A stretch of 64,000 nt of DNA. Source: Apoderus coryli. Its lineage: Eukaryota > Arthropoda > Insecta > Coleoptera > Attelabidae. Made by a program: the position numbers and the translations under genes. The stretch is from contig OU452206.1 of NCBI GenBank assembly GCA_911728435.2, positions 496,001-560,000 of the forward strand. Direction: 5' to 3'. This document shows positions 1 through 64,000 of the stretch, in pieces. Under the pieces are notes generated by a model, which saw nothing but the letters and a program-made list of their open reading frames with translations, ran no database searches and was not told where the DNA came from. Numbering within the stretch: position 1 is the first letter of the stretch; every line of letters begins with the position of its first letter.

Positions 1-405
1 TTTCATATTTGGTTCTTCAAGTGAATTATTAACCTTTGTGAATAAAAGACTTCTAGAATCTTGTATTCTTAAACCGAATTGATGAAATGTTTCATTACGT
101 TCATGCACCAAACAATCTTCTGATCTTTGATGTGAAAATGTTGTAATTAACGCGTCTTTGATATTTTGCCAAGTGTTTAATTCAATACGCGAACCAATTA
201 AATCAGCAGCTCTTCCTACTAATTTTCCTGCTACTGTATCAAATAAACATATGTTTATAGCAGCATTTGCGTTATCTCTAACTTGATGATTTTGAAGAAA
301 ATGTTCACAAGAATTTAAAAATCTACTCAATGTTTTTGGATTACCGTCAAAATTAGGAATATTATCTGCTTGATAACGAATTAATTGATAATTTGGTTGT
401 GCCAT
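1..405 (-). CDS. gag: Partial Gag of an errantivirus-like LTR element, cut by the window edge
   Basis: An open frame starts at the ATG at 405 and runs 135 codons to the window edge without a stop. It shows a retroviral-type capsid pattern: a start like MAQPNYQLIRYQ, then FDGNPKTLSRFLNSCEHFL, GKLVGRAADLIG and a TWQNIKDALITTF stretch. The same order occurs in the Gag at 45012-46442 (DKLVGKAEAMVG, NWDLLKNALKQCF), so both belong to related elements. Gag-like coding continues upstream of this ATG in the same frame to about 480 (LEDIVNLF resembles LEDVANLL of the other Gag), so the true start may lie further up or have been lost. Gag would form the virus-like particle around the element RNA. The downstream part of the element is outside the window. 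Confidence 0.8.
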   Translation of the reverse strand, partial: MAQPNYQLIRYQADNIPNFDGNPKTLSRFLNSCEHFLQNHQVRDNANAAINICLFDTVAGKLVGRAADLIGSRIELNTWQNIKDALITTFSHQRSEDCLVHERNETFHQFGLRIQDSRSLLFTKVNNSLEEPNMK

Positions 406-890
406 TTTTGTTTTGTTTTTCTTATTAGCTTTTATGCTGAAATTATCAAATAAATTCACTATGTCTTCAAGATTTTCCAGATTTAAAGCTATTCAAAAAA
501 AAATTATTCTATATTTATATCATTAAAATCAATTCTTAAACTAAGGTAAATAAGGAAAAGGAATTCACACTTACGATATTAATATTAACTTATGCTGGAT
601 TTTGGACATTCTTTGCATTGTTTCTTCTTCTTAATTATGGAATTTGGACGATTTTTGTTCCTCTTTCCGCACCAATAGGGCTCTGGACGATGCTTGTTCC
701 GTTGTCCCCTAGTCTGAGCACTTGTACCACAAACTTTCACTTTTTTTTATTTTATTTTGTCCGGCTTGGAGTATAACGTTCGTTTAAATAGTTAATCGTT
801 GACACGAACTACGATTTTTCCGTCTTTTTTGGGCTCGATTTTAAAAACCTCAAATTTTTGAAAAAAAAACGTATCTACTCAATCCTACAG

Positions 891-902
891 TCGACTGCGC
901 CA
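891..902 (-). promoter_or_regulatory. Primer binding site, tRNA-Ser type, of the left errantivirus-like element
   Basis: On the minus strand this reads TGGCGCAGTCGA followed by CTGTAGGATTG. It matches the 3' end of insect tRNA-Ser except for a small insertion after the first ten or eleven bases. It lies directly inside the LTR and about 485 bp ahead of the Gag ATG, the usual place for reverse-transcription priming. The stretch 406-890 between it and Gag is leader without another recognisable feature. Confidence 0.6.
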
Positions 903-1101
903 GATATATTTGACCACTCGGTATAAATATTTTTAAAAAAGCTTTATTCAAGTTTATAATTACAATTGTACTGTCTTTCTTCTTAAGTCTACATGCATTT
1001 ATAAAATTTTAACTTAAGATAAGAAAATGCTGAAAATGCTGAACAAGTAATATGTAAGTGAATACAATGCAAAAATAATTACAAAATGCGTGGATGTAAC
1101 T
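903..1101 (-). repeat. 5' LTR of the left errantivirus-like element
   Basis: Read on the minus strand the LTR begins AGTTACATCC, the AGTTA start shared with the LTRs at 44450 and 50203, and ends beside the primer site. The outer boundary is exact because the tandem-unit sequence resumes at 1102 and matches 10027 and 42135. The partner LTR is outside the window, so the 4-bp target duplication cannot be checked. Confidence 0.65.
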
Positions 1102-2203
1102 TCATTCACTCTAACATTATTAAATAAATAATCCTACCTATACGCAATCCCAATGTCCTTTTGGTATATCGCTGGTTGCGACCAAACCGAAATGTTTCTT
1201 ACTTTAAATAAATTAATATGTTCGTATAGGAATATAATAATAATAGTAACTGTAACAAGTAAGTTTTCGATGAAAATCAAGTTGTTGAAAAAACAAATTT
1301 TCAACAGGTGATTTTGATAGAACACTTTAGAGCTTATGACCAAGAGTACCTTTTTTGTGTACAAAATATTGGCGGTTATCTTAAAACAGTACTTTTTCCA
1401 GTGGCGTAGAAATTGAGGAGAAAAACACCCACTACTCCTTCAAAATCATCACCAATTATGAATTAATGAAATACATTCTTGCACAAAACATAGCTTACTA
1501 TGAGTAGAAAATGCTTGAAAAGCTGTTTTCTGTACGATAAACGGTTCCGGATTTTTTTTTTCAATTTCTCTCGAAAATGGTGCATTTTAGAGGGTTAGTT
1601 AATAGAGACTTTTTCATATTTTTGGACGAGCTCTCACATCCTGAAGTCCTGTGCATATATTATGAAACACCCTGTATAATCCTTTGTACCGCACTCCATT
1701 ACCAACCCAAGTGTTTTTTCGTTTGTAATGCTTTTGGTATATTACCTATGTAGTATTATTCCTGAAAAAACATATATAGTCCCAAAAGAGTTGTGGGGCC
1801 ACATTGGTCACATACCAGACACACTTTTCCTTTTGAAAACTACGCTGTGTCGTCGGAACATAAAAAATAGCACAGGAAGTTGTAAAATTTGTTGTAAAAA
1901 CAAAAAAAAAAAGAAATCATCCATGGATTATTTGGTAAGTTTAATACGTCCACAAAACAGGGGATGTTTTGTGTAATACGTCTCTTGTCAAATATAATTC
2001 GGTTAGGTTCCGTTAAGTTAGATATCGGTACCAGTAGCGTACCATTTATTTATTTAAGACCAATATTAAAACGGGTTGTAACCGTTATCGATTATTTTTC
2101 ACCGCTGCATGCCACTTATACTTTACCAATCACATAGGTACGTCCACGTAGTGTGTGTGAGCGGAGCTAACACCCTATTGGCTGCGCAGCGTACGGGTAG
2201 GCG

Positions 2204-2238
2204 TATATAAACCAGTGCCGCGCGCGATATAGTCAGTT
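2204..2238 (+). promoter_or_regulatory. TATA plus Inr core promoter of the F-box gene, copy 1
   Basis: TATATAAA at 2204-2211 is followed by the arthropod initiator TCAGTT at 2233-2238. If the A at 2235 is +1, the TATA box starts at -31, the ideal spacing. Inverted CCAAT (ATTGG, around 2177) and CCAAT (around 2134) words lie upstream. The predicted transcript starts 44 bp before the ATG at 2279. Confidence 0.7.
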
Positions 2239-2278
2239 AAAATTTAATAATTATAGTGTGCGAATTAACTCTACGAAT

Positions 2279-2707
2279 ATGTATAAATTATTCAGACGTA
2301 TCGAGTCTCCGGCCCAGTTGGCGAGTTTACCAGTGGAAATGTTGTGTGCGATATTGCGCTTATTAGATGGAACATCTTTATTATCGATGTTACGTGGTTT
2401 TCCAATTTTATTGAGTATTTGTTATGGTGATCCATTGTTGAAGAAAAGAATATGTGAGGCAATAGTACAAGAGAAGAAGACTATGTTGGAGTTTAAGTTT
2501 AATCCGAAATTGACGACGAGCATAGGAAGAACTGGTGAATCAAAAGCTGCGACTCACGGACAAAATGTTGTTAAGGATGTCAGGGTGAGAGATATGCCTA
2601 GGAATAATAAGACGATGGGAGAGAATTTGTTGAAGAAGTGTGACAAAAATCAGAAAATGGTTAGATCGAAGACAAGACAGCATCGTTTCAATCCGTACAG
2701 GTTGTAA
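2279..2707 (+). CDS. Small F-box protein, tandem copy 1
   Basis: A 142-residue protein beginning MYKLFRRIESPAQ. Residues about 12-50 form an F-box: the core LASLPVEMLCAILRLLDG, then SLLSMLRGFPILLSIC. F-box proteins dock on Skp1 and recruit substrates to SCF ubiquitin ligases. The rest is Lys/Arg-rich and ends in a basic tail (SKTRQHRFNPYRL), with no WD40, LRR or other known substrate-binding repeat. The start was chosen because the predicted transcript begins at about 2235, and this ATG is the first one that opens the conserved frame. Copy 3 encodes nearly the same protein, with three substitutions (L to W, L to V, V to I), so the frame has been kept. The F-box call is by motif only. A host gene or a gene carried by an unrecognised mobile or viral unit are both possible. 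Confidence 0.65.
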   Translation: MYKLFRRIESPAQLASLPVEMLCAILRLLDGTSLLSMLRGFPILLSICYGDPLLKKRICEAIVQEKKTMLEFKFNPKLTTSIGRTGESKAATHGQNVVKDVRVRDMPRNNKTMGENLLKKCDKNQKMVRSKTRQHRFNPYRL

Positions 2708-3291
2708 TTGGTGAGTAGAATATAGCTTTTGTATATATTAAAATTAATTGTAAATAATAATTTAGCTTAGGTTTGTACATATTAAATTATTTAGTACCTA
2801 GTGTTGTAGTTTGTAAAAATATAGATTTAAATGTATATTGTTGTATCTTATTTCTGTGTATATTTTGTAATAAGGTTTATAAGACAGTAAATATGAAACC
2901 ATGATTTACTTTCACTGGTTGTAGGATTTTTCTTGATGAAAATCTTCCTGGTGAACATAAGTGAAAAATCAAGTATAACATGTGGTTGAACATATCGATA
3001 ATAGGATGTTACCATATGCCAAAAGGAAAGTGTGTAGGCCGTTTAGTTTTTTTAATAAGTGTTGGGGATTACACAAAAATTAAAATATACTCTTAAAAAA
3101 TGTTTTTTTTTTAGGTAAAAGTTAGTTTTTTTTGATTTTTGTTTTAATGGTGACACCTTGGTCTCACGAGGCCAGGTGATATCTCAAACAGCCGGGTTGG
3201 CCGCATGAATCCAACGTGTCACCAGCACGATATCCTGACACACTAAAAATAAAATGTCGATAACAACTTCCCGAGAAGAAGTAATTCACTC

Positions 3292-3495
3292 TGTTATAAT
3301 ATTGTTATATCGTTTGCCCATCTCTAATTTAAGGTTTGACTTATGTCAGTCTGTCTTTCATATGTCATAGACAGAACACTTATAATTATCATAAAACCAT
3401 GTCTGTATTCTGTATAACCTAATTTCATTTTGATTATTAATAAATCGTTTAATTATTAATATATGTGTGTAATTAATAAAAATATAAACACAACA
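3292..3495 (+). repeat. 5' LTR of Gypsy-1
   Basis: It matches 9595-9797 except for one 1-bp indel (TTTGCCC against TTTCCC) and one substitution near the 3' end (GTGTGTAA against GTGTTTAA). Confidence 0.95.
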
Positions 3496-3513
3496 TGGCG
3501 AAGTCAGAATAAA
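3496..3513 (+). promoter_or_regulatory. Candidate primer binding site of Gypsy-1
   Basis: TGGCGAAGTCAGAATAAA follows the LTR directly. The TGG start is what a tRNA CCA end would pair with. I do not recognise the tRNA. Confidence 0.5.
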
Positions 3514-3582
3514 CGAATGAACCTAAGCAATTGATTAATAAAAAAGAGTAAAAGATTAAGTGTAAAAACGCCGATATAAAAA

Positions 3583-4083
3583 ATGGAGAATTTGAAACAA
3601 CCGAAGCCTATGTCTATAGAAGGTGACATCGGGGCTAACTGGAAGAAATTCCGTAGTGCGTTTGAGCTCTACAGTATTGCCACAGGCTGTGTAGAAAAGC
3701 CTGAACAGGTGCAGGCAGCGGTCTTTCTCCACTGCGTGGGTGAAGAAGTATTAGATAACTATGGAACAAACTTGGAATTAACCGATGAAGAGAGAAAGAG
3801 CTATACGTTACTGATAAGAAAGTTTAACAATCAGTTTATTCCGCAATGCAACATAAGTGTAGAGTCACACGAATTTAATAGGCGAGTACAGGAGGCCGGC
3901 GAATCGTTTGATGCTTTCTTAGGAGACTCAAGAAGGTTAGCAACTAATTGCAACTTTGGTGAAATGAAAGAACGTTCGATTAATTGGTATACGAGATACG
4001 AAAGTCAAAGATCGTCTACTTCGAGAACAGGGTCTTACGTTAGCGAAAACAATAGATTTATGCCGTGCAGCGGAGCAGACTGA
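3583..4083 (+). pseudogene. gag: Gypsy-1 Gag, 5' part, frame-broken
   Basis: A 166-codon frame begins MENLKQPKPMSIEGDIGANW and has the capsid pattern WKKFRSAFELY, VFLHCVGEEVLDNY and QVQEAGESFDAFLGDSRRLA-like text, typical of mag/K02A2.6-type Gag. The frame is lost near 3975, in a tail unlike Gag. Gag-like text resumes in another frame from 4103, so at least one small indel lies between. The particle-forming function is probably lost. Confidence 0.75.
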
Positions 4084-4102
4084 AAGCCACATACAGCAAT
4101 TA

Positions 4103-4849
4103 ATGGAACAAGTTAACAAATGTGAAGTTTCGGAGGTTAGACATGATAAAGGGCCGAGACTTCAGAGAGTACCAACAGTTGGCAAGGGTCAAAACCAAGT
4201 ACGTGACGGTAAGCGACAAAAATATCAACAAGAAAAGCAACACAGGTCAGTACAATTTAAAACAAAGTGCCTTAGGTGTAATTTTAGTCATGATTATAAA
4301 AAATGTCCGGCTTTTGGTAAACAAGATTATGTTCCAGTAGTAGTTCCATGTAGGAGGGTAGCATTCCAATTAATGGACAAATTAAAGTTAGAATTGAATA
4401 GAATGGTAGAAGATCAAATAATATCTAAGGTCACTGAACCAACGGAATTTGTTAACCCTATAGTAATCGTTAAAAAACCCAATGACCAAATTAGGATATG
4501 TTTAGATCCACAAAATTTAAACAAATCACTATTACGCGAACATTATGAATTACCCACTTTTGAGGAAATAACTAGTAATCTAGCAGGTTCTACGTATTTT
4601 TCTACTTTAGATGCCAACAAAGGTTTTTGGCAAATAGCACTTTCAGAACAATCATCCAAGTTAACAACGTTCGCAACGCCTTTTGGCAGATACAAATTTC
4701 TAAGACTGCCTTATGGGTTGTGTAACGCACCTGAAATATTTCACAGAACTTTCTGTGAAATTTTTGAAGATATTCATGGCGTAAAAATTTATATAGATGA
4801 TATGATATTGTTAATGCTAAAACAGAGGAAGAGCATGATGAAATTTTGA
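4103..4849 (+). pseudogene. pol: Gypsy-1 Gag zinc knuckle joined to reverse transcriptase, protease deleted
   Basis: A 248-codon frame. Residues about 55-67 are a zinc knuckle (CLRCNFSHDYKKC). About ten residues later the text is already reverse transcriptase (VPCRRVAFQLMDKLKLEL, then IRICLDPQNLN and LPYGLCNAPEIF), so the protease domain and the start of reverse transcriptase have been removed in frame. The catalytic YIDD is present near the end (about 4789-4800), and the frame then shifts into nonsense before the stop at 4849. The following frame (4846 onwards) resumes the reverse transcriptase thumb. Together these make a dead pol copy. Confidence 0.85.
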
Positions 4850-6951
4850 TAAAAGTCCTAAGTAGAGCAAAAGAACATGGTGTAAAATTTAATCGAAACA
4901 AATGTAAATTTAAAAATAAAGAAGTTAGGTATGTAGGTCACATTCTTACAGATGAAGGTATTACGATAGATAAGGATAAAACCGATGCAATTAGAAATAT
5001 TCCTATTCCAAATAATGCAAAGGAACTAAGCAGATTTTTAGGTATGGTTACCTATGTATCAAAATGTATACCCAATTTAGCCAAATTAACTGTTAATCTT
5101 CGTCAGTTGACAATAAAAGATATCATTTGGGATTGGCTAGATATACATAATCGTGAATTTAATAATTTAAAGACAATTTTAATGAAAAAGCCAGTTTTAC
5201 AATATTATGATGAAAAACAACCTATAATACTATCAGTGGATAGTTCAAATGACGGTATGGGTGCCGTTATTTTACAGAATGGGGGTCCAGTAGCGTATGC
5301 GTCAAAATCACTTACGCCTACACAACAAAATTATGCTCAAATTGAGAAAGAATGCCTAGCGATAGCATTCGGCTGTCAACGTTTTCATCAATACTTATAT
5401 GGTAAGGAATTCTTAGTAGAATCTGATCATAAACCCCTTGAGTCGATTTTTAAAAAACCCTTAAATAAGTGTCCTCTCAGGTTACAAAGATTAAGGATAA
5501 ATTTGCAAAATTATAATTTCACAGTTAAATATAAACCAGGATCGCAAATGTATTTTGCTGACACATTATCACGTGCTAGTTATGATGATAAAAATTTTGA
5601 CGTGATTGAAAGTGAGTTAGAAGCTCAAGTAAATCTATTAAATTATACTAGTATTAGTCCTTCAAAGTATAACGCTGTAATTGAAAACACAAAAAATGAT
5701 TTAGAACTACAAGAGTTAATTAATATTATAAATGTAGGTTGGCCGAACACAAAGAGCGATATTCCAAATTCTGTAAAGCCATATTGGTCGGTAAAAGATG
5801 AATTAACAGTTTATCAAGGTGTAGTTTTTAAAGGCGATTTAATAGTGTTCCCAAAAATTATGCGATCAGAAATTCTTGGTAGACTACATTATAATCATTT
5901 AGGAATAGAAAAAACTATTCTACGAGCTAGAGACCATGTTTATTGGCCATTTATTAGTAAGGAAATAACAGATGTTGTTAAAAATTGTCCAGCATGCCTG
6001 AGATATCAAAATTCTAATCAGAAAGAAACACTCATAAATAGAGAAATCCCTAAACGTCCATGGGAAATAGTCACCGCGGATTTATTTTATTTTAATGAAA
6101 AGCAATATTTGTTAATTGTAGACAGTTTCTCTAAATACCCTGAGGTATGTTGTTTAAATCGTGATACTACTCATATTAATATCATTCACAATTTTAAAGC
6201 AGTGTTTGCCCGACATGGCAAGCCTGATATTTTGTATTCGGACAACGGTCCTCAGTATGTAAACTTTCAGTTTCAACAGTTTCTTCGTGAATGGGAAATT
6301 ACCCATAAAACAAGCACACCCAGATATGCTCAATCTAACGGGTTTATCGAGCGACATGTCCAGACTATTAAAAAAACGTTAAAAAAGGTTTTATATGATA
6401 ATAAAGACATGTATATTTCACTTCTAGAACTTAGAAATACTCCATTCGATAGGAATGTTCCATCCCCAGCAGAACTACTATTTGGAAGAAAAATTAAAGG
6501 TTTTATTCCAACTAATGAAAATATTTTAAAACCAAAATATGATACTGAATATATATACTCTAACCACATGAAAAATCAGACTTCTCAGAAATACTATTTT
6601 GATAAGAATGCTAAAGACTTACCAGAATTAAAGGTAAATGACAATGTTCTCATCCAAATTGATAACAAGATATGGCAACCAGGGAAGGTAGTTAGTATTG
6701 ATACGAATAGACCAAGGTCATATTTAGTTAAGCTGAATAGAGGTAACAATACTTTCATAAGAAACCGGAAATTCTTAAGAAAAATCAATACTGATAACTT
6801 TCCTACGGACGATTTAATCGATCAACTTATTGATAGTTACTTACCTAACAATAACAACAATAATGCCAGTGTTGCAAATCTACCACCAAATGTATCAGTG
6901 AAAAGTGATAATAAAGATAAAAGTGCCCAACTAGCAATTCGACACTCTTAA
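4846..6951 (+). CDS. pol: Gypsy-1 Pol, RT thumb, RNase H and integrase
   Basis: An open frame of 701 codons. Residues 1-110 are the end of reverse transcriptase. RNase H spans about 120-245, with acidic residues D132, E167 and D194 and an ADTLSR end. The integrase HHCC zinc-binding residues are H348, H351, C381 and C384. The catalytic core has D412, D466 and E502, with 35 residues between the last two, the standard D,D-35-E. The C-terminal part ends in a Lys/Asn-rich tail. The first methionine is not a true start, since the frame is entered after the break at about 4810. RNase H and integrase look intact, but they would need pol to be read through two frame breaks. Confidence 0.9.
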   Translation: MIKVLSRAKEHGVKFNRNKCKFKNKEVRYVGHILTDEGITIDKDKTDAIRNIPIPNNAKELSRFLGMVTYVSKCIPNLAKLTVNLRQLTIKDIIWDWLDIHNREFNNLKTILMKKPVLQYYDEKQPIILSVDSSNDGMGAVILQNGGPVAYASKSLTPTQQNYAQIEKECLAIAFGCQRFHQYLYGKEFLVESDHKPLESIFKKPLNKCPLRLQRLRINLQNYNFTVKYKPGSQMYFADTLSRASYDDKNFDVIESELEAQVNLLNYTSISPSKYNAVIENTKNDLELQELINIINVGWPNTKSDIPNSVKPYWSVKDELTVYQGVVFKGDLIVFPKIMRSEILGRLHYNHLGIEKTILRARDHVYWPFISKEITDVVKNCPACLRYQNSNQKETLINREIPKRPWEIVTADLFYFNEKQYLLIVDSFSKYPEVCCLNRDTTHINIIHNFKAVFARHGKPDILYSDNGPQYVNFQFQQFLREWEITHKTSTPRYAQSNGFIERHVQTIKKTLKKVLYDNKDMYISLLELRNTPFDRNVPSPAELLFGRKIKGFIPTNENILKPKYDTEYIYSNHMKNQTSQKYYFDKNAKDLPELKVNDNVLIQIDNKIWQPGKVVSIDTNRPRSYLVKLNRGNNTFIRNRKFLRKINTDNFPTDDLIDQLIDSYLPNNNNNNASVANLPPNVSVKSDNKDKSAQLAIRHS

Positions 6952-9575
6952 AGAACTAATATATTTTATAATTATTTTATTGCCGCTTAATTAAAACTTT
7001 TTTCTTGTTTAAAGTTTCGTTTCGTGACTAAACTGTTGTGTTAAACTTTTCTGTGAGAAAAATTGTTTTAAGAATGTTTTTACAGCAAAATAATAAAATA
7101 GTTATAAAATATGATATTGTAACAATTTTATAAAGTGTTTATAAAATACTTTTTGTAGGACGAATTTGTTCCGAATGATAAATGGTTTTAAAAGCATTTT
7201 GTAAAAGTACTAGTCTGGATTAACTTTAACTTTAAAAACAATTATAAAATTATTCTGTTAAAGTACATTTCGTAATAATTAAATAGTTTTTTTATTGTCG
7301 TTATTAAGAGCGATTTGTTTTCTGCAGCAAATTTGTGCGCAAATTAATAATTACAAAATTGTTTTTTAGTTATTTTATTAAAAACAATAAAAAAATAAAT
7401 ATGTTGCCAATACATATTTTATAAAATTAAAATGCTGTCATAAACATTACCTAGAACTAATATATAACATAGTCTTATTTATTTTCAACTGATATTTATT
7501 GTTATATCATACACAGGTTTAAAATGTTGTCCAAACGAAAAGCAGTTGTGCATTTAATAGAAAATTAATTACAATATTATAAATTATCAAAGGGAAAACA
7601 TTAGTGACTATAATAAAGAGTAGCAAACTGTAATGGAATCTAATCAAATTAATGACAATTTATAAGACATCAAATATTTTGGAGACTGATAAATTCTCAA
7701 GAGGAATTATTACTAGATGGTGAGCCGGTAGCCGAAATAGAGAATTGGTGATCAAGTACAAGTGAGCTAGAAAAAAATGCAAAACTAAGGGAAAACATAC
7801 GAACATGGGCAGTATCAAATAATGTTCCGCATTTTTCCCAAAAGAAGCTTTTTGCTATACTAAATAAACCCATGCCAAATTTTCTACCTCAAGATCCTCG
7901 AACTCTTTTAAAGACACTCAACAAACCGTTTTAATAACGGCAGTTCTAACATATATAACATAAACGAAGGGCTCAATTTAGGTTATGTTTAAATTACTCC
8001 CGTAAAAGCTAATAAGAGAGTAACTATAAAAGCATTTTGTTTTATAAGAACACATTAAAAGCTTTTATAAAACATATGTTAAAGTTTGTTTTGTAAAACT
8101 CTGTTTACTATTTTATTATTATTCCAATATTGAGACGATGCGACACACGGCGGCGACTCACACAAGCATCAACGTATCAAGCACGATTACTTCAAGTAGA
8201 CAGGACTAGACTTGATTAATTTCTATACATTTTATCTTATATATTTTTTGCAGCACTTTTTAATTAAATTTTGATTTTTTAGAGCATTTATATACAAGCT
8301 TGTTTTAGTTTGTTTTACTATTAATTTATTTTAAATAACGGCAAACGATTACTAAATACATAAAACTTCAAGAAAAATACTTGTAATTAGCTTCATTATT
8401 CATTATCAAGCTTAGTGAAATATATTTTTTTACACCATAACTGGTTTATAAAAAATTCTTCACGTTTACATAAAACATAGGTACCTATAGTACGACACAG
8501 TTAATATACGCATTTTATTTGCACTTAAAATATTATCAGATTTATGTTTGTTAACGAATACCCCCTGTATAAAACAATTCTGCAGTTATTTTGTAATAGC
8601 TATCTAAAGAGCATACTCGTCTGGGTTGAGATAATTTTGTTTTATAAGCATCGTATAAGGAAGAAGCCATTTTTGGTTTCTTTAAATTGTTAGCCATGTT
8701 GACCAAACTTTTAAAATTAATATTTTTATAATTTGTAAAATTATCTTAGCTAATAAGGTATACAGAATCAGTCATTACATAATGAAGGATATCCCAAAAG
8801 ATTATTTTCAACAATAAGTGACAAAAAAAAAATATTTTATATAATTTATAAAATCTAAATTCATTAATTTACATAATTCGCGAGGCGCATTAAAATTTTA
8901 GTAATAATATACAATATATTTAACAGTAAATTTTGTTTCGCCGCCAAATCTGGTCATGAGTGAATTTTATCTGACTTATTTTATTATTCGTTATTGGGTA
9001 TTATTGCGTTTTATATTATTTTTACCTCCATGATTGCTCAGATTTTATTAATGTGTACCAACAACAATGCATAATAATTATAAAATAATTTTGTGTAAAA
9101 AGGTATTTTAAAAAAACGTTTATATCCTTTAACTGTTACCGTTGATAGCAATTGAGGCTCTTATAAAAGAGTTATAAAATATGTTTATAACAGTTTTATA
9201 GTAGTTCTTCAAATATGTCGTTTTGTTCTAGTACCAGAACTATAATAAAACTGCTTTAAAACAGTTTTATTTGATTTTTATTAGATATTTATAAACGTTC
9301 TAAAAACTATTGTATAATAGCAACAAGCAACATTTATAGAACCCTTAACGAGTCGACTTGTTTTATAAATCTGCGCCTTTTTCGTGTTTATAAGGCGCGT
9401 ATGAACGTTGTGAAAATGTTTATAAAACAATGGGTGTTTTATAAAATATATTTTATAAACGTTCTTACAGCAATTAAAAAAGTTAAATTGTTAGTTGGGT
9501 GATGACGAGAAGTGGTAGGACTGTTACAAAACCTTTATATCTTAATGATTATGTATAATAATGTTTGTTAAAATT
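6952..9575 (+). other. Long non-coding 3' region of Gypsy-1
   Basis: 2.6 kb between pol and the polypurine tract without any long frame. It is very AT-rich and unusually full of TTTATAAAA-type palindromic words, clustered at about 7080-7160, 8030-8100 and 9150-9470. A small coding relic lies at 7701-7934. There is no env-like frame on either strand. It could be a decayed env or a spacer typical of this family; I cannot tell. Confidence 0.7.
7701..7934 (+). pseudogene. Captured coding relic inside the Gypsy-1 3' region
   Basis: In one frame the text reads EELLLDGEPVAE, then a TGA stop at 7749-7751, then 60 open codons including LRENIRTWAVSNNVPHF, KLFAILNKP and LPQDPRTLLKTL before TAA at 7932. 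The pattern (acidic residues, a short helix with TWA, then P-x-DPRTLL-T) resembles the N-terminal part of a recurrent arthropod family of uncharacterised, possibly transposon-derived proteins that I know only by pattern. It is broken by one stop, has no upstream start, and is unrelated to gag or pol. It looks like a fragment picked up by the element or inserted into it. Confidence 0.5.
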
Positions 9576-9594
9576 AAAAAAAAAAAGAGGGAGA
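9576..9594 (+). promoter_or_regulatory. Polypurine tract of Gypsy-1
   Basis: Nineteen uninterrupted purines (A-run, then GAGGGAGA) end exactly at the 3' LTR. This is the plus-strand primer site. Confidence 0.85.
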
Positions 9595-9797
9595 TGTTAT
9601 AATATTGTTATATCGTTTCCCATCTCTAATTTAAGGTTTGACTTATGTCAGTCTGTCTTTCATATGTCATAGACAGAACACTTATAATTATCATAAAACC
9701 ATGTCTGTATTCTGTATAACCTAATTTCATTTTGATTATTAATAAATCGTTTAATTATTAATATATGTGTTTAATTAATAAAAATATAAACACAACA
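9595..9797 (+). repeat. 3' LTR of Gypsy-1
   Basis: 203 bp, two differences from the 5' LTR. It is followed by the CACTC target duplication at 9798-9802. Confidence 0.95.
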
Positions 9798-10974
9798 CAC
9801 TCCAGGTATAAAATACTAATTATATCGATGACCAAATACCAAATACTATGCAAAAATATAATAAAAAAAAACATATCTCTCTATAGGTTTACCAAATAAA
9901 CCATAAATATTTAACTAAAAATGTTCCAACACAAACGCCACAAAAGTAGGAACTTAACTCAAATTTAACTTCAAAATAAATGTAACTTATTAATGTGGGG
10001 AATTTGGGCGTGTCCTGTCTCCTAACTCATTCACTCTAACATTATTAAATAAATAATCCTACCTATACGCAATCCCAATGTCCTTTTGGTATATCGCTGG
10101 TTGCGACCAAACCGAAATGTTTCTTACTTACTTTAAATAAATTAATATGTTCGTATAGGAATATGATAATAATAGTAACTGTAACAAGTAAGTTTTCGAT
10201 GAAAATCAAGTTGTTGAAAAACATGGTCAATGTTTTTAAATAATTTTAATTTTTTCTACTAATTAAACGAAATTTATTTAAACGTTAGAACAAGTAACAA
10301 AACCAAACTAACTTCATAATTGCAAAATTAATGCTGCGTGCATTGAAGCTAACGGCGGACATTTTCAACACAATAAATTTCTTCGACTATTTTTACGGCT
10401 TGGAGAAATAAAAAAAAACAACTTTTTTATAAGGATAAGCTGAAGAAAGGTCTTCAATTTTTTTAAATTTTACAATTATGAAGATAACGTTTAATTAGTA
10501 GAAAAAGTTAAATTTATTTCAACAAATTTTCAACAGGTGATTTTGCTCGAAAACTTTAGAGCTTATGACCAAGAGTACCTTTTTTGAGTAGAAAATATTG
10601 GCGGTTATCTTAAAACCGTACTTTTTCCAGTGGCGTAGAAATTGAGGAGAAAAACACCCACTACTCCTTCAAAATCTTCACGAATTATGAATTAATGAAA
10701 AACATTCTTGCACAAAACATAGCTTATTATGAGTAGAAAATGCTTAAAAAGCTGTTTTCTGTACGATAAACGGTTCCGGATTTTTTTTTCAATTTCTCTC
10801 GAAAATGGTGCATTTTAGAGGGTTAGTTAATAGAGACTTTTTCATATTTTTGGATGAGCTCTCACATCCTGAAGTCCTGCGCATATATTATAAAACACCC
10901 TGCATAATCCTTTGTACCGCACTCCATTACCAACCCAAGTGTTTTTTCGTTTGTAATGCTTTTGGTATATTACC
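9798..10974 (+). repeat. Tandem unit copy 1 (end) and copy 2 (start)
   Basis: 9798-10026 completes copy 1. At 10027 the sequence restarts the unit (TCATTCACTCTAAC, same as 1102 and 42135). Copy 2 includes the roughly 315 bp missing from copy 1 (about 10218-10535). It ends at the TTACC target site (10970-10974) of Gypsy-2. There is no gene here; the F-box gene of this copy is deleted (see 41228-42134). Confidence 0.85.
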
Positions 10975-11278
10975 TGTAGTATCTTTAGCTTTCATCTCTA
11001 CTAACGCGCGGATTCTATGTAAACAAAAGAAAACAAAGCGCGTTCTACTGAGAGTGACATATAAGGGAGGTTAGAGAAAAACTAGTTTTGGCGCACTTAT
11101 ATTAGCTCATGTTATGTTACATTTATGTTGTATGATCCTTACTTTAATAATTAGTGGATTTAGGTTATTATAACTATTCCTTGTGTTTATTAAAAGTGTT
11201 CAATGATACCGTCGATCGTTTATTTATGCAACCAAGAACCCTTCCCACTCGGTAACCCAACAACACCCGGTTATACGA
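10975..11278 (+). repeat. 5' LTR of Gypsy-2
   Basis: Partner of 40919-41227. It is followed by CTGGCGACGAAAAAGGGAT at about 11285, a candidate primer site whose tRNA I do not recognise. The leader 11279-11465 has no other feature. Confidence 0.93.
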
Positions 11279-11465
11279 CATAAATCTGGCGACGAAAAAG
11301 GGATTGGTTTTGTTTTGCATAAAAAAAGAACATTGTAAACTTATAACAAATAAGTGAATCTTAACAGTTAGTGAACTATAAACATTATTCTATCGTGAAC
11401 TACTTAAAACAATTAAGTGGACAATAAACAATTGAAAGTGTAAATTAGTTAGTAACTAACCTAAA

Positions 11466-13289
11466 ATGGCACAGGAATCGAACAACGATTATGTGAAGTA
11501 CTTTCAATTTGAGAGATTTTCACCTGATAAAGAGGAATGGGAGTATTACATACAAAGATTCCAGATGGAAATACAAATCCATGGACTGGATACAGGCGAC
11601 AATATAACCAAGAAACGAAACTTACTTCTTAGTAAGGTAGGTCCAGAACCTTTTAAGATTTTAGTAGATCATTTTAGGCCACAAAATGTTACAACAACAA
11701 CTTTTGATGAAATTTTAAGTATGTTAAACAGATACTATGGTAAAAAGACGTACATACTTTCGGAACGTGTAGCTTTCGCGTTACGTACCCGCACAGATGA
11801 TGAAACTATAACACAATTTGTATCCGCGTTACGGGGGTTGGCCGGAAACTGTGATTTTGGTGCGAGCTTAAACGAACGTTTATGTGACCAACTGGTTATC
11901 GGGATAAATAATTCTGTGTGGCAACAAGAACTTATTAGAGCACATCCCGACTCTAATGTAACTTTGGAGATGGTGGAAGCGTCTGCGTTGATGTTAGAGC
12001 AAGCTACATTACAGTCACGGCGACTAGCAGCGCTATCCTTTAACAAAAGTGATAAAATAACGAATAGAGTTAAAAACAGAGACATCCAACGGTCGTCAAA
12101 AACAAACACGCGTTCTTACAATAATAATAACGAACAAAAACCTCTAAATTTAGAGGCAGGCAGCGATTGTCTGCAGTGCGGTAATAAACGTCATGCGAAC
12201 AAAGAATATTGTCCAGCGAAGGGTCGAAAGTGCGCGGCGTGTGGGTTGTTAAATCATTTCGCGAAAGTTTGTATCTCAAAAGGTAAAGCCCGCATCGCAA
12301 ATAAACAACGAACAAATAGTACACGTTGCGTCCGCAAAGAAAATAATGCCAACTCAAATGAGGACGGCAGTTGCAGTTCAACCAACACATCGAACGTACG
12401 AAATATACAATCAGCTAACAAGATTATGTTAAAAACGAACATTAACAACATCGAAACAGAGATGCTGTATGACCCTGGTGCAGCACATTCCGTAGTAGGT
12501 AGAAAATTGTGGAAATTATTGGGAAAACCGCCTCTAACACCAACGAACAACTTAATAGCTTACACAGATGTGGAAATTGAAACGTTAGGCATAGCACATG
12601 TCAGTGTTAACGCTTTTAAGAAAAATATGAAATTACCTATATATGTAACAAAGAGAAATGATATACCTTTATTTGGTCTAGACTGGTGCATAAAATTTGG
12701 ACTAGATTTTCCACCTGGTTCTCGACTGTGTCAACACACATCACGTGAACATAGCACAACAAGTAAAGCAAACAAAACAACACATGCAATCAAGAGTGAA
12801 CAACCTTCAAGTAACACGAAAACACGTAAACAACAGGAATCGATGCATGAAGTTGCAACCACTAACGGGTCAGATGTAACAGTCCAAGAAGTAGCTAAAC
12901 TTCTCGACATCTACAAGGAACTTTTTGATGGTCATATAGGTGCAATCTCTGGACATATGGTACGTATTTATATGAAGGAAAATGTCGTATCTAAAACCTT
13001 TAGACCAAGACCAGTACCTATCGCGCTACAAGAACAGGTAGCAGGAGAACTGAAGCGTCTTGTTGACGAAGGTGTTCTTGAACATGTAAACCCATCCGTA
13101 ACACCTATAGAGTGGTCTACACCTATTGTTCTAGTGCTAAAATCTAACGGCAGCATTAGAATCTGTGGAGATTTTTCTGTAACGATAATGAAAAATGATT
13201 ATCCGTTGCCACGATTCGACGACATTATGTCAAAGCTAAGTGGGGGAAAATATTTTTCTAATATAGATCTAAAAGAGGCTTATCTGTAA
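11466..13289 (+). pseudogene. gag-pol: Gypsy-2 Gag-Pol, N-terminal part, ended by a premature stop in reverse transcriptase
   Basis: 607 codons in one frame. It starts MAQESNNDYVKYFQFERF with a capsid domain to about residue 200. Two zinc knuckles follow at about 236-266 (CLQCGNKRHANKEYC and CAACGLLNHFAKVC). The protease has YDPGAAHSVVG where the family has D-T/S-G-A, so its second active-site position is proline. Reverse transcriptase begins about residue 500 (IRICGDFSVT, then DIMSKLSGGKYFSNIDLKEAYL). The frame stops at TAA 13287-13289, where the family normally has Gln; one C to T change would explain it. Reverse transcriptase text continues in the same frame after the stop. The altered protease and the stop make this copy inactive. 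Confidence 0.88.
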
Positions 13290-13908
13290 CTTCCAGTTCA
13301 TCCTGACTCCAGAAAATATCTAGTAATATCTACACATAAAGGATATTTTCAATATAAGAGGTTACCGTTTGGGGTAAATTTTGCTCCATCTCTGTTCCAG
13401 AAAACCATGGATCAGATTCTATCCGATATCGAGGGAACAGTTTGCTATTTGGACGATATTCTTGTTACAGTAAAGAATTGCATATCAAACGATTAAATGA
13501 AATTCTTGGTAGACTGAACAGATTTGGTATTAAAACAAAAAATCAAAATGTAAACTACTAACAAAGTCTGTTACATTTTTGGGACACTATATTGATGCCG
13601 AGGGTCTTCACCCAACAGATGATCACATAACTGCAATCAAGAATATGCCAAGGCCTACTCATGTCTCCGAGCTAAGATCTTTCTTAGGCTCTATAACATA
13701 TTACGGAAGATTCATTGACAATTTACATATCAAATGTGCACCGTTGTATAACTATTTGAAGAAGGGCGTTGATTTTGAATGGAGTGAACAAGATGAAAAG
13801 CTTTTTAGACAGCTGAAATCCATACTTACCTCTTCAGACACGCTTGTACATTACGATCCATCGTTACCATTGATACTTACCTGCGATGCAAGCAATTTTG
13901 GTGCAGGT
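13290..13908 (+). pseudogene. pol: Gypsy-2 reverse transcriptase palm and thumb and start of RNase H
   Basis: After the stop the same frame gives GYFQYKRLPFGVNFAPSLFQ and the catalytic YLDD (about 13446-13457), then runs into a stop near 13495. A frame change follows. From 13579 the text is GHYIDAEGLHPTDDHI, LRSFLGSITYYGRF and an RNase H start CDASNFGAG. This ends abruptly at 13908 where the 2.1-kb element begins. The RNase H text resumes at 39169. Confidence 0.88.
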
Positions 13909-14265
13909 TGCCACGATCCCCGTCGATATACAATAAAATATCGATAGGGTGTGGACAAAGCTACACTAATAGTGAGGTGGCCAATAATAAAGAAGATATA
14001 TGGGGAAGTTGTTCCACTGGAAGTCAGACACACCACTAATACATCGGGCCAAAGTCCCGCTAGCTATCTTATTGCTCGGAGAGGGTCGTGAGTAAAATAT
14101 AATATTATGGATCTGTATTATTGCCGGTAGCGCCACCTAATCTTATGCCCCTTTGGTATATTAGTGGTAGCTGAATTTTGAAATCAAGATTAGGAAAATA
14201 GCCTGTAAGGGATAGCAGTGAACAACTATATATTTAAAACAGAATGTAAATAGAGATTTATTATA

Positions 14266-14275
14266 GATATTATAG

Positions 14276-14327
<52 letters not shown>

Positions 14328-14340
14328 TATATATATATAA
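14266..14340. repeat. TA and GA microsatellite
   Basis: An uninterrupted (TA)n run passes into (GA)n and back into (TA)n within the 2.1-kb element. Confidence 0.9.
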
Positions 14341-14942
14341 ACATAGAAAACTAATTAGGTATATGGGTATTAATTATTAAATATAAGTATAAATAAAGTA
14401 TAACCTAATATAAAAAGAAGTATAATTCCTATCCCAGCTGTTGCTGACTGACAATTACACGCCTAACCTTAAAATATAAAAATTAACAATTTTTAATATA
14501 ATGTCACAAGAGATGAACTCTATGACAATCAGAGAGGCACTAGCGTACCCTGATATTAGTAAACTTATAAGGACGTAAGTATAATATATATATAGAACCC
14601 TGCTGTACCTTACAGTAGGTTAGAATTATCTATTAAACAGTATACAATAATGTTTAACAGGTATGACAAGGGGGACAATGTACAATTAATAGCAATAGTT
14701 TCCCTACGGTCACTATGTCGTGGCCATCACGCTATCATGACGTCATGAAATGCTAACAATTATGCACGACAAGGTACTTCCTAAAGATACTTAAAACAAC
14801 AAATATGTGTATAAAACAATTATAAACAAATAAGCATAAATAAACGGGAAAACTGATACGAATGTGAACAAAACTTATAAGTAACACCACGTATATAGTC
14901 TATATTTACGTAAATTAGAGTGAATGCATATCACTTATCTGC

Positions 14943-17900
14943 ACCGGTGTGAAAATAGCAGCTAAAGATAGCAGCCAAAATATCCGAACAAGCACGAACG
15001 CCAGTAGCCTCGCACTATATGCGCGCGCACATCGTATCGAGCCAGCACTCATGACGGGCACGAACAACTTGCCACGTGGTAATAAACCTATAATTTACAG
15101 ACAAATAACTTATTTAAAAAATAATTCATAAAATTAATAATGAAGTTAATATTTTGCAAAATATTGGACCAAAAGACAGTTTGAAGGTGGATGGTGAAAA
15201 AATATATTTTAATTTAAGCAAAACAGTATTGGGTAACAAATTACGTACCCATTTGCATTAGTACAATAATTTAACTAAAAATTAGTGGAAGTGACATAAT
15301 AGGGCGTTAAAAGATAGCAGCCAAAACCGTCTTAGTGGGGAAAACTTAATAACTCCGAAACTATTGACCCTGCCATATCGGGCATTCAGAGTGTGTTAGA
15401 TAACAACATGGGCAATATAACGTATATACTCATTATCACTTACAGGCCGTCGCAGGGGCGTACTAAAGCTTTAAAAGATTGCAGCCAAAACCCTCCTGAT
15501 GGTGAAAAATTAATTACTCCGAAACTATTGAGCCTGCCATATCGGGCATTCAGAGTGGGTTAGATAACAACATGGGCAATATAACGTATATACTCACTAT
15601 CACTTACAGGCCGTCGCAGGGGCGTACTAAAGCTTTAAAAGATAGCAGCCAAAACCCTCCTGATGGTGAAAAATTAATAACTCCGAAACTGTAGAGCCTG
15701 CCATATCGGACTTTCAGAGTATGTTAGATAACAACATGGGCAATATAACGTATATACCCACTATCACTTACAGGCCGTTGCAGGGGCGTACTAAAGCTTT
15801 AAAAGATAGCAGCCAAAACCCTCCTGATGGTGAAAAATTAATAACTCCGAAACTGTAGAGCCTGCCATATCGGACTTTCAGAGTATGTTAGATAACAACA
15901 TGTGCAATAAAACGTACATACTCACTATCACTTACAGGCCGTCGCAGGGGCGTACTAAAGCTTTAAAAGATAGCAGCCAAAACCCTCCTGATGGTGAAAA
16001 ATTAATAACTCCGAAACTGTAGAGCCTGCCATATCGGACTTTCAGAGTATGTTAGATAACAACATGTGCAATAAAACGTACATACTCACTATCACTTACA
16101 GGCCGTCGCAGGGGCGTACTAAAGCTTTAAAAGATAGCAGCCAAAACCCTCCTGATGGTGAAAAATTAATAACTCCGAAACTATTGAGCCTGCCATATCG
16201 GGCTTTCAGAGTGGGTTAGATAACAACATGGGCAATATAACGTATATACTCACTATCACTTACAGGCCGTCGCAGGGGCGTACTAAAGCTTTAAAAGATA
16301 GCAGCCAAAACCCTCCTGATGGTGAAAAATTAATAACTCCGAAACTGTAGAGCCTGCCAATCGGACTTTCAGAGTATGTTAGATAACAACATGGGCAATA
16401 TAACGTATATACCCACTATCACTTACAGGCCGTCGCAGGGGCGTACAAAAGCTTTAAAAGATAGCAGCCAAAACCCTCCTGATGGTGAAAAATTAATAAC
16501 TCCGAAACTGTAGAGCCTGCCATATCGGGCTTTCAGAGTATGTTAGATAACAACATGGGCAATATAACGTATATACTCACTATCACTTACAGGCCATCGC
16601 AGGGGCGTACTAAAGCTTTAAAAGATAGCAGCCAAAACCCTCCTGATGGTGAAAAATTAATAACTCCGAAACTATTGAGCCTGCCATATCGGGCTTTCAG
16701 AGTGGGTTAGATAACAACATGGGCAATATAACGTATATAACCACTATCACTTACAGGCCGTCGCAGGGGCGTACTAAAGCTTTAAAAGATAGCAGCCAAA
16801 ACCCTCCTGATGGTGAAAAATTAATAACTCCGAAACTGTAGAGCCTGCCATATCGGACTTTCAGAGTATGTTAGATAACAACATGGGCAATATAACGTAT
16901 ATACTCACTATCACTTACAGGCCGTCGCAGGGGCGTACTAAAGCTTTAAAAGATAGCAGCCAAAACCCTCCTGATGGTGAAAAATTAATAACTCCGAAAC
17001 TATTGAGCCTGCCATATCGGGCTTTCAGAGTGGGTTAGATAACAACATATGCAATAAAACGTACATACTCACTATCACTTACAGGCCGTCGCAGGGGCGT
17101 ACTAAAGCTTTAAAAGATAGCAGCCAAAACCCTCCTGATGGTGAAAAATTAATAACTCCGAAACTGTAGAGCCTGCCATATCGGACTTTCAGAGTATGTT
17201 AGATAACAACATGTGCAATAAAACGTACATACTCACTATCACTTACAGGCCGTCGCAGGGGCGTACTAAAGCTTTAAAAGATAGCAGCCAAAACCCTCCT
17301 GATGGTGAAAAATTAATAACTCCGAAACTATTGAGCCTGCCATATCGGGCTTTCAGAGTGGGTTAGATAACAACATGGGCAATATAACGTATATACTCAC
17401 TATCACTTACAGGCCGTCGCAGGGGCGTACTAAAGCTTTAAAAGATAGCAGCCAAAACCCTCCTGATGGTGAAAAATTAATAACTCCGAAACTGTAGAGC
17501 CTGCCAATCGGACTTTCAGAGTATGTTAGATAACAACATGGGCAATATAACGTATATACCCACTATCACTTACAGGCCGTCGCAGGGGCGTACAAAAGCT
17601 TTAAAAGATAGCAGCCAAAACCCTCCTGATGGTGAAAAATTAATAACTCCGAAACTGTAGAGCCTGCCATATCAGGCTTTCAGAGTATGTTAGATAACAA
17701 CATGGGCAATATAACGTATATACTCACTATCACTTACAGGCCATCGCAGGGGCGTACTAAAGCTTTAAAAGATAGCAGCCAAAACCCTCCTGATGGTGAA
17801 AAATTAATAACTCCGAAACTATTGAGCCTGCCATATCGGGCTTTCAGAGTGGGTTAGATAACAACATGGGCAATATAACGTATATAACCACTATCACTTA

Positions 17901-20900
17901 CAGGCCGTCGCAGGGGCGTACTAAAGCTTTAAAAGATAGCAGCCAAAACCCTCCTGATGGTGAAAAATTAATAACTCCGAAACTGTAGAGCCTGCCATAT
18001 CGGGCTTTCAGAGTATGTTAGATAACAACATGGGCAATATAACGTATATACTCACTATCACTTACAGGCCGTCGCAGGGGCGTACTAAACCTTTAAAAGA
18101 TAGCAGCCAAAACCCTCCTGATGGTGAAAAATTAATAACTCCGAAACTATTGACCCTGCCATATCGGGCATTCAGAGTGGGTTAGATAACAACATATGCA
18201 ATAAAACGTACATACTCACTATCACTTACAGGCCGTCGCAGGGGCGTACTAAAGCTTTAAAAGATAGCAGCCAAAACCCTCCTGATGGTGAAAAATTAAT
18301 AACTCCGAAACTATTGAGCCTGCCATATCGGACTTTCAGAGTATGTTAGATAACAACATGGGCAATAAAACGTACATACTCACTATCACTTACAGGCCGT
18401 CGCAGGGGCGTACTAAAGCTTTAAAAGATAGCAGCCAAAACCCTCCTGATGGTGAAAAATTAATAACTCCGAAACTATTGAGCCTGCCATATCGGGCTTT
18501 CAGAGTAGGTTAGATAACAACATGGGCAATATAACGTATATACTCACTATCACTTACAGGCCGTCGCAGGGGCGTACTAAAGCTTTAAAAGATAGCAGCC
18601 AAAACCCTCCTGATGGTGAAAAATTAATAACTTCGAAACTATTGAGCCTGCCATATCCGGCTTTCAGAGTGGGTTAGATAACAACATGGGCAATATAACG
18701 TATATACTCACTATCACTTACAGGCCGTCGCAGGGGCGTACTAAAGCTTTAAAAGATAGCAGCCAAAACCCTCCTGATGGTGAAAAATTAATAACTCCGA
18801 AACTATTGACCCTACCATATCGGGCTTTCAGAGTGGGTTAGATAACAACATGGGCAATAAAACGTACATACTCACTATCACTTACAGGCCGTCGCAGGGG
18901 CGTACAAAAGCTTTAAAAGATAGCAGCCAAAACCCTCCTGATGGTGAAAAATTAATAACTCCGAAACTGTAGAGCCTGCCATATCGGGCTTTCAGAGTAT
19001 GTTAGATAACAACATGGGCAATATAACGTATATACTCACTATCACTTACAGGCCGTCGCAGGGGCGTACTAAAGCTTTAAAAGATAGCAGCCAAAACCCT
19101 CCTGATGGTGAAAAATTAATAACTCCGAAACTATTGAGCCTGCCATATCGGGCTTTCAGAGTGGGTTAGATAACAACATGGGCAATATAACGTATATACT
19201 CACTATCACTTATAGGCCGTCGCAGGGGCGTACTAAAGCTTTAAAAGATAGCAGCCAAAACCCTCCTGATGGTGAAAAATTAATAACTCCGAAACTGTAG
19301 AGCCTGCCATATCGGACTTTCAGAGTATGTTAGATAACAACATGGGCAATATAACGTATATACCCACTATCACTTACAGGCCGTCGCAGGGGCGTACTAA
19401 AGCTTTAAAAGATAGCAGCCAAAACCCTCCTGATGGTGAAAAATTAATAACTCCGAAACTGTAGAGCCTGCCATATCGGACTTTCAGAGTATGTTAGATA
19501 ACAACATGGGCAATATAACGTATATACCCACTATCACTTACAGGCCGTCGCAGGGGCCTACAAAAGCTTTAAAAGATAGCAGCCAAAACCCTCCTGATGG
19601 TGAAAAATTAATAACTCCGAAACTGTAGAGCCTGCCATATCGGACTTTCAGAGTATGTTAGATAACAACATGGGCAATATAACGTATATACCCACTATCA
19701 CTTACAGGCCGTCGCAGGGGCGTACGTCGCAGGGGCGTACAAAAGCTTTAAAAGATGGCAGCCAAAACCCTCCTGATGGTGAAAAATTAATAACTCCGAA
19801 ACTGTAGAGCCTGCCATATCGGACTTTCAGAGTATGTTAGATAACAACATGGGCAATATAACGTATATACCCACTATCACTTACAGGCCGTCGCAGGGGC
19901 CTACAAAAGCTTTAAAAGATAGCAGCCAAAACCCTCCTGATGGTGAAAAATTAATAACTCCGAAACTGTAGAGCCTGCCATATCGGACTTTCAGAGTATG
20001 TTAGATAACAACATGGGCAATATAACGTATATACCCACTATCACTTACAGGCCGTCTCAGGGGCGTACGTCGCAGGGGCGTACAAAAGCTTTAAAAGATA
20101 GCAGCCAAAACCCTCCTGATGGTGAAAAATTAATAACTCCGAAACTGTAGAGCCTGCCATATCGGGCTTTCAGAGTGTGTTAGATAACAACATGGGCAAT
20201 ATAACGTATATACCCACTATCACTTACAAGCCGTCGCAGGGGCGTACTAAAGCTTTAAAAGATAGCAGCCAAAACCCTCCTGATGGTGAAAAATTAATAA
20301 CTCCGAAACTATTGAGCCTGCCATATCGGGCGTTCAGAGTGGGTTAGATAACAACATGGGCAATATAACGTATATACCCACTATCACTTACAGGCCGTCG
20401 CAGGGGCGTACTAAAGCTTTAAAAGATAGCAGCCAAAACCCTCCTGATGGTGAAAAATTAATAACTCCGAAACTATTGAGCCTGCCATATCGGGCTTTCA
20501 GAGTGGGTTAGATAACAACATGGGCAATATAACGTATATACTCACTATCACTTACAGGCCGTCGCAGGGGCGTACTAAAGCTTTAAAAGATAGCAGCCAA
20601 AACCCTCCTGATGGTGAAAAATTAATAACTCCGAAACTGTAGAGCCTGCCATATCGGACTTTCAGAGTATGTTATATAACAACATGGGCAATATAACGTA
20701 TATACCCACTATCACTTACAGGCCGTCGCAGGGGCGTACAAAAGCTTTAAAAGATAGCAGCCAAAACCCTCCTGATGGTGAAAAATTAATAACTCCGAAA
20801 CTGTAGAGCCTGCCATATCGGGCTTTCAGAGTATGTTAGATAACAACATGGGCAATATAACGTATATACTCACTATCACTTACAGGCCGTCGCAGGGGCG

Positions 20901-21290
20901 TACTAAAGCTTTAAAAGATAGCAGCCAAAACCCTCCTGATGGTGAAAAATTAATAACTCCGAAACTATTGAGCCTGCCATATCGAGCTTTCAGAGTGGGT
21001 TAGATAACAACATGGGCAATATAACGTATATACTCACTATCACTTACAGGCCGTCGCAGGGGCGTACTAAAGCTTTAAAAGATAGCAGCCAAAACCCTCC
21101 TGATGGTGAAAAATTAATATCGGGCATTACGAGTGGGTTAGATGACAACAGATTCAATATAACGTATATACTCACCATCACTTACAGGCCGTCCCAGTGA
21201 CCTACTATAGCTTTAAAAGGTAGCAGCAACTTAATAACTCCGAAACTATGGAACCTGCCACATTAATTTTTTCGAATAAGTTAGAATCAT
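14943..21290 (+). repeat. Left terminal inverted repeat of the giant transposon
   Basis: 14943-15300 is a unique outer segment, matched in inverse at about 37710-38065 with very few differences (one inside the stretch about 15190-15240). The rest is the tandem array. The inner edge decays at 21120-21290, where monomers lose similarity (a truncated unit, then ACCTGCCACATTAATTTTTT). The right TIR has a matching degenerate inner monomer at about 34940-35010. A 60-codon frame at 14949-15131 occurs in both TIRs but has no recognisable domain. Confidence 0.9.
15300..21250 (+). repeat. Tandem array of a 164-bp monomer, left TIR
   Basis: The word GCAGCC of GATAGCAGCCAAAA recurs at 15481, 15645, 15809, 15973, 16137 and 16301, exactly 164 bp apart, giving about 36 monomers. 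Two alternating variants are visible: ACTGTAGAGCC with ACTTTCAGAGTATG, and ACTATTGAGCC with GCTTTCAGAGTGGG. A marker deletion (GCCAATCGG instead of GCCATATCGG) sits at 16356 and again at 17503. That is 1,147 bp, seven monomers less one base, so blocks of seven have been duplicated. Two monomers near 19720 and 20065 carry an extra partial copy of GTCGCAGGGGCGTAC. Confidence 0.97.
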
Positions 21291-21758
21291 AATGCCTATG
21301 AAAATGCAGCCAAATCACGCAACTACTTATAAAAATAAATAACCCCGAACCAACGGTTCTGCGGCTTTAAAAGGAATTTATTTATTTAAACGCAGAAGAT
21401 AATTATCAATAGCTTGATTTCTACATAATAATAATTATTATTATATATATAATAACATTGACAAGAGTGGGGTGTTTAGTATCAAAATGTTAATGAAATT
21501 ACGCGGATTTTCATAGTGATTTTTTTGAAACTGGTAACAATTAAGTATACTAATATAAACAATATTACGCTTTGTAACTTCTGACTGAAAAGTCTAGTAT
21601 TTCGAATTGATATCTTATCATGGTGTATTTTTTACACGTTGCTCGATAGCATTTGTCCACCTACACTGTTTTATTTGAATGTGTTGTTTACGAGGGCTGT
21701 GTGCTGAAGTTTTGAGGTGACGTTCAGAATTATCTTGGAAGTTCTGATTAACTAAATT

Positions 21759-22940
21759 ATGAATATGGAACGTTATAAATGTTGTAGAAGGGACATTGTT
21801 GGAGTGTATATGTGTGTGACGTGTGGTAACTGTTTTCATAAAGAATGCTCCACAAAATGGAAGGAAATGACTCTACTTGGAAAAAATCGAATTCACTGTT
21901 CAAAAATATGTGCAAGAGATGACAAAATTGGAATCTACGAGGAAATACTGGAAAAGCAAAAATTGCAGATAAACGAGTTACAATCTGAACTTGAGCGAAG
22001 AGATGCCTGTATTTCAAGACTCAGGCGAGAGTCACAGCTATTTATAAATGATGTAGAAGATGCTGAACAATCTTATTCTTCGCAGATTGACACCATGACA
22101 AAAACAATACAGTGCCTAGAGACCAAGCTCGATGAGGCGAAAAAAAATGCAATAAAGAAATCGGATATGGTAAGTGTAAGTACACAAGCTAATTGTAAAA
22201 CATACGTTAAGTCTACGCAAACCCGAAATATTGATAGAAGTATGGCAGTTACCCAGACTGATCGCGTAAAAGTTGTTTCATGTGACATACAAACTGACGA
22301 TTACCCATCATTACAACGGGAGTTTTCACGAATGGGGCAAGTTATTGTAAACCCAATTAACACTAGCGATCACAATGGATCAACAAAGAAGATAACATCA
22401 CATAAGGAAAGAAAAAGGAAGGTTCTGTTACTGGGGGACAGCGTACTGACTGATGTTGCTGATGTGCTCAATGGTGTTGCAGGAGACAGATTCGAGATCT
22501 CTTCAATAATAAAACATAATGCGTGCTTATTTAATGTAGTGGCAAATCTTGAAGAGTTGAGTAGGGATTATGGTGTGAATGATTTTGTGATTATTGGTGG
22601 TGGTATTAGGGATGTTCTGTTGGGTCATACCCCGGATAATAATATTTTGAAATTGTTAGAAAATATCAGCTGCCGAACAAACTTAATAATTTTAACCGTA
22701 CCTATATACTCAAACAATTATTATCTAAATAAGTTGACTGATGTTTATAATATTACTGTTTTTGAATATTTTAAGGATCATGTAGCAAAGAAAAGCATTG
22801 TTTTCTCTAACCTAAATTCGATCATTAGTTCTAAACATTTTATCAACAAGAAAAATCCGAGCCTAATGAGATCTGGTAAGGTGAAGATTGCCCATCATTT
22901 GAAGAATGTTCTGTTTAACAGAAGTAAGTTTTTTCTGTAA
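21759..22940 (+). CDS. LINE ORF1: PHD-like finger, coiled coil and SGNH esterase
   Basis: 393 residues. Residues 1-52 hold a Cys/His cluster (CCRRDI, CVTCGNCFHKEC, HCSKIC) of PHD type. Residues about 58-130 are a coiled coil rich in E, K, L and Q. From about 222 the text KVLLLGDSVLTDVADVL contains the GDS block of SGNH hydrolases, with an FVIIGGGIRD block further on. CR1-clade ORF1 proteins bind RNA and carry such esterases, which may help target membranes or lipids. The start ATG is the first in the frame. ORF1 ends 35 bp inside the ORF2 frame. Confidence 0.82.
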   Translation: MNMERYKCCRRDIVGVYMCVTCGNCFHKECSTKWKEMTLLGKNRIHCSKICARDDKIGIYEEILEKQKLQINELQSELERRDACISRLRRESQLFINDVEDAEQSYSSQIDTMTKTIQCLETKLDEAKKNAIKKSDMVSVSTQANCKTYVKSTQTRNIDRSMAVTQTDRVKVVSCDIQTDDYPSLQREFSRMGQVIVNPINTSDHNGSTKKITSHKERKRKVLLLGDSVLTDVADVLNGVAGDRFEISSIIKHNACLFNVVANLEELSRDYGVNDFVIIGGGIRDVLLGHTPDNNILKLLENISCRTNLIILTVPIYSNNYYLNKLTDVYNITVFEYFKDHVAKKSIVFSNLNSIISSKHFINKKNPSLMRSGKVKIAHHLKNVLFNRSKFFL

Positions 22941-25830
22941 CGACTTAATGGAAAACTCAAAAGTAAATGCTAGCATCATGATATGTAACATACTACACCT
23001 AAATACACAGTGTGTCTCTAATAAATTAAACTTATTTGAATTGTACCTATCTGGAAATTTGGTTCATGTTTTATGTTTAACAGAACATTGGCAATCCGAG
23101 GATAGGATGCAGGGTATTTTTCTGCGAAACTATACTTTGGTGACGTACTTTTGTCGAGTCTTAAATCGTCATGGTGGTACTGCAATTTTTGTGAAAAATG
23201 ATGTATACTCCATGTGTAAGCCGTTAGCTTGTGTAAGTGAGTTTTGTGTTGAGTTGGACTTTGAATGTTCAGCGGTTGTCTATGATAGGGTTGTTTGCGT
23301 TATTACAATTTATCGATCACCCTCTGGTGACATTAACATTTTTTGTTCTAGACTGGTAGCGCTTTTGACTGAGGTGTCAAGTAAGTTCGATGTGTTGCTT
23401 ATATGTGGCGATCTTAACATTGATGAAATGGGTGGACGATGCCAATACAATGTCAGGGTTTTGAGGGATGTGATTGACTCGTTTGGCTTGTCCTCGCTTG
23501 TCGAATCTCCGACTCGTGTCGCGAGTGTTGCTTCTAGAACAGTCTTATCGAGAATTGACTATGTTATAACAAATTCACCAGAATCTACACAGGTAACAAA
23601 TTTCAATATTGGGTTCTCAGATCATTATGCTCAATGGGCAAAAATTTCATATAATTCTTTTAAATCTTTAGTTCATAGTAGAGGTGAGGCAAGTTATAGG
23701 CAATTTAGCGATTCTGCAATCAATGAATTTCGATTTCATTTTGGGCAGTTTGACATTGACAACTTAGCGAGCATGAGTTTTGACGACGCATTCGAGAGAT
23801 TCTGGAAGAGACTTGAGTGGAGTTTTAATATATCTTTTCCTCTGAGATCTATGAAGTCTTCTTCCTCCAGGTCAAAATTCAAAATATTTTTCTCAGATGA
23901 GTTGCAGCGTAGATATTTAGAACTACAAAACATTAATTGGTTAAGGCAACGCATTCAAGATGAGGAATTACATCATACGTATAGGGAACTCAGGGGGGAT
24001 GTCAGTAGACGGGTGTCATATGAAAAGGGCTTAATATTCAATAATTATTTGGCGCATTCTAGCAGCAAGTCAAGGGCTGTTTGGAATGTCTTTAGAGAGC
24101 ATACTGGTAAGAAACGTAAAACACATAATCCACTAACTCTGGTTCAGGGCAATAATATAATTAGGAATCCATCTGAAATAGCTGCTGCTTTTTGTACATA
24201 TTTTGCAACTGTCGTGACTGATAAATTAGATGCGCACTTTAATGGTAATCTCCCTACAACCTGTACTGTAGGGTCCCTAAACTCTAGGAGTATGTTTTTT
24301 TATCCGGTATTACCTCATGAGGTGGCAGGGGTGATATCGAAGTTTCCAAATAAGAAATCTACTGGCATTGACAGCATACCCATTAAGTTAATAAAAAATT
24401 CTTCTGATGTGCTTTGTCCTGTATTGGCAGAATTAACAAATATGTCAGTGCGGTGTGGTCACTTCCCAGAACACCTTAAGAGGGCGCTAATAGTACCAAT
24501 CTATAAAAAGGGAGACAGCAGTGCTGTTGAAAATTATCGTCCCATAGCACTGCTGAGTTCTGTATCAAAGATTATCGAGAAGATTGTGGCAGAGAGAATA
24601 TTTGAGTTTTTGAACGCTTGTAACGTGTTGAGCGGATGTCAACACGGTTTTAGACAAGGGTTTTCAACCGAAACGTGTACCAGCGAATTTATCCAGAAAA
24701 TGCACGATCTATCGGATAGTGGTTCGTACGTGGTCGCACTTTTATTTGACCTGTCCAGCGCATTTGATGTGGTGGATAAAAATTTCTTATGCCAAAAACT
24801 GGAAAATATTGGCATACGCGGACCCATAAACGAATGGATACGTTCTTATTTATCCAACAGGAAGATCGCTGTAAAAATTGAGTCTGTGATATCAGTTTTT
24901 CAGGACCTTGATTTAGGGACTCCTCAAGGGAGCATACTTGGTCCACTGCTTTTCCTTCTTTACGTTAACGATCTTCCTATGAATATCACGCACGGCTCTC
25001 TTTACATGTATGCTGATGACACTACAATATTATTGTCCGACAGAGAACCGGATATCCTCAAGCAAAAAATCGATGTCACACTTCAAGAGTTTAAAAAATG
25101 GTGTCGAAATAATCGCCTCATTATCAACTTCGACAAAACAGTCGCTTTGCAATTTAGTAGATATAGGACTCTTGACCTTCAAATTAGTTTTGATAACATT
25201 CAACTAACCTTGTCAGAGTCTGTCAAACTTTTGGGAGTGTATGTTGATCCAGAGTTGAGCTGGATATCGCAAGTAGACCACCTTTGTAAAAATTTGAACA
25301 GACACTTGTATGTGTTGTATTCTCTGAAGGATGTTATGAGTTTGGATGCATTGATTTCGGTTTACTATGCCTTGGTTTACTCTGCAATTTCATACGGTAT
25401 AGTCGTCTGGGGTAGGAGTGCAGAAATTGGCAGGGTTTTTGTACTCCAAAAGAGAGCAATCAGGTGTATTTTTAAACTGCCCTATAGGACTACGTGCAGG
25501 GACACTTTCAAGAGCAACGGTTTGCTTACAGTTCCCTCAATTTACCTGTACAAATTGCTCTTATATACATTTAGACATAAGAATTCTATACCTACACGCG
25601 GAAATAATCACGATTACTTTACTAGGGGACGAAATGAATTGCATCTACCTCGCCCAAGACACGAATTTTTTAAAAAATCGCCAAAGTATTCTGGTCGCTA
25701 TTACTATAATCTACTCCCTGAAGATCTGAAGAACTGCCACTCTGAGACTGAATTCAAAAGAAAATTAAAATTCTTGTTGACCGATGGCGCATTCTATACC
25801 TTGCAGGAATTCACGGCTGCTGTACAGTGA
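22906..25830 (+). CDS. LINE ORF2: APE endonuclease and reverse transcriptase
   Basis: 974 codons with no break. The likely start is the ATG at 22948 (MENSKVNAS), since the first 14 residues overlap ORF1. Endonuclease blocks: LNTQCVSNKL, LCLTEHW, CGDLNIDEM, SRIDYVIT and FSDHYAQW. Reverse transcriptase blocks from about residue 520: PIYKKGDSSAVENYRPIALL, HGFRQGFSTET, LLFDLSSAFDVV, GTPQGSILGPLLFLLYVNDL and the catalytic YADD (about 25009-25020). There is a C-terminal Cys/His-poor domain. All key blocks look intact, so the copy may be competent. Confidence 0.93.
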   Translation: MFCLTEVSFFCNDLMENSKVNASIMICNILHLNTQCVSNKLNLFELYLSGNLVHVLCLTEHWQSEDRMQGIFLRNYTLVTYFCRVLNRHGGTAIFVKNDVYSMCKPLACVSEFCVELDFECSAVVYDRVVCVITIYRSPSGDINIFCSRLVALLTEVSSKFDVLLICGDLNIDEMGGRCQYNVRVLRDVIDSFGLSSLVESPTRVASVASRTVLSRIDYVITNSPESTQVTNFNIGFSDHYAQWAKISYNSFKSLVHSRGEASYRQFSDSAINEFRFHFGQFDIDNLASMSFDDAFERFWKRLEWSFNISFPLRSMKSSSSRSKFKIFFSDELQRRYLELQNINWLRQRIQDEELHHTYRELRGDVSRRVSYEKGLIFNNYLAHSSSKSRAVWNVFREHTGKKRKTHNPLTLVQGNNIIRNPSEIAAAFCTYFATVVTDKLDAHFNGNLPTTCTVGSLNSRSMFFYPVLPHEVAGVISKFPNKKSTGIDSIPIKLIKNSSDVLCPVLAELTNMSVRCGHFPEHLKRALIVPIYKKGDSSAVENYRPIALLSSVSKIIEKIVAERIFEFLNACNVLSGCQHGFRQGFSTETCTSEFIQKMHDLSDSGSYVVALLFDLSSAFDVVDKNFLCQKLENIGIRGPINEWIRSYLSNRKIAVKIESVISVFQDLDLGTPQGSILGPLLFLLYVNDLPMNITHGSLYMYADDTTILLSDREPDILKQKIDVTLQEFKKWCRNNRLIINFDKTVALQFSRYRTLDLQISFDNIQLTLSESVKLLGVYVDPELSWISQVDHLCKNLNRHLYVLYSLKDVMSLDALISVYYALVYSAISYGIVVWGRSAEIGRVFVLQKRAIRCIFKLPYRTTCRDTFKSNGLLTVPSIYLYKLLLYTFRHKNSIPTRGNNHDYFTRGRNELHLPRPRHEFFKKSPKYSGRYYYNLLPEDLKNCHSETEFKRKLKFLLTDGAFYTLQEFTAAVQ

Positions 25831-26107
25831 TTGTTATTGTTTCTGATTCCTACTTATTTTGGATTTCTTTGTTATTGTGGGTGTGATGTGTGTTATTTTA
25901 TTGTATGTATGTTGGATTAGTGACTGATTTTTGTAATTTGAAGTGTATACAAATTTATTGTTTTTAATATGTGACAAAGACTGTTATAAGTACTTATATA
26001 TGTTTGTATTATGGTCTAACTTATATTGACATTTAATTTATGCGTCTATGTAATAGGTGTTGTAATCTTGACGTGTCTATGTACAGAAATGTACTATTTT
26101 TTGACAG

Positions 26108-26140
26108 AATAAATATTATTATTATTATTATTATTATTAT
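26108..26140 (+). terminator. Poly(A) signal and ATT-repeat tail of the LINE
   Basis: AATAAA at 26108-26113 is followed by about nine ATT repeats, a typical 3' end for this LINE class. Confidence 0.8.
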
Positions 26141-29100
26141 ACCTGAACATGAACTAAATATTTAAAATTATATTATATTACTATTATTTCTAATCAATTG
26201 CACAATGTAAAAATATAAAACAGCTGCCCTAGTGATTCAAAATATCCAAAATACCTAATATTTAAAATAATTTTACACAATATATTCTAAAAAAGCAAAT
26301 AATTAAAAACAATTGTATTTTACCAAAATAAAATACAAGAAAATGTGTAATAATCAGTTGGAGAATCCTAACAATCCATTTAGATGTAGTATGAAAGTTA
26401 ACCTAACCTGGAACACGTAGGGTACAGAAATTATGAAACATGTAAAATGAAAAACTTATCTATCGTAGATATAAAGTTTAATTTATTTACACAAAATAAA
26501 TATAAATACTAAAACATTTAGGTCGTTTTAGCATCCTACACAGTAGGTATATTACATTTTTTAACATAGAAATACTTAATATCTCCTTCTCCTTTTACTT
26601 TTGTAACTAAGATATAATTTATATAATTATTTCTATTAAAGTAAGTAAGTAAAATAATACTTTTTATTAGATAATCTGTGGCTAAAGAATAAATCATCTA
26701 AAGCCATTTCCCTTAAAAAAATAATATAATACTTTTAATAACACCTCGTATCTCTTAAATTATTATTTCTTTAAATATGCCCTGCCCCACTGCCCACTGA
26801 TTTTGTATGTTTTTATCTATTTAGATAAATTGAAAGTAGGTAGGTACGTAGATTTGATATATTCAATGCTGGTTTACTATTATTACCAAAAATTGAATGC
26901 TATAGAACGAACGATCGAAAATTGTATTTATTAAAAAGAATGTTTGTTTGTTTTTTGGCATTATGCAGGTAAAGAAAAATATTACTATTTAAACAATTTT
27001 ATAGTGTTTTGTATTTTTAGATATTGTATAACGTTTTGTTATCAAGAAATATGGGTGAGGATCACGTCGTAAATGCATTTCCTCTCATTACGAAGTAGAT
27101 GGCTTTACCCCAGATAAATAATTATAACACACCAAATTGGACTAGGTGTCCGTACGACTTGATGCAACGATTTCATAGGTGCGAAATTTGTTTTATTGCT
27201 TATAAAATACACACATACACAAAGACAGACAGACTTCCATCTGGAAATGGTCTTAATCGTCTCAGGGAACTTCAAAATGGTTATATCCGTCTTTATCTCA
27301 ATTTTTTGTTAGCGTGTTGACAATACTTTCCATGTGCGGGAAAGTAAAATACATTAAATATTAAATACCTAAATGTACATCTATATAGGTAATGTATATC
27401 TATATGTATAAAATATAATTAGAAGAGAAATTATTTTGTGGCATAGCGGAAAATATATGATATTTACAATTTAAAGCTTTCATATGTGTCTATAATAATA
27501 AAAATAATGGGTATAATTCATAAAAATAGGTATTTACAAGATTAGCGAGCAGAAAAAGATTGTGTTTAGTTATGTTAGGTTATTTTAGGCTAGGTTAGGT
27601 AACCTTAGGCTAGGTTAGATTAGGTTATATTAGGTTAGGTTAGGTTAGGTTAGATTAAGTAAAGTTAGGATTGCTTATAATAAAAAAAAATTAGGTTAGT
27701 ATTTGAAATAATCTTGCAAAGTCAATAGTATTTTGAAAATATTTCCTAGAGGTTGATATATGTCTTTTTATGTTTAAAGAAAATTGTTGTTTTTCTTAGT
27801 CGCCCATTTAATCCTAATATCAAACACTTAAAATTAAAACATCTTATGATCAATAAACCACAGTAAATCAGAAACGGTAAAATCTTGTATATTTCGAACA
27901 ACCGAGATATTTTAAGAAAACAACCAATTCTGGACACCCTTAACTCAATATATCTTCTAGTTGTGTGTGTAGTTTGTTATATAAATTTTTGCCGAAGGGT
28001 CCTTCCTTTTCGAGACACAGGGAGTTAAAAAAAATATCAACATTCATACGAAAAAATTGAGACCGTTATTTCTAATAATTCATAGTCAGTTAGAAAAAAT
28101 AATATATTTTTTATCTCCTTGTATCTCGAAAAAGAAGGCTCATTTGCAAAAATTTGTATAAAGAACTACACTTATTTTAAGCAGTTCTATCACCTACAGC
28201 AATTTGGCCATGTCTTTCTGAAGCACCCTGTATAGGATAAACTAACAGAAACTTATAAATAATCAAACATATTTAGTATTCTATTCCTGAAACCTTCGTT
28301 TTCTTGATATATATAAAAAAAAGTATTTAAAAGTAATCTTTAAATAGGGAAAAAATAAGTAATAAAACTAACATATTAGATTAGTTAACTATGTTCTGGT
28401 CTGTAATTTAGCATAACTGATGATAGGACAAGTGTATTACTGATGGTTAATAATTCATATCAAAATAATTAATGTCCACGAGGAGTTACCATATCCAAAG
28501 CTAAATTTCACTAGTGTATTTTTATCTTTGATATAGATCAATTAAAGTATGCCTGCCCCACAAATCAGGTTTTTATTTGCTTAATCTTTACATTGCACAA
28601 TTGCCAGACAATCTTAGAAAAATTGATTTTTGGCACACATAATTATCGCTTATTAATATAAAGTTAATGAAATTATATATTATCTACTTGTTATAAAAGT
28701 AAAATATTAAAAAAAAACAATAGTATATTGTGCAACGAACATGAAATGACATAAATGGTCATTATATGTGAGCAACTAGTGAGAAATGAAAAACAGCACT
28801 ACAATGTACTACACAATTGAACATATATAATAAAGGCATTTAAAGAAAAAATTATTACAGTATAAAGTATGTAAATTTTTAAATATATTTCGTTTAAAAC
28901 AGGAAATTAATGTTTAATTTCAAAATATTTTCACAAAGTGACTATTTTTTGTACCAAATTCCATTGCTAAGTTAAGATAAAAGTAATAGAATTATTTGTG
29001 ACGTTAGTGAGGAGGCCGTTGGTCCTGGAACATGTCCGGAATTTTGCAATGTACAGACTGCAAATATACGAGTAATACCTACTTGAGTTTTATTTAAATT

Positions 29101-29184
29101 AAGTTGCACAATTTTTTCTGAAATTTACCAACTTGCTACATTTATCCCTATATAAACAGTCTTGGACACACTCACTACTCCTGA
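26141..29184. other. AT-rich non-coding interior of the giant transposon
   Basis: 3 kb without a credible gene. It contains a TTAGG tract (27573-27660). It also holds an imperfect inverted repeat around 27995-28140 (CCTTCCTTTTCGAGACACAGG against CCTTGTATCTCGAAAAAGAAGG), followed by a CACCCTGTATA word, probably a small MITE relic. The word GTAGGTA and similar TAGGTA words recur. Confidence 0.6.
27573..27660 (+). repeat. Short interstitial TTAGG telomere-type tract
   Basis: Four perfect TTAGG units in a row (27630-27649) sit inside a longer degenerate stretch of TTAGGTTA and CTAGGTTA words. TTAGG is the ancestral insect telomere repeat. The tract is far too short to be a telomere. Confidence 0.75.
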
Positions 29185-29649
29185 TTAATAATTGTAGCAA
29201 ATTAAACACATATTATTATGCACGAAGTCAGTTTGACCAGAATATGAACATTTGATGTGGACCATCCGGGAACAGAAATTACATTTCAAAAATGCATCAA
29301 AAGCATCTCTATTACAAACCAAACATTTGGATTTCATATCTTTAGATTTTTTAAGAATCAGGTGTTTTAAATAAATTCGAAACTCATCCATATTGCAGTA
29401 GGTATCTAGAGGTGTATTTTCACACAGCAGTTTGAAAATATATATGATATATGGGCCACAATTATAGCTATCATTTTGCAAAATATGCACAAACAATTTT
29501 GGAGTTAAAGGTTCATTACAAATAAAATCAGAATTGATGTCTTTGTAGTATAACAGAAATTTTTCAAATTTTTTTAAGTACATTTGATTTTTTTCTTCCG
29601 TAGACCCCATTGGATCAATAAAACTAAATGTTTTTTTTAAGAAAATCAA
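29185..29649 (-). CDS. Giant-transposon protein, C-terminal part: Ulp1 protease end and second PHD-like finger
   Basis: A 154-codon frame that continues the 29624-32113 frame after a 1-nt shift at a run of eight T (29631-29638). FIDPMGS provides the Asp (D12) and QNDSYNCGPY the Gln (Q58) and the catalytic Cys (C64) of a Ulp1/C48 SUMO-type protease; its His is in the upstream frame. Residues 109-151 form a C4HC3 finger: C109, C112, C123, C126, H131, C134, C148 and C151. The first ATG is unlikely to be a true start. Ulp1 domains occur in several Mutator and KDZ transposons, where their role is unknown. Confidence 0.8.
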   Translation of the reverse strand: MIFLKKTFSFIDPMGSTEEKNQMYLKKFEKFLLYYKDINSDFICNEPLTPKLFVHILQNDSYNCGPYIIYIFKLLCENTPLDTYCNMDEFRIYLKHLILKKSKDMKSKCLVCNRDAFDAFLKCNFCSRMVHIKCSYSGQTDFVHNNMCLICYNY

Positions 29650-32113
29650 TAATAACTAAACAAAAATGGTTTCTATTGACAACTATGGGCATAGCTAATA
29701 AATCTAACTTGATATTAATTTGTTTTAAGAAATATTCAGAGTAGTTTTCGTTTTCAAATACTTGTGTAGCAAGCGTTTCTTCTATGATATGATATTTTTC
29801 TTTCCAGTTTATGATATTCATAACTAGACTTACTAGAACACCAGTCAGCCAATTTTTGTGTGAAAGGGTATCAAAGTCAGTTAATAATATTTCTTTAATA
29901 ATAAACTGTGTATTATCAAATGTAGCTACAATATAATCCCTCCCAATATCTCTATAATAGTTAATATCGTCAACCAAACCGTTCTCAAAGCAATTAATTT
30001 TCTTAAGTATTGTCCACTTTCGGTCCCGAGGAAGATGATTTTCACTTGGTGATACTAAGAGTGGTAAATAAAAAAAGTAATAAAACTCCTGTAAACTTTG
30101 TATCATATTTGCCCAAAACTTAAAATCTCTTAGTATTCTTTGAATTTTGATGTCATTATTAGTGTATATGACGAAGTCGCACCATGGTCTGTTAACTAAT
30201 TCCAGCAGACCTTGAATTTGGAAATAATACGAATGTGAGGGTTTAAGATTTCCATCTTTATCAAGGTAGTTTAATTTTTGATAATGAATTTTATTATTTT
30301 TCAGTGAATATGGGCACTTGACTTCAATAATTCCATCATTATTTATAAGGCCACCAGGCGATCCTGCCAAGAAACTGTATTTTGTGTGAACATATAATCC
30401 ACAGTTTTTCACTGGATTTTGTGATTTTAAAATGTAGGCTTCAATAGCCTTATTTTCATTAGCTATACCGTAGTTAACGGCAGAAATATTTGAGATATCT
30501 CTCTGATTCAGTAACTGTTGACTAAGTTTTACTTTAGCATCATAATTTTTTGATTTAACAATTTTGCCAAAGTTTGAACTGGTCAATCTTTTTTTCCGTT
30601 CTTCTTTCCAAATTGTGGAATTTCTTTGTTCCCGTGTGGATCTTTCAATGGAATTAATTTGTTCAATATTTTTTGATTGTATAATTTGATTTAAGAATTT
30701 TTCACACTTTTCTTTTAAATTATTCTGACCAACACCATTCCCAATTTCAACTTCATTCTGTGGGGAATTGTTGCAAAATTTGCATAAAAATCTTCCAGTA
30801 TATGATTTGTTGTTTTCTGGGTCATCACATACTTGATGAATCCAAATACTACACAAATCACACTGTACCCAATTGGCAGTGGTATTTAAACGACCAGACC
30901 CACAATAAAGACATATATCAACGTCTAAGGAAACTTCTTTAGCTACAGATTCTTCCAATTTTTTAAAACGTACGTTACGAAGAGCTTGGCCGTTAAAAGT
31001 GTTTGATATTTTTTTTACTTTTCTTTGCCAAGTTTCCTCACACGTTTGTTCAACATGAGGATCCTTTATGATTTTTGTTAAGTTTTTTTTGGGAATACGC
31101 AATAAATATTCTTTGTAAATGCTTAAAACATTTGCGCGACTTTTCCTTAAGAATCTGGACGCTTTCAAATTTTTTTCACTTTTTAAAATGTTAAGTTTAA
31201 CATTTCCGAAATAATTTTCCACGTAACAATTACTGAATCTATTCTGGCCATACTCTGCTCGAATTAAAAGAGCTGTCCACAAAGAACAGTATGGCAAATA
31301 CTTATCCATTACCAAGTTAAAAAACTCAGGACAATAAAACGAATTTAATGTTTTATTGTTTATATTGTGTTGATAGGATTCAGTAATCTCTACATGGAGA
31401 TTATGTCGCGTAATTAATGATTTGAAGTAATGATAAAATGGGCTGCATTGATATAAAGATGTATTTTCAAAGTCAAAATCAATATTGTTGATATCACAGA
31501 TATCAGGGTATGTTAAACTGGGTGCAGTTAGAGTAAATAATGTAGCACGTGCTTTTGAAACAGCCTTACAAGTGTTATCTGTATTTAACAAAATATATAT
31601 AGCTTCAAACCATGTTGAAATTGCAGCAATATGGTCCGCCTGAATACAAGAGGCAAAAGCTGATTTCAGAAAATTTTGCTCAAATTCAGTAGCAAAATAT
31701 TTACTAATGTCTTTGGACACCATTTTCATAAAATGCGCACAACATAGATGTAGTGTAATAAAATCTTTCGGTATTTTTTCCGTACCAACAGTGATATTAT
31801 AACTAAAAATTAAATACTCTTTTAATGAAATATTATTGCAAGCTCTACAAATTCCATGAAGATTTGCAAAGGAAAAGTCACTCACAACCGATCCAAATAA
31901 CGGCCATTTAGCATATTCTTCACAAAAAGATTTGAAATCGTAAAAAATTTGAAAAATGTTTTTGGTTTTGTGACTACTGGAAATCATTTCAAACACTGGA
32001 AATATTCTACTGTTATTTAAAGGAGTTACAGCTGAGTACAAGTAAACCCTTTTATCCAGCTTGTCAGGTTTTCTAACCACATTTCCCGTAGCATCAAAAT
32101 AAATTGTCGGCAA
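29624..32113 (-). CDS. Giant-transposon transposase core with PHD finger, YqaJ nuclease and start of Ulp1
   Basis: 829 codons. Residues 1-310 fit a MULE/NOF-like DDE core: D7 in YFDATG, D79 in VVSDFSFANLHG, the C/H block LHLCCAHFMK (121-130) and E299 in NCYVENYFGNVK. Residues 401-447 are a clean PHD finger (C401, C404, C418, C421, H426, C429, C444, C447). Residues about 495-690 match YqaJ-type PD-(D/E)xK recombinase nucleases: RLTSSNFG, E553, GSPGGLI (584-590), E597-V-K599 and YYFQIQGLLEL. The usual Asp of SPDG is Gly587, one base from GAT, so the nuclease may be dead. Residues 745-829 start the Ulp1 fold, with H816 in VVNRNHFCLVIID. The frame begins inside the protein, not at a true start. 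Assignments are by motif reading. Confidence 0.82.
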   Translation of the reverse strand: MPTIYFDATGNVVRKPDKLDKRVYLYSAVTPLNNSRIFPVFEMISSSHKTKNIFQIFYDFKSFCEEYAKWPLFGSVVSDFSFANLHGICRACNNISLKEYLIFSYNITVGTEKIPKDFITLHLCCAHFMKMVSKDISKYFATEFEQNFLKSAFASCIQADHIAAISTWFEAIYILLNTDNTCKAVSKARATLFTLTAPSLTYPDICDINNIDFDFENTSLYQCSPFYHYFKSLITRHNLHVEITESYQHNINNKTLNSFYCPEFFNLVMDKYLPYCSLWTALLIRAEYGQNRFSNCYVENYFGNVKLNILKSEKNLKASRFLRKSRANVLSIYKEYLLRIPKKNLTKIIKDPHVEQTCEETWQRKVKKISNTFNGQALRNVRFKKLEESVAKEVSLDVDICLYCGSGRLNTTANWVQCDLCSIWIHQVCDDPENNKSYTGRFLCKFCNNSPQNEVEIGNGVGQNNLKEKCEKFLNQIIQSKNIEQINSIERSTREQRNSTIWKEERKKRLTSSNFGKIVKSKNYDAKVKLSQQLLNQRDISNISAVNYGIANENKAIEAYILKSQNPVKNCGLYVHTKYSFLAGSPGGLINNDGIIEVKCPYSLKNNKIHYQKLNYLDKDGNLKPSHSYYFQIQGLLELVNRPWCDFVIYTNNDIKIQRILRDFKFWANMIQSLQEFYYFFYLPLLVSPSENHLPRDRKWTILKKINCFENGLVDDINYYRDIGRDYIVATFDNTQFIIKEILLTDFDTLSHKNWLTGVLVSLVMNIINWKEKYHIIEETLATQVFENENYSEYFLKQINIKLDLLAMPIVVNRNHFCLVIIDFLKKNI

Positions 32114-33558
32114 TACTTTTTGATCCTTTTTTGCATATCTAGCACAGTTAGCTGTTCTTTGCTAAATACTTTCACACAGAAAGGTAAACAAACCTCTTGC
32201 AAATATTCCGAATGGCTTCTTTGCATTTGGATGAGATCAAAAATATCATCTGCATTTATGTCTAGATGCGACAGTCCCTCAGACCGCATTTTTCTAAAAT
32301 TGGAATCTGATTTGATATTCTGCAAATTGCCCAATGATATTAATTGACTGTTTGCTTCTAGAATCTTCAATCTTTTTATTTCTGAGGGTAGTTTTCCTTG
32401 AAAGCTTTGTTTAAATATATCTCTTTCGACGCCCTTAACATAAGCAGTAATTTTCTGATTATGACTAAAATTTAATGAACTACTGTAAACATGAACGGTT
32501 CTTGTATTCTGATCTAGTGAAAATATAAATTTTTTGCAATTTTTATGTTTACAAATGGCGTAAATTTTAATTGTTTGATTTTTTAAATATTTTGTATATT
32601 TGAATACTAAACTGCAGGTATTATTTACATATTGCGACATATAATGCCTAAAATAATAAGGAAAGTAATATTTATTTAACTTTCCATCTTTTGTAAATAA
32701 ATATCTACAAATGTTTTCTACTACTATAAAGGAGTCTTCGAGTATAAAACAGTTTTTAAAGTTTACTTTTGGAAGAGTATCAATATTTTTAGTACCTTGT
32801 GGAAGAACCCCAAAATAATTGTTAACCGGCAAATTTTGAAATTCAGGACAAACATCGATTTTTTCAGGAGTTGGGTATTTTATTTTCAATGAATCATTTG
32901 ACATATTATTTTTTTTATCATCTTTCAAATCAATAGATATATTTATTTGATTTGGACTTTTGCATACACTACTTTTCGAATTCACATTGTTTGGAGATAA
33001 ACTGCAATTTGAAAGAATGGGTGATAGGTTACTATTTAAACTGTCGAGGGAGGAATTGCTGTGAAAAGGAGTAGAACACACAATGTTTTTAAAATTATTA
33101 GTTTTAAAATATAATCTGCAACAATATCGCATATATTTTCGATTCTTTAATGTATTTTTTTTATTTAAACTTCTACACATCTTGAGATATAACCCATTAT
33201 TTTTATTATTATTATTATTATTATACATAACTTCTTTATAAGTTATATGGTTTGACTGTAAAAACTCAAAAATAGAATATTTTAAATTATTCTGCCTTTT
33301 AGAAATAAACTGATTTTCTATATTATTTATAAACGACGATTCATTTCTTTTTAAGAATTGTAATATTGTACTAGCATACTTAAATTTACGATCTTTTACT
33401 TCTTCAATTAACTGTTTCGCTACATTTTTGTCGGTTTTAAAATTATTGAAATCATTTGAATTCATATTAGGATATATTTTATACATTGCATTTAAAATGG
33501 TATTAAACATTTTCATTGATTTGTTGCAATTATTTTGATCCATAATAGGTATTACCAA
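32026..33558 (-). CDS. Giant-transposon protein, N-terminal part with Cys/His module
   Basis: 510 codons, likely starting at MDQNNCNKSMKM (ATG at 33543). The first 230 residues are low-complexity, rich in Asn, Ser and Lys. Around residues 340-385 AICKHKNCKKF, then VHVYSSSLNFSH, gives a C-x4-C...H arrangement like the FLYWCH/WRKY-type zinc modules found at the N-terminus of MULE transposases. A helical region (GKLPSEIKRLKILEANSQ) follows. The true protein continues into the 29624-32113 frame. A 1-nt shift at a run of six T (32127-32132) is the likely cause, and the last 30 or so codons here are out-of-frame text. Promoter elements upstream were not resolved. Confidence 0.72.
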   Translation of the reverse strand: MVIPIMDQNNCNKSMKMFNTILNAMYKIYPNMNSNDFNNFKTDKNVAKQLIEEVKDRKFKYASTILQFLKRNESSFINNIENQFISKRQNNLKYSIFEFLQSNHITYKEVMYNNNNNNKNNGLYLKMCRSLNKKNTLKNRKYMRYCCRLYFKTNNFKNIVCSTPFHSNSSLDSLNSNLSPILSNCSLSPNNVNSKSSVCKSPNQINISIDLKDDKKNNMSNDSLKIKYPTPEKIDVCPEFQNLPVNNYFGVLPQGTKNIDTLPKVNFKNCFILEDSFIVVENICRYLFTKDGKLNKYYFPYYFRHYMSQYVNNTCSLVFKYTKYLKNQTIKIYAICKHKNCKKFIFSLDQNTRTVHVYSSSLNFSHNQKITAYVKGVERDIFKQSFQGKLPSEIKRLKILEANSQLISLGNLQNIKSDSNFRKMRSEGLSHLDINADDIFDLIQMQRSHSEYLQEVCLPFCVKVFSKEQLTVLDMQKRIKKYCRQFILMLREMWLENLTSWIKGFTCTQL

Positions 33559-34930
33559 TAGGTATTTGAATTTCTTCGAAATACTGCTTTCCTGAATAAG
33601 TACACTGGGCTGCTTGGAATGTATCAGTTGGTAATGTAATCAGGTAAACTAGAGTAAAGTCAAATGAAACAATGTCAAAAAATAATAATGTTTTAAAATA
33701 AAAAGTTAGCACCGCAAATAAAGGCAAATGAAATTAAAACTTAGTCTAATAATTATAGGTATTATATTAAAAGTTACTTACATGTAAAATAGTAGTAGGT
33801 TCAATACAATCTCAGCCTATAAACTAAAATATTTATGAGACACCTCTGGTAATAAAATGTCTTTAACAGCCAAATGAGGTATTGACACGTTAAGAGATTC
33901 TTACATGTATATGAAAATTATTGTATTTGGAAAAATATAGTTCTTGTCTCAAAAGCTTCTAATTGGAAAATGAAGGCAAATTATTTTAAAATAAAAATGT
34001 ATGTGACTAGTCCCAACTCAAATTTATACCTATAAGAACACATTTTATGTAGGCTCAATAAATGCATTGTCGGAATATCATCCTAATCCTAATTTTCCTA
34101 CCAACCTATCCGCCTATAACGCAAAGTCGCCAAAAGCTACAAAAGCGCGATTCCTTTATGTCGAATATGCCGCTGCGCCGCGTCAACTGAGATTCTGTCC
34201 ATTTTAGGTACGTACCTATACCACCGACAAAAGTTATTCTCTTTGCACGGTGTTTATACAGGTTACCATACTATACATGTAAAATATCTTCGATGAACTT
34301 TGATAGTAATTTTAGGTATATTATAGTTTTATTCAAACAATATAATAATGCCTTTATTGCAATATAATTACAAAAGGCGCTGAAGATGTGCATCCTATTT
34401 TAACTTATACAGTGTGAATCATGACTAACGGGACAATTCGGAAAATTACGAAACAAAAAGATGAAGGTAATAATGTTAGTTCACATTCTACAGGGTGTCC
34501 TGAATTGAATATATAAATTTTAATAAAATAGATACTCGCGACTTCATTTTCTGACACGCAGTACCCTGTATATTTTGATTGGAAAATATGCTAAGTGTAA
34601 TTTTTAACGATTTCCAATAAGCGTAAAACGTAACAGGTAGGTATAGGAAATAATAATACCTACAAATTCTATATATTTTTTTAATGTACTGTCAAATTAT
34701 AAGGTGAAACCGAAGTAGTTCGTATAATAAACTGTAGGTCGTGATTCACCCTGTATATTTAGGCCATTAGATAACATATTAGTTGTACCTTGTACCTGAA
34801 ATTGATTTATTAAATATAGCCAAGTTAAGAAGAATATGAATTTTTCTAAAATTTCCGTTCATTTAAATTGCGATCTACAATAGATTGCATTATATTTTTC
34901 AGCAACAAGATTGTGTTGGGTGGGCGATAC
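33559..34930. other. Upstream non-coding region of the transposase gene
   Basis: AT-rich with one GC-richer patch at about 34110-34200, a plausible promoter area for the minus-strand gene though no TATA/Inr pair was pinned down. At 34491-34753 a 263-bp stretch starts CAGGGTG, ends CACCCTG and is flanked by TA on both sides, so it may be a mariner-type MITE (weak evidence). Confidence 0.5.
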
Positions 34931-37900
34931 ACTGCGACCGCCTGTAAGTGATAATGAGTTATAGGTTATATTTCCAATTTTGTTATCTAACGTATTCTGA
35001 AAAATTAATGTAGCAGGCTCAATAGTTTCGGAGTTATTAATTTTTCACCATCAGGAGGGTTTTGGCTGCAATCTTTTAAAGCTTTAGTACGCCCCTGCGA
35101 CGGCCTGTAAGTGATAGTGAGTATATACGTTATATTGCCCATGTTGTTATCTAACCCACTCTGAAAGCCCGTTATGGCAGGCTCAATAGTTTCGGAGTTA
35201 TTAATTTTTCACCATCAGGAGGGTTTTGGCTGCTATCATTTAAAGCTTTAGTACGCCCCTGCGACGGCCTGTAAGTGATAGTGAGTATATACGTTATATT
35301 GCCCATGTTGTTATCTAACCCACTCTGAAAGCCCGATATGGCAGGCTCAATAGTTTCGGAGTTATTAATTTTTCACCATCAGGAGGGTTTTGGCTGCTAT
35401 CTTTTAAAGCTTTAGTACGCCCCTGCGACGGCCTGTAAGTGATAATGAGTATATACGTTATATTGCCCATGTTGTTATCTAACACACTCTGAATGCCCGA
35501 TATGGCAGGGTCAATAGTTTCGGAGTTATTAATTTTTCACCATCAGGAGGGTTTTGGCTGCTATCTTTTAAAGCTTTAGTACGCCCCTGCGACGGCCTGT
35601 AAGTGATAGTGAGTATATACGTTATATTGCCCATGTTGTTATCTAACCCACTCTGAATGCCCGATATGGCAGGCTCAATAGTTTCGGAGTAATTAATTTT
35701 TCACCATCAGGAGGGTTTTGGCTGCAATCTTTAAAGCTTTAGTACGCCCCTGCGACGGCCTGTAAGTGATAATGAGTATATACGTTATATTGCCCATGTT
35801 GTTATCTAACACACTCTGAATGCCCGATATGGCAGGGTCAATAGTTTCGGAGTTATTAATTTTTCACCATCAGGAGGGTTTTGGCTGCTATCTTTTAAAG
35901 CTTTAGTACGCCCCTGCGACGGCCTGTAAGTGATAGTGAGTATATACGTTATATTGCCCATGTTGTTATCTAACCCACTCTGAAAGCCCGATATGGCAGG
36001 CTCAATAGTTTCGGAGTTATTAATTTTTCACCATCAGGAGGGTTTTGGCTGCTATCTTTTAAAGCTTTAGTACGCCCCTGCGACGGCCTGTAAGTGATAA
36101 TGAGTATATACGTTATATTGCCCATGTTGTTACCTAACATACTCTTAAAGCCCGATATGGCAGGCTCTACAGTTTCGGAGTTATTAATTTTTCACCATCA
36201 GGAGGGTTTTGGCTGCTATCTTTTAAAGCTTTTGTACGCCCCTGCGACGGCCTGTAAGTGATAGTGGGTATATACGTTATATTGCCCATGTTGTTATCTA
36301 ACATACTCTGAAAGTCCGATATGGCAGGCTCTACAGTTTCGGAGTTATTAATTTTTCACCATCAGGAGGGTTTTGGCTGCTATCTTTTAAAGCTTTAGTA
36401 CGCCCCTGCGACGGCCTATAAGTGATAGTGGGTATATACGTTATATTGCCCATGTTGTTATCTAACATACTCTGAAAGTCCGATATGGCAGGCTCAATAG
36501 TTTCGGAGTTATTAATTTTTCACCGTCAGGAGGGTTTTGGCTGCTATCTTTTAAAGCTTTTGTACGCCCCTGCGACGGCCTGTAAGTGATAGTGAGTATG
36601 TACGTTTTATTGCCCATATTGTTATCTAACCCACTCTGAAAGCCCGATATGGCAGGGTCAATAGTTTCGGAGTTATTAATTTTTCACCATCAGGAGGGTT
36701 TTGGCTGCTATCTTTTAAAGCTTTAGTACGCCCCTGCGACGGCCTGTAAGTGATAGTGAGTATATACGTTATATTGCCCATGTTGTTATCTAACCCACTC
36801 TGAATGCCCGATATGGCAGGCTCAATAGTTTCGGAGAAATTAATGTTTCACCATCAGGAGGGTTTTGGCTGCAATCTTTAAAGCTTTAGTACGCCCCTGC
36901 GACGGCCTGTAAGTGATAATGAGTATATACGTTATATTGCCCATGTTGTTACCTAACATACTCTTAAAGCCCGATATGGCAGGCTCTACAGTTTCGGAGT
37001 TATTAATTTTTCACCATCAGGAGGGTTTTGGCTGCTATCTTTTAAAGCTTTTGTACGCCCCTGCGACGGCCTGTAAGTGATAGTGGGTATATACGTTATA
37101 TTGCCCATGTTGTTATCTAACATACTCTGAAAGTCCGATATGGCAGGCTCTACAGTTTCGGAGTTATTAATTTTTCACCATCAGGAGGGTTTTGGCTGCT
37201 ATCTTTTAAAGCTTTAGTACGCCCCTGCGACGGCCTGTAAGTGATAGTGAGTATGTACGTTTTATTGCCCATATTGTTATCTAACCCACTCTGAAAGCCC
37301 GATATGGCAGGGTCAATAGTTTCGGAGTTATTAATTTTTCACCATCAGGAGGGTTTTGGCTGCTATCTTTTAAAGCTTTAGTACGCCCCTGCGACGGCCT
37401 GTAAGTGATAGTGAGTATATACGTTATATTGCCCATGTTGTTATCTAACCCACTCTGAATGCCCGATATGGCAGGCTCAATAGTTTCGGAGTAATTAATT
37501 TTTCACCATCAGGAGGGTTTTGGCTGCAATCTTTTAAAGCTTTAGTACGCCCCTGCGACGGCCTGTAAGTGATAATGAGTATATACGTTATATTGCCCAT
37601 GTTGTTATCTAACACACTCTGAATGCCCGATATGGCAGGGTCAATAGTTTCGGAGTTATTAAGTTTTCCCCACTAGGACGGTTTTGGCTGCTATCTTTTA
37701 ACGCCCTATTACGTCACTTCCACTAATTTTTAGTTAAATTATTGTACTAATGCAAATGGGTACGTAATTTGTTACCCAAAACTGTTTTGCTTAAATTAAA
37801 ATATATTTTTTCACCATCCACCTTCAAACTGTCTTTTGGTCCAATATTTTGCAAAATATTAACTTCATTATTAATTTTATGAATTATTTTTTAAATAAGT

Positions 37901-38065
37901 TATTTGTCTGTAAATTATATGTTTATTACCACGTGGCAAGTTGTTCGTGCCCGTCATGAGCGCTGGCTCGATACGATGTGCGCGCGCATATAGTGCGAGG
38001 CTACTGGCGTTCGTGCTTGTTCGGATATTTTGGCTGCTATCTTTAGCTGCTATTTTCACACCGGT
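34930..38065 (-). repeat. Right terminal inverted repeat of the giant transposon
   Basis: Inverse of the left TIR: a 164-bp tandem array of about 17 monomers (about 34960-37700) and an outer unique segment (about 37710-38065) ending CTATTTTCACACCGGT. A variant monomer (GCTGCAATCTTTAAAGC) recurs at 35721 and 36868, 1,147 bp apart, the same seven-monomer period as in the left array. The array is less than half the length of the left one. Confidence 0.95.
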
Positions 38066-39168
38066 CTTATCTGCGGAGCCCGGATCTAGCGTGGGCTCAG
38101 TCCTATCCTATATGAGAATCTGGAAATTTCAGGTAGGCACCAATACCTCACACAGCCAGTCTATCATACCATCCAATACAGCATCCACTTAGGTGGGATA
38201 CAAACTAAATTCTACCACTATTGCTCAAAGCTACCACAGTTGCACCAAAACCATAGCAGACCGTAAACCGGTACTTTACGTACAAAGCAGTTGTAGCCAC
38301 AAAGCAAGAGAAAGAATAAAAAGGCCTAAAAGCAGATATAAAGGATCCTATATAGCACAAGAGTTATACTGAAAGCGTCTACGATGTTCTATAATTATGA
38401 CCTACCTTAGATGTTAGATGGCCTTATGTGAATTGTCGGAATACCAACACTTAATTGCAACGAGAAGTTACCAAACATAAAACCATATATCAAATATGTG
38501 TGGAGCACTATAAATACCAAATATTATAACGAAAGTGCCTCCACAATTACTGGCTTCACAAAACTTGAGTTTAACTTCCTCGTTACTGTCTGGATCCACA
38601 CCCGAAATTGTAATGGAGATTTATCCTGTCAGAAGGTTGGGTTTAACCGCGAAATGAGACAGTATTGATACATCCTCCTGTCGAATCAGCGACATGACAG
38701 CCGATCAGCAAAGGCAAAACAATAACATTGGGATACTGTCTGGATATTGTAAATACACAAAAGTAAACAAACACGAGCCGATATTGAATAACTCAACTCT
38801 ACAAAGAGGAGTGATTGGAGGTAGGATTTCTGTTATATTCCATTAATTTTACCCACTAAAGACAACCCTAATTGCCCTGTGTTCTATTTTAGCTGTACCA
38901 AAGCAACGAGCAGATCATCGGAGCACTATTCAATGGTACTTGCGGCCGGTTATTATGGATAGGCATATGGATTATGCGCTCCAATTGAACAAAATAATAA
39001 ATCAAGGATACAATAATTAAATGGAAATTCTATATTAATAGGAAAAGACAAGAATGTAGGGTTTATACGTTTCATGAGGTGATACCATTTGATGTTATGT
39101 GTTAAGCGACAATTATGATTAAAGAAAAATATTAAGCGGAGGTAGGTGGTATTTTTAGCAACGTAACA

Positions 39169-39574
39169 AGGTGCAGTACTGTTTCACGAATTTACAGATG
39201 GCAAACGAAAACCCATAGCATACGCTTGCCGAACTTTTAACGATACGGAGAAACGATACGCAACAATTGACAAAGAAGCTTTGGCAATAATGTTTGCAAT
39301 CTCAAAGTTTCACCAGTATATCTACGGACGTAGATTCACCCTGTTAACGGATCACAAACCCCTTGAAAGAATATTTAGTGAAAACCGCTCAACACCGAAG
39401 GTAGCAAGTAACCGCTTGCGAAGATGGGCAATTATCTTGAACAGTTATGATTTTGAAATAAGATATCATCCTGGAAAAGAAAACGCTGCAGCTGACGCAT
39501 TATCACGTGCGCCTTTACCAAATGAAGAATTATCACCACTAGAAGAAATGGGATTACCAAAAAGAGGCCATTGA
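39169..39574 (+). pseudogene. pol: Gypsy-2 RNase H, second half
   Basis: This resumes the RNase H interrupted at 13908: AVLFHEFTDGKRKP, RTFNDTEKRYATIDKEALAI, KFHQYIYGRRFTLLTDHKPL and the ADALSRAPL end. The frame stops at 39574 (PKRGH) before the spacer to integrase, so it is another break in this dead pol. Confidence 0.9.
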
Positions 39575-40234
39575 ATGCATTTGCGATTACACCACTTACC
39601 TGTAACGAAGAAAATCCTGCAAAATAAAACTTCTGGAGGCAAAACCTTTCTAAAAATTATCCAGTATATGCGGTCATATTGGCCGGATAAGAAACATATT
39701 ACGGACGACGTACTACCTTTTTATGAAAAAAGGGACGAGCTTTCTTATGAAGATAATATATTGTTGTGGAAGGGAAGAATATGTATACCCGAAACGTTAA
39801 AACACAGGATTTTATGTGTGTTGCATGATGGACACCCAGGGATAACCGCTATGCAATCAATATCCCGACTACATGTTTATTGGCTAAATATCGATTCGGA
39901 TATTGTTAACTTTTTGAAGACGTGTTATTCGTGTCAAGAGTCGCGTCAGAACAACACAAAGCTACCATTGTATCCGTGGAGCCTGCCTCCAGAACCGTGG
40001 TCTCGCGTTCACATAGACTTTGCCGGGCGGTTTGAAAACAAAATGTGGCTCATAATAATAGACGCTTATTCGCGTTGGTTGGAAATTATTCCCATGAACA
40101 ATATCACTTCTAGTTCTACGATTAACGCGTTACGTGAAGTATTCGCGCGTTTCGGTTATCCAAAAATAATTGTATCAGATAATGGACCGCAGTTAGTGTC
40201 CGATGATTTTAAAAACTTTTGTGATTCTCTATAA
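39575..40234 (+). pseudogene. pol: Gypsy-2 integrase, zinc domain and first two catalytic Asp
   Basis: 219 codons. The HHCC zinc site is in LHDGHPG and CYSCQESR. The catalytic Asp residues are in VHIDFAGRF and IIVSDNGPQL. The frame ends at TAA (40232-40234) before the catalytic Glu, which follows in the next piece (NGLAERVIKTF, about 40274-40306). Confidence 0.88.
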
Positions 40235-40896
40235 CGCATGTTACATCAACACCATACCATCCTCAAACAAACGGGTTAGCAGAGCGCGTAATTAAAACTT
40301 TTAAAGAACGGATGAACGCGAGTGATAAAACGTTAAGTCAAGATGTTCGATTACAAGCCTTTTTATTTAATTTTCGGAACACTATACAACGATCCACAGG
40401 AAGAATGCCAAGCGAACTAATGTTTGGGCGACCATTAAGAACAATCTTCGATCAAATGAAACCTGATGTGCATAGAAATATCCAGAAATCGCAGTTCACC
40501 AAGAAAAATTATTATGACAAGAATACGAAGAATATATCTTACAAGTTAAACCAGTCAGTATTGGTAAACAATCCTCTAGGAAAAGGTTCCCTGCCCGGAA
40601 CTATTTTGGAAGAAAAAGCTCCATACTCTTACGTAGTAGACGTTAATGGTACCCCAAAAAGAAAACACGGGGATCAGCTGCGACCTAGAGCGCAAAATGA
40701 CAACCTAGTAACAAGTACACCAGAAGATATAGAAGTACCGTCACACATGATCGTTCCAGATAGTGATAAAATGTTAGATTCTACTGCAGCACTAGAACCT
40801 ATTACGAGTCAACAGTCGACGACTGACGAACCTGCAACTATGTTTAGAAGGAACCCACCAAGAGAACGACGACGCCCAGTTCGATTCACCGATTAG
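40235..40896 (+). pseudogene. pol: Gypsy-2 integrase C-terminal part
   Basis: Contains the catalytic Glu in NGLAERVIK, then a frame from 40312 with FNFRNTIQRSTGRMPSELMF and a GPY/F-type C-terminal domain (LPGTILEEKAPYSYVVDV). It ends in an Arg-rich tail (RRPVRFTD). The open frame from 40312 is 194 codons. Confidence 0.85.
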
Positions 40897-40908
40897 TTTC
40901 AGCTTAAC

Positions 40909-41227
40909 GGGGGGGAAATGTAGTATCTTTAGCTTTCATCTCTACTAACGCGCGGATTCTATGTAAACAGAAGAAGACAACAAAGCGCGTTCTACTGAGA
41001 GTGACATATAAGGGAGGTTTGAGAAAAACTCGTTTTGGCGCACTTATATTAGCTCATGTTATGTTACATTTATGTTGTATGATCCTTACTCTAATAATTA
41101 GTAGATTTAGGTTATTATAACTATTCCTTGTACTTCTTAAAAGTGTTCAATGATACCGTCGATCGTTTATTTATGCAACCGAGAACCCTTCCCACTCGGT
41201 AACCCAACAACACCCGGTTATACGACA
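40909..41227 (+). repeat. Polypurine tract and 3' LTR of Gypsy-2
   Basis: GGGGGGGAAA at 40909-40918 is the polypurine tract; the LTR runs 40919-41227. It is followed by TTACC, the target duplication. Confidence 0.93.
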
Positions 41228-42134
41228 TTACCTATGTAGTATTATTCCTGAAAAAAAATATATAGTTCCAAAAGAGTTGTGGGGCCACATTGGTCACATA
41301 CCAGACACACTTTTCCTTTTCCAGGTTGTAATTGGTGAGTAGAATATAGCTTTTGTATATATTAAAATTAATTGTAAATAATAATTTAGCTTAGGTTTGT
41401 ACATATTAGATTATTTAGTACCTAGTGTTGTAGTTTGTAAAAATATAGATTTAGAAGTATATTATTGTATCTTATTTCTGTGTATATTTTGTAATAAGGT
41501 TTATAAGACAGTAAATATGAAACCATGATTTAATTTCACTGGTTGTAGGATTTTTCTTGATGAAAATCTTCCTGGTGAACATAAGTGAAAAATCAAGTAT
41601 AAAATGTGGTTGATCATATCGATAATAGGATGCTACCATATGCCAGAAGGAAAGTGTGTAGGCCGTTTAGTTTTTTTAATAAGTGTTGGGGATTACACAA
41701 AAATTAAAATATACTCTTGAAAATGTTTTTTTAGGTAAAAGTTAGTTTTTTTGATTTTTGTTTTAATGGTGACACCTTGGTCTCACGAGGCCAGGCGATA
41801 TCTCAAACAGCCGGGTTGGCCGCATGAATCCAACGTGTCACCAGCACGATATCCTAACACACTAAAAATAAAATGTCGATAACAACTTCCCGAGAAGAAG
41901 TAATTCACTCCAGGTATAAAATACTAAATATATCGATGACCAAATACCAAATACTATGCAAAAATATAATAAAAAAAAACATATCTCTCTATAGGTTTAC
42001 CAAATAAACCATAAATATTTAACTAAAAATGTTCCAATACAAACGCCACAAAAGTAGGAACTTAACTCAAATTTAACTTCAAAATAAATGTAACTTATTA
42101 GTGTGGGGAATTTGGGCGTGTCCTGTCTCCTAAC
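41228..42134 (+). repeat. Tandem unit copy 2, right part, with the F-box gene deleted
   Basis: The sequence follows copy 1 from 1737, but at 41320/41321 it jumps from the equivalent of 1834 to that of 2698. It thereby loses 863 bp that include the whole promoter and F-box gene, with one or two extra C at the junction. From there to 42134 it matches the downstream part of the other copies. Confidence 0.9.
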
Positions 42135-43591
42135 TCATTCACTCAAACATTATTAAATAAATAATCCTACCTATACGCAATCCCCATGTCCTTTTGGTAT
42201 ATCGCTGGTTGCGACCAAACCGAAATGTTTCTTACTTACTTTAAATAAATTAATATGTTCGTATAGGAATATAATAATAATAGTAACTGTAACAAGTAAG
42301 TTTTCGATGAAAATCAAGTTGTTGAAAAACATGGTCAGTTTTTTTAAATGATTTTAATTTTTTCTACTAATTAAAGGAAATTTATTTAAACGTTAGAACA
42401 AGTAACAAAACCAAACTAACTTCATAATTGCAAAATTAATGCTGCGTGCATTGAAGCTAACGGCGGACATTTTCAACATTTAATAAATTTCTTCGACTAT
42501 TTTTACGGCTGGGAGAAATAAAAAAAAAACAACTTTTTTATAAGGATAAGCTGAAGAAAGGTCTTCAATTTTTTTTAAATTTTGCAATTATGAAGATAAC
42601 GTTTAATTAGCAGAAAAAGTTAAATTTATTTCAACAAATTTTCAACAGGTGATTTTGCTCGAAAACTTTAGAGCTTATGACCAAGAGTACTTTTTTGTGT
42701 AGAAAATATTGGCGGTTATCTTAAAACCGTACTTTTTCCAGTGGCGTAGAAATTGAGGAGAAAAACATCCACTACTCCTTCAAAATCTTCACGAATTATG
42801 AATTAATAAAAAACATTCTTGCACAAAACATAGCTTATTATGAGTAGAAAATGCTTAAAAAGCTGTTCTCTGTACGATAAACGGTTCCGTTTCCGGATTT
42901 TTTTTTCAATTTCTCTCGAAAATGGTGCATTTTAGAGGGTTAGTTAATAGAGACTTTTTCATATTTTTGGACGAGCTCTCACATCCTGAAGTCCTGCGTA
43001 TATATTATGAAACACCCTGTATAATCCTTTGTACCGCACTCTATTACCAACCCAAGTGTTTTTTCGTTTGTAATGCTTTTGGTATATTGCCTATGTAGTA
43101 TTATTCCTGAAAAAAAAAATACAGTCCCAAAAGAGTTGTGGGGCCACATTGGTCACATACCAGACACACTTTTCCTTTTGAAAACTACGCTGTGTCGTCG
43201 GAACATAAAAAATAGCACAGGAAGTTGCAAAATTTGTTGTAAAAACAAAAAAAAAAAGAAATCATCCATGGATTATTTGGTAAGTTTAATACGTCCACAA
43301 AACAGGGGATGTTTTGTGTAATACGTCTCTTGTCAAATATAATTCGGTTAGGTTCCGTTAAGTTAGATATCGGTACCAGTAGCGTACCATTTATTTATTT
43401 AAGACCAATATTAAATAAGAACATTTTGAGTTTTATGCTCAAAATTGGTGTGTCAAAAACGTGTTGTAACCGTTATCGATTATTTTTCACCGCTGCATGC
43501 CACTTATACGTAACCAATCACATAGGTACGTCCACGTAGTGTGTGTGAGCGGAGCTAACACCCTATTGGCTGCGCAGCGTACGGGTAGGCG

Positions 43592-43626
43592 TATATGAAC
43601 CAGAGCCGCGCGCGATATAGTCAGTT
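43592..43626 (+). promoter_or_regulatory. Core promoter of F-box copy 3, TATA altered
   Basis: TATATGAA at 43592-43599 replaces the TATATAAA of copy 1. The initiator TCAGTT at 43621 is unchanged at the same spacing. The A to G change also creates an upstream ATG (43595), but it lies before the predicted start of transcription. Confidence 0.6.
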
Positions 43627-43684
43627 AAAATTTAATAATTATAGTGTGCGAATTTTAGTGAGGAAGTTAATTAATTCTACGAAT

Positions 43685-44113
43685 ATGTATAAATTATTCA
43701 GACGTATCGAGTCTCCGGCCCAGTTGGCGAGTTTACCAGTGGAAATGTGGTGTGCGATATTGCGCTTATTAGATGGAACATCTTTATTATCGATGGTACG
43801 TGGTTTTCCAATTTTATTGAGTATTTGTTATGGTGATCCATTGCTGAAGAAAAGAATATGTGAGGCAATAATACAAGAGAAGAAGACTATGTTGGAGTTT
43901 AAGTTTAATCCGAAATTGACGACGAGCATAGGAAGAACCGGTGAATCAAAAGCTGCGACTCACGGACAAAATGTTGTTAAGGATGTCAGGGTGAGAGATA
44001 TGCCTAGGAATAATAAGACGATGGGAGAGAATTTGTTGAAGAAGTGTGACAAAAATCAGAAAATGGTTAGATCGAAGACAAGACAGCATCGTTTCAATCC
44101 GTACAGGTTGTAA
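43685..44113 (+). CDS. Small F-box protein, tandem copy 3
   Basis: 142 residues, nearly identical to the copy at 2279-2707, with differences in PVEMWCAIL, SMVRGFP and EAIIQEK. The F-box lies at about residues 12-50 and the C-terminal tail is basic. The frame is open upstream to 43595, but those codons lie mostly before the predicted transcription start, so the conserved ATG is preferred. Copy 3 carries an extra short segment in the leader (TTTTAGTGAGGAAGTTAA) compared with copy 1. Function is inferred only from the F-box. Confidence 0.65.
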   Translation: MYKLFRRIESPAQLASLPVEMWCAILRLLDGTSLLSMVRGFPILLSICYGDPLLKKRICEAIIQEKKTMLEFKFNPKLTTSIGRTGESKAATHGQNVVKDVRVRDMPRNNKTMGENLLKKCDKNQKMVRSKTRQHRFNPYRL

Positions 44114-44449
44114 TTGGTGAGTAGAATATAGCTTTTGTATATATTAAAATTAATTGTAAATAATAATTTAGCTTAGGTTTGTACATATTAGATTATTTAG
44201 TACCTAGTGTTGTAGTTTGTAAAAATATAGATTTAGATGTATATAATTGTATCTTATTTCTGGTTATATTTTGTAATAAGGTTTATAAGACAGTAAATAT
44301 GAAAGCATGATTTACTTTCACTGGTTGTAGGATTTTTCTTGATGAAAATCTTCCTGGTGAGCATAAGTGAAAAATCAAGTATAACATATGTGGTTGAACA
44401 TATCGATAATAGGATGTTACCATATGCCAGGAGGAAAGTGTGTAGGTCG

Positions 44450-44670
44450 AGTTACGAGCCCATAAATTACTTAGTATTTAAGAATTATTGTTATCTTTAG
44501 TATTATATTTCACTTATGTTTGTATTTTAATTCATATAAAACTGTTTTGCAAATTAAATATAAATTCATTCTCAAACTAGTAGCTGTAAATAAAAGATTT
44601 GAAGTTTTTACTGTTAATAAAGATTTTATAATTTTTTAAAAATCGTTTCGAAGTTAATTTATCCAAGATT
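44450..44670 (+). repeat. 5' LTR of Gypsy-3
   Basis: 221 bp, paired with 50203-50422. 44688-45011 is leader without another feature. Confidence 0.92.
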
Positions 44671-44687
44671 GGCGCAGTCGGTAGGAT
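44670..44687 (+). promoter_or_regulatory. Primer binding site, tRNA-Ser
   Basis: TGGCGCAGTCGGTAGGAT is the exact complement of the 3' end of insect tRNA-Ser, as in the 17.6/297 group, and overlaps the last T of the LTR. Confidence 0.85.
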
Positions 44688-45011
44688 ACGCGCGGTTTCA
44701 AAAACAAGTTCGCATCGTGTCGAAAACCCAGTTTTTGTGACTTGAACATAAGTTCTTAAGTGCGTATCGAAAAACTCAAAGTGATAAGTGACTGGAGACG
44801 ATCACCTACAGCGAAGAGTTGGGAATCAATCGAGAAAGGACTATTGGAACTGACGACAAAACCGTAAGTGCCAAATTTTTCCTTTTTGCCTTTCCGAACC
44901 CTATTATTAAGGACTTTGGAAAGATAGGTAGGAACTTTCAGAACCTTTTGTTTGAAGAATTCTGAAAATAGGTTAAGAAAAAGCAAAGAAAAAGAAAGAA
45001 AGAAAAATCAC

Positions 45012-46442
45012 ATGACAGATTTGTTAGAAGACGTAGCAAACCTCTTAAGTAATTTATCATTTGAAGAAACAAATAATACATTAGAAAGTAGAGTTAATTC
45101 AAAAAATAAGACAAAAATGCCTAATGCAAATCAAGTTCAACAGCAAAGAGAAATAAATTGGGATTTATTTAGATCAAGACTAAATAATATTCGCCCTTAC
45201 GATGGAGATAGTAATTCATTGAATAAATTTATCTCTCGTTGCGACAACTTAGTTTTAACATATTCTGTATTTAATAATCCAGAAATTAACGGTTTAATAC
45301 TAGAATGTATTCAAGACAAGTTAGTAGGAAAAGCGGAAGCAATGGTCGGCAACCGCATGGAATTAAATAATTGGGATCTTCTTAAAAATGCCCTTAAACA
45401 ATGTTTCTCAGATCGAAGAAATTTGGATTGTTTATTCCAAGAATTAACAAGAACACGCCCTTATAAAAATGAACACTTAATAAATTTTGGTAGTAGATTA
45501 CAGTTATTACGCAGTCAGGTAGTTCAAAGAATTAGCAATGACACAGATTTAGCACACGAAGCAAAAGTTTGTCAAATTGTACATTGTGATAAAACAGCAT
45601 TAAACACATTTATAGCAGGTTGTACTGGTGTTCTCAGAAATAACATGCATATAAAGAAACCTGAGTCTTTAGAGGACGCAATGGCGTACGTAACAGAATT
45701 TGAAAATTTCGAAAGATTGTATGGTAATTTAAATTTCGACCACAAATCTCAAAATCAGTCTAATCAATTAATTCGTCCAAAGATACCTATTCAGAATCAA
45801 AATATTCAACCCTCGTACTATCAACCTTTCCAAAATTCAGGTTTTCAGAGACCTCAAAATTTCAATAATTTTATGCCTACTGCAAATCGCAACTTTAATA
45901 ACACAAATCAACACTTTTCAACAAAACCAGCATTTCCAAGTCAACCAATAAACGTTAGACCTATACCAAACCCAAATACAAGGTATCCAACTAATCGAGA
46001 AGTATTTGGTCAACCACAAAACGTTTTTAAACCCAAATTTATTGCACAAAATCAATTACCTAAACCCGAACCAATGTCGACAACTTCAAGAAATCCGACA
46101 ACAAATACCCAAAATAGAATGTCTAATCAATACTTTAATAAAGGAAATCAAAATTATTTCCAAAGACAACCCAATCAACCTTCCAACATTTTAGTTGAGG
46201 AACTTTTCAATCATGAATCCGATCAATATCCATTTGATCAATACCCCGAAACAAACACTGAAAGTTATTTTAATGAACCCAGCGATTATCAGTATAATTA
46301 TTATGAAACCACCCCTGTAAATTACGAACAAACTTACGAAATCTCTGATGCATCATTACCAGAGCAATCAGAATTAGAAATCGAGAAAAATAATGAAGAT
46401 GAAAATTTTCAGTTAACCCAAACTCCAAAACATATAACTTGA
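45012..46442 (+). CDS. gag: Gypsy-3 Gag
   Basis: The frame is open from 44952 (496 codons). I prefer the ATG at 45012 (MTDLLEDVANLL), because the 20 residues before it are a low-complexity Lys/Arg run. The capsid part covers about residues 50-240 (IRPYDGDSNSLNKFISRCD, DKLVGKAEAMVG, WDLLKNALKQCF, LNTFIAGCTG). The rest is Asn, Gln and Pro rich, without a zinc knuckle, as usual for errantiviruses. Its stop overlaps the next frame at 46439, in line with frameshift expression of Pol. The frame is intact. Confidence 0.85.
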   Translation: MTDLLEDVANLLSNLSFEETNNTLESRVNSKNKTKMPNANQVQQQREINWDLFRSRLNNIRPYDGDSNSLNKFISRCDNLVLTYSVFNNPEINGLILECIQDKLVGKAEAMVGNRMELNNWDLLKNALKQCFSDRRNLDCLFQELTRTRPYKNEHLINFGSRLQLLRSQVVQRISNDTDLAHEAKVCQIVHCDKTALNTFIAGCTGVLRNNMHIKKPESLEDAMAYVTEFENFERLYGNLNFDHKSQNQSNQLIRPKIPIQNQNIQPSYYQPFQNSGFQRPQNFNNFMPTANRNFNNTNQHFSTKPAFPSQPINVRPIPNPNTRYPTNREVFGQPQNVFKPKFIAQNQLPKPEPMSTTSRNPTTNTQNRMSNQYFNKGNQNYFQRQPNQPSNILVEELFNHESDQYPFDQYPETNTESYFNEPSDYQYNYYETTPVNYEQTYEISDASLPEQSELEIEKNNEDENFQLTQTPKHIT

Positions 46443-47242
46443 CAGAAATTAATATATCTTCCGATAATGCATTACCTTATATAGAAATTAAAAAACCTAA
46501 AATTAAATTACTTATAGACACTGGCAGTTCAAGATCAATAATAAAACCTTCAATAATAGAAAAATATTATCCGCATACTATATATCATTGTAAATCAACG
46601 ATCAAAACACCCTTAGGAAGCAAAGATATTCTTTATCAAGCTTCAGTTCCTGCATTTTCTGAATTTAAAACTGATAAAAATATAAATTTTATTCTATTTG
46701 ATTTTCATGACTTCTTTGATGGAGATATGAAAAATTTAAATTTAAACATCGATCTTACAAATCAAAGACTAGTTAACGACTTTAATGAAATTCCTTTTAA
46801 ATATAGAGAACCCACAGATGTCACTTTACATTATAAAGAAGGTAAAAAGAACCAAGTAGCAGACTTTCTCTCTAGAAATCCCCCTAGTGATGAATTAAAT
46901 GCTTTAGAAAATGAATCAGTTGTTGTTAACATAGGAGATTTAGAACAAGAAATAAGTAAAGCACTCCCTAATGTAAATATCCTTCCAGAACTTAACGACG
47001 AAGATTTATCACAAATCTTAGGACCAGATAATTTAAACCCTAAAAATAAAATAAATATTCTGTCCGATATACAAATAAGACCACCTAATATCGAATTACA
47101 ACCTAACAATGAATCTGATTTAGAAACTGTTCACACTGCATTAGAAAACCCTAATTTTAATATCCCAATATCTGAAAGATCATTAAATGTTTATAAATAT
47201 CAAATAATAATGACGTGTGGCGACACATTGAACACAAGTTAG
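46439..47242 (+). pseudogene. pol: Gypsy-3 Pol with protease joined to the end of RNase H
   Basis: 267 codons. The protease core LLIDTGSSRSIIKPS (about residues 30-45) is intact. At about residue 122 the text jumps from protease linker (NEIPFKYREPTDV) to the last part of RNase H (HYKEGKKNQVADFLSR). The whole reverse transcriptase and most of RNase H are therefore gone in one in-frame deletion. Linker text follows until the stop at 47242, and the next pol frame begins downstream after a break. Confidence 0.85.
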
Positions 47243-47453
47243 AAAAGAGAAAATTTTTGAAAATACTAGATACTTCGTAACATTTCAAAAAAGTAACATC
47301 GAACAAAACATTGTAAATTTTACAAAAGAATATCTCAACCCTAAACAAAACTATGCTTTATACTTTCAAAAGCATTTTCCTCCGGAACTCTTTACATTAA
47401 CCCTTCAAAAGTACTTTAAAAATTCATCTTTTAAACTTGTACAGTGTACAAAG

Positions 47454-48566
47454 ATGTTAAACGATGTAGTGACAGTAGAAGAACAAAATAACATAATTAA
47501 ATATCATCATGTTTACAAAACAGGACATCGCGGAATCAACGAAGTAAAAGCAGCTTTAAATTCTAGATATTACTGGCCGAAGATGAATGAAGATATCGAA
47601 ACTTTTATCAATAATTGTGAAACTTGCCTCAAAAATAAATACGATCGAAACCCACCAGTAATTAAATTCAATTTAACACCTACTTCTTCAAAACCATTTG
47701 ATCACATTCACATGGATGTTTTTAAAATAGCAAACGAATCATTTTTGACAATTATAGATTCTTTTTCCAGATATGGTCAAGCATATAAAATAAAATCGAC
47801 AACTGGAACAACTGTTGTTGAATCTTTATTAAATTTTATTTCACATCATGGATTACCTTATAAAATCACCACTGACAATGGCAGTGAATTTAAAAATTAT
47901 GATCTAGAAAATTTTTGTAAATTACATAGGATAGAATTACATTTTACAACAGCAAAAAATAGTAATTCCAACTCCCCGGTAGAACGATTTCATTCTAGTC
48001 TTATCGAGCATATTCGCTGCATACGCGAAGAAAATAAACAATTGTCAACAGAACAAATAATGAAATACGCTATACTAAGTTATAACAATTCTATACACAA
48101 CGTGACAAAATTTACACCATTCGATATAATAGAAGGACACATAAGTAATCCTAATCCATTCGACTTAAATGATCACTTAATTATATCTTCATACGTTCAA
48201 GACCATAAACAATTAACGAAAAAACTATATGAAACTATTAAAGATCGAAACGAAAAAACAAAAACAAAAATTATTACAAAGTTAAACGAAAATCGCGATG
48301 AACCCATCGACTATTCAAATGAAGACACTGTATATATTAAAACAAAAGAAAGAGATAAGAAATTACCAAAATTTAAAAAGACCAAACTTTTAAGCCAGTC
48401 TGACATTAAGTTAAAAACTAACTCTGGCACATATCACAAAAGTAATGCGAGGAAACCCCGTAATAATACTAAACAATCTTTACAGGGTGACCAAGAAGAC
48501 AATGAAGCTCATAATCCTTTACCTGGTACTTCAAGCGCTGACATCAGTCACACCAGTAACGGATGA
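47454..48566 (+). CDS. pol: Gypsy-3 integrase
   Basis: 370 codons. Zinc domain: HHVYKTGHRG and CETCLKN. Catalytic residues are D88 (HIHMDVF), D141 (TTDNGSEF) and E177 (SPVERFH), with 35 residues between the last two. The C-terminal region is Lys-rich. The pol frame extends upstream of this ATG in broken form (47243-47453 has pol-like text with at least one shift). The 3' end overlaps the env frame, the usual errantivirus arrangement in which env is made from a spliced RNA. Confidence 0.88.
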   Translation: MLNDVVTVEEQNNIIKYHHVYKTGHRGINEVKAALNSRYYWPKMNEDIETFINNCETCLKNKYDRNPPVIKFNLTPTSSKPFDHIHMDVFKIANESFLTIIDSFSRYGQAYKIKSTTGTTVVESLLNFISHHGLPYKITTDNGSEFKNYDLENFCKLHRIELHFTTAKNSNSNSPVERFHSSLIEHIRCIREENKQLSTEQIMKYAILSYNNSIHNVTKFTPFDIIEGHISNPNPFDLNDHLIISSYVQDHKQLTKKLYETIKDRNEKTKTKIITKLNENRDEPIDYSNEDTVYIKTKERDKKLPKFKKTKLLSQSDIKLKTNSGTYHKSNARKPRNNTKQSLQGDQEDNEAHNPLPGTSSADISHTSNG

Positions 48567-49677
48567 CATAAATATTACCCCAATTAACAATTTAATACTT
48601 CCAATTGAATTGGGAAGTTCACGTTTAGTTTATACCAAACATACGTTTCTTTATTATTTAGATTTTAGTAATATTATTAAGCAAATAAATAAATTAAGTG
48701 AAAACTTTATTATAGTTAAGAATAGTATTATAGTTGTAAATGCTTCAAATCCAATTTCATATCATGGCTTAGCTGAAAACATGCTTAAACGTACAGAATT
48801 CTTAATTGAAACTACAAAGAAAAAACTTGAAAATATATTTCCTTCATTTAATATACAACGTCGCAGGAAAAGAGGTTTATTAAATGTTGTAGGTAAAGTT
48901 AACAAATGGCTATTCGGTACTTTAGATTCTGAAGACGAAGAAAAATATAATAATGCTATATATAAATTAGAACAAAACCAAAAGGACTTAGCACATGAAG
49001 TAAACTTACAAATTTCTTTATCAAAAAATCTAATTAATCATTATAATAAAACAATCCAAATATTGTATAATAATCAAGAAAAACTTGAACAAGATTTAAC
49101 AAGGTTTCAAACAACAGTTCAATCTAGTATTAAAGATGTTAATGATTACATTAGTTTTCACGGGACTATTTCACAAATAAATTTAGATTGTCAAAACATA
49201 ATAACATTTATCGATAATATCGAAAATGCTATCATATTTTCAAAATTAAATATGCTACATAATTCTATCATATCGAGCTATGAAGTTAAGGAAATGATAA
49301 ATTATTTAGGTAAACTCTACGGGAAAGACGAAATTCCAACTTTTACAAATATAATAACCTATTATCAGTTTTTAGACACACAAGTGACCATTTCAAATTT
49401 AAAACTAATTTTTGCTATTCATGTTCCTATTTTACAAACCGAAGTTCTTAAATACTTCCATCTATATCCTATTATCCAAAACCACAAAATGTATACCCCA
49501 AAATATCCTTATTTGGCACAAACGGCAACCAACGCACAATTCCAAAAAGAAGATTGTCCACGTTTGGAAGACGTTTACTATTGTCAAGGAAGTCCTGTGT
49601 TACCAGACGAATGCACACTTAAATTTATGAACGGCGAAACCCCAGAACAGTGTCAAACCTGGGAAATCAACGCTTAA
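48502..49677 (+). pseudogene. env: Gypsy-3 Env, first part, ended by one in-frame stop
   Basis: The frame is open from 48445. The ATG at 48502 begins a hydrophobic signal peptide (MKLIILYLVLQALTS). A basic furin-type cleavage site (RRRKRG) is followed by a glycine/hydrophobic stretch and helical coils. This is the F-protein-like layout of errantivirus envelopes, which derive from baculovirus-type fusion proteins. A TAA at 49675-49677 stops it, and the same frame stays open afterwards. The protein could not reach its membrane anchor. Confidence 0.82.
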
Positions 49678-50193
49678 AACTCCATAACTTATCAAGTTAC
49701 GCAAAATATGATCCTGATAATACCGTCAAAACCACAAAAAATATATTCAAAATGTCAATCCAACCAATATTTGGAAATTAGTTCTCCAGTATTAATAAAA
49801 ATACCACCAACATGCGAAGTTCACATCAATAACGAAAAATTTATGAACAATCACGAAATGCAACATGGAAAACCATTAATCTTACCAAAATTAGAAATCA
49901 CAAAATTAAAAAGTCCAAAAATGTTCGAAGCCTCAAATTTTACAAAACTCAATTTAGAAGAAATGTATCGAATAAACGAAATAACGAAGCAACTAAAACC
50001 GATCATGTTACGAGATATCACCGAAGAAAAGTCTACATTATTTACTACAATCCTCATCATCATAGCAATCACAATCATCACATATTTTGGATGGAAAATT
50101 TGGAATAGAAGAGTCCAAATTTTGAAAATGTTCGAAAATAGGCCAAATCCACAACTCACTGACGAAAATAACTCCATTATTTTCGCATCTTAA
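49678..50193 (+). pseudogene. env: Gypsy-3 Env, C-terminal part with membrane anchor
   Basis: Continues the env frame after the stop; the first ATG is at 49708. It contains a Cys-bearing ectodomain end and one membrane segment (TTILIIIAITIITYF), then a short cytoplasmic tail. It ends at TAA 50191-50193, directly before the polypurine tract. Confidence 0.8.
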
Positions 50194-50422
50194 GGAGGGA
50201 GGAGTTACGAGCCCATAAATTACTTAGTATTTAAGAATTATTGTTATCTTTAGTATTATATTTCACTTATGTCTGTATTTTAATTCATATAAAACTGTTT
50301 TGCAAATTAAATATAATTCATTCTCAAACTAGTAGCTGTAAATAAAAGATTTGAAGTTTTTACTGTTAATAAAGATTTTATAATTTTTTAAAAATCGTTT
50401 CAAAGTTAATTTATCCAAAATT
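50192..50422 (+). repeat. Polypurine tract and 3' LTR of Gypsy-3
   Basis: AAGGAGGGAGG at 50192-50202 is followed by the 220-bp LTR at 50203-50422. Confidence 0.9.
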
Positions 50423-50826
50423 TTGGGGTATTTCTTAATTTATATTATTTTGCAATCAAAAAAAAAAAACTTTTATTGCATCGTGGATCCACTCGCAGGT
50501 GAAGCATCATTTAGCCGTTTTGGAGATATAATAAATATGTATTATGTCAGGTAATAAAAGGTTTCAAAACTATAAATATCAAATGTTAAATTAATTTTTG
50601 AAATATGAAAATCTAGAAGCATTACAGTGTTACAAAACATGTCAAAAACTGGTATTTTATTAGCGGACATCCATATCAATCCTGGAGTGACATTTTGCCA
50701 GCATATTTTCGCAATAACTAGCTCATAAAACCAACTGAATTTCAGTTGCATATCAATAAATATTCAGTTTTTAAGAAAAACTTTAATATAAACTTTATAT
50801 CAGAAAACGAAGCATTTGCGGACATA
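50423..50826. repeat. Dispersed repeat fragment, first copy
   Basis: Shares TATTTCTTAATTTATATTAT and following text, including ATCGTGGATCCACTC and GCCAGCATATTT, with 54213-54340. The two copies are diverged and of unknown type. There is no gene. Confidence 0.6.
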
Positions 50827-52913
50827 CAGGGTGGTCCAACGAAAAGTTTGCACCTAGCTTTTCTCTTTTTTTTGTAGTCGAATGCGAAAATGCTCGGACA
50901 CGTCGATTTTGCTTTTGAGGGGGACACATTTTAAACATATTTTTCGATCTGCGCCTTTAACCCCCTAGCGGGGGTGAGTAACAACCCTAAAATTTTAAAT
51001 GGAAAGAGGGGTCTAATGACATATCATTTGAAAGGACACAAAATTGTCTTTCTAATGATACCCTATTTGTCGAATTTTACTAAAACAGTTAATACGAAAA
51101 CGACTTTAAAGACATTAAGCCGATAATTTTGGTATTAATGAGAAATACAAATAAGTTTTAATTATTGCGAGTGAAAACACCTGCAATCGTTAGTACATTC
51201 CAATGTTTGTTAGTTTTAACATTGCTTTGTAAAAAAAGTAAACAAGCTGTTAAATTGATTTATTAAAACGTTACATTAACAAATGTTGAAAATGTGACCC
51301 ATTTGATTCCATACAATAATACAGATTTTGTTCAAATCTATTTCTAACATTTTGTAGCATATCAGGTGTTATGTTTCTGCACTCTTCTGTAATGCGTTGG
51401 CGAAGATTTTCTATGGACTCGGGCTTCGTGGCAAAACATTTATTTTTTAAGTGCCCCCAAAGAAAAAAGTCTAAAGGCGATAAATCCGGTGACCTGGCAG
51501 GCCATTCAATTGGGCCCCTCCTTCCAATCCACCGTCCAGGGAACCGGTCATCTAAGAACTGTCTTACAGGAGCCACATAGTGCGGAGGTGCTCCATCTTG
51601 CTGGAAATAAAGCCGATCAGCAGTATGATTTTGGTCATCTTCTATTATTTGTGTTATTAAAGGATCAATTGTGTCTTCAAGCATGTTTAGGTACACTTCA
51701 CCAGTTAAATTTCCAGGAATAAAAAGTGGTCCTATAATATGATTTCCTAATATGCCACACCAGACGTTTATTTTTTGAGGATACTGGGTATGAACCTCAC
51801 GGAATAAATGTGGGTTACTGTCATCCCAGTAACGGCAATTGTGCCTATTTACAGCTCCATTCAAATAAAATGTGCATTCGTCGGAAAAACAAATGTTAAA
51901 TAATAATTGCGGATCTTCAATTAAACGCTGGCTCATTGCTTCACAAAATTGCAGCCTTCTATCAGGATCATCCTCATTTAGTTCCTGTACTAATTTGATT
52001 TTGTACGGATGAAATTTGTACGCTTTTAAAATTCGTATTATGGACGAACGGGAGACACCTGAGGCTTCAGCTAGTTGACGGGTACTTTGACTATGATCCA
52101 TTTCAACATGCCCTAAAACAGCGACTTCCACAGCTTCATTTCTGATCGGTTTCTGCGGCTGGTGTTTTACATTACAGACAGATCCGGTATCTACAAACTT
52201 TTTAACTAACTTGCCAACGTACACATCATTCACATTTTTATCGGGATGTCTCTCATTAAATAAGCGAGCCGTAAGTCTAGCACTACTATTATTTTGAAAA
52301 TAAAGTTTAACAATTTCAACTCGTTCTAGAATGGAATAAATCATTTTGTACGGTAAAAGTAAAATAACTTGAGAAGCAACCAAACTGAATCAATGAAAAG
52401 ACTAAAATAAACGGTGTAAATTCTTTTCCTACACGTATCTGCAGTTTTTATTTCAACAAAAAACGCAAACGATTAGTGAGGAATTTAGTTCTGATAAATA
52501 AGATAGTGTTTTTGAAATCCCGGTTTTCTTCAAAGTAAATAATTTAGAAATGATTGTAGTTGTTTTCAGTCGTAATAATTAAAACTTATTTGTATTTCTC
52601 ATTAATACCAAAATTATCGGCTTAATGTCTTTAAAGTCGTTTTCGTATTAACTGTTTTAGTAAAATTCGACAAATAGGGTATCATTAGAAAGACAATTTT
52701 GTGTCCTTTCAAATGATATGTCATTAGACCCCTCTTTCCATTTAAAATTTTAGGGTTGTTACTCACCCCCGCTAGGGGGTTAAAGGCGCAGATCGAAAAA
52801 TATGTTTAAAATGTGTCCCCCTCAAAAGCAAAATCGACGTGTCCGAGCATTTTCGCATTCGACTACAAAAAAAAGAGAAAAGCTAGGTGCAAACTTTTCG
52901 TTGGACCACCCTG
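50827..52913 (-). mobile_element. Complete mariner-like transposon with long TIRs
   Basis: 2,087 bp with near-perfect 343-bp terminal inverted repeats (50827-51169 and 52571-52913). It starts CAGGGTGGTCCAACG and ends with the inverse. Both sides carry the TA target duplication (50825-50826, 52914-52915). One intact transposase frame lies on the minus strand. Structure and TIR identity suggest a recent, possibly active copy. Confidence 0.95.
51271..52344 (-). CDS. Mariner-like transposase, DD41D type
   Basis: 357 residues from the ATG at 52344 (MIYSILERVEIVKLYF); the frame is open 13 codons further up. Two helix-turn-helix regions fill the first 120 residues (ARLTARLFNERHPDKN and TRQLAEASGVSRSSIIRIL). 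Catalytic Asp residues are D155 (FSDECTFYLNG) and D250 (FQQDGAPPHY). The third acidic residue lies in ARSPDLSPLDFFLWG. The D of PLDFF gives 41 residues between second and third, as in the rosa-like DD41D group; D287 would give 36. It binds the TIRs and catalyses cut-and-paste movement at TA. No stop or frame break was seen. Confidence 0.93.
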   Translation of the reverse strand: MIYSILERVEIVKLYFQNNSSARLTARLFNERHPDKNVNDVYVGKLVKKFVDTGSVCNVKHQPQKPIRNEAVEVAVLGHVEMDHSQSTRQLAEASGVSRSSIIRILKAYKFHPYKIKLVQELNEDDPDRRLQFCEAMSQRLIEDPQLLFNICFSDECTFYLNGAVNRHNCRYWDDSNPHLFREVHTQYPQKINVWCGILGNHIIGPLFIPGNLTGEVYLNMLEDTIDPLITQIIEDDQNHTADRLYFQQDGAPPHYVAPVRQFLDDRFPGRWIGRRGPIEWPARSPDLSPLDFFLWGHLKNKCFATKPESIENLRQRITEECRNITPDMLQNVRNRFEQNLYYCMESNGSHFQHLLM

Positions 52914-53520
52914 TATGTTTATATAGCAAACTGTCATTATTTTTTCATGCAGAATTACCTCCTGGAGTTTGTCGCACTTATTTACTAACACCCTGTATAT
53001 ATTATAAGATACTATACTATAACTATAAGCGCGGCGAATTGCTTTGAACCCACGTACATCAGACGTGCCGACACGAGGTGAAGTAACTGTCTATTATTTT
53101 ATCTGTGACAAAACCCTTCAATTTAGACCCATAAAAAATTATTACTTTTTTAAGCAAATAAGTATGAACAGGGAATTAACAACAATATTTATTCCAGTGG
53201 CGTAAAAAATAGGGGGATAAAAAGTGCCACTGGTTCATTTTTTAAAAATATTGTTTATGTCAAAATATGACTTTTTTAAAGAACATAGCGGTCACTAAAG
53301 TTGAAGAAAAATATTTAAAGGCGTTTTTGAATGATAGAAAATTTTCGATTTTAAATTTGAAACTTTGACACCCTGTATCTAGACAACTAAGCCATTTAAG
53401 AGTATATGTCCCTATAGCAAAATGCATGAATTAGCGAAAGCTTTCTGTGGTCGAATTTAGAAACACCCTGTATAATACAAATTTGTAACTATTCTTAAAT
53501 CTGCAAACATAATTTTTGAG
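52914..53520. other. Intergenic, with several ACACCCTGTATA words
   Basis: No gene. The words CACCCTGTA(T) at about 52909, 52989, 53371 and 53464 look like ends of small mariner-type MITEs, but I could not pair them into elements. The 9 bp at 53512-53520 are the target copy of the next element. Confidence 0.5.
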
Positions 53521-54101
53521 TTTGTTTTTTTAATTTTTAGCAAAGTGTACATTTTTTCACGTGTCTAATTTTATTTTTTTTTTTCATTTTTACAACGTTT
53601 TGACGATATCGTCTTCATCAGATGTTATTCTATTTCGGGTTTTCTTGAAATTAAATACATGAAACAGTTTTGTTATTAAAATTTAAAATATAACATAACA
53701 GTTTAAAAATTGCATTGTATAAACTAAAATCTTTTGTTTTTTCTTTTAAATAAAAAAATAATAATAATATAAAATTATCTATAGAGAAGAATTTATAAAT
53801 GTATATTGGCAATTGTTAAAAATTGTTAAACTGTAAATGATTATAAATGTTTTGATGTTTTGTGAAATAGATATTTTTATATAAAAAAAAGAAAAGATTT
53901 TAGTTTATACAATGCAATTTTTAAAATTTTATGTTACATTTTATATTTTAATAACAAAATTGTTTAATGTATTTAATTTAAGAAAAAGCGAAATAGAATA
54001 ACACCTGAAAAAGGCGGTAAACCATCATCGAAATCTTGTAAAAAGTAAAGAAAATTAAATTAGACACATGAAATGTAAACTTTGCTAAAAATTAAAAAAA
54101 T
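53521..54101. mobile_element. 581-bp fold-back MITE with 9-bp target duplication
   Basis: Arms of roughly 240 bp are inverted copies: AGCAAAGTGTACATTTTTTC against the inverse at about 54075-54090, and GCATTGTATAAACTAAAATC against GATTTTAGTTTATACAATGC. It is flanked by ATTTTTGAG at 53512-53520 and 54102-54110. Nine bases suggest a Mutator-like source. It has no coding frame. Confidence 0.7.
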
Positions 54102-54755
54102 ATTTTTGAGATAACCTTAAACCCAAAGAAAAACAATGCAAAAATTAACAGAAAAATGGTTCAAGGACAAAAAAAAAAAAAGAAAGACAATTATTAATGT
54201 TAAAAATGTTATTGGCATATTTCTTAATTTATATTATTTTGCAATGAAAAAAAACTTTTACTCCATCGTGGATTCACTCATTTAACCGTCTTGGAGATTC
54301 CTGCGGTGACTATTTGCCAGCATATTTCCGCCCCATGTATAGAACGCCATCAGCTTCATTAACAGATATTTCATGTAGGCGATAAATAATTCCAGAATGT
54401 TTTGGAAGAAACAATGTACAAAATTTGAGCCTACCTAGGTATAATACCTAAGTAGTTGGGTCAAGAAAGTATTGAGACGAATCTTTTGTATTACCTCTGG
54501 GTGCAATAAAATAATAAAATTTTCAAGTATAAAATATATAAGGTCATATTCCATATTCTACCTGATATCATACTATTATAATTTTTTCAAGATTCTGTTT
54601 TTCCCAATTACCTGAAAGGGTAGTTTTGCCATTTGAAAAAGCAAAATCATTTTCAATCTCAGTTCAGTCTAGTTTACAAATTTGTGTCAAGTGCTTTAGC
54701 TCAAGAAACTTCAGTGTGTTACCTGATTTTTTAAAAGTGAAAAGATAAATTCAAC
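54102..54755. repeat. Dispersed repeat fragment, second copy, and gene upstream region
   Basis: 54213-54340 matches 50428-50710 in part. The rest is AT-rich. A TCAGT initiator word near 54663 (TTCAGTCTAG) could mark the start of the exonuclease gene transcript, but no TATA box was pinned down. Confidence 0.45.
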
Positions 54756-57324
54756 ATGCAAAGATCCCAGTCATTTCGTAAGTACATGTTTTTTTTTAAT
54801 ATGCAAAAAAGTTAACTTTTACAAAAATATTCTGATCATATCAATTTGGTGGAAATTTTGTGTTATTTAGTTATTTTATTTGTGAATTGTTTGTGCGAAT
54901 TCTGAGATTAGAAACCTCCATGGTTACAGTAGATACAATATTAGGACAAACCAGTAAGAGTTAGAAACATAGGAACATTTCTCTATATTTAAGTGACCCC
55001 CCCCCAGTGCCACCATTCGGCTATTGTAAATAGATCAATTTGCAAATGAAGACGCTCAATGAGGATATGGAAGAATATATTTTGAAATAATTAGGAACAA
55101 TAGAGATCCACACTTTAAATTCACAACTCTATCATTTATATAAATACTAAATAAAACTGGATACAGGAGGGAACCCCTGGGGAACAGAATATTTTATAGA
55201 TGCTTCGCTAATAGTAGATTTGATAGAATAAAAATTCTATATAGGTAAAGGGAGAATTCCAAGTACCGAATTATTATACTAAGTGAACAACAGAATGTAT
55301 TTTTTCTACGACTGTCTTTAAATACCTTTATTATATGTTCAATCATGATTTGCAAATGTAGTACATTGTAATGCTGTTTTTCATTTACCCGTGCATATTA
55401 AATATTTCCCACTAGTTGCCTAGCAACTGGTAATGACAAAAGTAGATTCGCGCATGAAAAATCACCATAGCAACGCGGACAATACAAACACACCAAATTG
55501 ACAGTTTATTTATAATTAATAATAAATATTATTATTTCGAAAGTTTCAAAGCTATTAATATAATGAAAAAGAATGATAGTGAATATAGTTTAACATCACT
55601 TAGTCAATTTAGTACTTCTAACTTATCGTATTTAGGGGTAAGTTTCGAAAAACAAATATTTTCCTAAACATTATCATAAGCTTTGTTAATTCAACTGATG
55701 ATTGAATGTATATACATACAATACACATTTGGAAATATGTTAGCTTGGTCTCTTTTAAAGTTTATCAATCTGAATCTTATACACAACATAATAACAAAGA
55801 TATTTATTATTTAGTGTTTTGCTTTTTCTTTGGAGTTATTTTTGAGACAGCCAGTCGGAAAGGTAGATTTTCTAGCTCATGATTTTGATCTGTGAAAACA
55901 TCACAAATAAAATATTTCTATTTCTATCTCTGGACGATCATCGTAATATTTGATTATACCCTGTATATTGTCAACATATGAATCAGCACATTATTCACTC
56001 TTCATTATTATTAATGACACATGAACACTTTTCAGGTTGCAGTTCTCTAACTGGAGGCCCATCTAGACGGCAAGACAAAAGGAGACATGGAATGTTTACG
56101 GCAATTCGCAAGTGGTCGAGGCGACATAACATTGACAATTTTGGATTTACGGAGGTGGTTTTTTCTCTATATTTAAAAATGTATTACATTTTGCAAATTA
56201 GGGATTTGGCTTTGTGGGGGTACCCACTAAACCCAAACAAACAACCACCTCAATATTTCCGGAATGGTGTTATGTTGCCGATCAAAGTTTTTGTTCCACG
56301 CGATCCAGTCTCCGTATTTGACTCCACCAAAAGATCCAGCGGTTCCAGTGAAGACACGAACAGATTGTTACGACCGAAGGCTGCAGGGAACGCCGTATAT
56401 ACCAGGGTCTGTGTACGATGCGGCAGTCGCTTTAAAACAACTATGGATAGCTACGTTTCGCATGAAGCATGTTTATATCATTGGGGAAAGCTAAGGTCTA
56501 TGTTAGGTCGGAAGACGTACGCATGTTGCAATGGAGCTCAAGGTTCCTTGGGCTGTTGCCGGGCCGACCTACATGTTTGGAATGGACCAAGTGAAGCACC
56601 GGTAAGTTTACTTCTATATCATTCATCAATCAATGCTTTGAACTGTATTCATCATCATGTGAACACTAAGTTACAACTGATATCCACGAACATCGAACAT
56701 TTTCTGACATTTTTTTTTCATTTTCAGGTATGTTTTACCGAAACACAACCAACGCGTCATATGCCCCCTGATGGAAACTGCGGAGTCTATGCTTTGGACT
56801 GCGAAATGAGCTATACCGTAGCCGGCCTTGAGGTAACGAAAGTGTCTGTTGTCCGTATCTCTGGAGAAGTAGTCTACAATAAGTTTGTGCTCCCGCAAAA
56901 CAAAATTGTAGACTACAATACAAGGTTTTCGGGCGTCAGTGAGGCGGATTTTAAAAATCATGGAGCAAAGACTCTAACCGAAGTACAGCGCGAGCTGAAA
57001 CAAATAATCAGTCGAGATACGGTTTTAATGGGCCATGGATTGGAAAATGATTTAAAAGCATTGAAAATCATCCATAAAACCGTTGTCGATACAAGTTTCA
57101 CGTTCGTGAACTGTACTAAGGAAGGATCTTTGTTTAAACCCTCGCTGAGAGTCCTGATGCGGACATTGCTTAACAAAACGATTCAATGTAGTGATAGTGG
57201 ACACGACAGCTCGGAGGATGCTACAGCCTGTATGCAACTGATGCTTTACAGGTTGCACACAGACCTAGAATCCGGTGCTGTCAAGACGGTTCGGAATAAT
57301 ATCCAGTGGAGACTCGCAGATTGA
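54756..57324 (+). CDS. REXO1/GOR-like 3'-5' RNA exonuclease gene, several exons
   Basis: Predicted exon 1 is 54756-54777 (MQRSQSF plus one base, donor GTAAGT). Exon 2 starts at 56036 after TTTTCAG, in matching phase. A further small intron before 56202 is uncertain (weak donors at about 56112 or 56155). A clear intron is 56602-56727 (GTAAGT...TTTTCAG, 126 bp, readable in frame). The last exon is 56728-57324. A Cys/His block (CVRCGS, ACLYHW, ACCN, LGCC) precedes a DEDDh exonuclease domain. In read-through numbering from 55978 the active-site residues are D274 and E276 (YALDCEMSYT), D358 (GHGLENDLKALK), H409 and D414 (HDSSEDATACM). All five are present. GLEVTKVSVV and VDYNTRFSGV are typical of REXO1. 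The protein is much shorter than full REXO1, like GOR and other short paralogues. It is probably nuclear RNA processing, a host gene or duplicate. Confidence 0.8.
56602..56727 (+). other. Intron of the exonuclease gene
   Basis: GTAAGT donor and polypyrimidine ATTTTCAG acceptor. The length is divisible by three and it has no stop, so a single reading frame runs through it. Removing it places the zinc block next to the exonuclease domain as in REXO1. Confidence 0.8.
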
Positions 57325-57660
57325 AGAGTTGTAGTGATAATTAGTTTTTAGATATTAGCTTTAAGTTTTTTTTAGTTTCTATTGTGTAAATATTTTTAAT
57401 TTTAATTTTTTTGTACATTTATTCTATTGTTATTATTTTATATTCAATTGTAATTAAATTACTTTAAATGTTATGAAACCAATGAAAACTTGTATGATTT
57501 TATATTTCCTTAAGTAAAACCCTTTATTTGTGGAGTGAGAGGAAAATGAACATCCATCCTCCGGACTCAAATTTTGTAAGAAAATCAGTGGAATAAAAAA
57601 TTTTAATTTGAAAAAATAGTCCATTCTTAAGTGGAGTTGTGTATTTATATGATGAAATAA
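57325..57660. other. 3' flank of the exonuclease gene
   Basis: T-rich and AT-rich. No second gene. No clean AATAAA was found within the first 150 bp. Confidence 0.5.
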
Positions 57661-57861
57661 ATGTCTAATCTCCACAAAATAAATTCAAGAGAAATCTTAA
57701 TTATCTCCAAACATGTTTCAGAACTTCAAACTAGTTCCATCATCAGTGGTAACAAGAGAGACTTAAAATAATGTTCCAGAAAATTTCTACCAGACCTCAA
57801 TAGAAACATGTTTGGAGATAATTAAGATTTCTATTGAATTTATTTTGTGGAGATTAGACTT
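57661..57861. mobile_element. 201-bp hairpin MITE
   Basis: Arms of 59 bp (57661-57719 and 57803-57861) are inverted copies with very few mismatches: GTCTAATCTCCACAAAATAA and its inverse near 57860. The spacer is about 83 bp. No target duplication was identified. Confidence 0.75.
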
Positions 57862-59596
57862 TTATTTTCTCATATTAATTTTTTTAGATATTTCTAACCT
57901 TTGCCTCATTTTTTTTGAAAAAACCTTCTTATGGCAGTTTTTAAGAATGCTTAATAATCTGGTGCAGTTTAGTTTTATACAGGGTCATTCAGAAATTTGC
58001 TGCAGGAAATATATTTTTTTCTATAGAACATCCTGTATATTTTTATCTTTTCTTCTAGCTTGTATAATAAAATCACATTTTCGAAATATGTATAACAATA
58101 TACACTGTGTCCAAGATAAGAATGAGATAGCATTGGAATCTTGGAAACACAATCTCGGTTAAATTAGAAAAAAGTTGTACAATTTAAACACCTTTTAAAT
58201 CGTTAAAGGTTAGCTGTTTCCGCGAATTTTTTTTACAGATATAAAAAAAGGAAACCACTTTCGCATTGTTACTTTTTGAGAAGAAAAAGATAGCGTTTAC
58301 AAATTTTCACTACGACGTTTTGTTTTTAAAAAAGCATCATCAACTTCGTTTAATTAAACATTGCCCTGGATTTTTTATTGCTAATTTTAAAGCCAATTTC
58401 AATATATGTCTGATCTGTTCTGTTATTATTTTTTGAGAAATGTACCTGAAGAAGGCAACGTTAAAGTACCGAAACGTTGTAGAATTAGTATATATTTATT
58501 TTCAAATAAAGTGACGATTAAAAAAACAACATTTTTCAAATCGAACCTAAAAAAATCTCAACAATAAAATAAAATTTAAATATAAGGTTCAAGAAAACTA
58601 TTTAAAAAAAAATATTTCTGTCTCAGTACATTTTATTCTGTACGCGGTTTTTAAATTTAGTGGAAATTTGTGTGCTTTTTGATCTTACTAAAAAAACGCT
58701 TTTCTCAGATGAATTTTTTACGCAAAATAAGTGACAAACTATGGCAATTTTTCTTGAATAATGTTAAATAACAGCTAAAAACACTGAAATCTTGTTTAAA
58801 CCATTGTGTGTGATATACCACCAATTTTTGAATTGAAAATAGTTTTAAATTTAACAATAAAAAAATCCAGGGCCGTATTTAAAAAAAAAACTACGCGTGC
58901 AGCACAGTACCTACACGTGATAGAAGTGAATGCTTCTTTCACGAGAGAGGAAGGGAATACAAATGACGGTATGACGGTACAAGAGAGACAACCGAAGGAT
59001 AGGCAACTTTAAGCCGCTATATACATAATAGTGTATGGTAGAAAATATAGTCTTTCTCTCTCTCCCCCTCATATTTGTTACATGCTTCATCTCTTTTGCT
59101 GACGAAAATTTTATAAATCGTGTCGTGACGCGACCTTGAAAAATCACTCTCATGCCGCCAAAGAAGTATTCACTTATAAAAACAAAGTTGATGATGGTTT
59201 TTCAAAAACGAACTGTCGCAGTGTAAATTTGTAAACTTTATATCATATCTAAAACACGCCGCAAAAATAATCAGACATTTTTGACAATAGCTGCAAGAAC
59301 TAAACTATCAATATAAATTTCCTATTAATATGATGGGAAACTACAATTCATTTCAAGAATTCTCTGATATTTATGGAGCTACGTACACAAAGTTTAGATT
59401 TCAAATAATTAGGTACCTAAAATCTTTGTCAGATTAACCTTGCTGGGAATATGAAAACAAATTTTTCTACTCCTGTTTTGTTAAGCCGTCTATTGCAAAA
59501 CTGTTACCGTGACATGTAAATTCAATCTTACATGAGTGGTACGTAATGATCACCAAATTGTTACGTAATGAATATTACATAACACTTTAGGGATTT
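57862..59596. other. Intergenic AT-rich DNA
   Basis: No gene. 58310-58490 has words CTACGACGTTTTG and ACCTGAAGAAGGCAACG with GAAACGTTGTAG, an inverted pair around 58315 and 58470 that looks like a decayed MITE. A CATCCTGTATA word lies near 58030. Confidence 0.5.
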
Positions 59597-60203
59597 TTAT
59601 TTTTTTATTATGGAATTATGTCAAACACAAATGTCAAATAAATTCAAATATTTAAATGTCATAATTACCTTTTCTTCTGTGTTAAGTATTTCTGCTTAAA
59701 TTTTAATTCTGAAATGGATTCTGATTCTGCAAAGTCGTAGAAAAAGTATAGTACATTTCTCGAGCTGTAAATAATTTTCCATGCTCGAGACTATTGCCTC
59801 ACTCGCCGCTTCGCGGCTCGTGGGCAAACTAGTCTCTCGCATGTAAAATATCATTTACAGCACCTGTTATGTAATATACTATTATCTATTTAAGTATTAG
59901 TGAATAATAAATTATAGCCAAAGTGTTGTACCTATACGACTAGTTAAGTTAGTTTTTAAGTTTTAGGTTAAACAAAACAGTGTAATTGGGTAATTTATGC
60001 CTGTATCTGTTTTATAAAATACTATATTACATAACATGTGCTGTAACTGTACTTTACAGCTCGAGTTATGTACTATACTTTTTCTACGACTTTGTAGAAT
60101 CAGAATCCATTTCAGAATTAAAATTTAAGCAGAAATACTTAACACAGAAGAAAAGGTGATTATGACGTTTAAATATTAATTCCATAATAAAAAATAACAA
60201 TCA
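59597..60203. mobile_element. Fold-back MITE of about 600 bp
   Basis: Arms of about 150-170 bp: TTATTATGGAATTA and CCTTTTCTTCTGTGTTAAGT on the left, the inverse on the right (CACAGAAGAAAAGG about 60146-60160). Inside is GAGCTGTAAATAATTTTCC with its own partner and a small palindrome CGCCGCTTCGCGGC-like near 59800. Ends are approximate, and the target duplication is not resolved. Confidence 0.7.
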
Positions 60204-60364
60204 AAAGTCTAAAACACCGGCTCATCAATGACGAAACTCAAATCAACTGTAGCATCACTACTCTTTGGCGAACTCTGTCTGCAAAAAATGCACTTTTACA
60301 AGTGCTGAAGTCAGTTTCTTTAAAGAAAACGTATGTTCCTATAGAGCTTATGTAGCACGAACTT

Positions 60365-60586
60365 AAATCGAGGGTACGTGGAAAAAATACTTCTCCGACT
60401 TTAAGTGGTATTGTGGTAGAATTAATTAGGAAATGTTTGAATGACATTCCTACCGAGAGTTGGAAAAGTTCTGTTAGTCATTTTGTAAATGTTGAAAACT
60501 CGTATCTTTCTGTAGAATTAATTGCACCAATTATAACTAATTTAGATGAGTATAGCGATAGCGACACTGAACTAAATATAGAATAG
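60365..60586 (+). pseudogene. C-terminal relic of a transposase-like protein
   Basis: 73 codons without a start, ending in an acidic tail: PTESWKSSVSHFVNVE, then IAPIITNLDEYSDSDTELN and a stop. The layout W..-V-H-...E...I-I-...DSD is like the C-terminal tail of IS630/Tc1-pogo (DDE_3-type) transposases. I am not certain of the family. The upstream half is not readable. Confidence 0.4.
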
Positions 60587-60779
60587 AATTCTACATTTAA
60601 ATAAATTACTTGTACCTATATCTCCTATATTATACAAAATATAATTCAAATTTATTAAGTTCGACCCTGCAGCACCTTTGCATCATTTACCTGTTGATTT
60701 TCTACACAATGAGATTAAACCAGGTAGTTTATTGCAAGTTGATATGCCAAAACCATTTATCCTGAACTGTCTATACCGG

Positions 60780-61255
60780 ATATTTTTTAATAAAAATAAA
60801 ATCAATGTTTACTACCTTGTAAATGACTAAAGTATATACCTATGCTCAATGGTGATATTGAGCATTGAATATATACCATATTACCTACTTATTTATAACA
60901 ATAAATGATAAAAATAAGATCCATCCTCTATCTGTATAGCCTTAACAGGGTAAGTATAAAGTTCTGTGTATAATAGGAAATATTTTTATTAAGTCATAAA
61001 CATAATCTCTAATGGTAGGTATGATTTAGAAGAGGTAGTTATTGCCCACCAATTGTCAAAAGAAAAACATTAACAACAGTAATGTTCTTCGTAGACCAAT
61101 TAGAACCTTTCTAACTGGCTCATGAAATATCAAATTACATGCAAAATATAGTATTTTTAGATTTAGAAATTTACAGGGTGTACACAAGCTAACTATGTAA
61201 TAACATATTTATTTTAAATGGACACTTCCGTATATATATATACAGGGTGTCCCCC
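60780..61255 (+). repeat. Dispersed repeat, copy A
   Basis: Direct repeat with 63080-63540: AAAATCAATGTTTACTACCT, GGTAGTTATTGCCCACCAA, AAAGAAAAACATTAACA and TTTACAGGGTGTACACAAG recur in the same order with indels. It contains several TACAGGGTGT words. There is no coding frame. Confidence 0.8.
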
Positions 61256-62067
61256 CACTTAAGATGGATACAAGCCAACAACTCTGTTATTTTTTGAGCG
61301 TTTTTTATCACTTTTGGTAGGACCTTAGACTAGGAAAGAGAGGGGATACCGCACGTTCGTATATCTGAATGCATGGCAAGTGTTACGCTTTTAATGCGGC
61401 GTTCATTTTTTATCTGCTGAAAAACAGAAAACTACGTTTGCATTTTTGATGATTTTATTTGTGAAAATTGGGAATAGAAATTTAGTTTGTATATTAATAA
61501 AATGGTACGTTGTGTGGCTTTTGGATGCCCAAGTCGCAGTGAACAAAAGGAGTCCAGAATTTCGTAAAACTTAGAATGATGTATCAAGGCGCTTCTAGTT
61601 TTTATTAGTTTTTAATAATTATAAGTAATCTTTAGGCTATTATCTTTTAGTACCTATGTAGTATAACAGATTTCAGTTTACCTAATTAAAACTGTTTGAT
61701 ACAACAATTCATTTAAAATTAACATGATAAAGCATTATTTTTTGATAGAAACCTCTATAGATGTTTATTTTATCAGGGGCGTAGACATTATATTTTTCCA
61801 AAAAATTTGTTTTTTACACATTTTTGCGTTAAAAGTGAATAAAATAATGTCACTTTAGCTTTTTAATTATTTCAACCTTTAGAACAACATGCACTAGATA
61901 GCCCAGCAAATCACATAATATACTTTTTAATAAAGTCTATCTGTGTCAAATATCTTAATGTTCGTGTATATTTCATAACAAAACTACAGTCTCAAAAATT
62001 AAATCCCATTCTCGAAATCAATGTAACAAAACTCATTCTATTTAAAGGACAATAAAAACGTTATGTA
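61256..62067. other. Intergenic with a THAP scrap
   Basis: AT-rich. The only coding-like piece is at 61502-61567. Otherwise nothing recognisable. Confidence 0.5.
61502..61567 (+). pseudogene. Truncated THAP-domain start
   Basis: MVRCVAFGCPSRSEQKESRI and a stop. M-V-x-C-x4-C plus a basic stretch is the typical start of THAP zinc fingers (P-element-type transposases and host THAP proteins). Only about 21 of 90 residues are present. Confidence 0.5.
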
Positions 62068-62079
62068 TTGGTGTTGTGT

Positions 62080-62271
62080 ACTGCAGTACCTCTCACTCAC
62101 AGATTATCTCTAACTGAAAAATCAGCATTATATAATATGATAATTAGATTTGTGAACAAACTACCAATCAGTATCAAAGAAATAAATATATTGAAGATAT
62201 TTAAGAATGAAGTTAGGAAATTACTAGTGGAACTAGAACCATATCAATTGGCGGATTATTTTGATATGTAG
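62080..62271 (+). pseudogene. 3' end of a non-LTR reverse transcriptase
   Basis: About 63 codons ending in a stop: SALYNMIIRFVNKLPISIKE, then LKIFKNEVRKLLVELEPYQL. The pattern N-x-LP-x-SIK...FK-x-x-x-R-x-LL is the C-terminus of Jockey/CR1-type ORF2 (compare YYNLLPEDLK and FKRKLKFLL in the intact LINE at 25700-25800). It is followed by an ATAAAG and a short TTA repeat (about 62378-62396). A 5'-truncated LINE copy. Confidence 0.65.
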
Positions 62272-62651
62272 TTAGGAGTATCAATTTTTTTTTGTTTTTC
62301 TCTTTTTTGACGTCGTTTCATTTATTTGTATGCTCGTGTGATTGTGGATATGTAGGTACATTTATTTGAAATAAAGAATTGTTATTATTATTATTAATAT
62401 ATCCACATGCACATATCTTTTTTTATTAACACTATTAATCATCAAAATTAAATAAAATTTCAAAAATATATCACATAAGTTATGTATGTTACGCCTCTGA
62501 ATCTAAGGGATATGTGCTAGGTCGTAACACAACGACCGGCACAGTTACGGGTCCACCCTCTTTCCTTGTCTAATGGTAGGACGGTGTACGGTTACGAGAT
62601 ACACATTTTCATCGAGGTAAAAGTGCGGTACCTTATTGGTGTACGTTTTAA

Positions 62652-62989
62652 CCCATTAGATCCTTGTGTTACTATTTGGTCACAGTGACGTAGTATCCTT
62701 CTAATGTGCAATTGTCAAAGAAGTCTGTTTAGAGAGCATTATTTCTCAAAACTTTCGATAATAGATGGCTATGTGAATGTATTCCATTTCCAACATAACT
62801 TGAATCGTTTGTGAACTTTATTTCACCGGGCATATTACCTGCTAACACTATATGTCGCCAAAAACATCTTGTTGTCTTTGAATTTATTTATTTTTGTTAA
62901 TTAATATGCATTATTTATATACTTTTGTACATTAAATTAGATTTTTTTGCAATTTTTTGGTTTTATTTTGATGTTTAGCCGTAAATGGG
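62652..62989. mobile_element. Candidate piggyBac-like MITE, 338 bp
   Basis: TTAA (62648-62651) then CCCATTAGATC at the left; GTAAATGGG then TTAA (62990-62993) at the right. TTAA target duplication and CCC/GGG ends fit piggyBac. The inverted match is only six or seven bases. There is no frame inside. 62397-62647 is intergenic. Confidence 0.5.
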
Positions 62990-63079
62990 TTAAATATGTT
63001 TTAATGGAACGATATTATAATTAAGGTAGATCTGTTCAAATAGACACATTGTATTGTAGAAACCAAGTACCTGATATTT

Positions 63080-63540
63080 CTTAATAGAAATAAAATCAAT
63101 GTTTACTGCCTTGTAAATGACTAAAGTACCTACTTATTTATATCAATATATGATAAAAATAAGCTCTATCCTCTATCTGTATTGCCATAACAGGGTACGT
63201 AGGTATAATGTTCATTCATCAAAATTTCTCTTCCAGTGTACCTAGGAATTAATTCTGTTCAGTCATAAACATAATCTATAAAGGTAGGTATGATTGAGCC
63301 TTTAGGTAGTTATTGCCCACCAAGTGCCAAAAGAAAAACATTAACAGTGGAAAATAATTAACTATACAGGGTGTTTTTTTTTCTTCATAGACGAATTAGA
63401 ACTTTTCTAACTGACCCATGAAATATCAACTTACATGCAAAATATAGTATTTTCGGATTTAGACATTTACAGGGTGTACACAAGAGCACTATGTAAAAAC
63501 TTTTTTATTTTAAATGGACACCATATATACAGGGTGTCCT
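63080..63540 (+). repeat. Dispersed repeat, copy B
   Basis: Partner of 60780-61255, diverged by substitutions and indels. It has an extra TATACAGGGTGTTTTTTTT near 63364 and ends near TACAGGGTGTCC at 63529. Confidence 0.8.
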
Positions 63541-63654
63541 ATGGTGGCGGCCCATTAAAATATTTCAGACACGACTTTGAATTGAATTTGGAAAATTTTG
63601 GTATATGTATTGCCAAATAGGGTGTATTCAAATATCATAATACCAGCCGCTTAG

Positions 63655-63677
63655 CACTTCCGGTTATACCGGAAGTG
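63655..63677. promoter_or_regulatory. Palindrome of two ETS-type words
   Basis: CACTTCCGGT and ACCGGAAGTG are exact inverses separated by three bases. CCGGAAGTG is the consensus of ETS/GABP factors. It could be a chance palindrome or part of a MITE. Confidence 0.35.
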
Positions 63678-63747
63678 GATTTGCTATTTTAAATGGAACA
63701 CCCTATATATTATGACATTTTTGGATTCCACACATAAGATTCTAGAC

Positions 63748-63827
63748 AACGGCTGGATTTAGGTATAGGACATGATACTTTCATGTATCATCATCATCAG
63801 CATGTCCTATACCTAAATCCAGCCGTT
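63748..63827. repeat. Perfect 27-bp hairpin
   Basis: The arm at 63748-63774 (starting AACGGCTGGATTTAGG) is the exact inverse of 63801-63827. The 26-nt loop holds ATCATCATCATCAG. 63828-64000 holds nothing recognisable. Confidence 0.85.
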
Positions 63828-64000
63828 TTTGACGTATATCAAGATTTATGTCAAAACTGACATTTTAGGGCTCAATACTAATCACATTTTTTTCTTATAA
63901 AAAAGTCTTTAGTTATAATATATAAAGGCTTTAACCAATTGAGCTAAATTTTGGTGTATAAGTTGGGGGACTCCTAGAATGAACCCATTGGCTTTAGCTC

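Follow-up and report, generated by a model that had tools for sequence, protein, structure and literature searches.

The locus described here raises the question of whether a satellite can spread through a genome as part of a transposon. Within a 64,000-nucleotide stretch of the beetle Apoderus coryli (contig OU452206.1, positions 496,001 to 560,000; hereafter, the window), a first-pass annotation had proposed a 23-kb foldback/Mutator-like transposon whose ends are satellite arrays. We favour, with a probability of about 0.93, a recently mobile cut-and-paste transposon of the Mutator-related Rehavkus type, the terminal inverted repeats of which comprise a 364-bp unique tip followed by 164-bp satellite arrays (Table 1).

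In the window, the element spans 23,123 bp (14943–38065), beginning with ACCGGTGTG and closing with its complement. The inverted ends and the perfect direct repeat outside them were as the annotation had described: over their outermost 364 bp, both ends align without gaps at 360/364 identical positions, and the 9-bp CTTATCTGC flanks the element on both sides, with no third occurrence on either strand of the window. The chance that any left-flank 9-mer matches any right-flank 9-mer is about 2.6e-5. Among the inverted arms listed, the longest measures 1,189 nt at 98% identity, and the long inverted repeats are, as claimed, built mainly of 164-bp tandem monomers (35.3 and 16.9 copies). Insertion straight into a Gypsy pol gene is unsupported; the pol matches end at 13911 and restart at 39212, and the element therefore lies inside a further sequence of around 2.2 kb between the pol parts. 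A non-LTR retrotransposon, which we take to be CR1-like from its ORF1/ORF2 layout, occupies part of the interior. Its border falls within a TAT microsatellite, and it is absent from all sister copies that span the site (9 of the 10 large ones read whole); this retrotransposon inserted later than its host element, which without it measures about 18.5 kb in the window.

Table 1. Features of the element and its flanks, in window coordinates.
Feature	Position	Strand	Remarks
Left target-site duplication, CTTATCTGC	14934..14942		
Left terminal inverted repeat, unique 364-bp part	14943..15306	+	360/364 identical to right one
17-bp tip motif, AAAGATAGCAGCCAAAA	14964..14980	+	Recurs once per satellite monomer
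Left 164-bp satellite array	15307..21119	+	35.3 copies
Nested non-LTR retrotransposon	21448..26117	+	~4.67 kb; RVT_1 2.3e-33; ORF1 21756-22940, ORF2 22903-25830
Transposase gene	29185..33639	-	Three open frames, two breaks at A-runs (window copy)
C-terminal zinc finger (C1-like), weak	29248..29361	-	E 2.9e-4, below cut-off
Ulp1 (C48) protease	29350..29977	-	Divided by second frame break; limits mapped from sister protein
YqaJ / lambda-type exonuclease	30035..30673	-	SPDG Asp is Gly in window copy
PHD finger	30773..30913	-	Pfam E 3.4e-5 (window copy)
DDE catalytic core, Mutator/IS256 type	31097..32116	-	Fold and conserved residues
WRKY-GCM1-like predicted DNA-binding domain, weak	32437..32748	-	
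Right 164-bp satellite array, inverted	34932..37701	-	16.9 copies
Right terminal inverted repeat, unique 364-bp part	37702..38065	-	
Right target-site duplication, CTTATCTGC	38066..38074		

We searched the window's assembly (428 Mb) for paired ACCGGTGTG ends and recovered 40 pairs, the window included. The annotation had held that copies with other boundaries would count against it; the result was the reverse. Perfect 9-bp duplications flank ACCGGTGTG ends at 34 of the 40 pairs, as the annotation had anticipated, and one more pair has a single mismatch; at this tolerance, duplications occur in 35/40 true pairs, compared with 9/1,560 mispaired flanks. Of the 36 pairs that are 4.6 kb or longer, 33 have perfect duplications, all different, as do 9/9 copies longer than 20 kb, with lengths up to 32.7 kb. 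End pairs span 1.2 to 32.7 kb, such that the proposed 23 kb describes the window span but is not a fixed size of the element; the copies read whole differ in size because their arrays vary in length, parts of the interior have been deleted or other elements have inserted into them. Left tips of the 36 copies that are 4.6 kb or longer are on average 99.2% identical.

An origin of these copies by segmental duplication, or as assembly foldback artefacts, is highly improbable. Inverted arrays are generally prone to assembly error and both frame breaks of the window copy lie at A-runs, but such an origin is opposed by perfect duplications at 34 pairs, by flanks of which no two among the 40 pairs are 80% or more alike over 50 bp, and by copies at different sites that have common internal deletion junctions and interior segments 92–100% identical to the window's. 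Taken together, the copies already argue against it, although the lengths of individual arrays might still be corrected at read level. The element has moved into many separate genomic positions, generating 9-bp duplications that enclose the arrays, and many copies are internal deletion derivatives, one of which is represented by copies that differ strongly in array length.

In these copies, the satellite is part of the mobile element, as the annotation had proposed: in all 11 large copies read whole (10 sister copies and the window), 164-bp arrays lie inside the duplicated boundaries and make up 32–79% of the length. Given that dozens of copies occupy different sites, nearly all with their own 9-bp duplication, the satellite travels inside the transposon. 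The wide variation in array length between copies might instead point to an independent genomic satellite, captured by or adjoining a shorter transposon, or to arrays secondarily expanded in a few copies. This alternative is very unlikely in view of the nearly constant junction between tip and array. At either end of all 10 other fully read copies that are 5 kb or longer, the first monomer motif is found 345–347 bp further inward than the tip motif. Across the 36 copies 4.6 kb or longer, its position is 367–369 at 70/72 ends; the two exceptions (338) are both right ends, in C10:8991205 and C25:6518139. Array length itself is changeable, because one deletion junction, joining 30072 to 34040, is common to three copies at three sites, whose motif sites, counting those in the tips, number 30, 41 and 142. 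The largest arrays in the copies read whole reach about 14 kb, with around 87 monomers in one arm.

The tip motif AAAGATAGCAGCCAAAA has 55 matches in the window (at most one mismatch), every one within the element, and none in 100 shuffles. It does not stand out as the best-conserved segment of the monomer: in 51 window monomers, 2 of its 17 columns vary (p = 0.09), and the longest invariant run is GCAGCCAAAACC, the length of which is equalled by column shuffles in 62% of cases. Across 538 monomers, the 17-bp motif is equalled in conservation by 53 of 164 windows and occurs exactly in 447/538 (rank 65/164), although the window of lowest diversity is GCAGCCAAAACCCTCCT. We therefore only infer that the transposase binds the motif. 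Arm-specific homogenization was not found (the within/between difference was equalled by 249/1,000 label shuffles), and a satellite 20-mer had no exact match among viral contigs.

The transposase-like gene expected inside the element is present on the minus strand, frame-broken twice in the window copy. In the sister copy C18:15552467, the whole gene forms a single open frame of 1,482 codons, and the second break is read in one frame in 4/6 other copies that span that site; programmed frameshifting is thus not generally needed. The annotation was right that the protein is multi-modular, but counted five modules; we count six, two of them weak (WRKY-like and zinc finger). Pfam on the open sister copy matched YqaJ (1e-15), Ulp1 (1.1e-8), PHD (1.5e-5) and, weakly, the zinc finger (0.0059). 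The proposed Mutator-like nature is upheld by a DDE core that is similar to ISCth4 by fold, of IS256-like type, and includes a C-x-H motif, a defining trait of the Mutator-like (MULE) superfamily. The Pfam MULE model, which may not cover this branch, matched neither the window nor the sister protein, so the assignment rests on fold and conserved residues. A transposase profile matched one viral contig, through the exonuclease part alone, and 0/93 candidate stretches in prokaryote genomes; for a neighbouring exonuclease ORF, the best match is in Cylas formicarius (44% identical, with 82% of the query aligned).

Long inverted repeats made of tandem repeats, varying in length between copies as they do here, are a foldback trait. 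FB/NOF of Drosophila melanogaster likewise has foldback ends of tandem repeats and 9-bp duplications, although its repeats are short, unlike the 164-bp monomers here. The annotation knew of no giant foldback/Mutator-like element as described; the Mutator and foldback traits stand, but the element is better filed with Rehavkus, a Mutator-related group for which such a satellite has been reported (PMC10218199). Listed traits of Rehavkus are a PHD finger, a 9-bp duplication and a minisatellite before the terminal repeat, for which the 3′ end alone is named (PMC6446971), as well as terminal inverted repeats of 26–400 bp and an arthropod or annelid host (PMC6446971, PMC10218199). The element here has 9-bp target-site duplications (perfect at 34/40 end pairs), a 364-bp unique terminal part followed by arrays, 164-bp arrays adjoining both ends, an arthropod host and, in C18:15552467, one ORF with a PHD finger, a frame broken twice in the window copy. 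By these traits, it fits best with Rehavkus.

FLYWCH domains have a WRKY-GCM1-type fold, and the weak WRKY-GCM1-like domain here could accordingly indicate a Phantom-type Mutator foldback element. Tm1 of Meloidogyne root-knot nematodes, with 8–10-bp duplications, variable composite tandem-repeat ends, a Mutator-type transposase and an N-terminal FLYWCH domain (PMC3169594), resembles our element in these ends, in 9-bp duplications and in the type of transposase, and a minisatellite after the transposase ORF is also listed for Phantom of aphids (PMC6446971). Phantom is nevertheless an improbable home: Pfam matched neither FLYWCH nor MULE here, and the protein of about 1,450 aa, with PHD, YqaJ and Ulp1 modules, contrasts with the 496-aa FLYWCH and MULE transposase of Tm1, a 2.5-kb autonomous element with 13–15-bp repeats, described as senescent (PMC3169594), whereas PHD finger, 9-bp duplication and minisatellite are together listed for Rehavkus (PMC6446971).

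The closest described element is Rehavkus-1_TC of Tribolium castaneum (Repbase 2006; PMC6446971, PMC10218199), likewise from a beetle, which also shows the 9-bp duplication and PHD finger and has TCsat23, a satellite of 164 bp, in its inverted termini. It is reported at 9.5 kb, with mostly five and eight monomers at its ends and no stretch of more than nine in that assembly (PMC10218199); ours reaches a length of 32.7 kb, and one arm contains about 87 monomers. Similar in part is the foldback element Tetris of Drosophila virilis: it has 8–10-bp duplications, its long inverted repeats contain tandem repeats of ~220 bp from which satellite DNA arose, and outer domain and repeat have a stretch of 37 bp in common; its inverted repeats are at most 1,735 bp and no coding copy was found, in contrast to the full-length transposase genes and ~14-kb arrays here (PMC4079207). 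In Galileo, too, the inverted ends are repetitive internally and provide additional sites for transposase binding, but this element belongs to the P superfamily with a THAP-domain transposase (PMC4079207). A Rehavkus element whose inverted ends contain a 164-bp satellite is thus already known and the kind is not wholly new; what is new is the scale, the open giant copy and the signs of recent movement.

These features suggest how such an element might operate. The N-terminal WRKY-like domain may bind the tip motif and its monomer repeats, and the DDE core would cut and join DNA. The exonuclease could process freed or broken ends, with annealing between monomers giving longer or shorter arrays, and the Ulp1 and PHD modules might act on host SUMO control or chromatin. 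Every jump would move kilobases of satellite to a new site. A more speculative proposal, which we consider rather doubtful, is that the arrays are a selected working part: extended transposase-loading ends that let a 20–33-kb, often mostly satellite element move efficiently, with its own exonuclease driving array growth and shrinkage through monomer annealing. If so, the element would not only generate its satellite but also disperse it.

The efficacy of DNA transposition is reported to fall above 6 kb of cargo (PMC6431247), and perfect duplications at 9/9 copies of more than 20 kb bear on this drop, unless the copies grew after landing. Whether satellites spread as transposon passengers is difficult to examine in relics that are old or non-coding, as Tetris is. 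The question becomes testable in the present assembly, which contains dozens of very similar copies, one of them with its transposase gene open, together with deletion derivatives and arrays that are graded in length and exactly bounded.

The window element had been described in the first-pass annotation as having inverted ends, a perfect 9-bp direct repeat outside them and long inverted repeats of 164-bp tandem monomers, and all of these features stood. Its ends, starting with ACCGGTGTGAAAATAGC, are mutually inverted and identical at 360 of 364 bases, and CTTATCTGC occurs nowhere else in the window beyond the two flanking copies (see the table). Adjoining the tips, the unique 364-bp outer parts of the ends, are inverted arrays of approximately 35 (left) and 17 (right) satellite units. 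Every monomer carries AAAGATAGCAGCCAAAA, a 17-bp part of the tip, once and in the same orientation: with up to one mismatch, 55 matches were found in the window (2 in the tips, 53 in the arrays, 0 outside the element), and none was found in 100 shuffles.

Features of the window
Feature	Positions	Strand	Remarks
Window element	14943-38065		23,123 bp; flanked by two CTTATCTGC copies
Transposase gene	29185-33639	minus	three open frames jointly matching seven relatives
Direct repeat	10975-11281 and 40919-41228		310 bp; 96.1% identity
15-bp tandem duplications	19710-19740 and 20053-20083		CGTCGCAGGGGCGTA; two 179-bp monomers
GTTAG/TTAGG-like degenerate tract	27569-27669		in the element's interior
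Repeat	1292-3041 and 42633-44449		1.8 kb; 94%; small ORF with weak F-box match
LTR retroelement	44449-50422		terminal direct repeats 98.2% identical; third ORF matches Baculo_F (E 3.4e-9), an errantivirus-like envelope gene
Mariner/Tc1-like element	50822-52918		long inverted repeats, 378 nt, 97.9%
Its open 372-aa transposase frame	51271-52389	minus	weak DDE_3 match (E 0.0018)
RNA exonuclease ORF	55954-57324		REXO1/GOR-like, host-type; best match Cylas formicarius, which suggests a beetle as host, perhaps one like a weevil

Further copies with 9-bp duplications, which the first-pass annotation had suggested looking for, were found across the 428-Mb assembly. The 17-base tip (up to two mismatches) gave 121 forward and 114 reverse matches, compared with 16 and 9 for a reversed control. 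Among the 100 matches listed, 80 formed 40 head-to-head pairs no more than 33 kb apart, including the window's, and the 20 that were unpaired were excluded from the pair set. These listed pairs span 1.2–32.7 kb; directly outside them, the 9-bp duplication is perfect in 34 of 40, has one mismatch in one and two in another, and is absent from four. Mispaired left and right flanks of different listed copies agreed (up to one mismatch) in 9 of 1,560 cases. Perfect duplications flank 33 of the 36 listed pairs of at least 4.6 kb, with 33 distinct sequences, and all nine listed pairs longer than 20 kb; no two of the 40 pairs had 50-bp flanks that were 80% alike. The element is thus mobile by its footprint, and its boundaries are exact, with the arrays inside them. 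Two 2.5-kb pairs, with diverged ends and neither motif nor array, may lie outside the family. Two others (C10:8991205 and C25:6518139), each exactly 4,659 bp long, lie in different flanks; in both, the first monomer on the right is 30 bp closer to the tip, and they are perhaps a subfamily of fixed length.

Apart from the window copy, ten copies no shorter than 5 kb and four of 1.2–2.5 kb were read whole. Each of the ten has, at either end, its first monomer motif 345–347 bp further in than the tip motif, and subsequent spacings are mostly 164 bp; satellite accounts for 32–79% of the length of these ten copies and of the window copy. With an anchor outside the motif as the cutting point, 538 of 556 monomers are exactly 164 bp long, and sampled monomers are 96.2% identical between different elements versus 96.6% within one arm. 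Deletion derivatives exist, and an internal deletion junction joining 30072 to 34040 (window numbering) is common to three copies at three sites. Because these hold 30, 41 and 142 motif sites (up to two mismatches, tips counted), arrays change length among copies of one lineage.

The transposase-like gene placed inside the element by the same annotation was borne out. It matches relatives P0001, P0002, P0004–P0006, P0137 and P0138 (1,434–1,493 aa); Ceutorhynchus assimilis is the named source of P0138 and of the protein P0008. Both breaks between its frames fall at A-runs. The gene is open in a sister copy of 23,217 bp with a perfect duplication (C18:15552467), where the region is 99.5% identical to the window's and forms a single 1,482-codon frame from stop to stop (first Met 33). 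A 32.7-kb copy (C14:16261071) is 99.8% identical in this region and has the window's three-frame pattern. The gene region is collinear with samples from C10:15000473, C18:11219613 and C7:33856506, and three of four samples from C16:5578813 match neither interior nor satellite. Among 11 large copies read whole, a near-complete gene is present only in the window's, 3′-end parts are present in seven and three have none. A distant relative, P0139 (2,534 aa; E 2.9e-19), carries PHD and Ulp1 by Pfam.

The element is part of a nest. A non-LTR element between 21447 and 26118 is a later insertion, because nine of ten large sister copies read whole join these positions directly; the tenth does not extend across the site. 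The transposon is itself embedded in an approximately 2.2-kb sequence inside a Gypsy-type pol gene, matches to which end at 13911 and restart at 39212, and the 310-bp direct repeat looks like the Gypsy LTRs.

This kind of element is already known. In passages of PMC6446971, Rehavkus, from arthropods and annelids, has 9-bp duplications, ends of 26–400 bp and a PHD finger, and its 3′ end is preceded by a minisatellite. According to a passage of PMC10218199, the inverted ends of Rehavkus-1_TC, an element of 9.5 kb, contain the 164-bp satellite TCsat23, mostly as five and eight monomers. Tetris and Tm1 are treated in parts of PMC4079207 and PMC3169594, respectively, and in the part of PMC13359780 concerned, complete arthropod MULEs measure 1.4–10.0 kb, with Rehavkus taken as the outgroup. 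The Rehavkus passages of PMC6446971, PMC10218199, PMC13359780, PMC4298943 and PMC4438587 mention neither exonuclease and Ulp1 modules nor elements near the present size; neither PMC6446971 nor PMC13359780 has the terms YqaJ or Ulp1 in its main text, and none of the literature found by joining either term with transposase was relevant, judged by title.

We infer roles for the exonuclease (YqaJ/lambda-type), Ulp1 and PHD modules of the transposase; the tip motif and the monomers would be bound, and the element would move at full length. Because the left tips of the 36 listed copies of at least 4.6 kb average 99.2% identity, the family probably spread recently.
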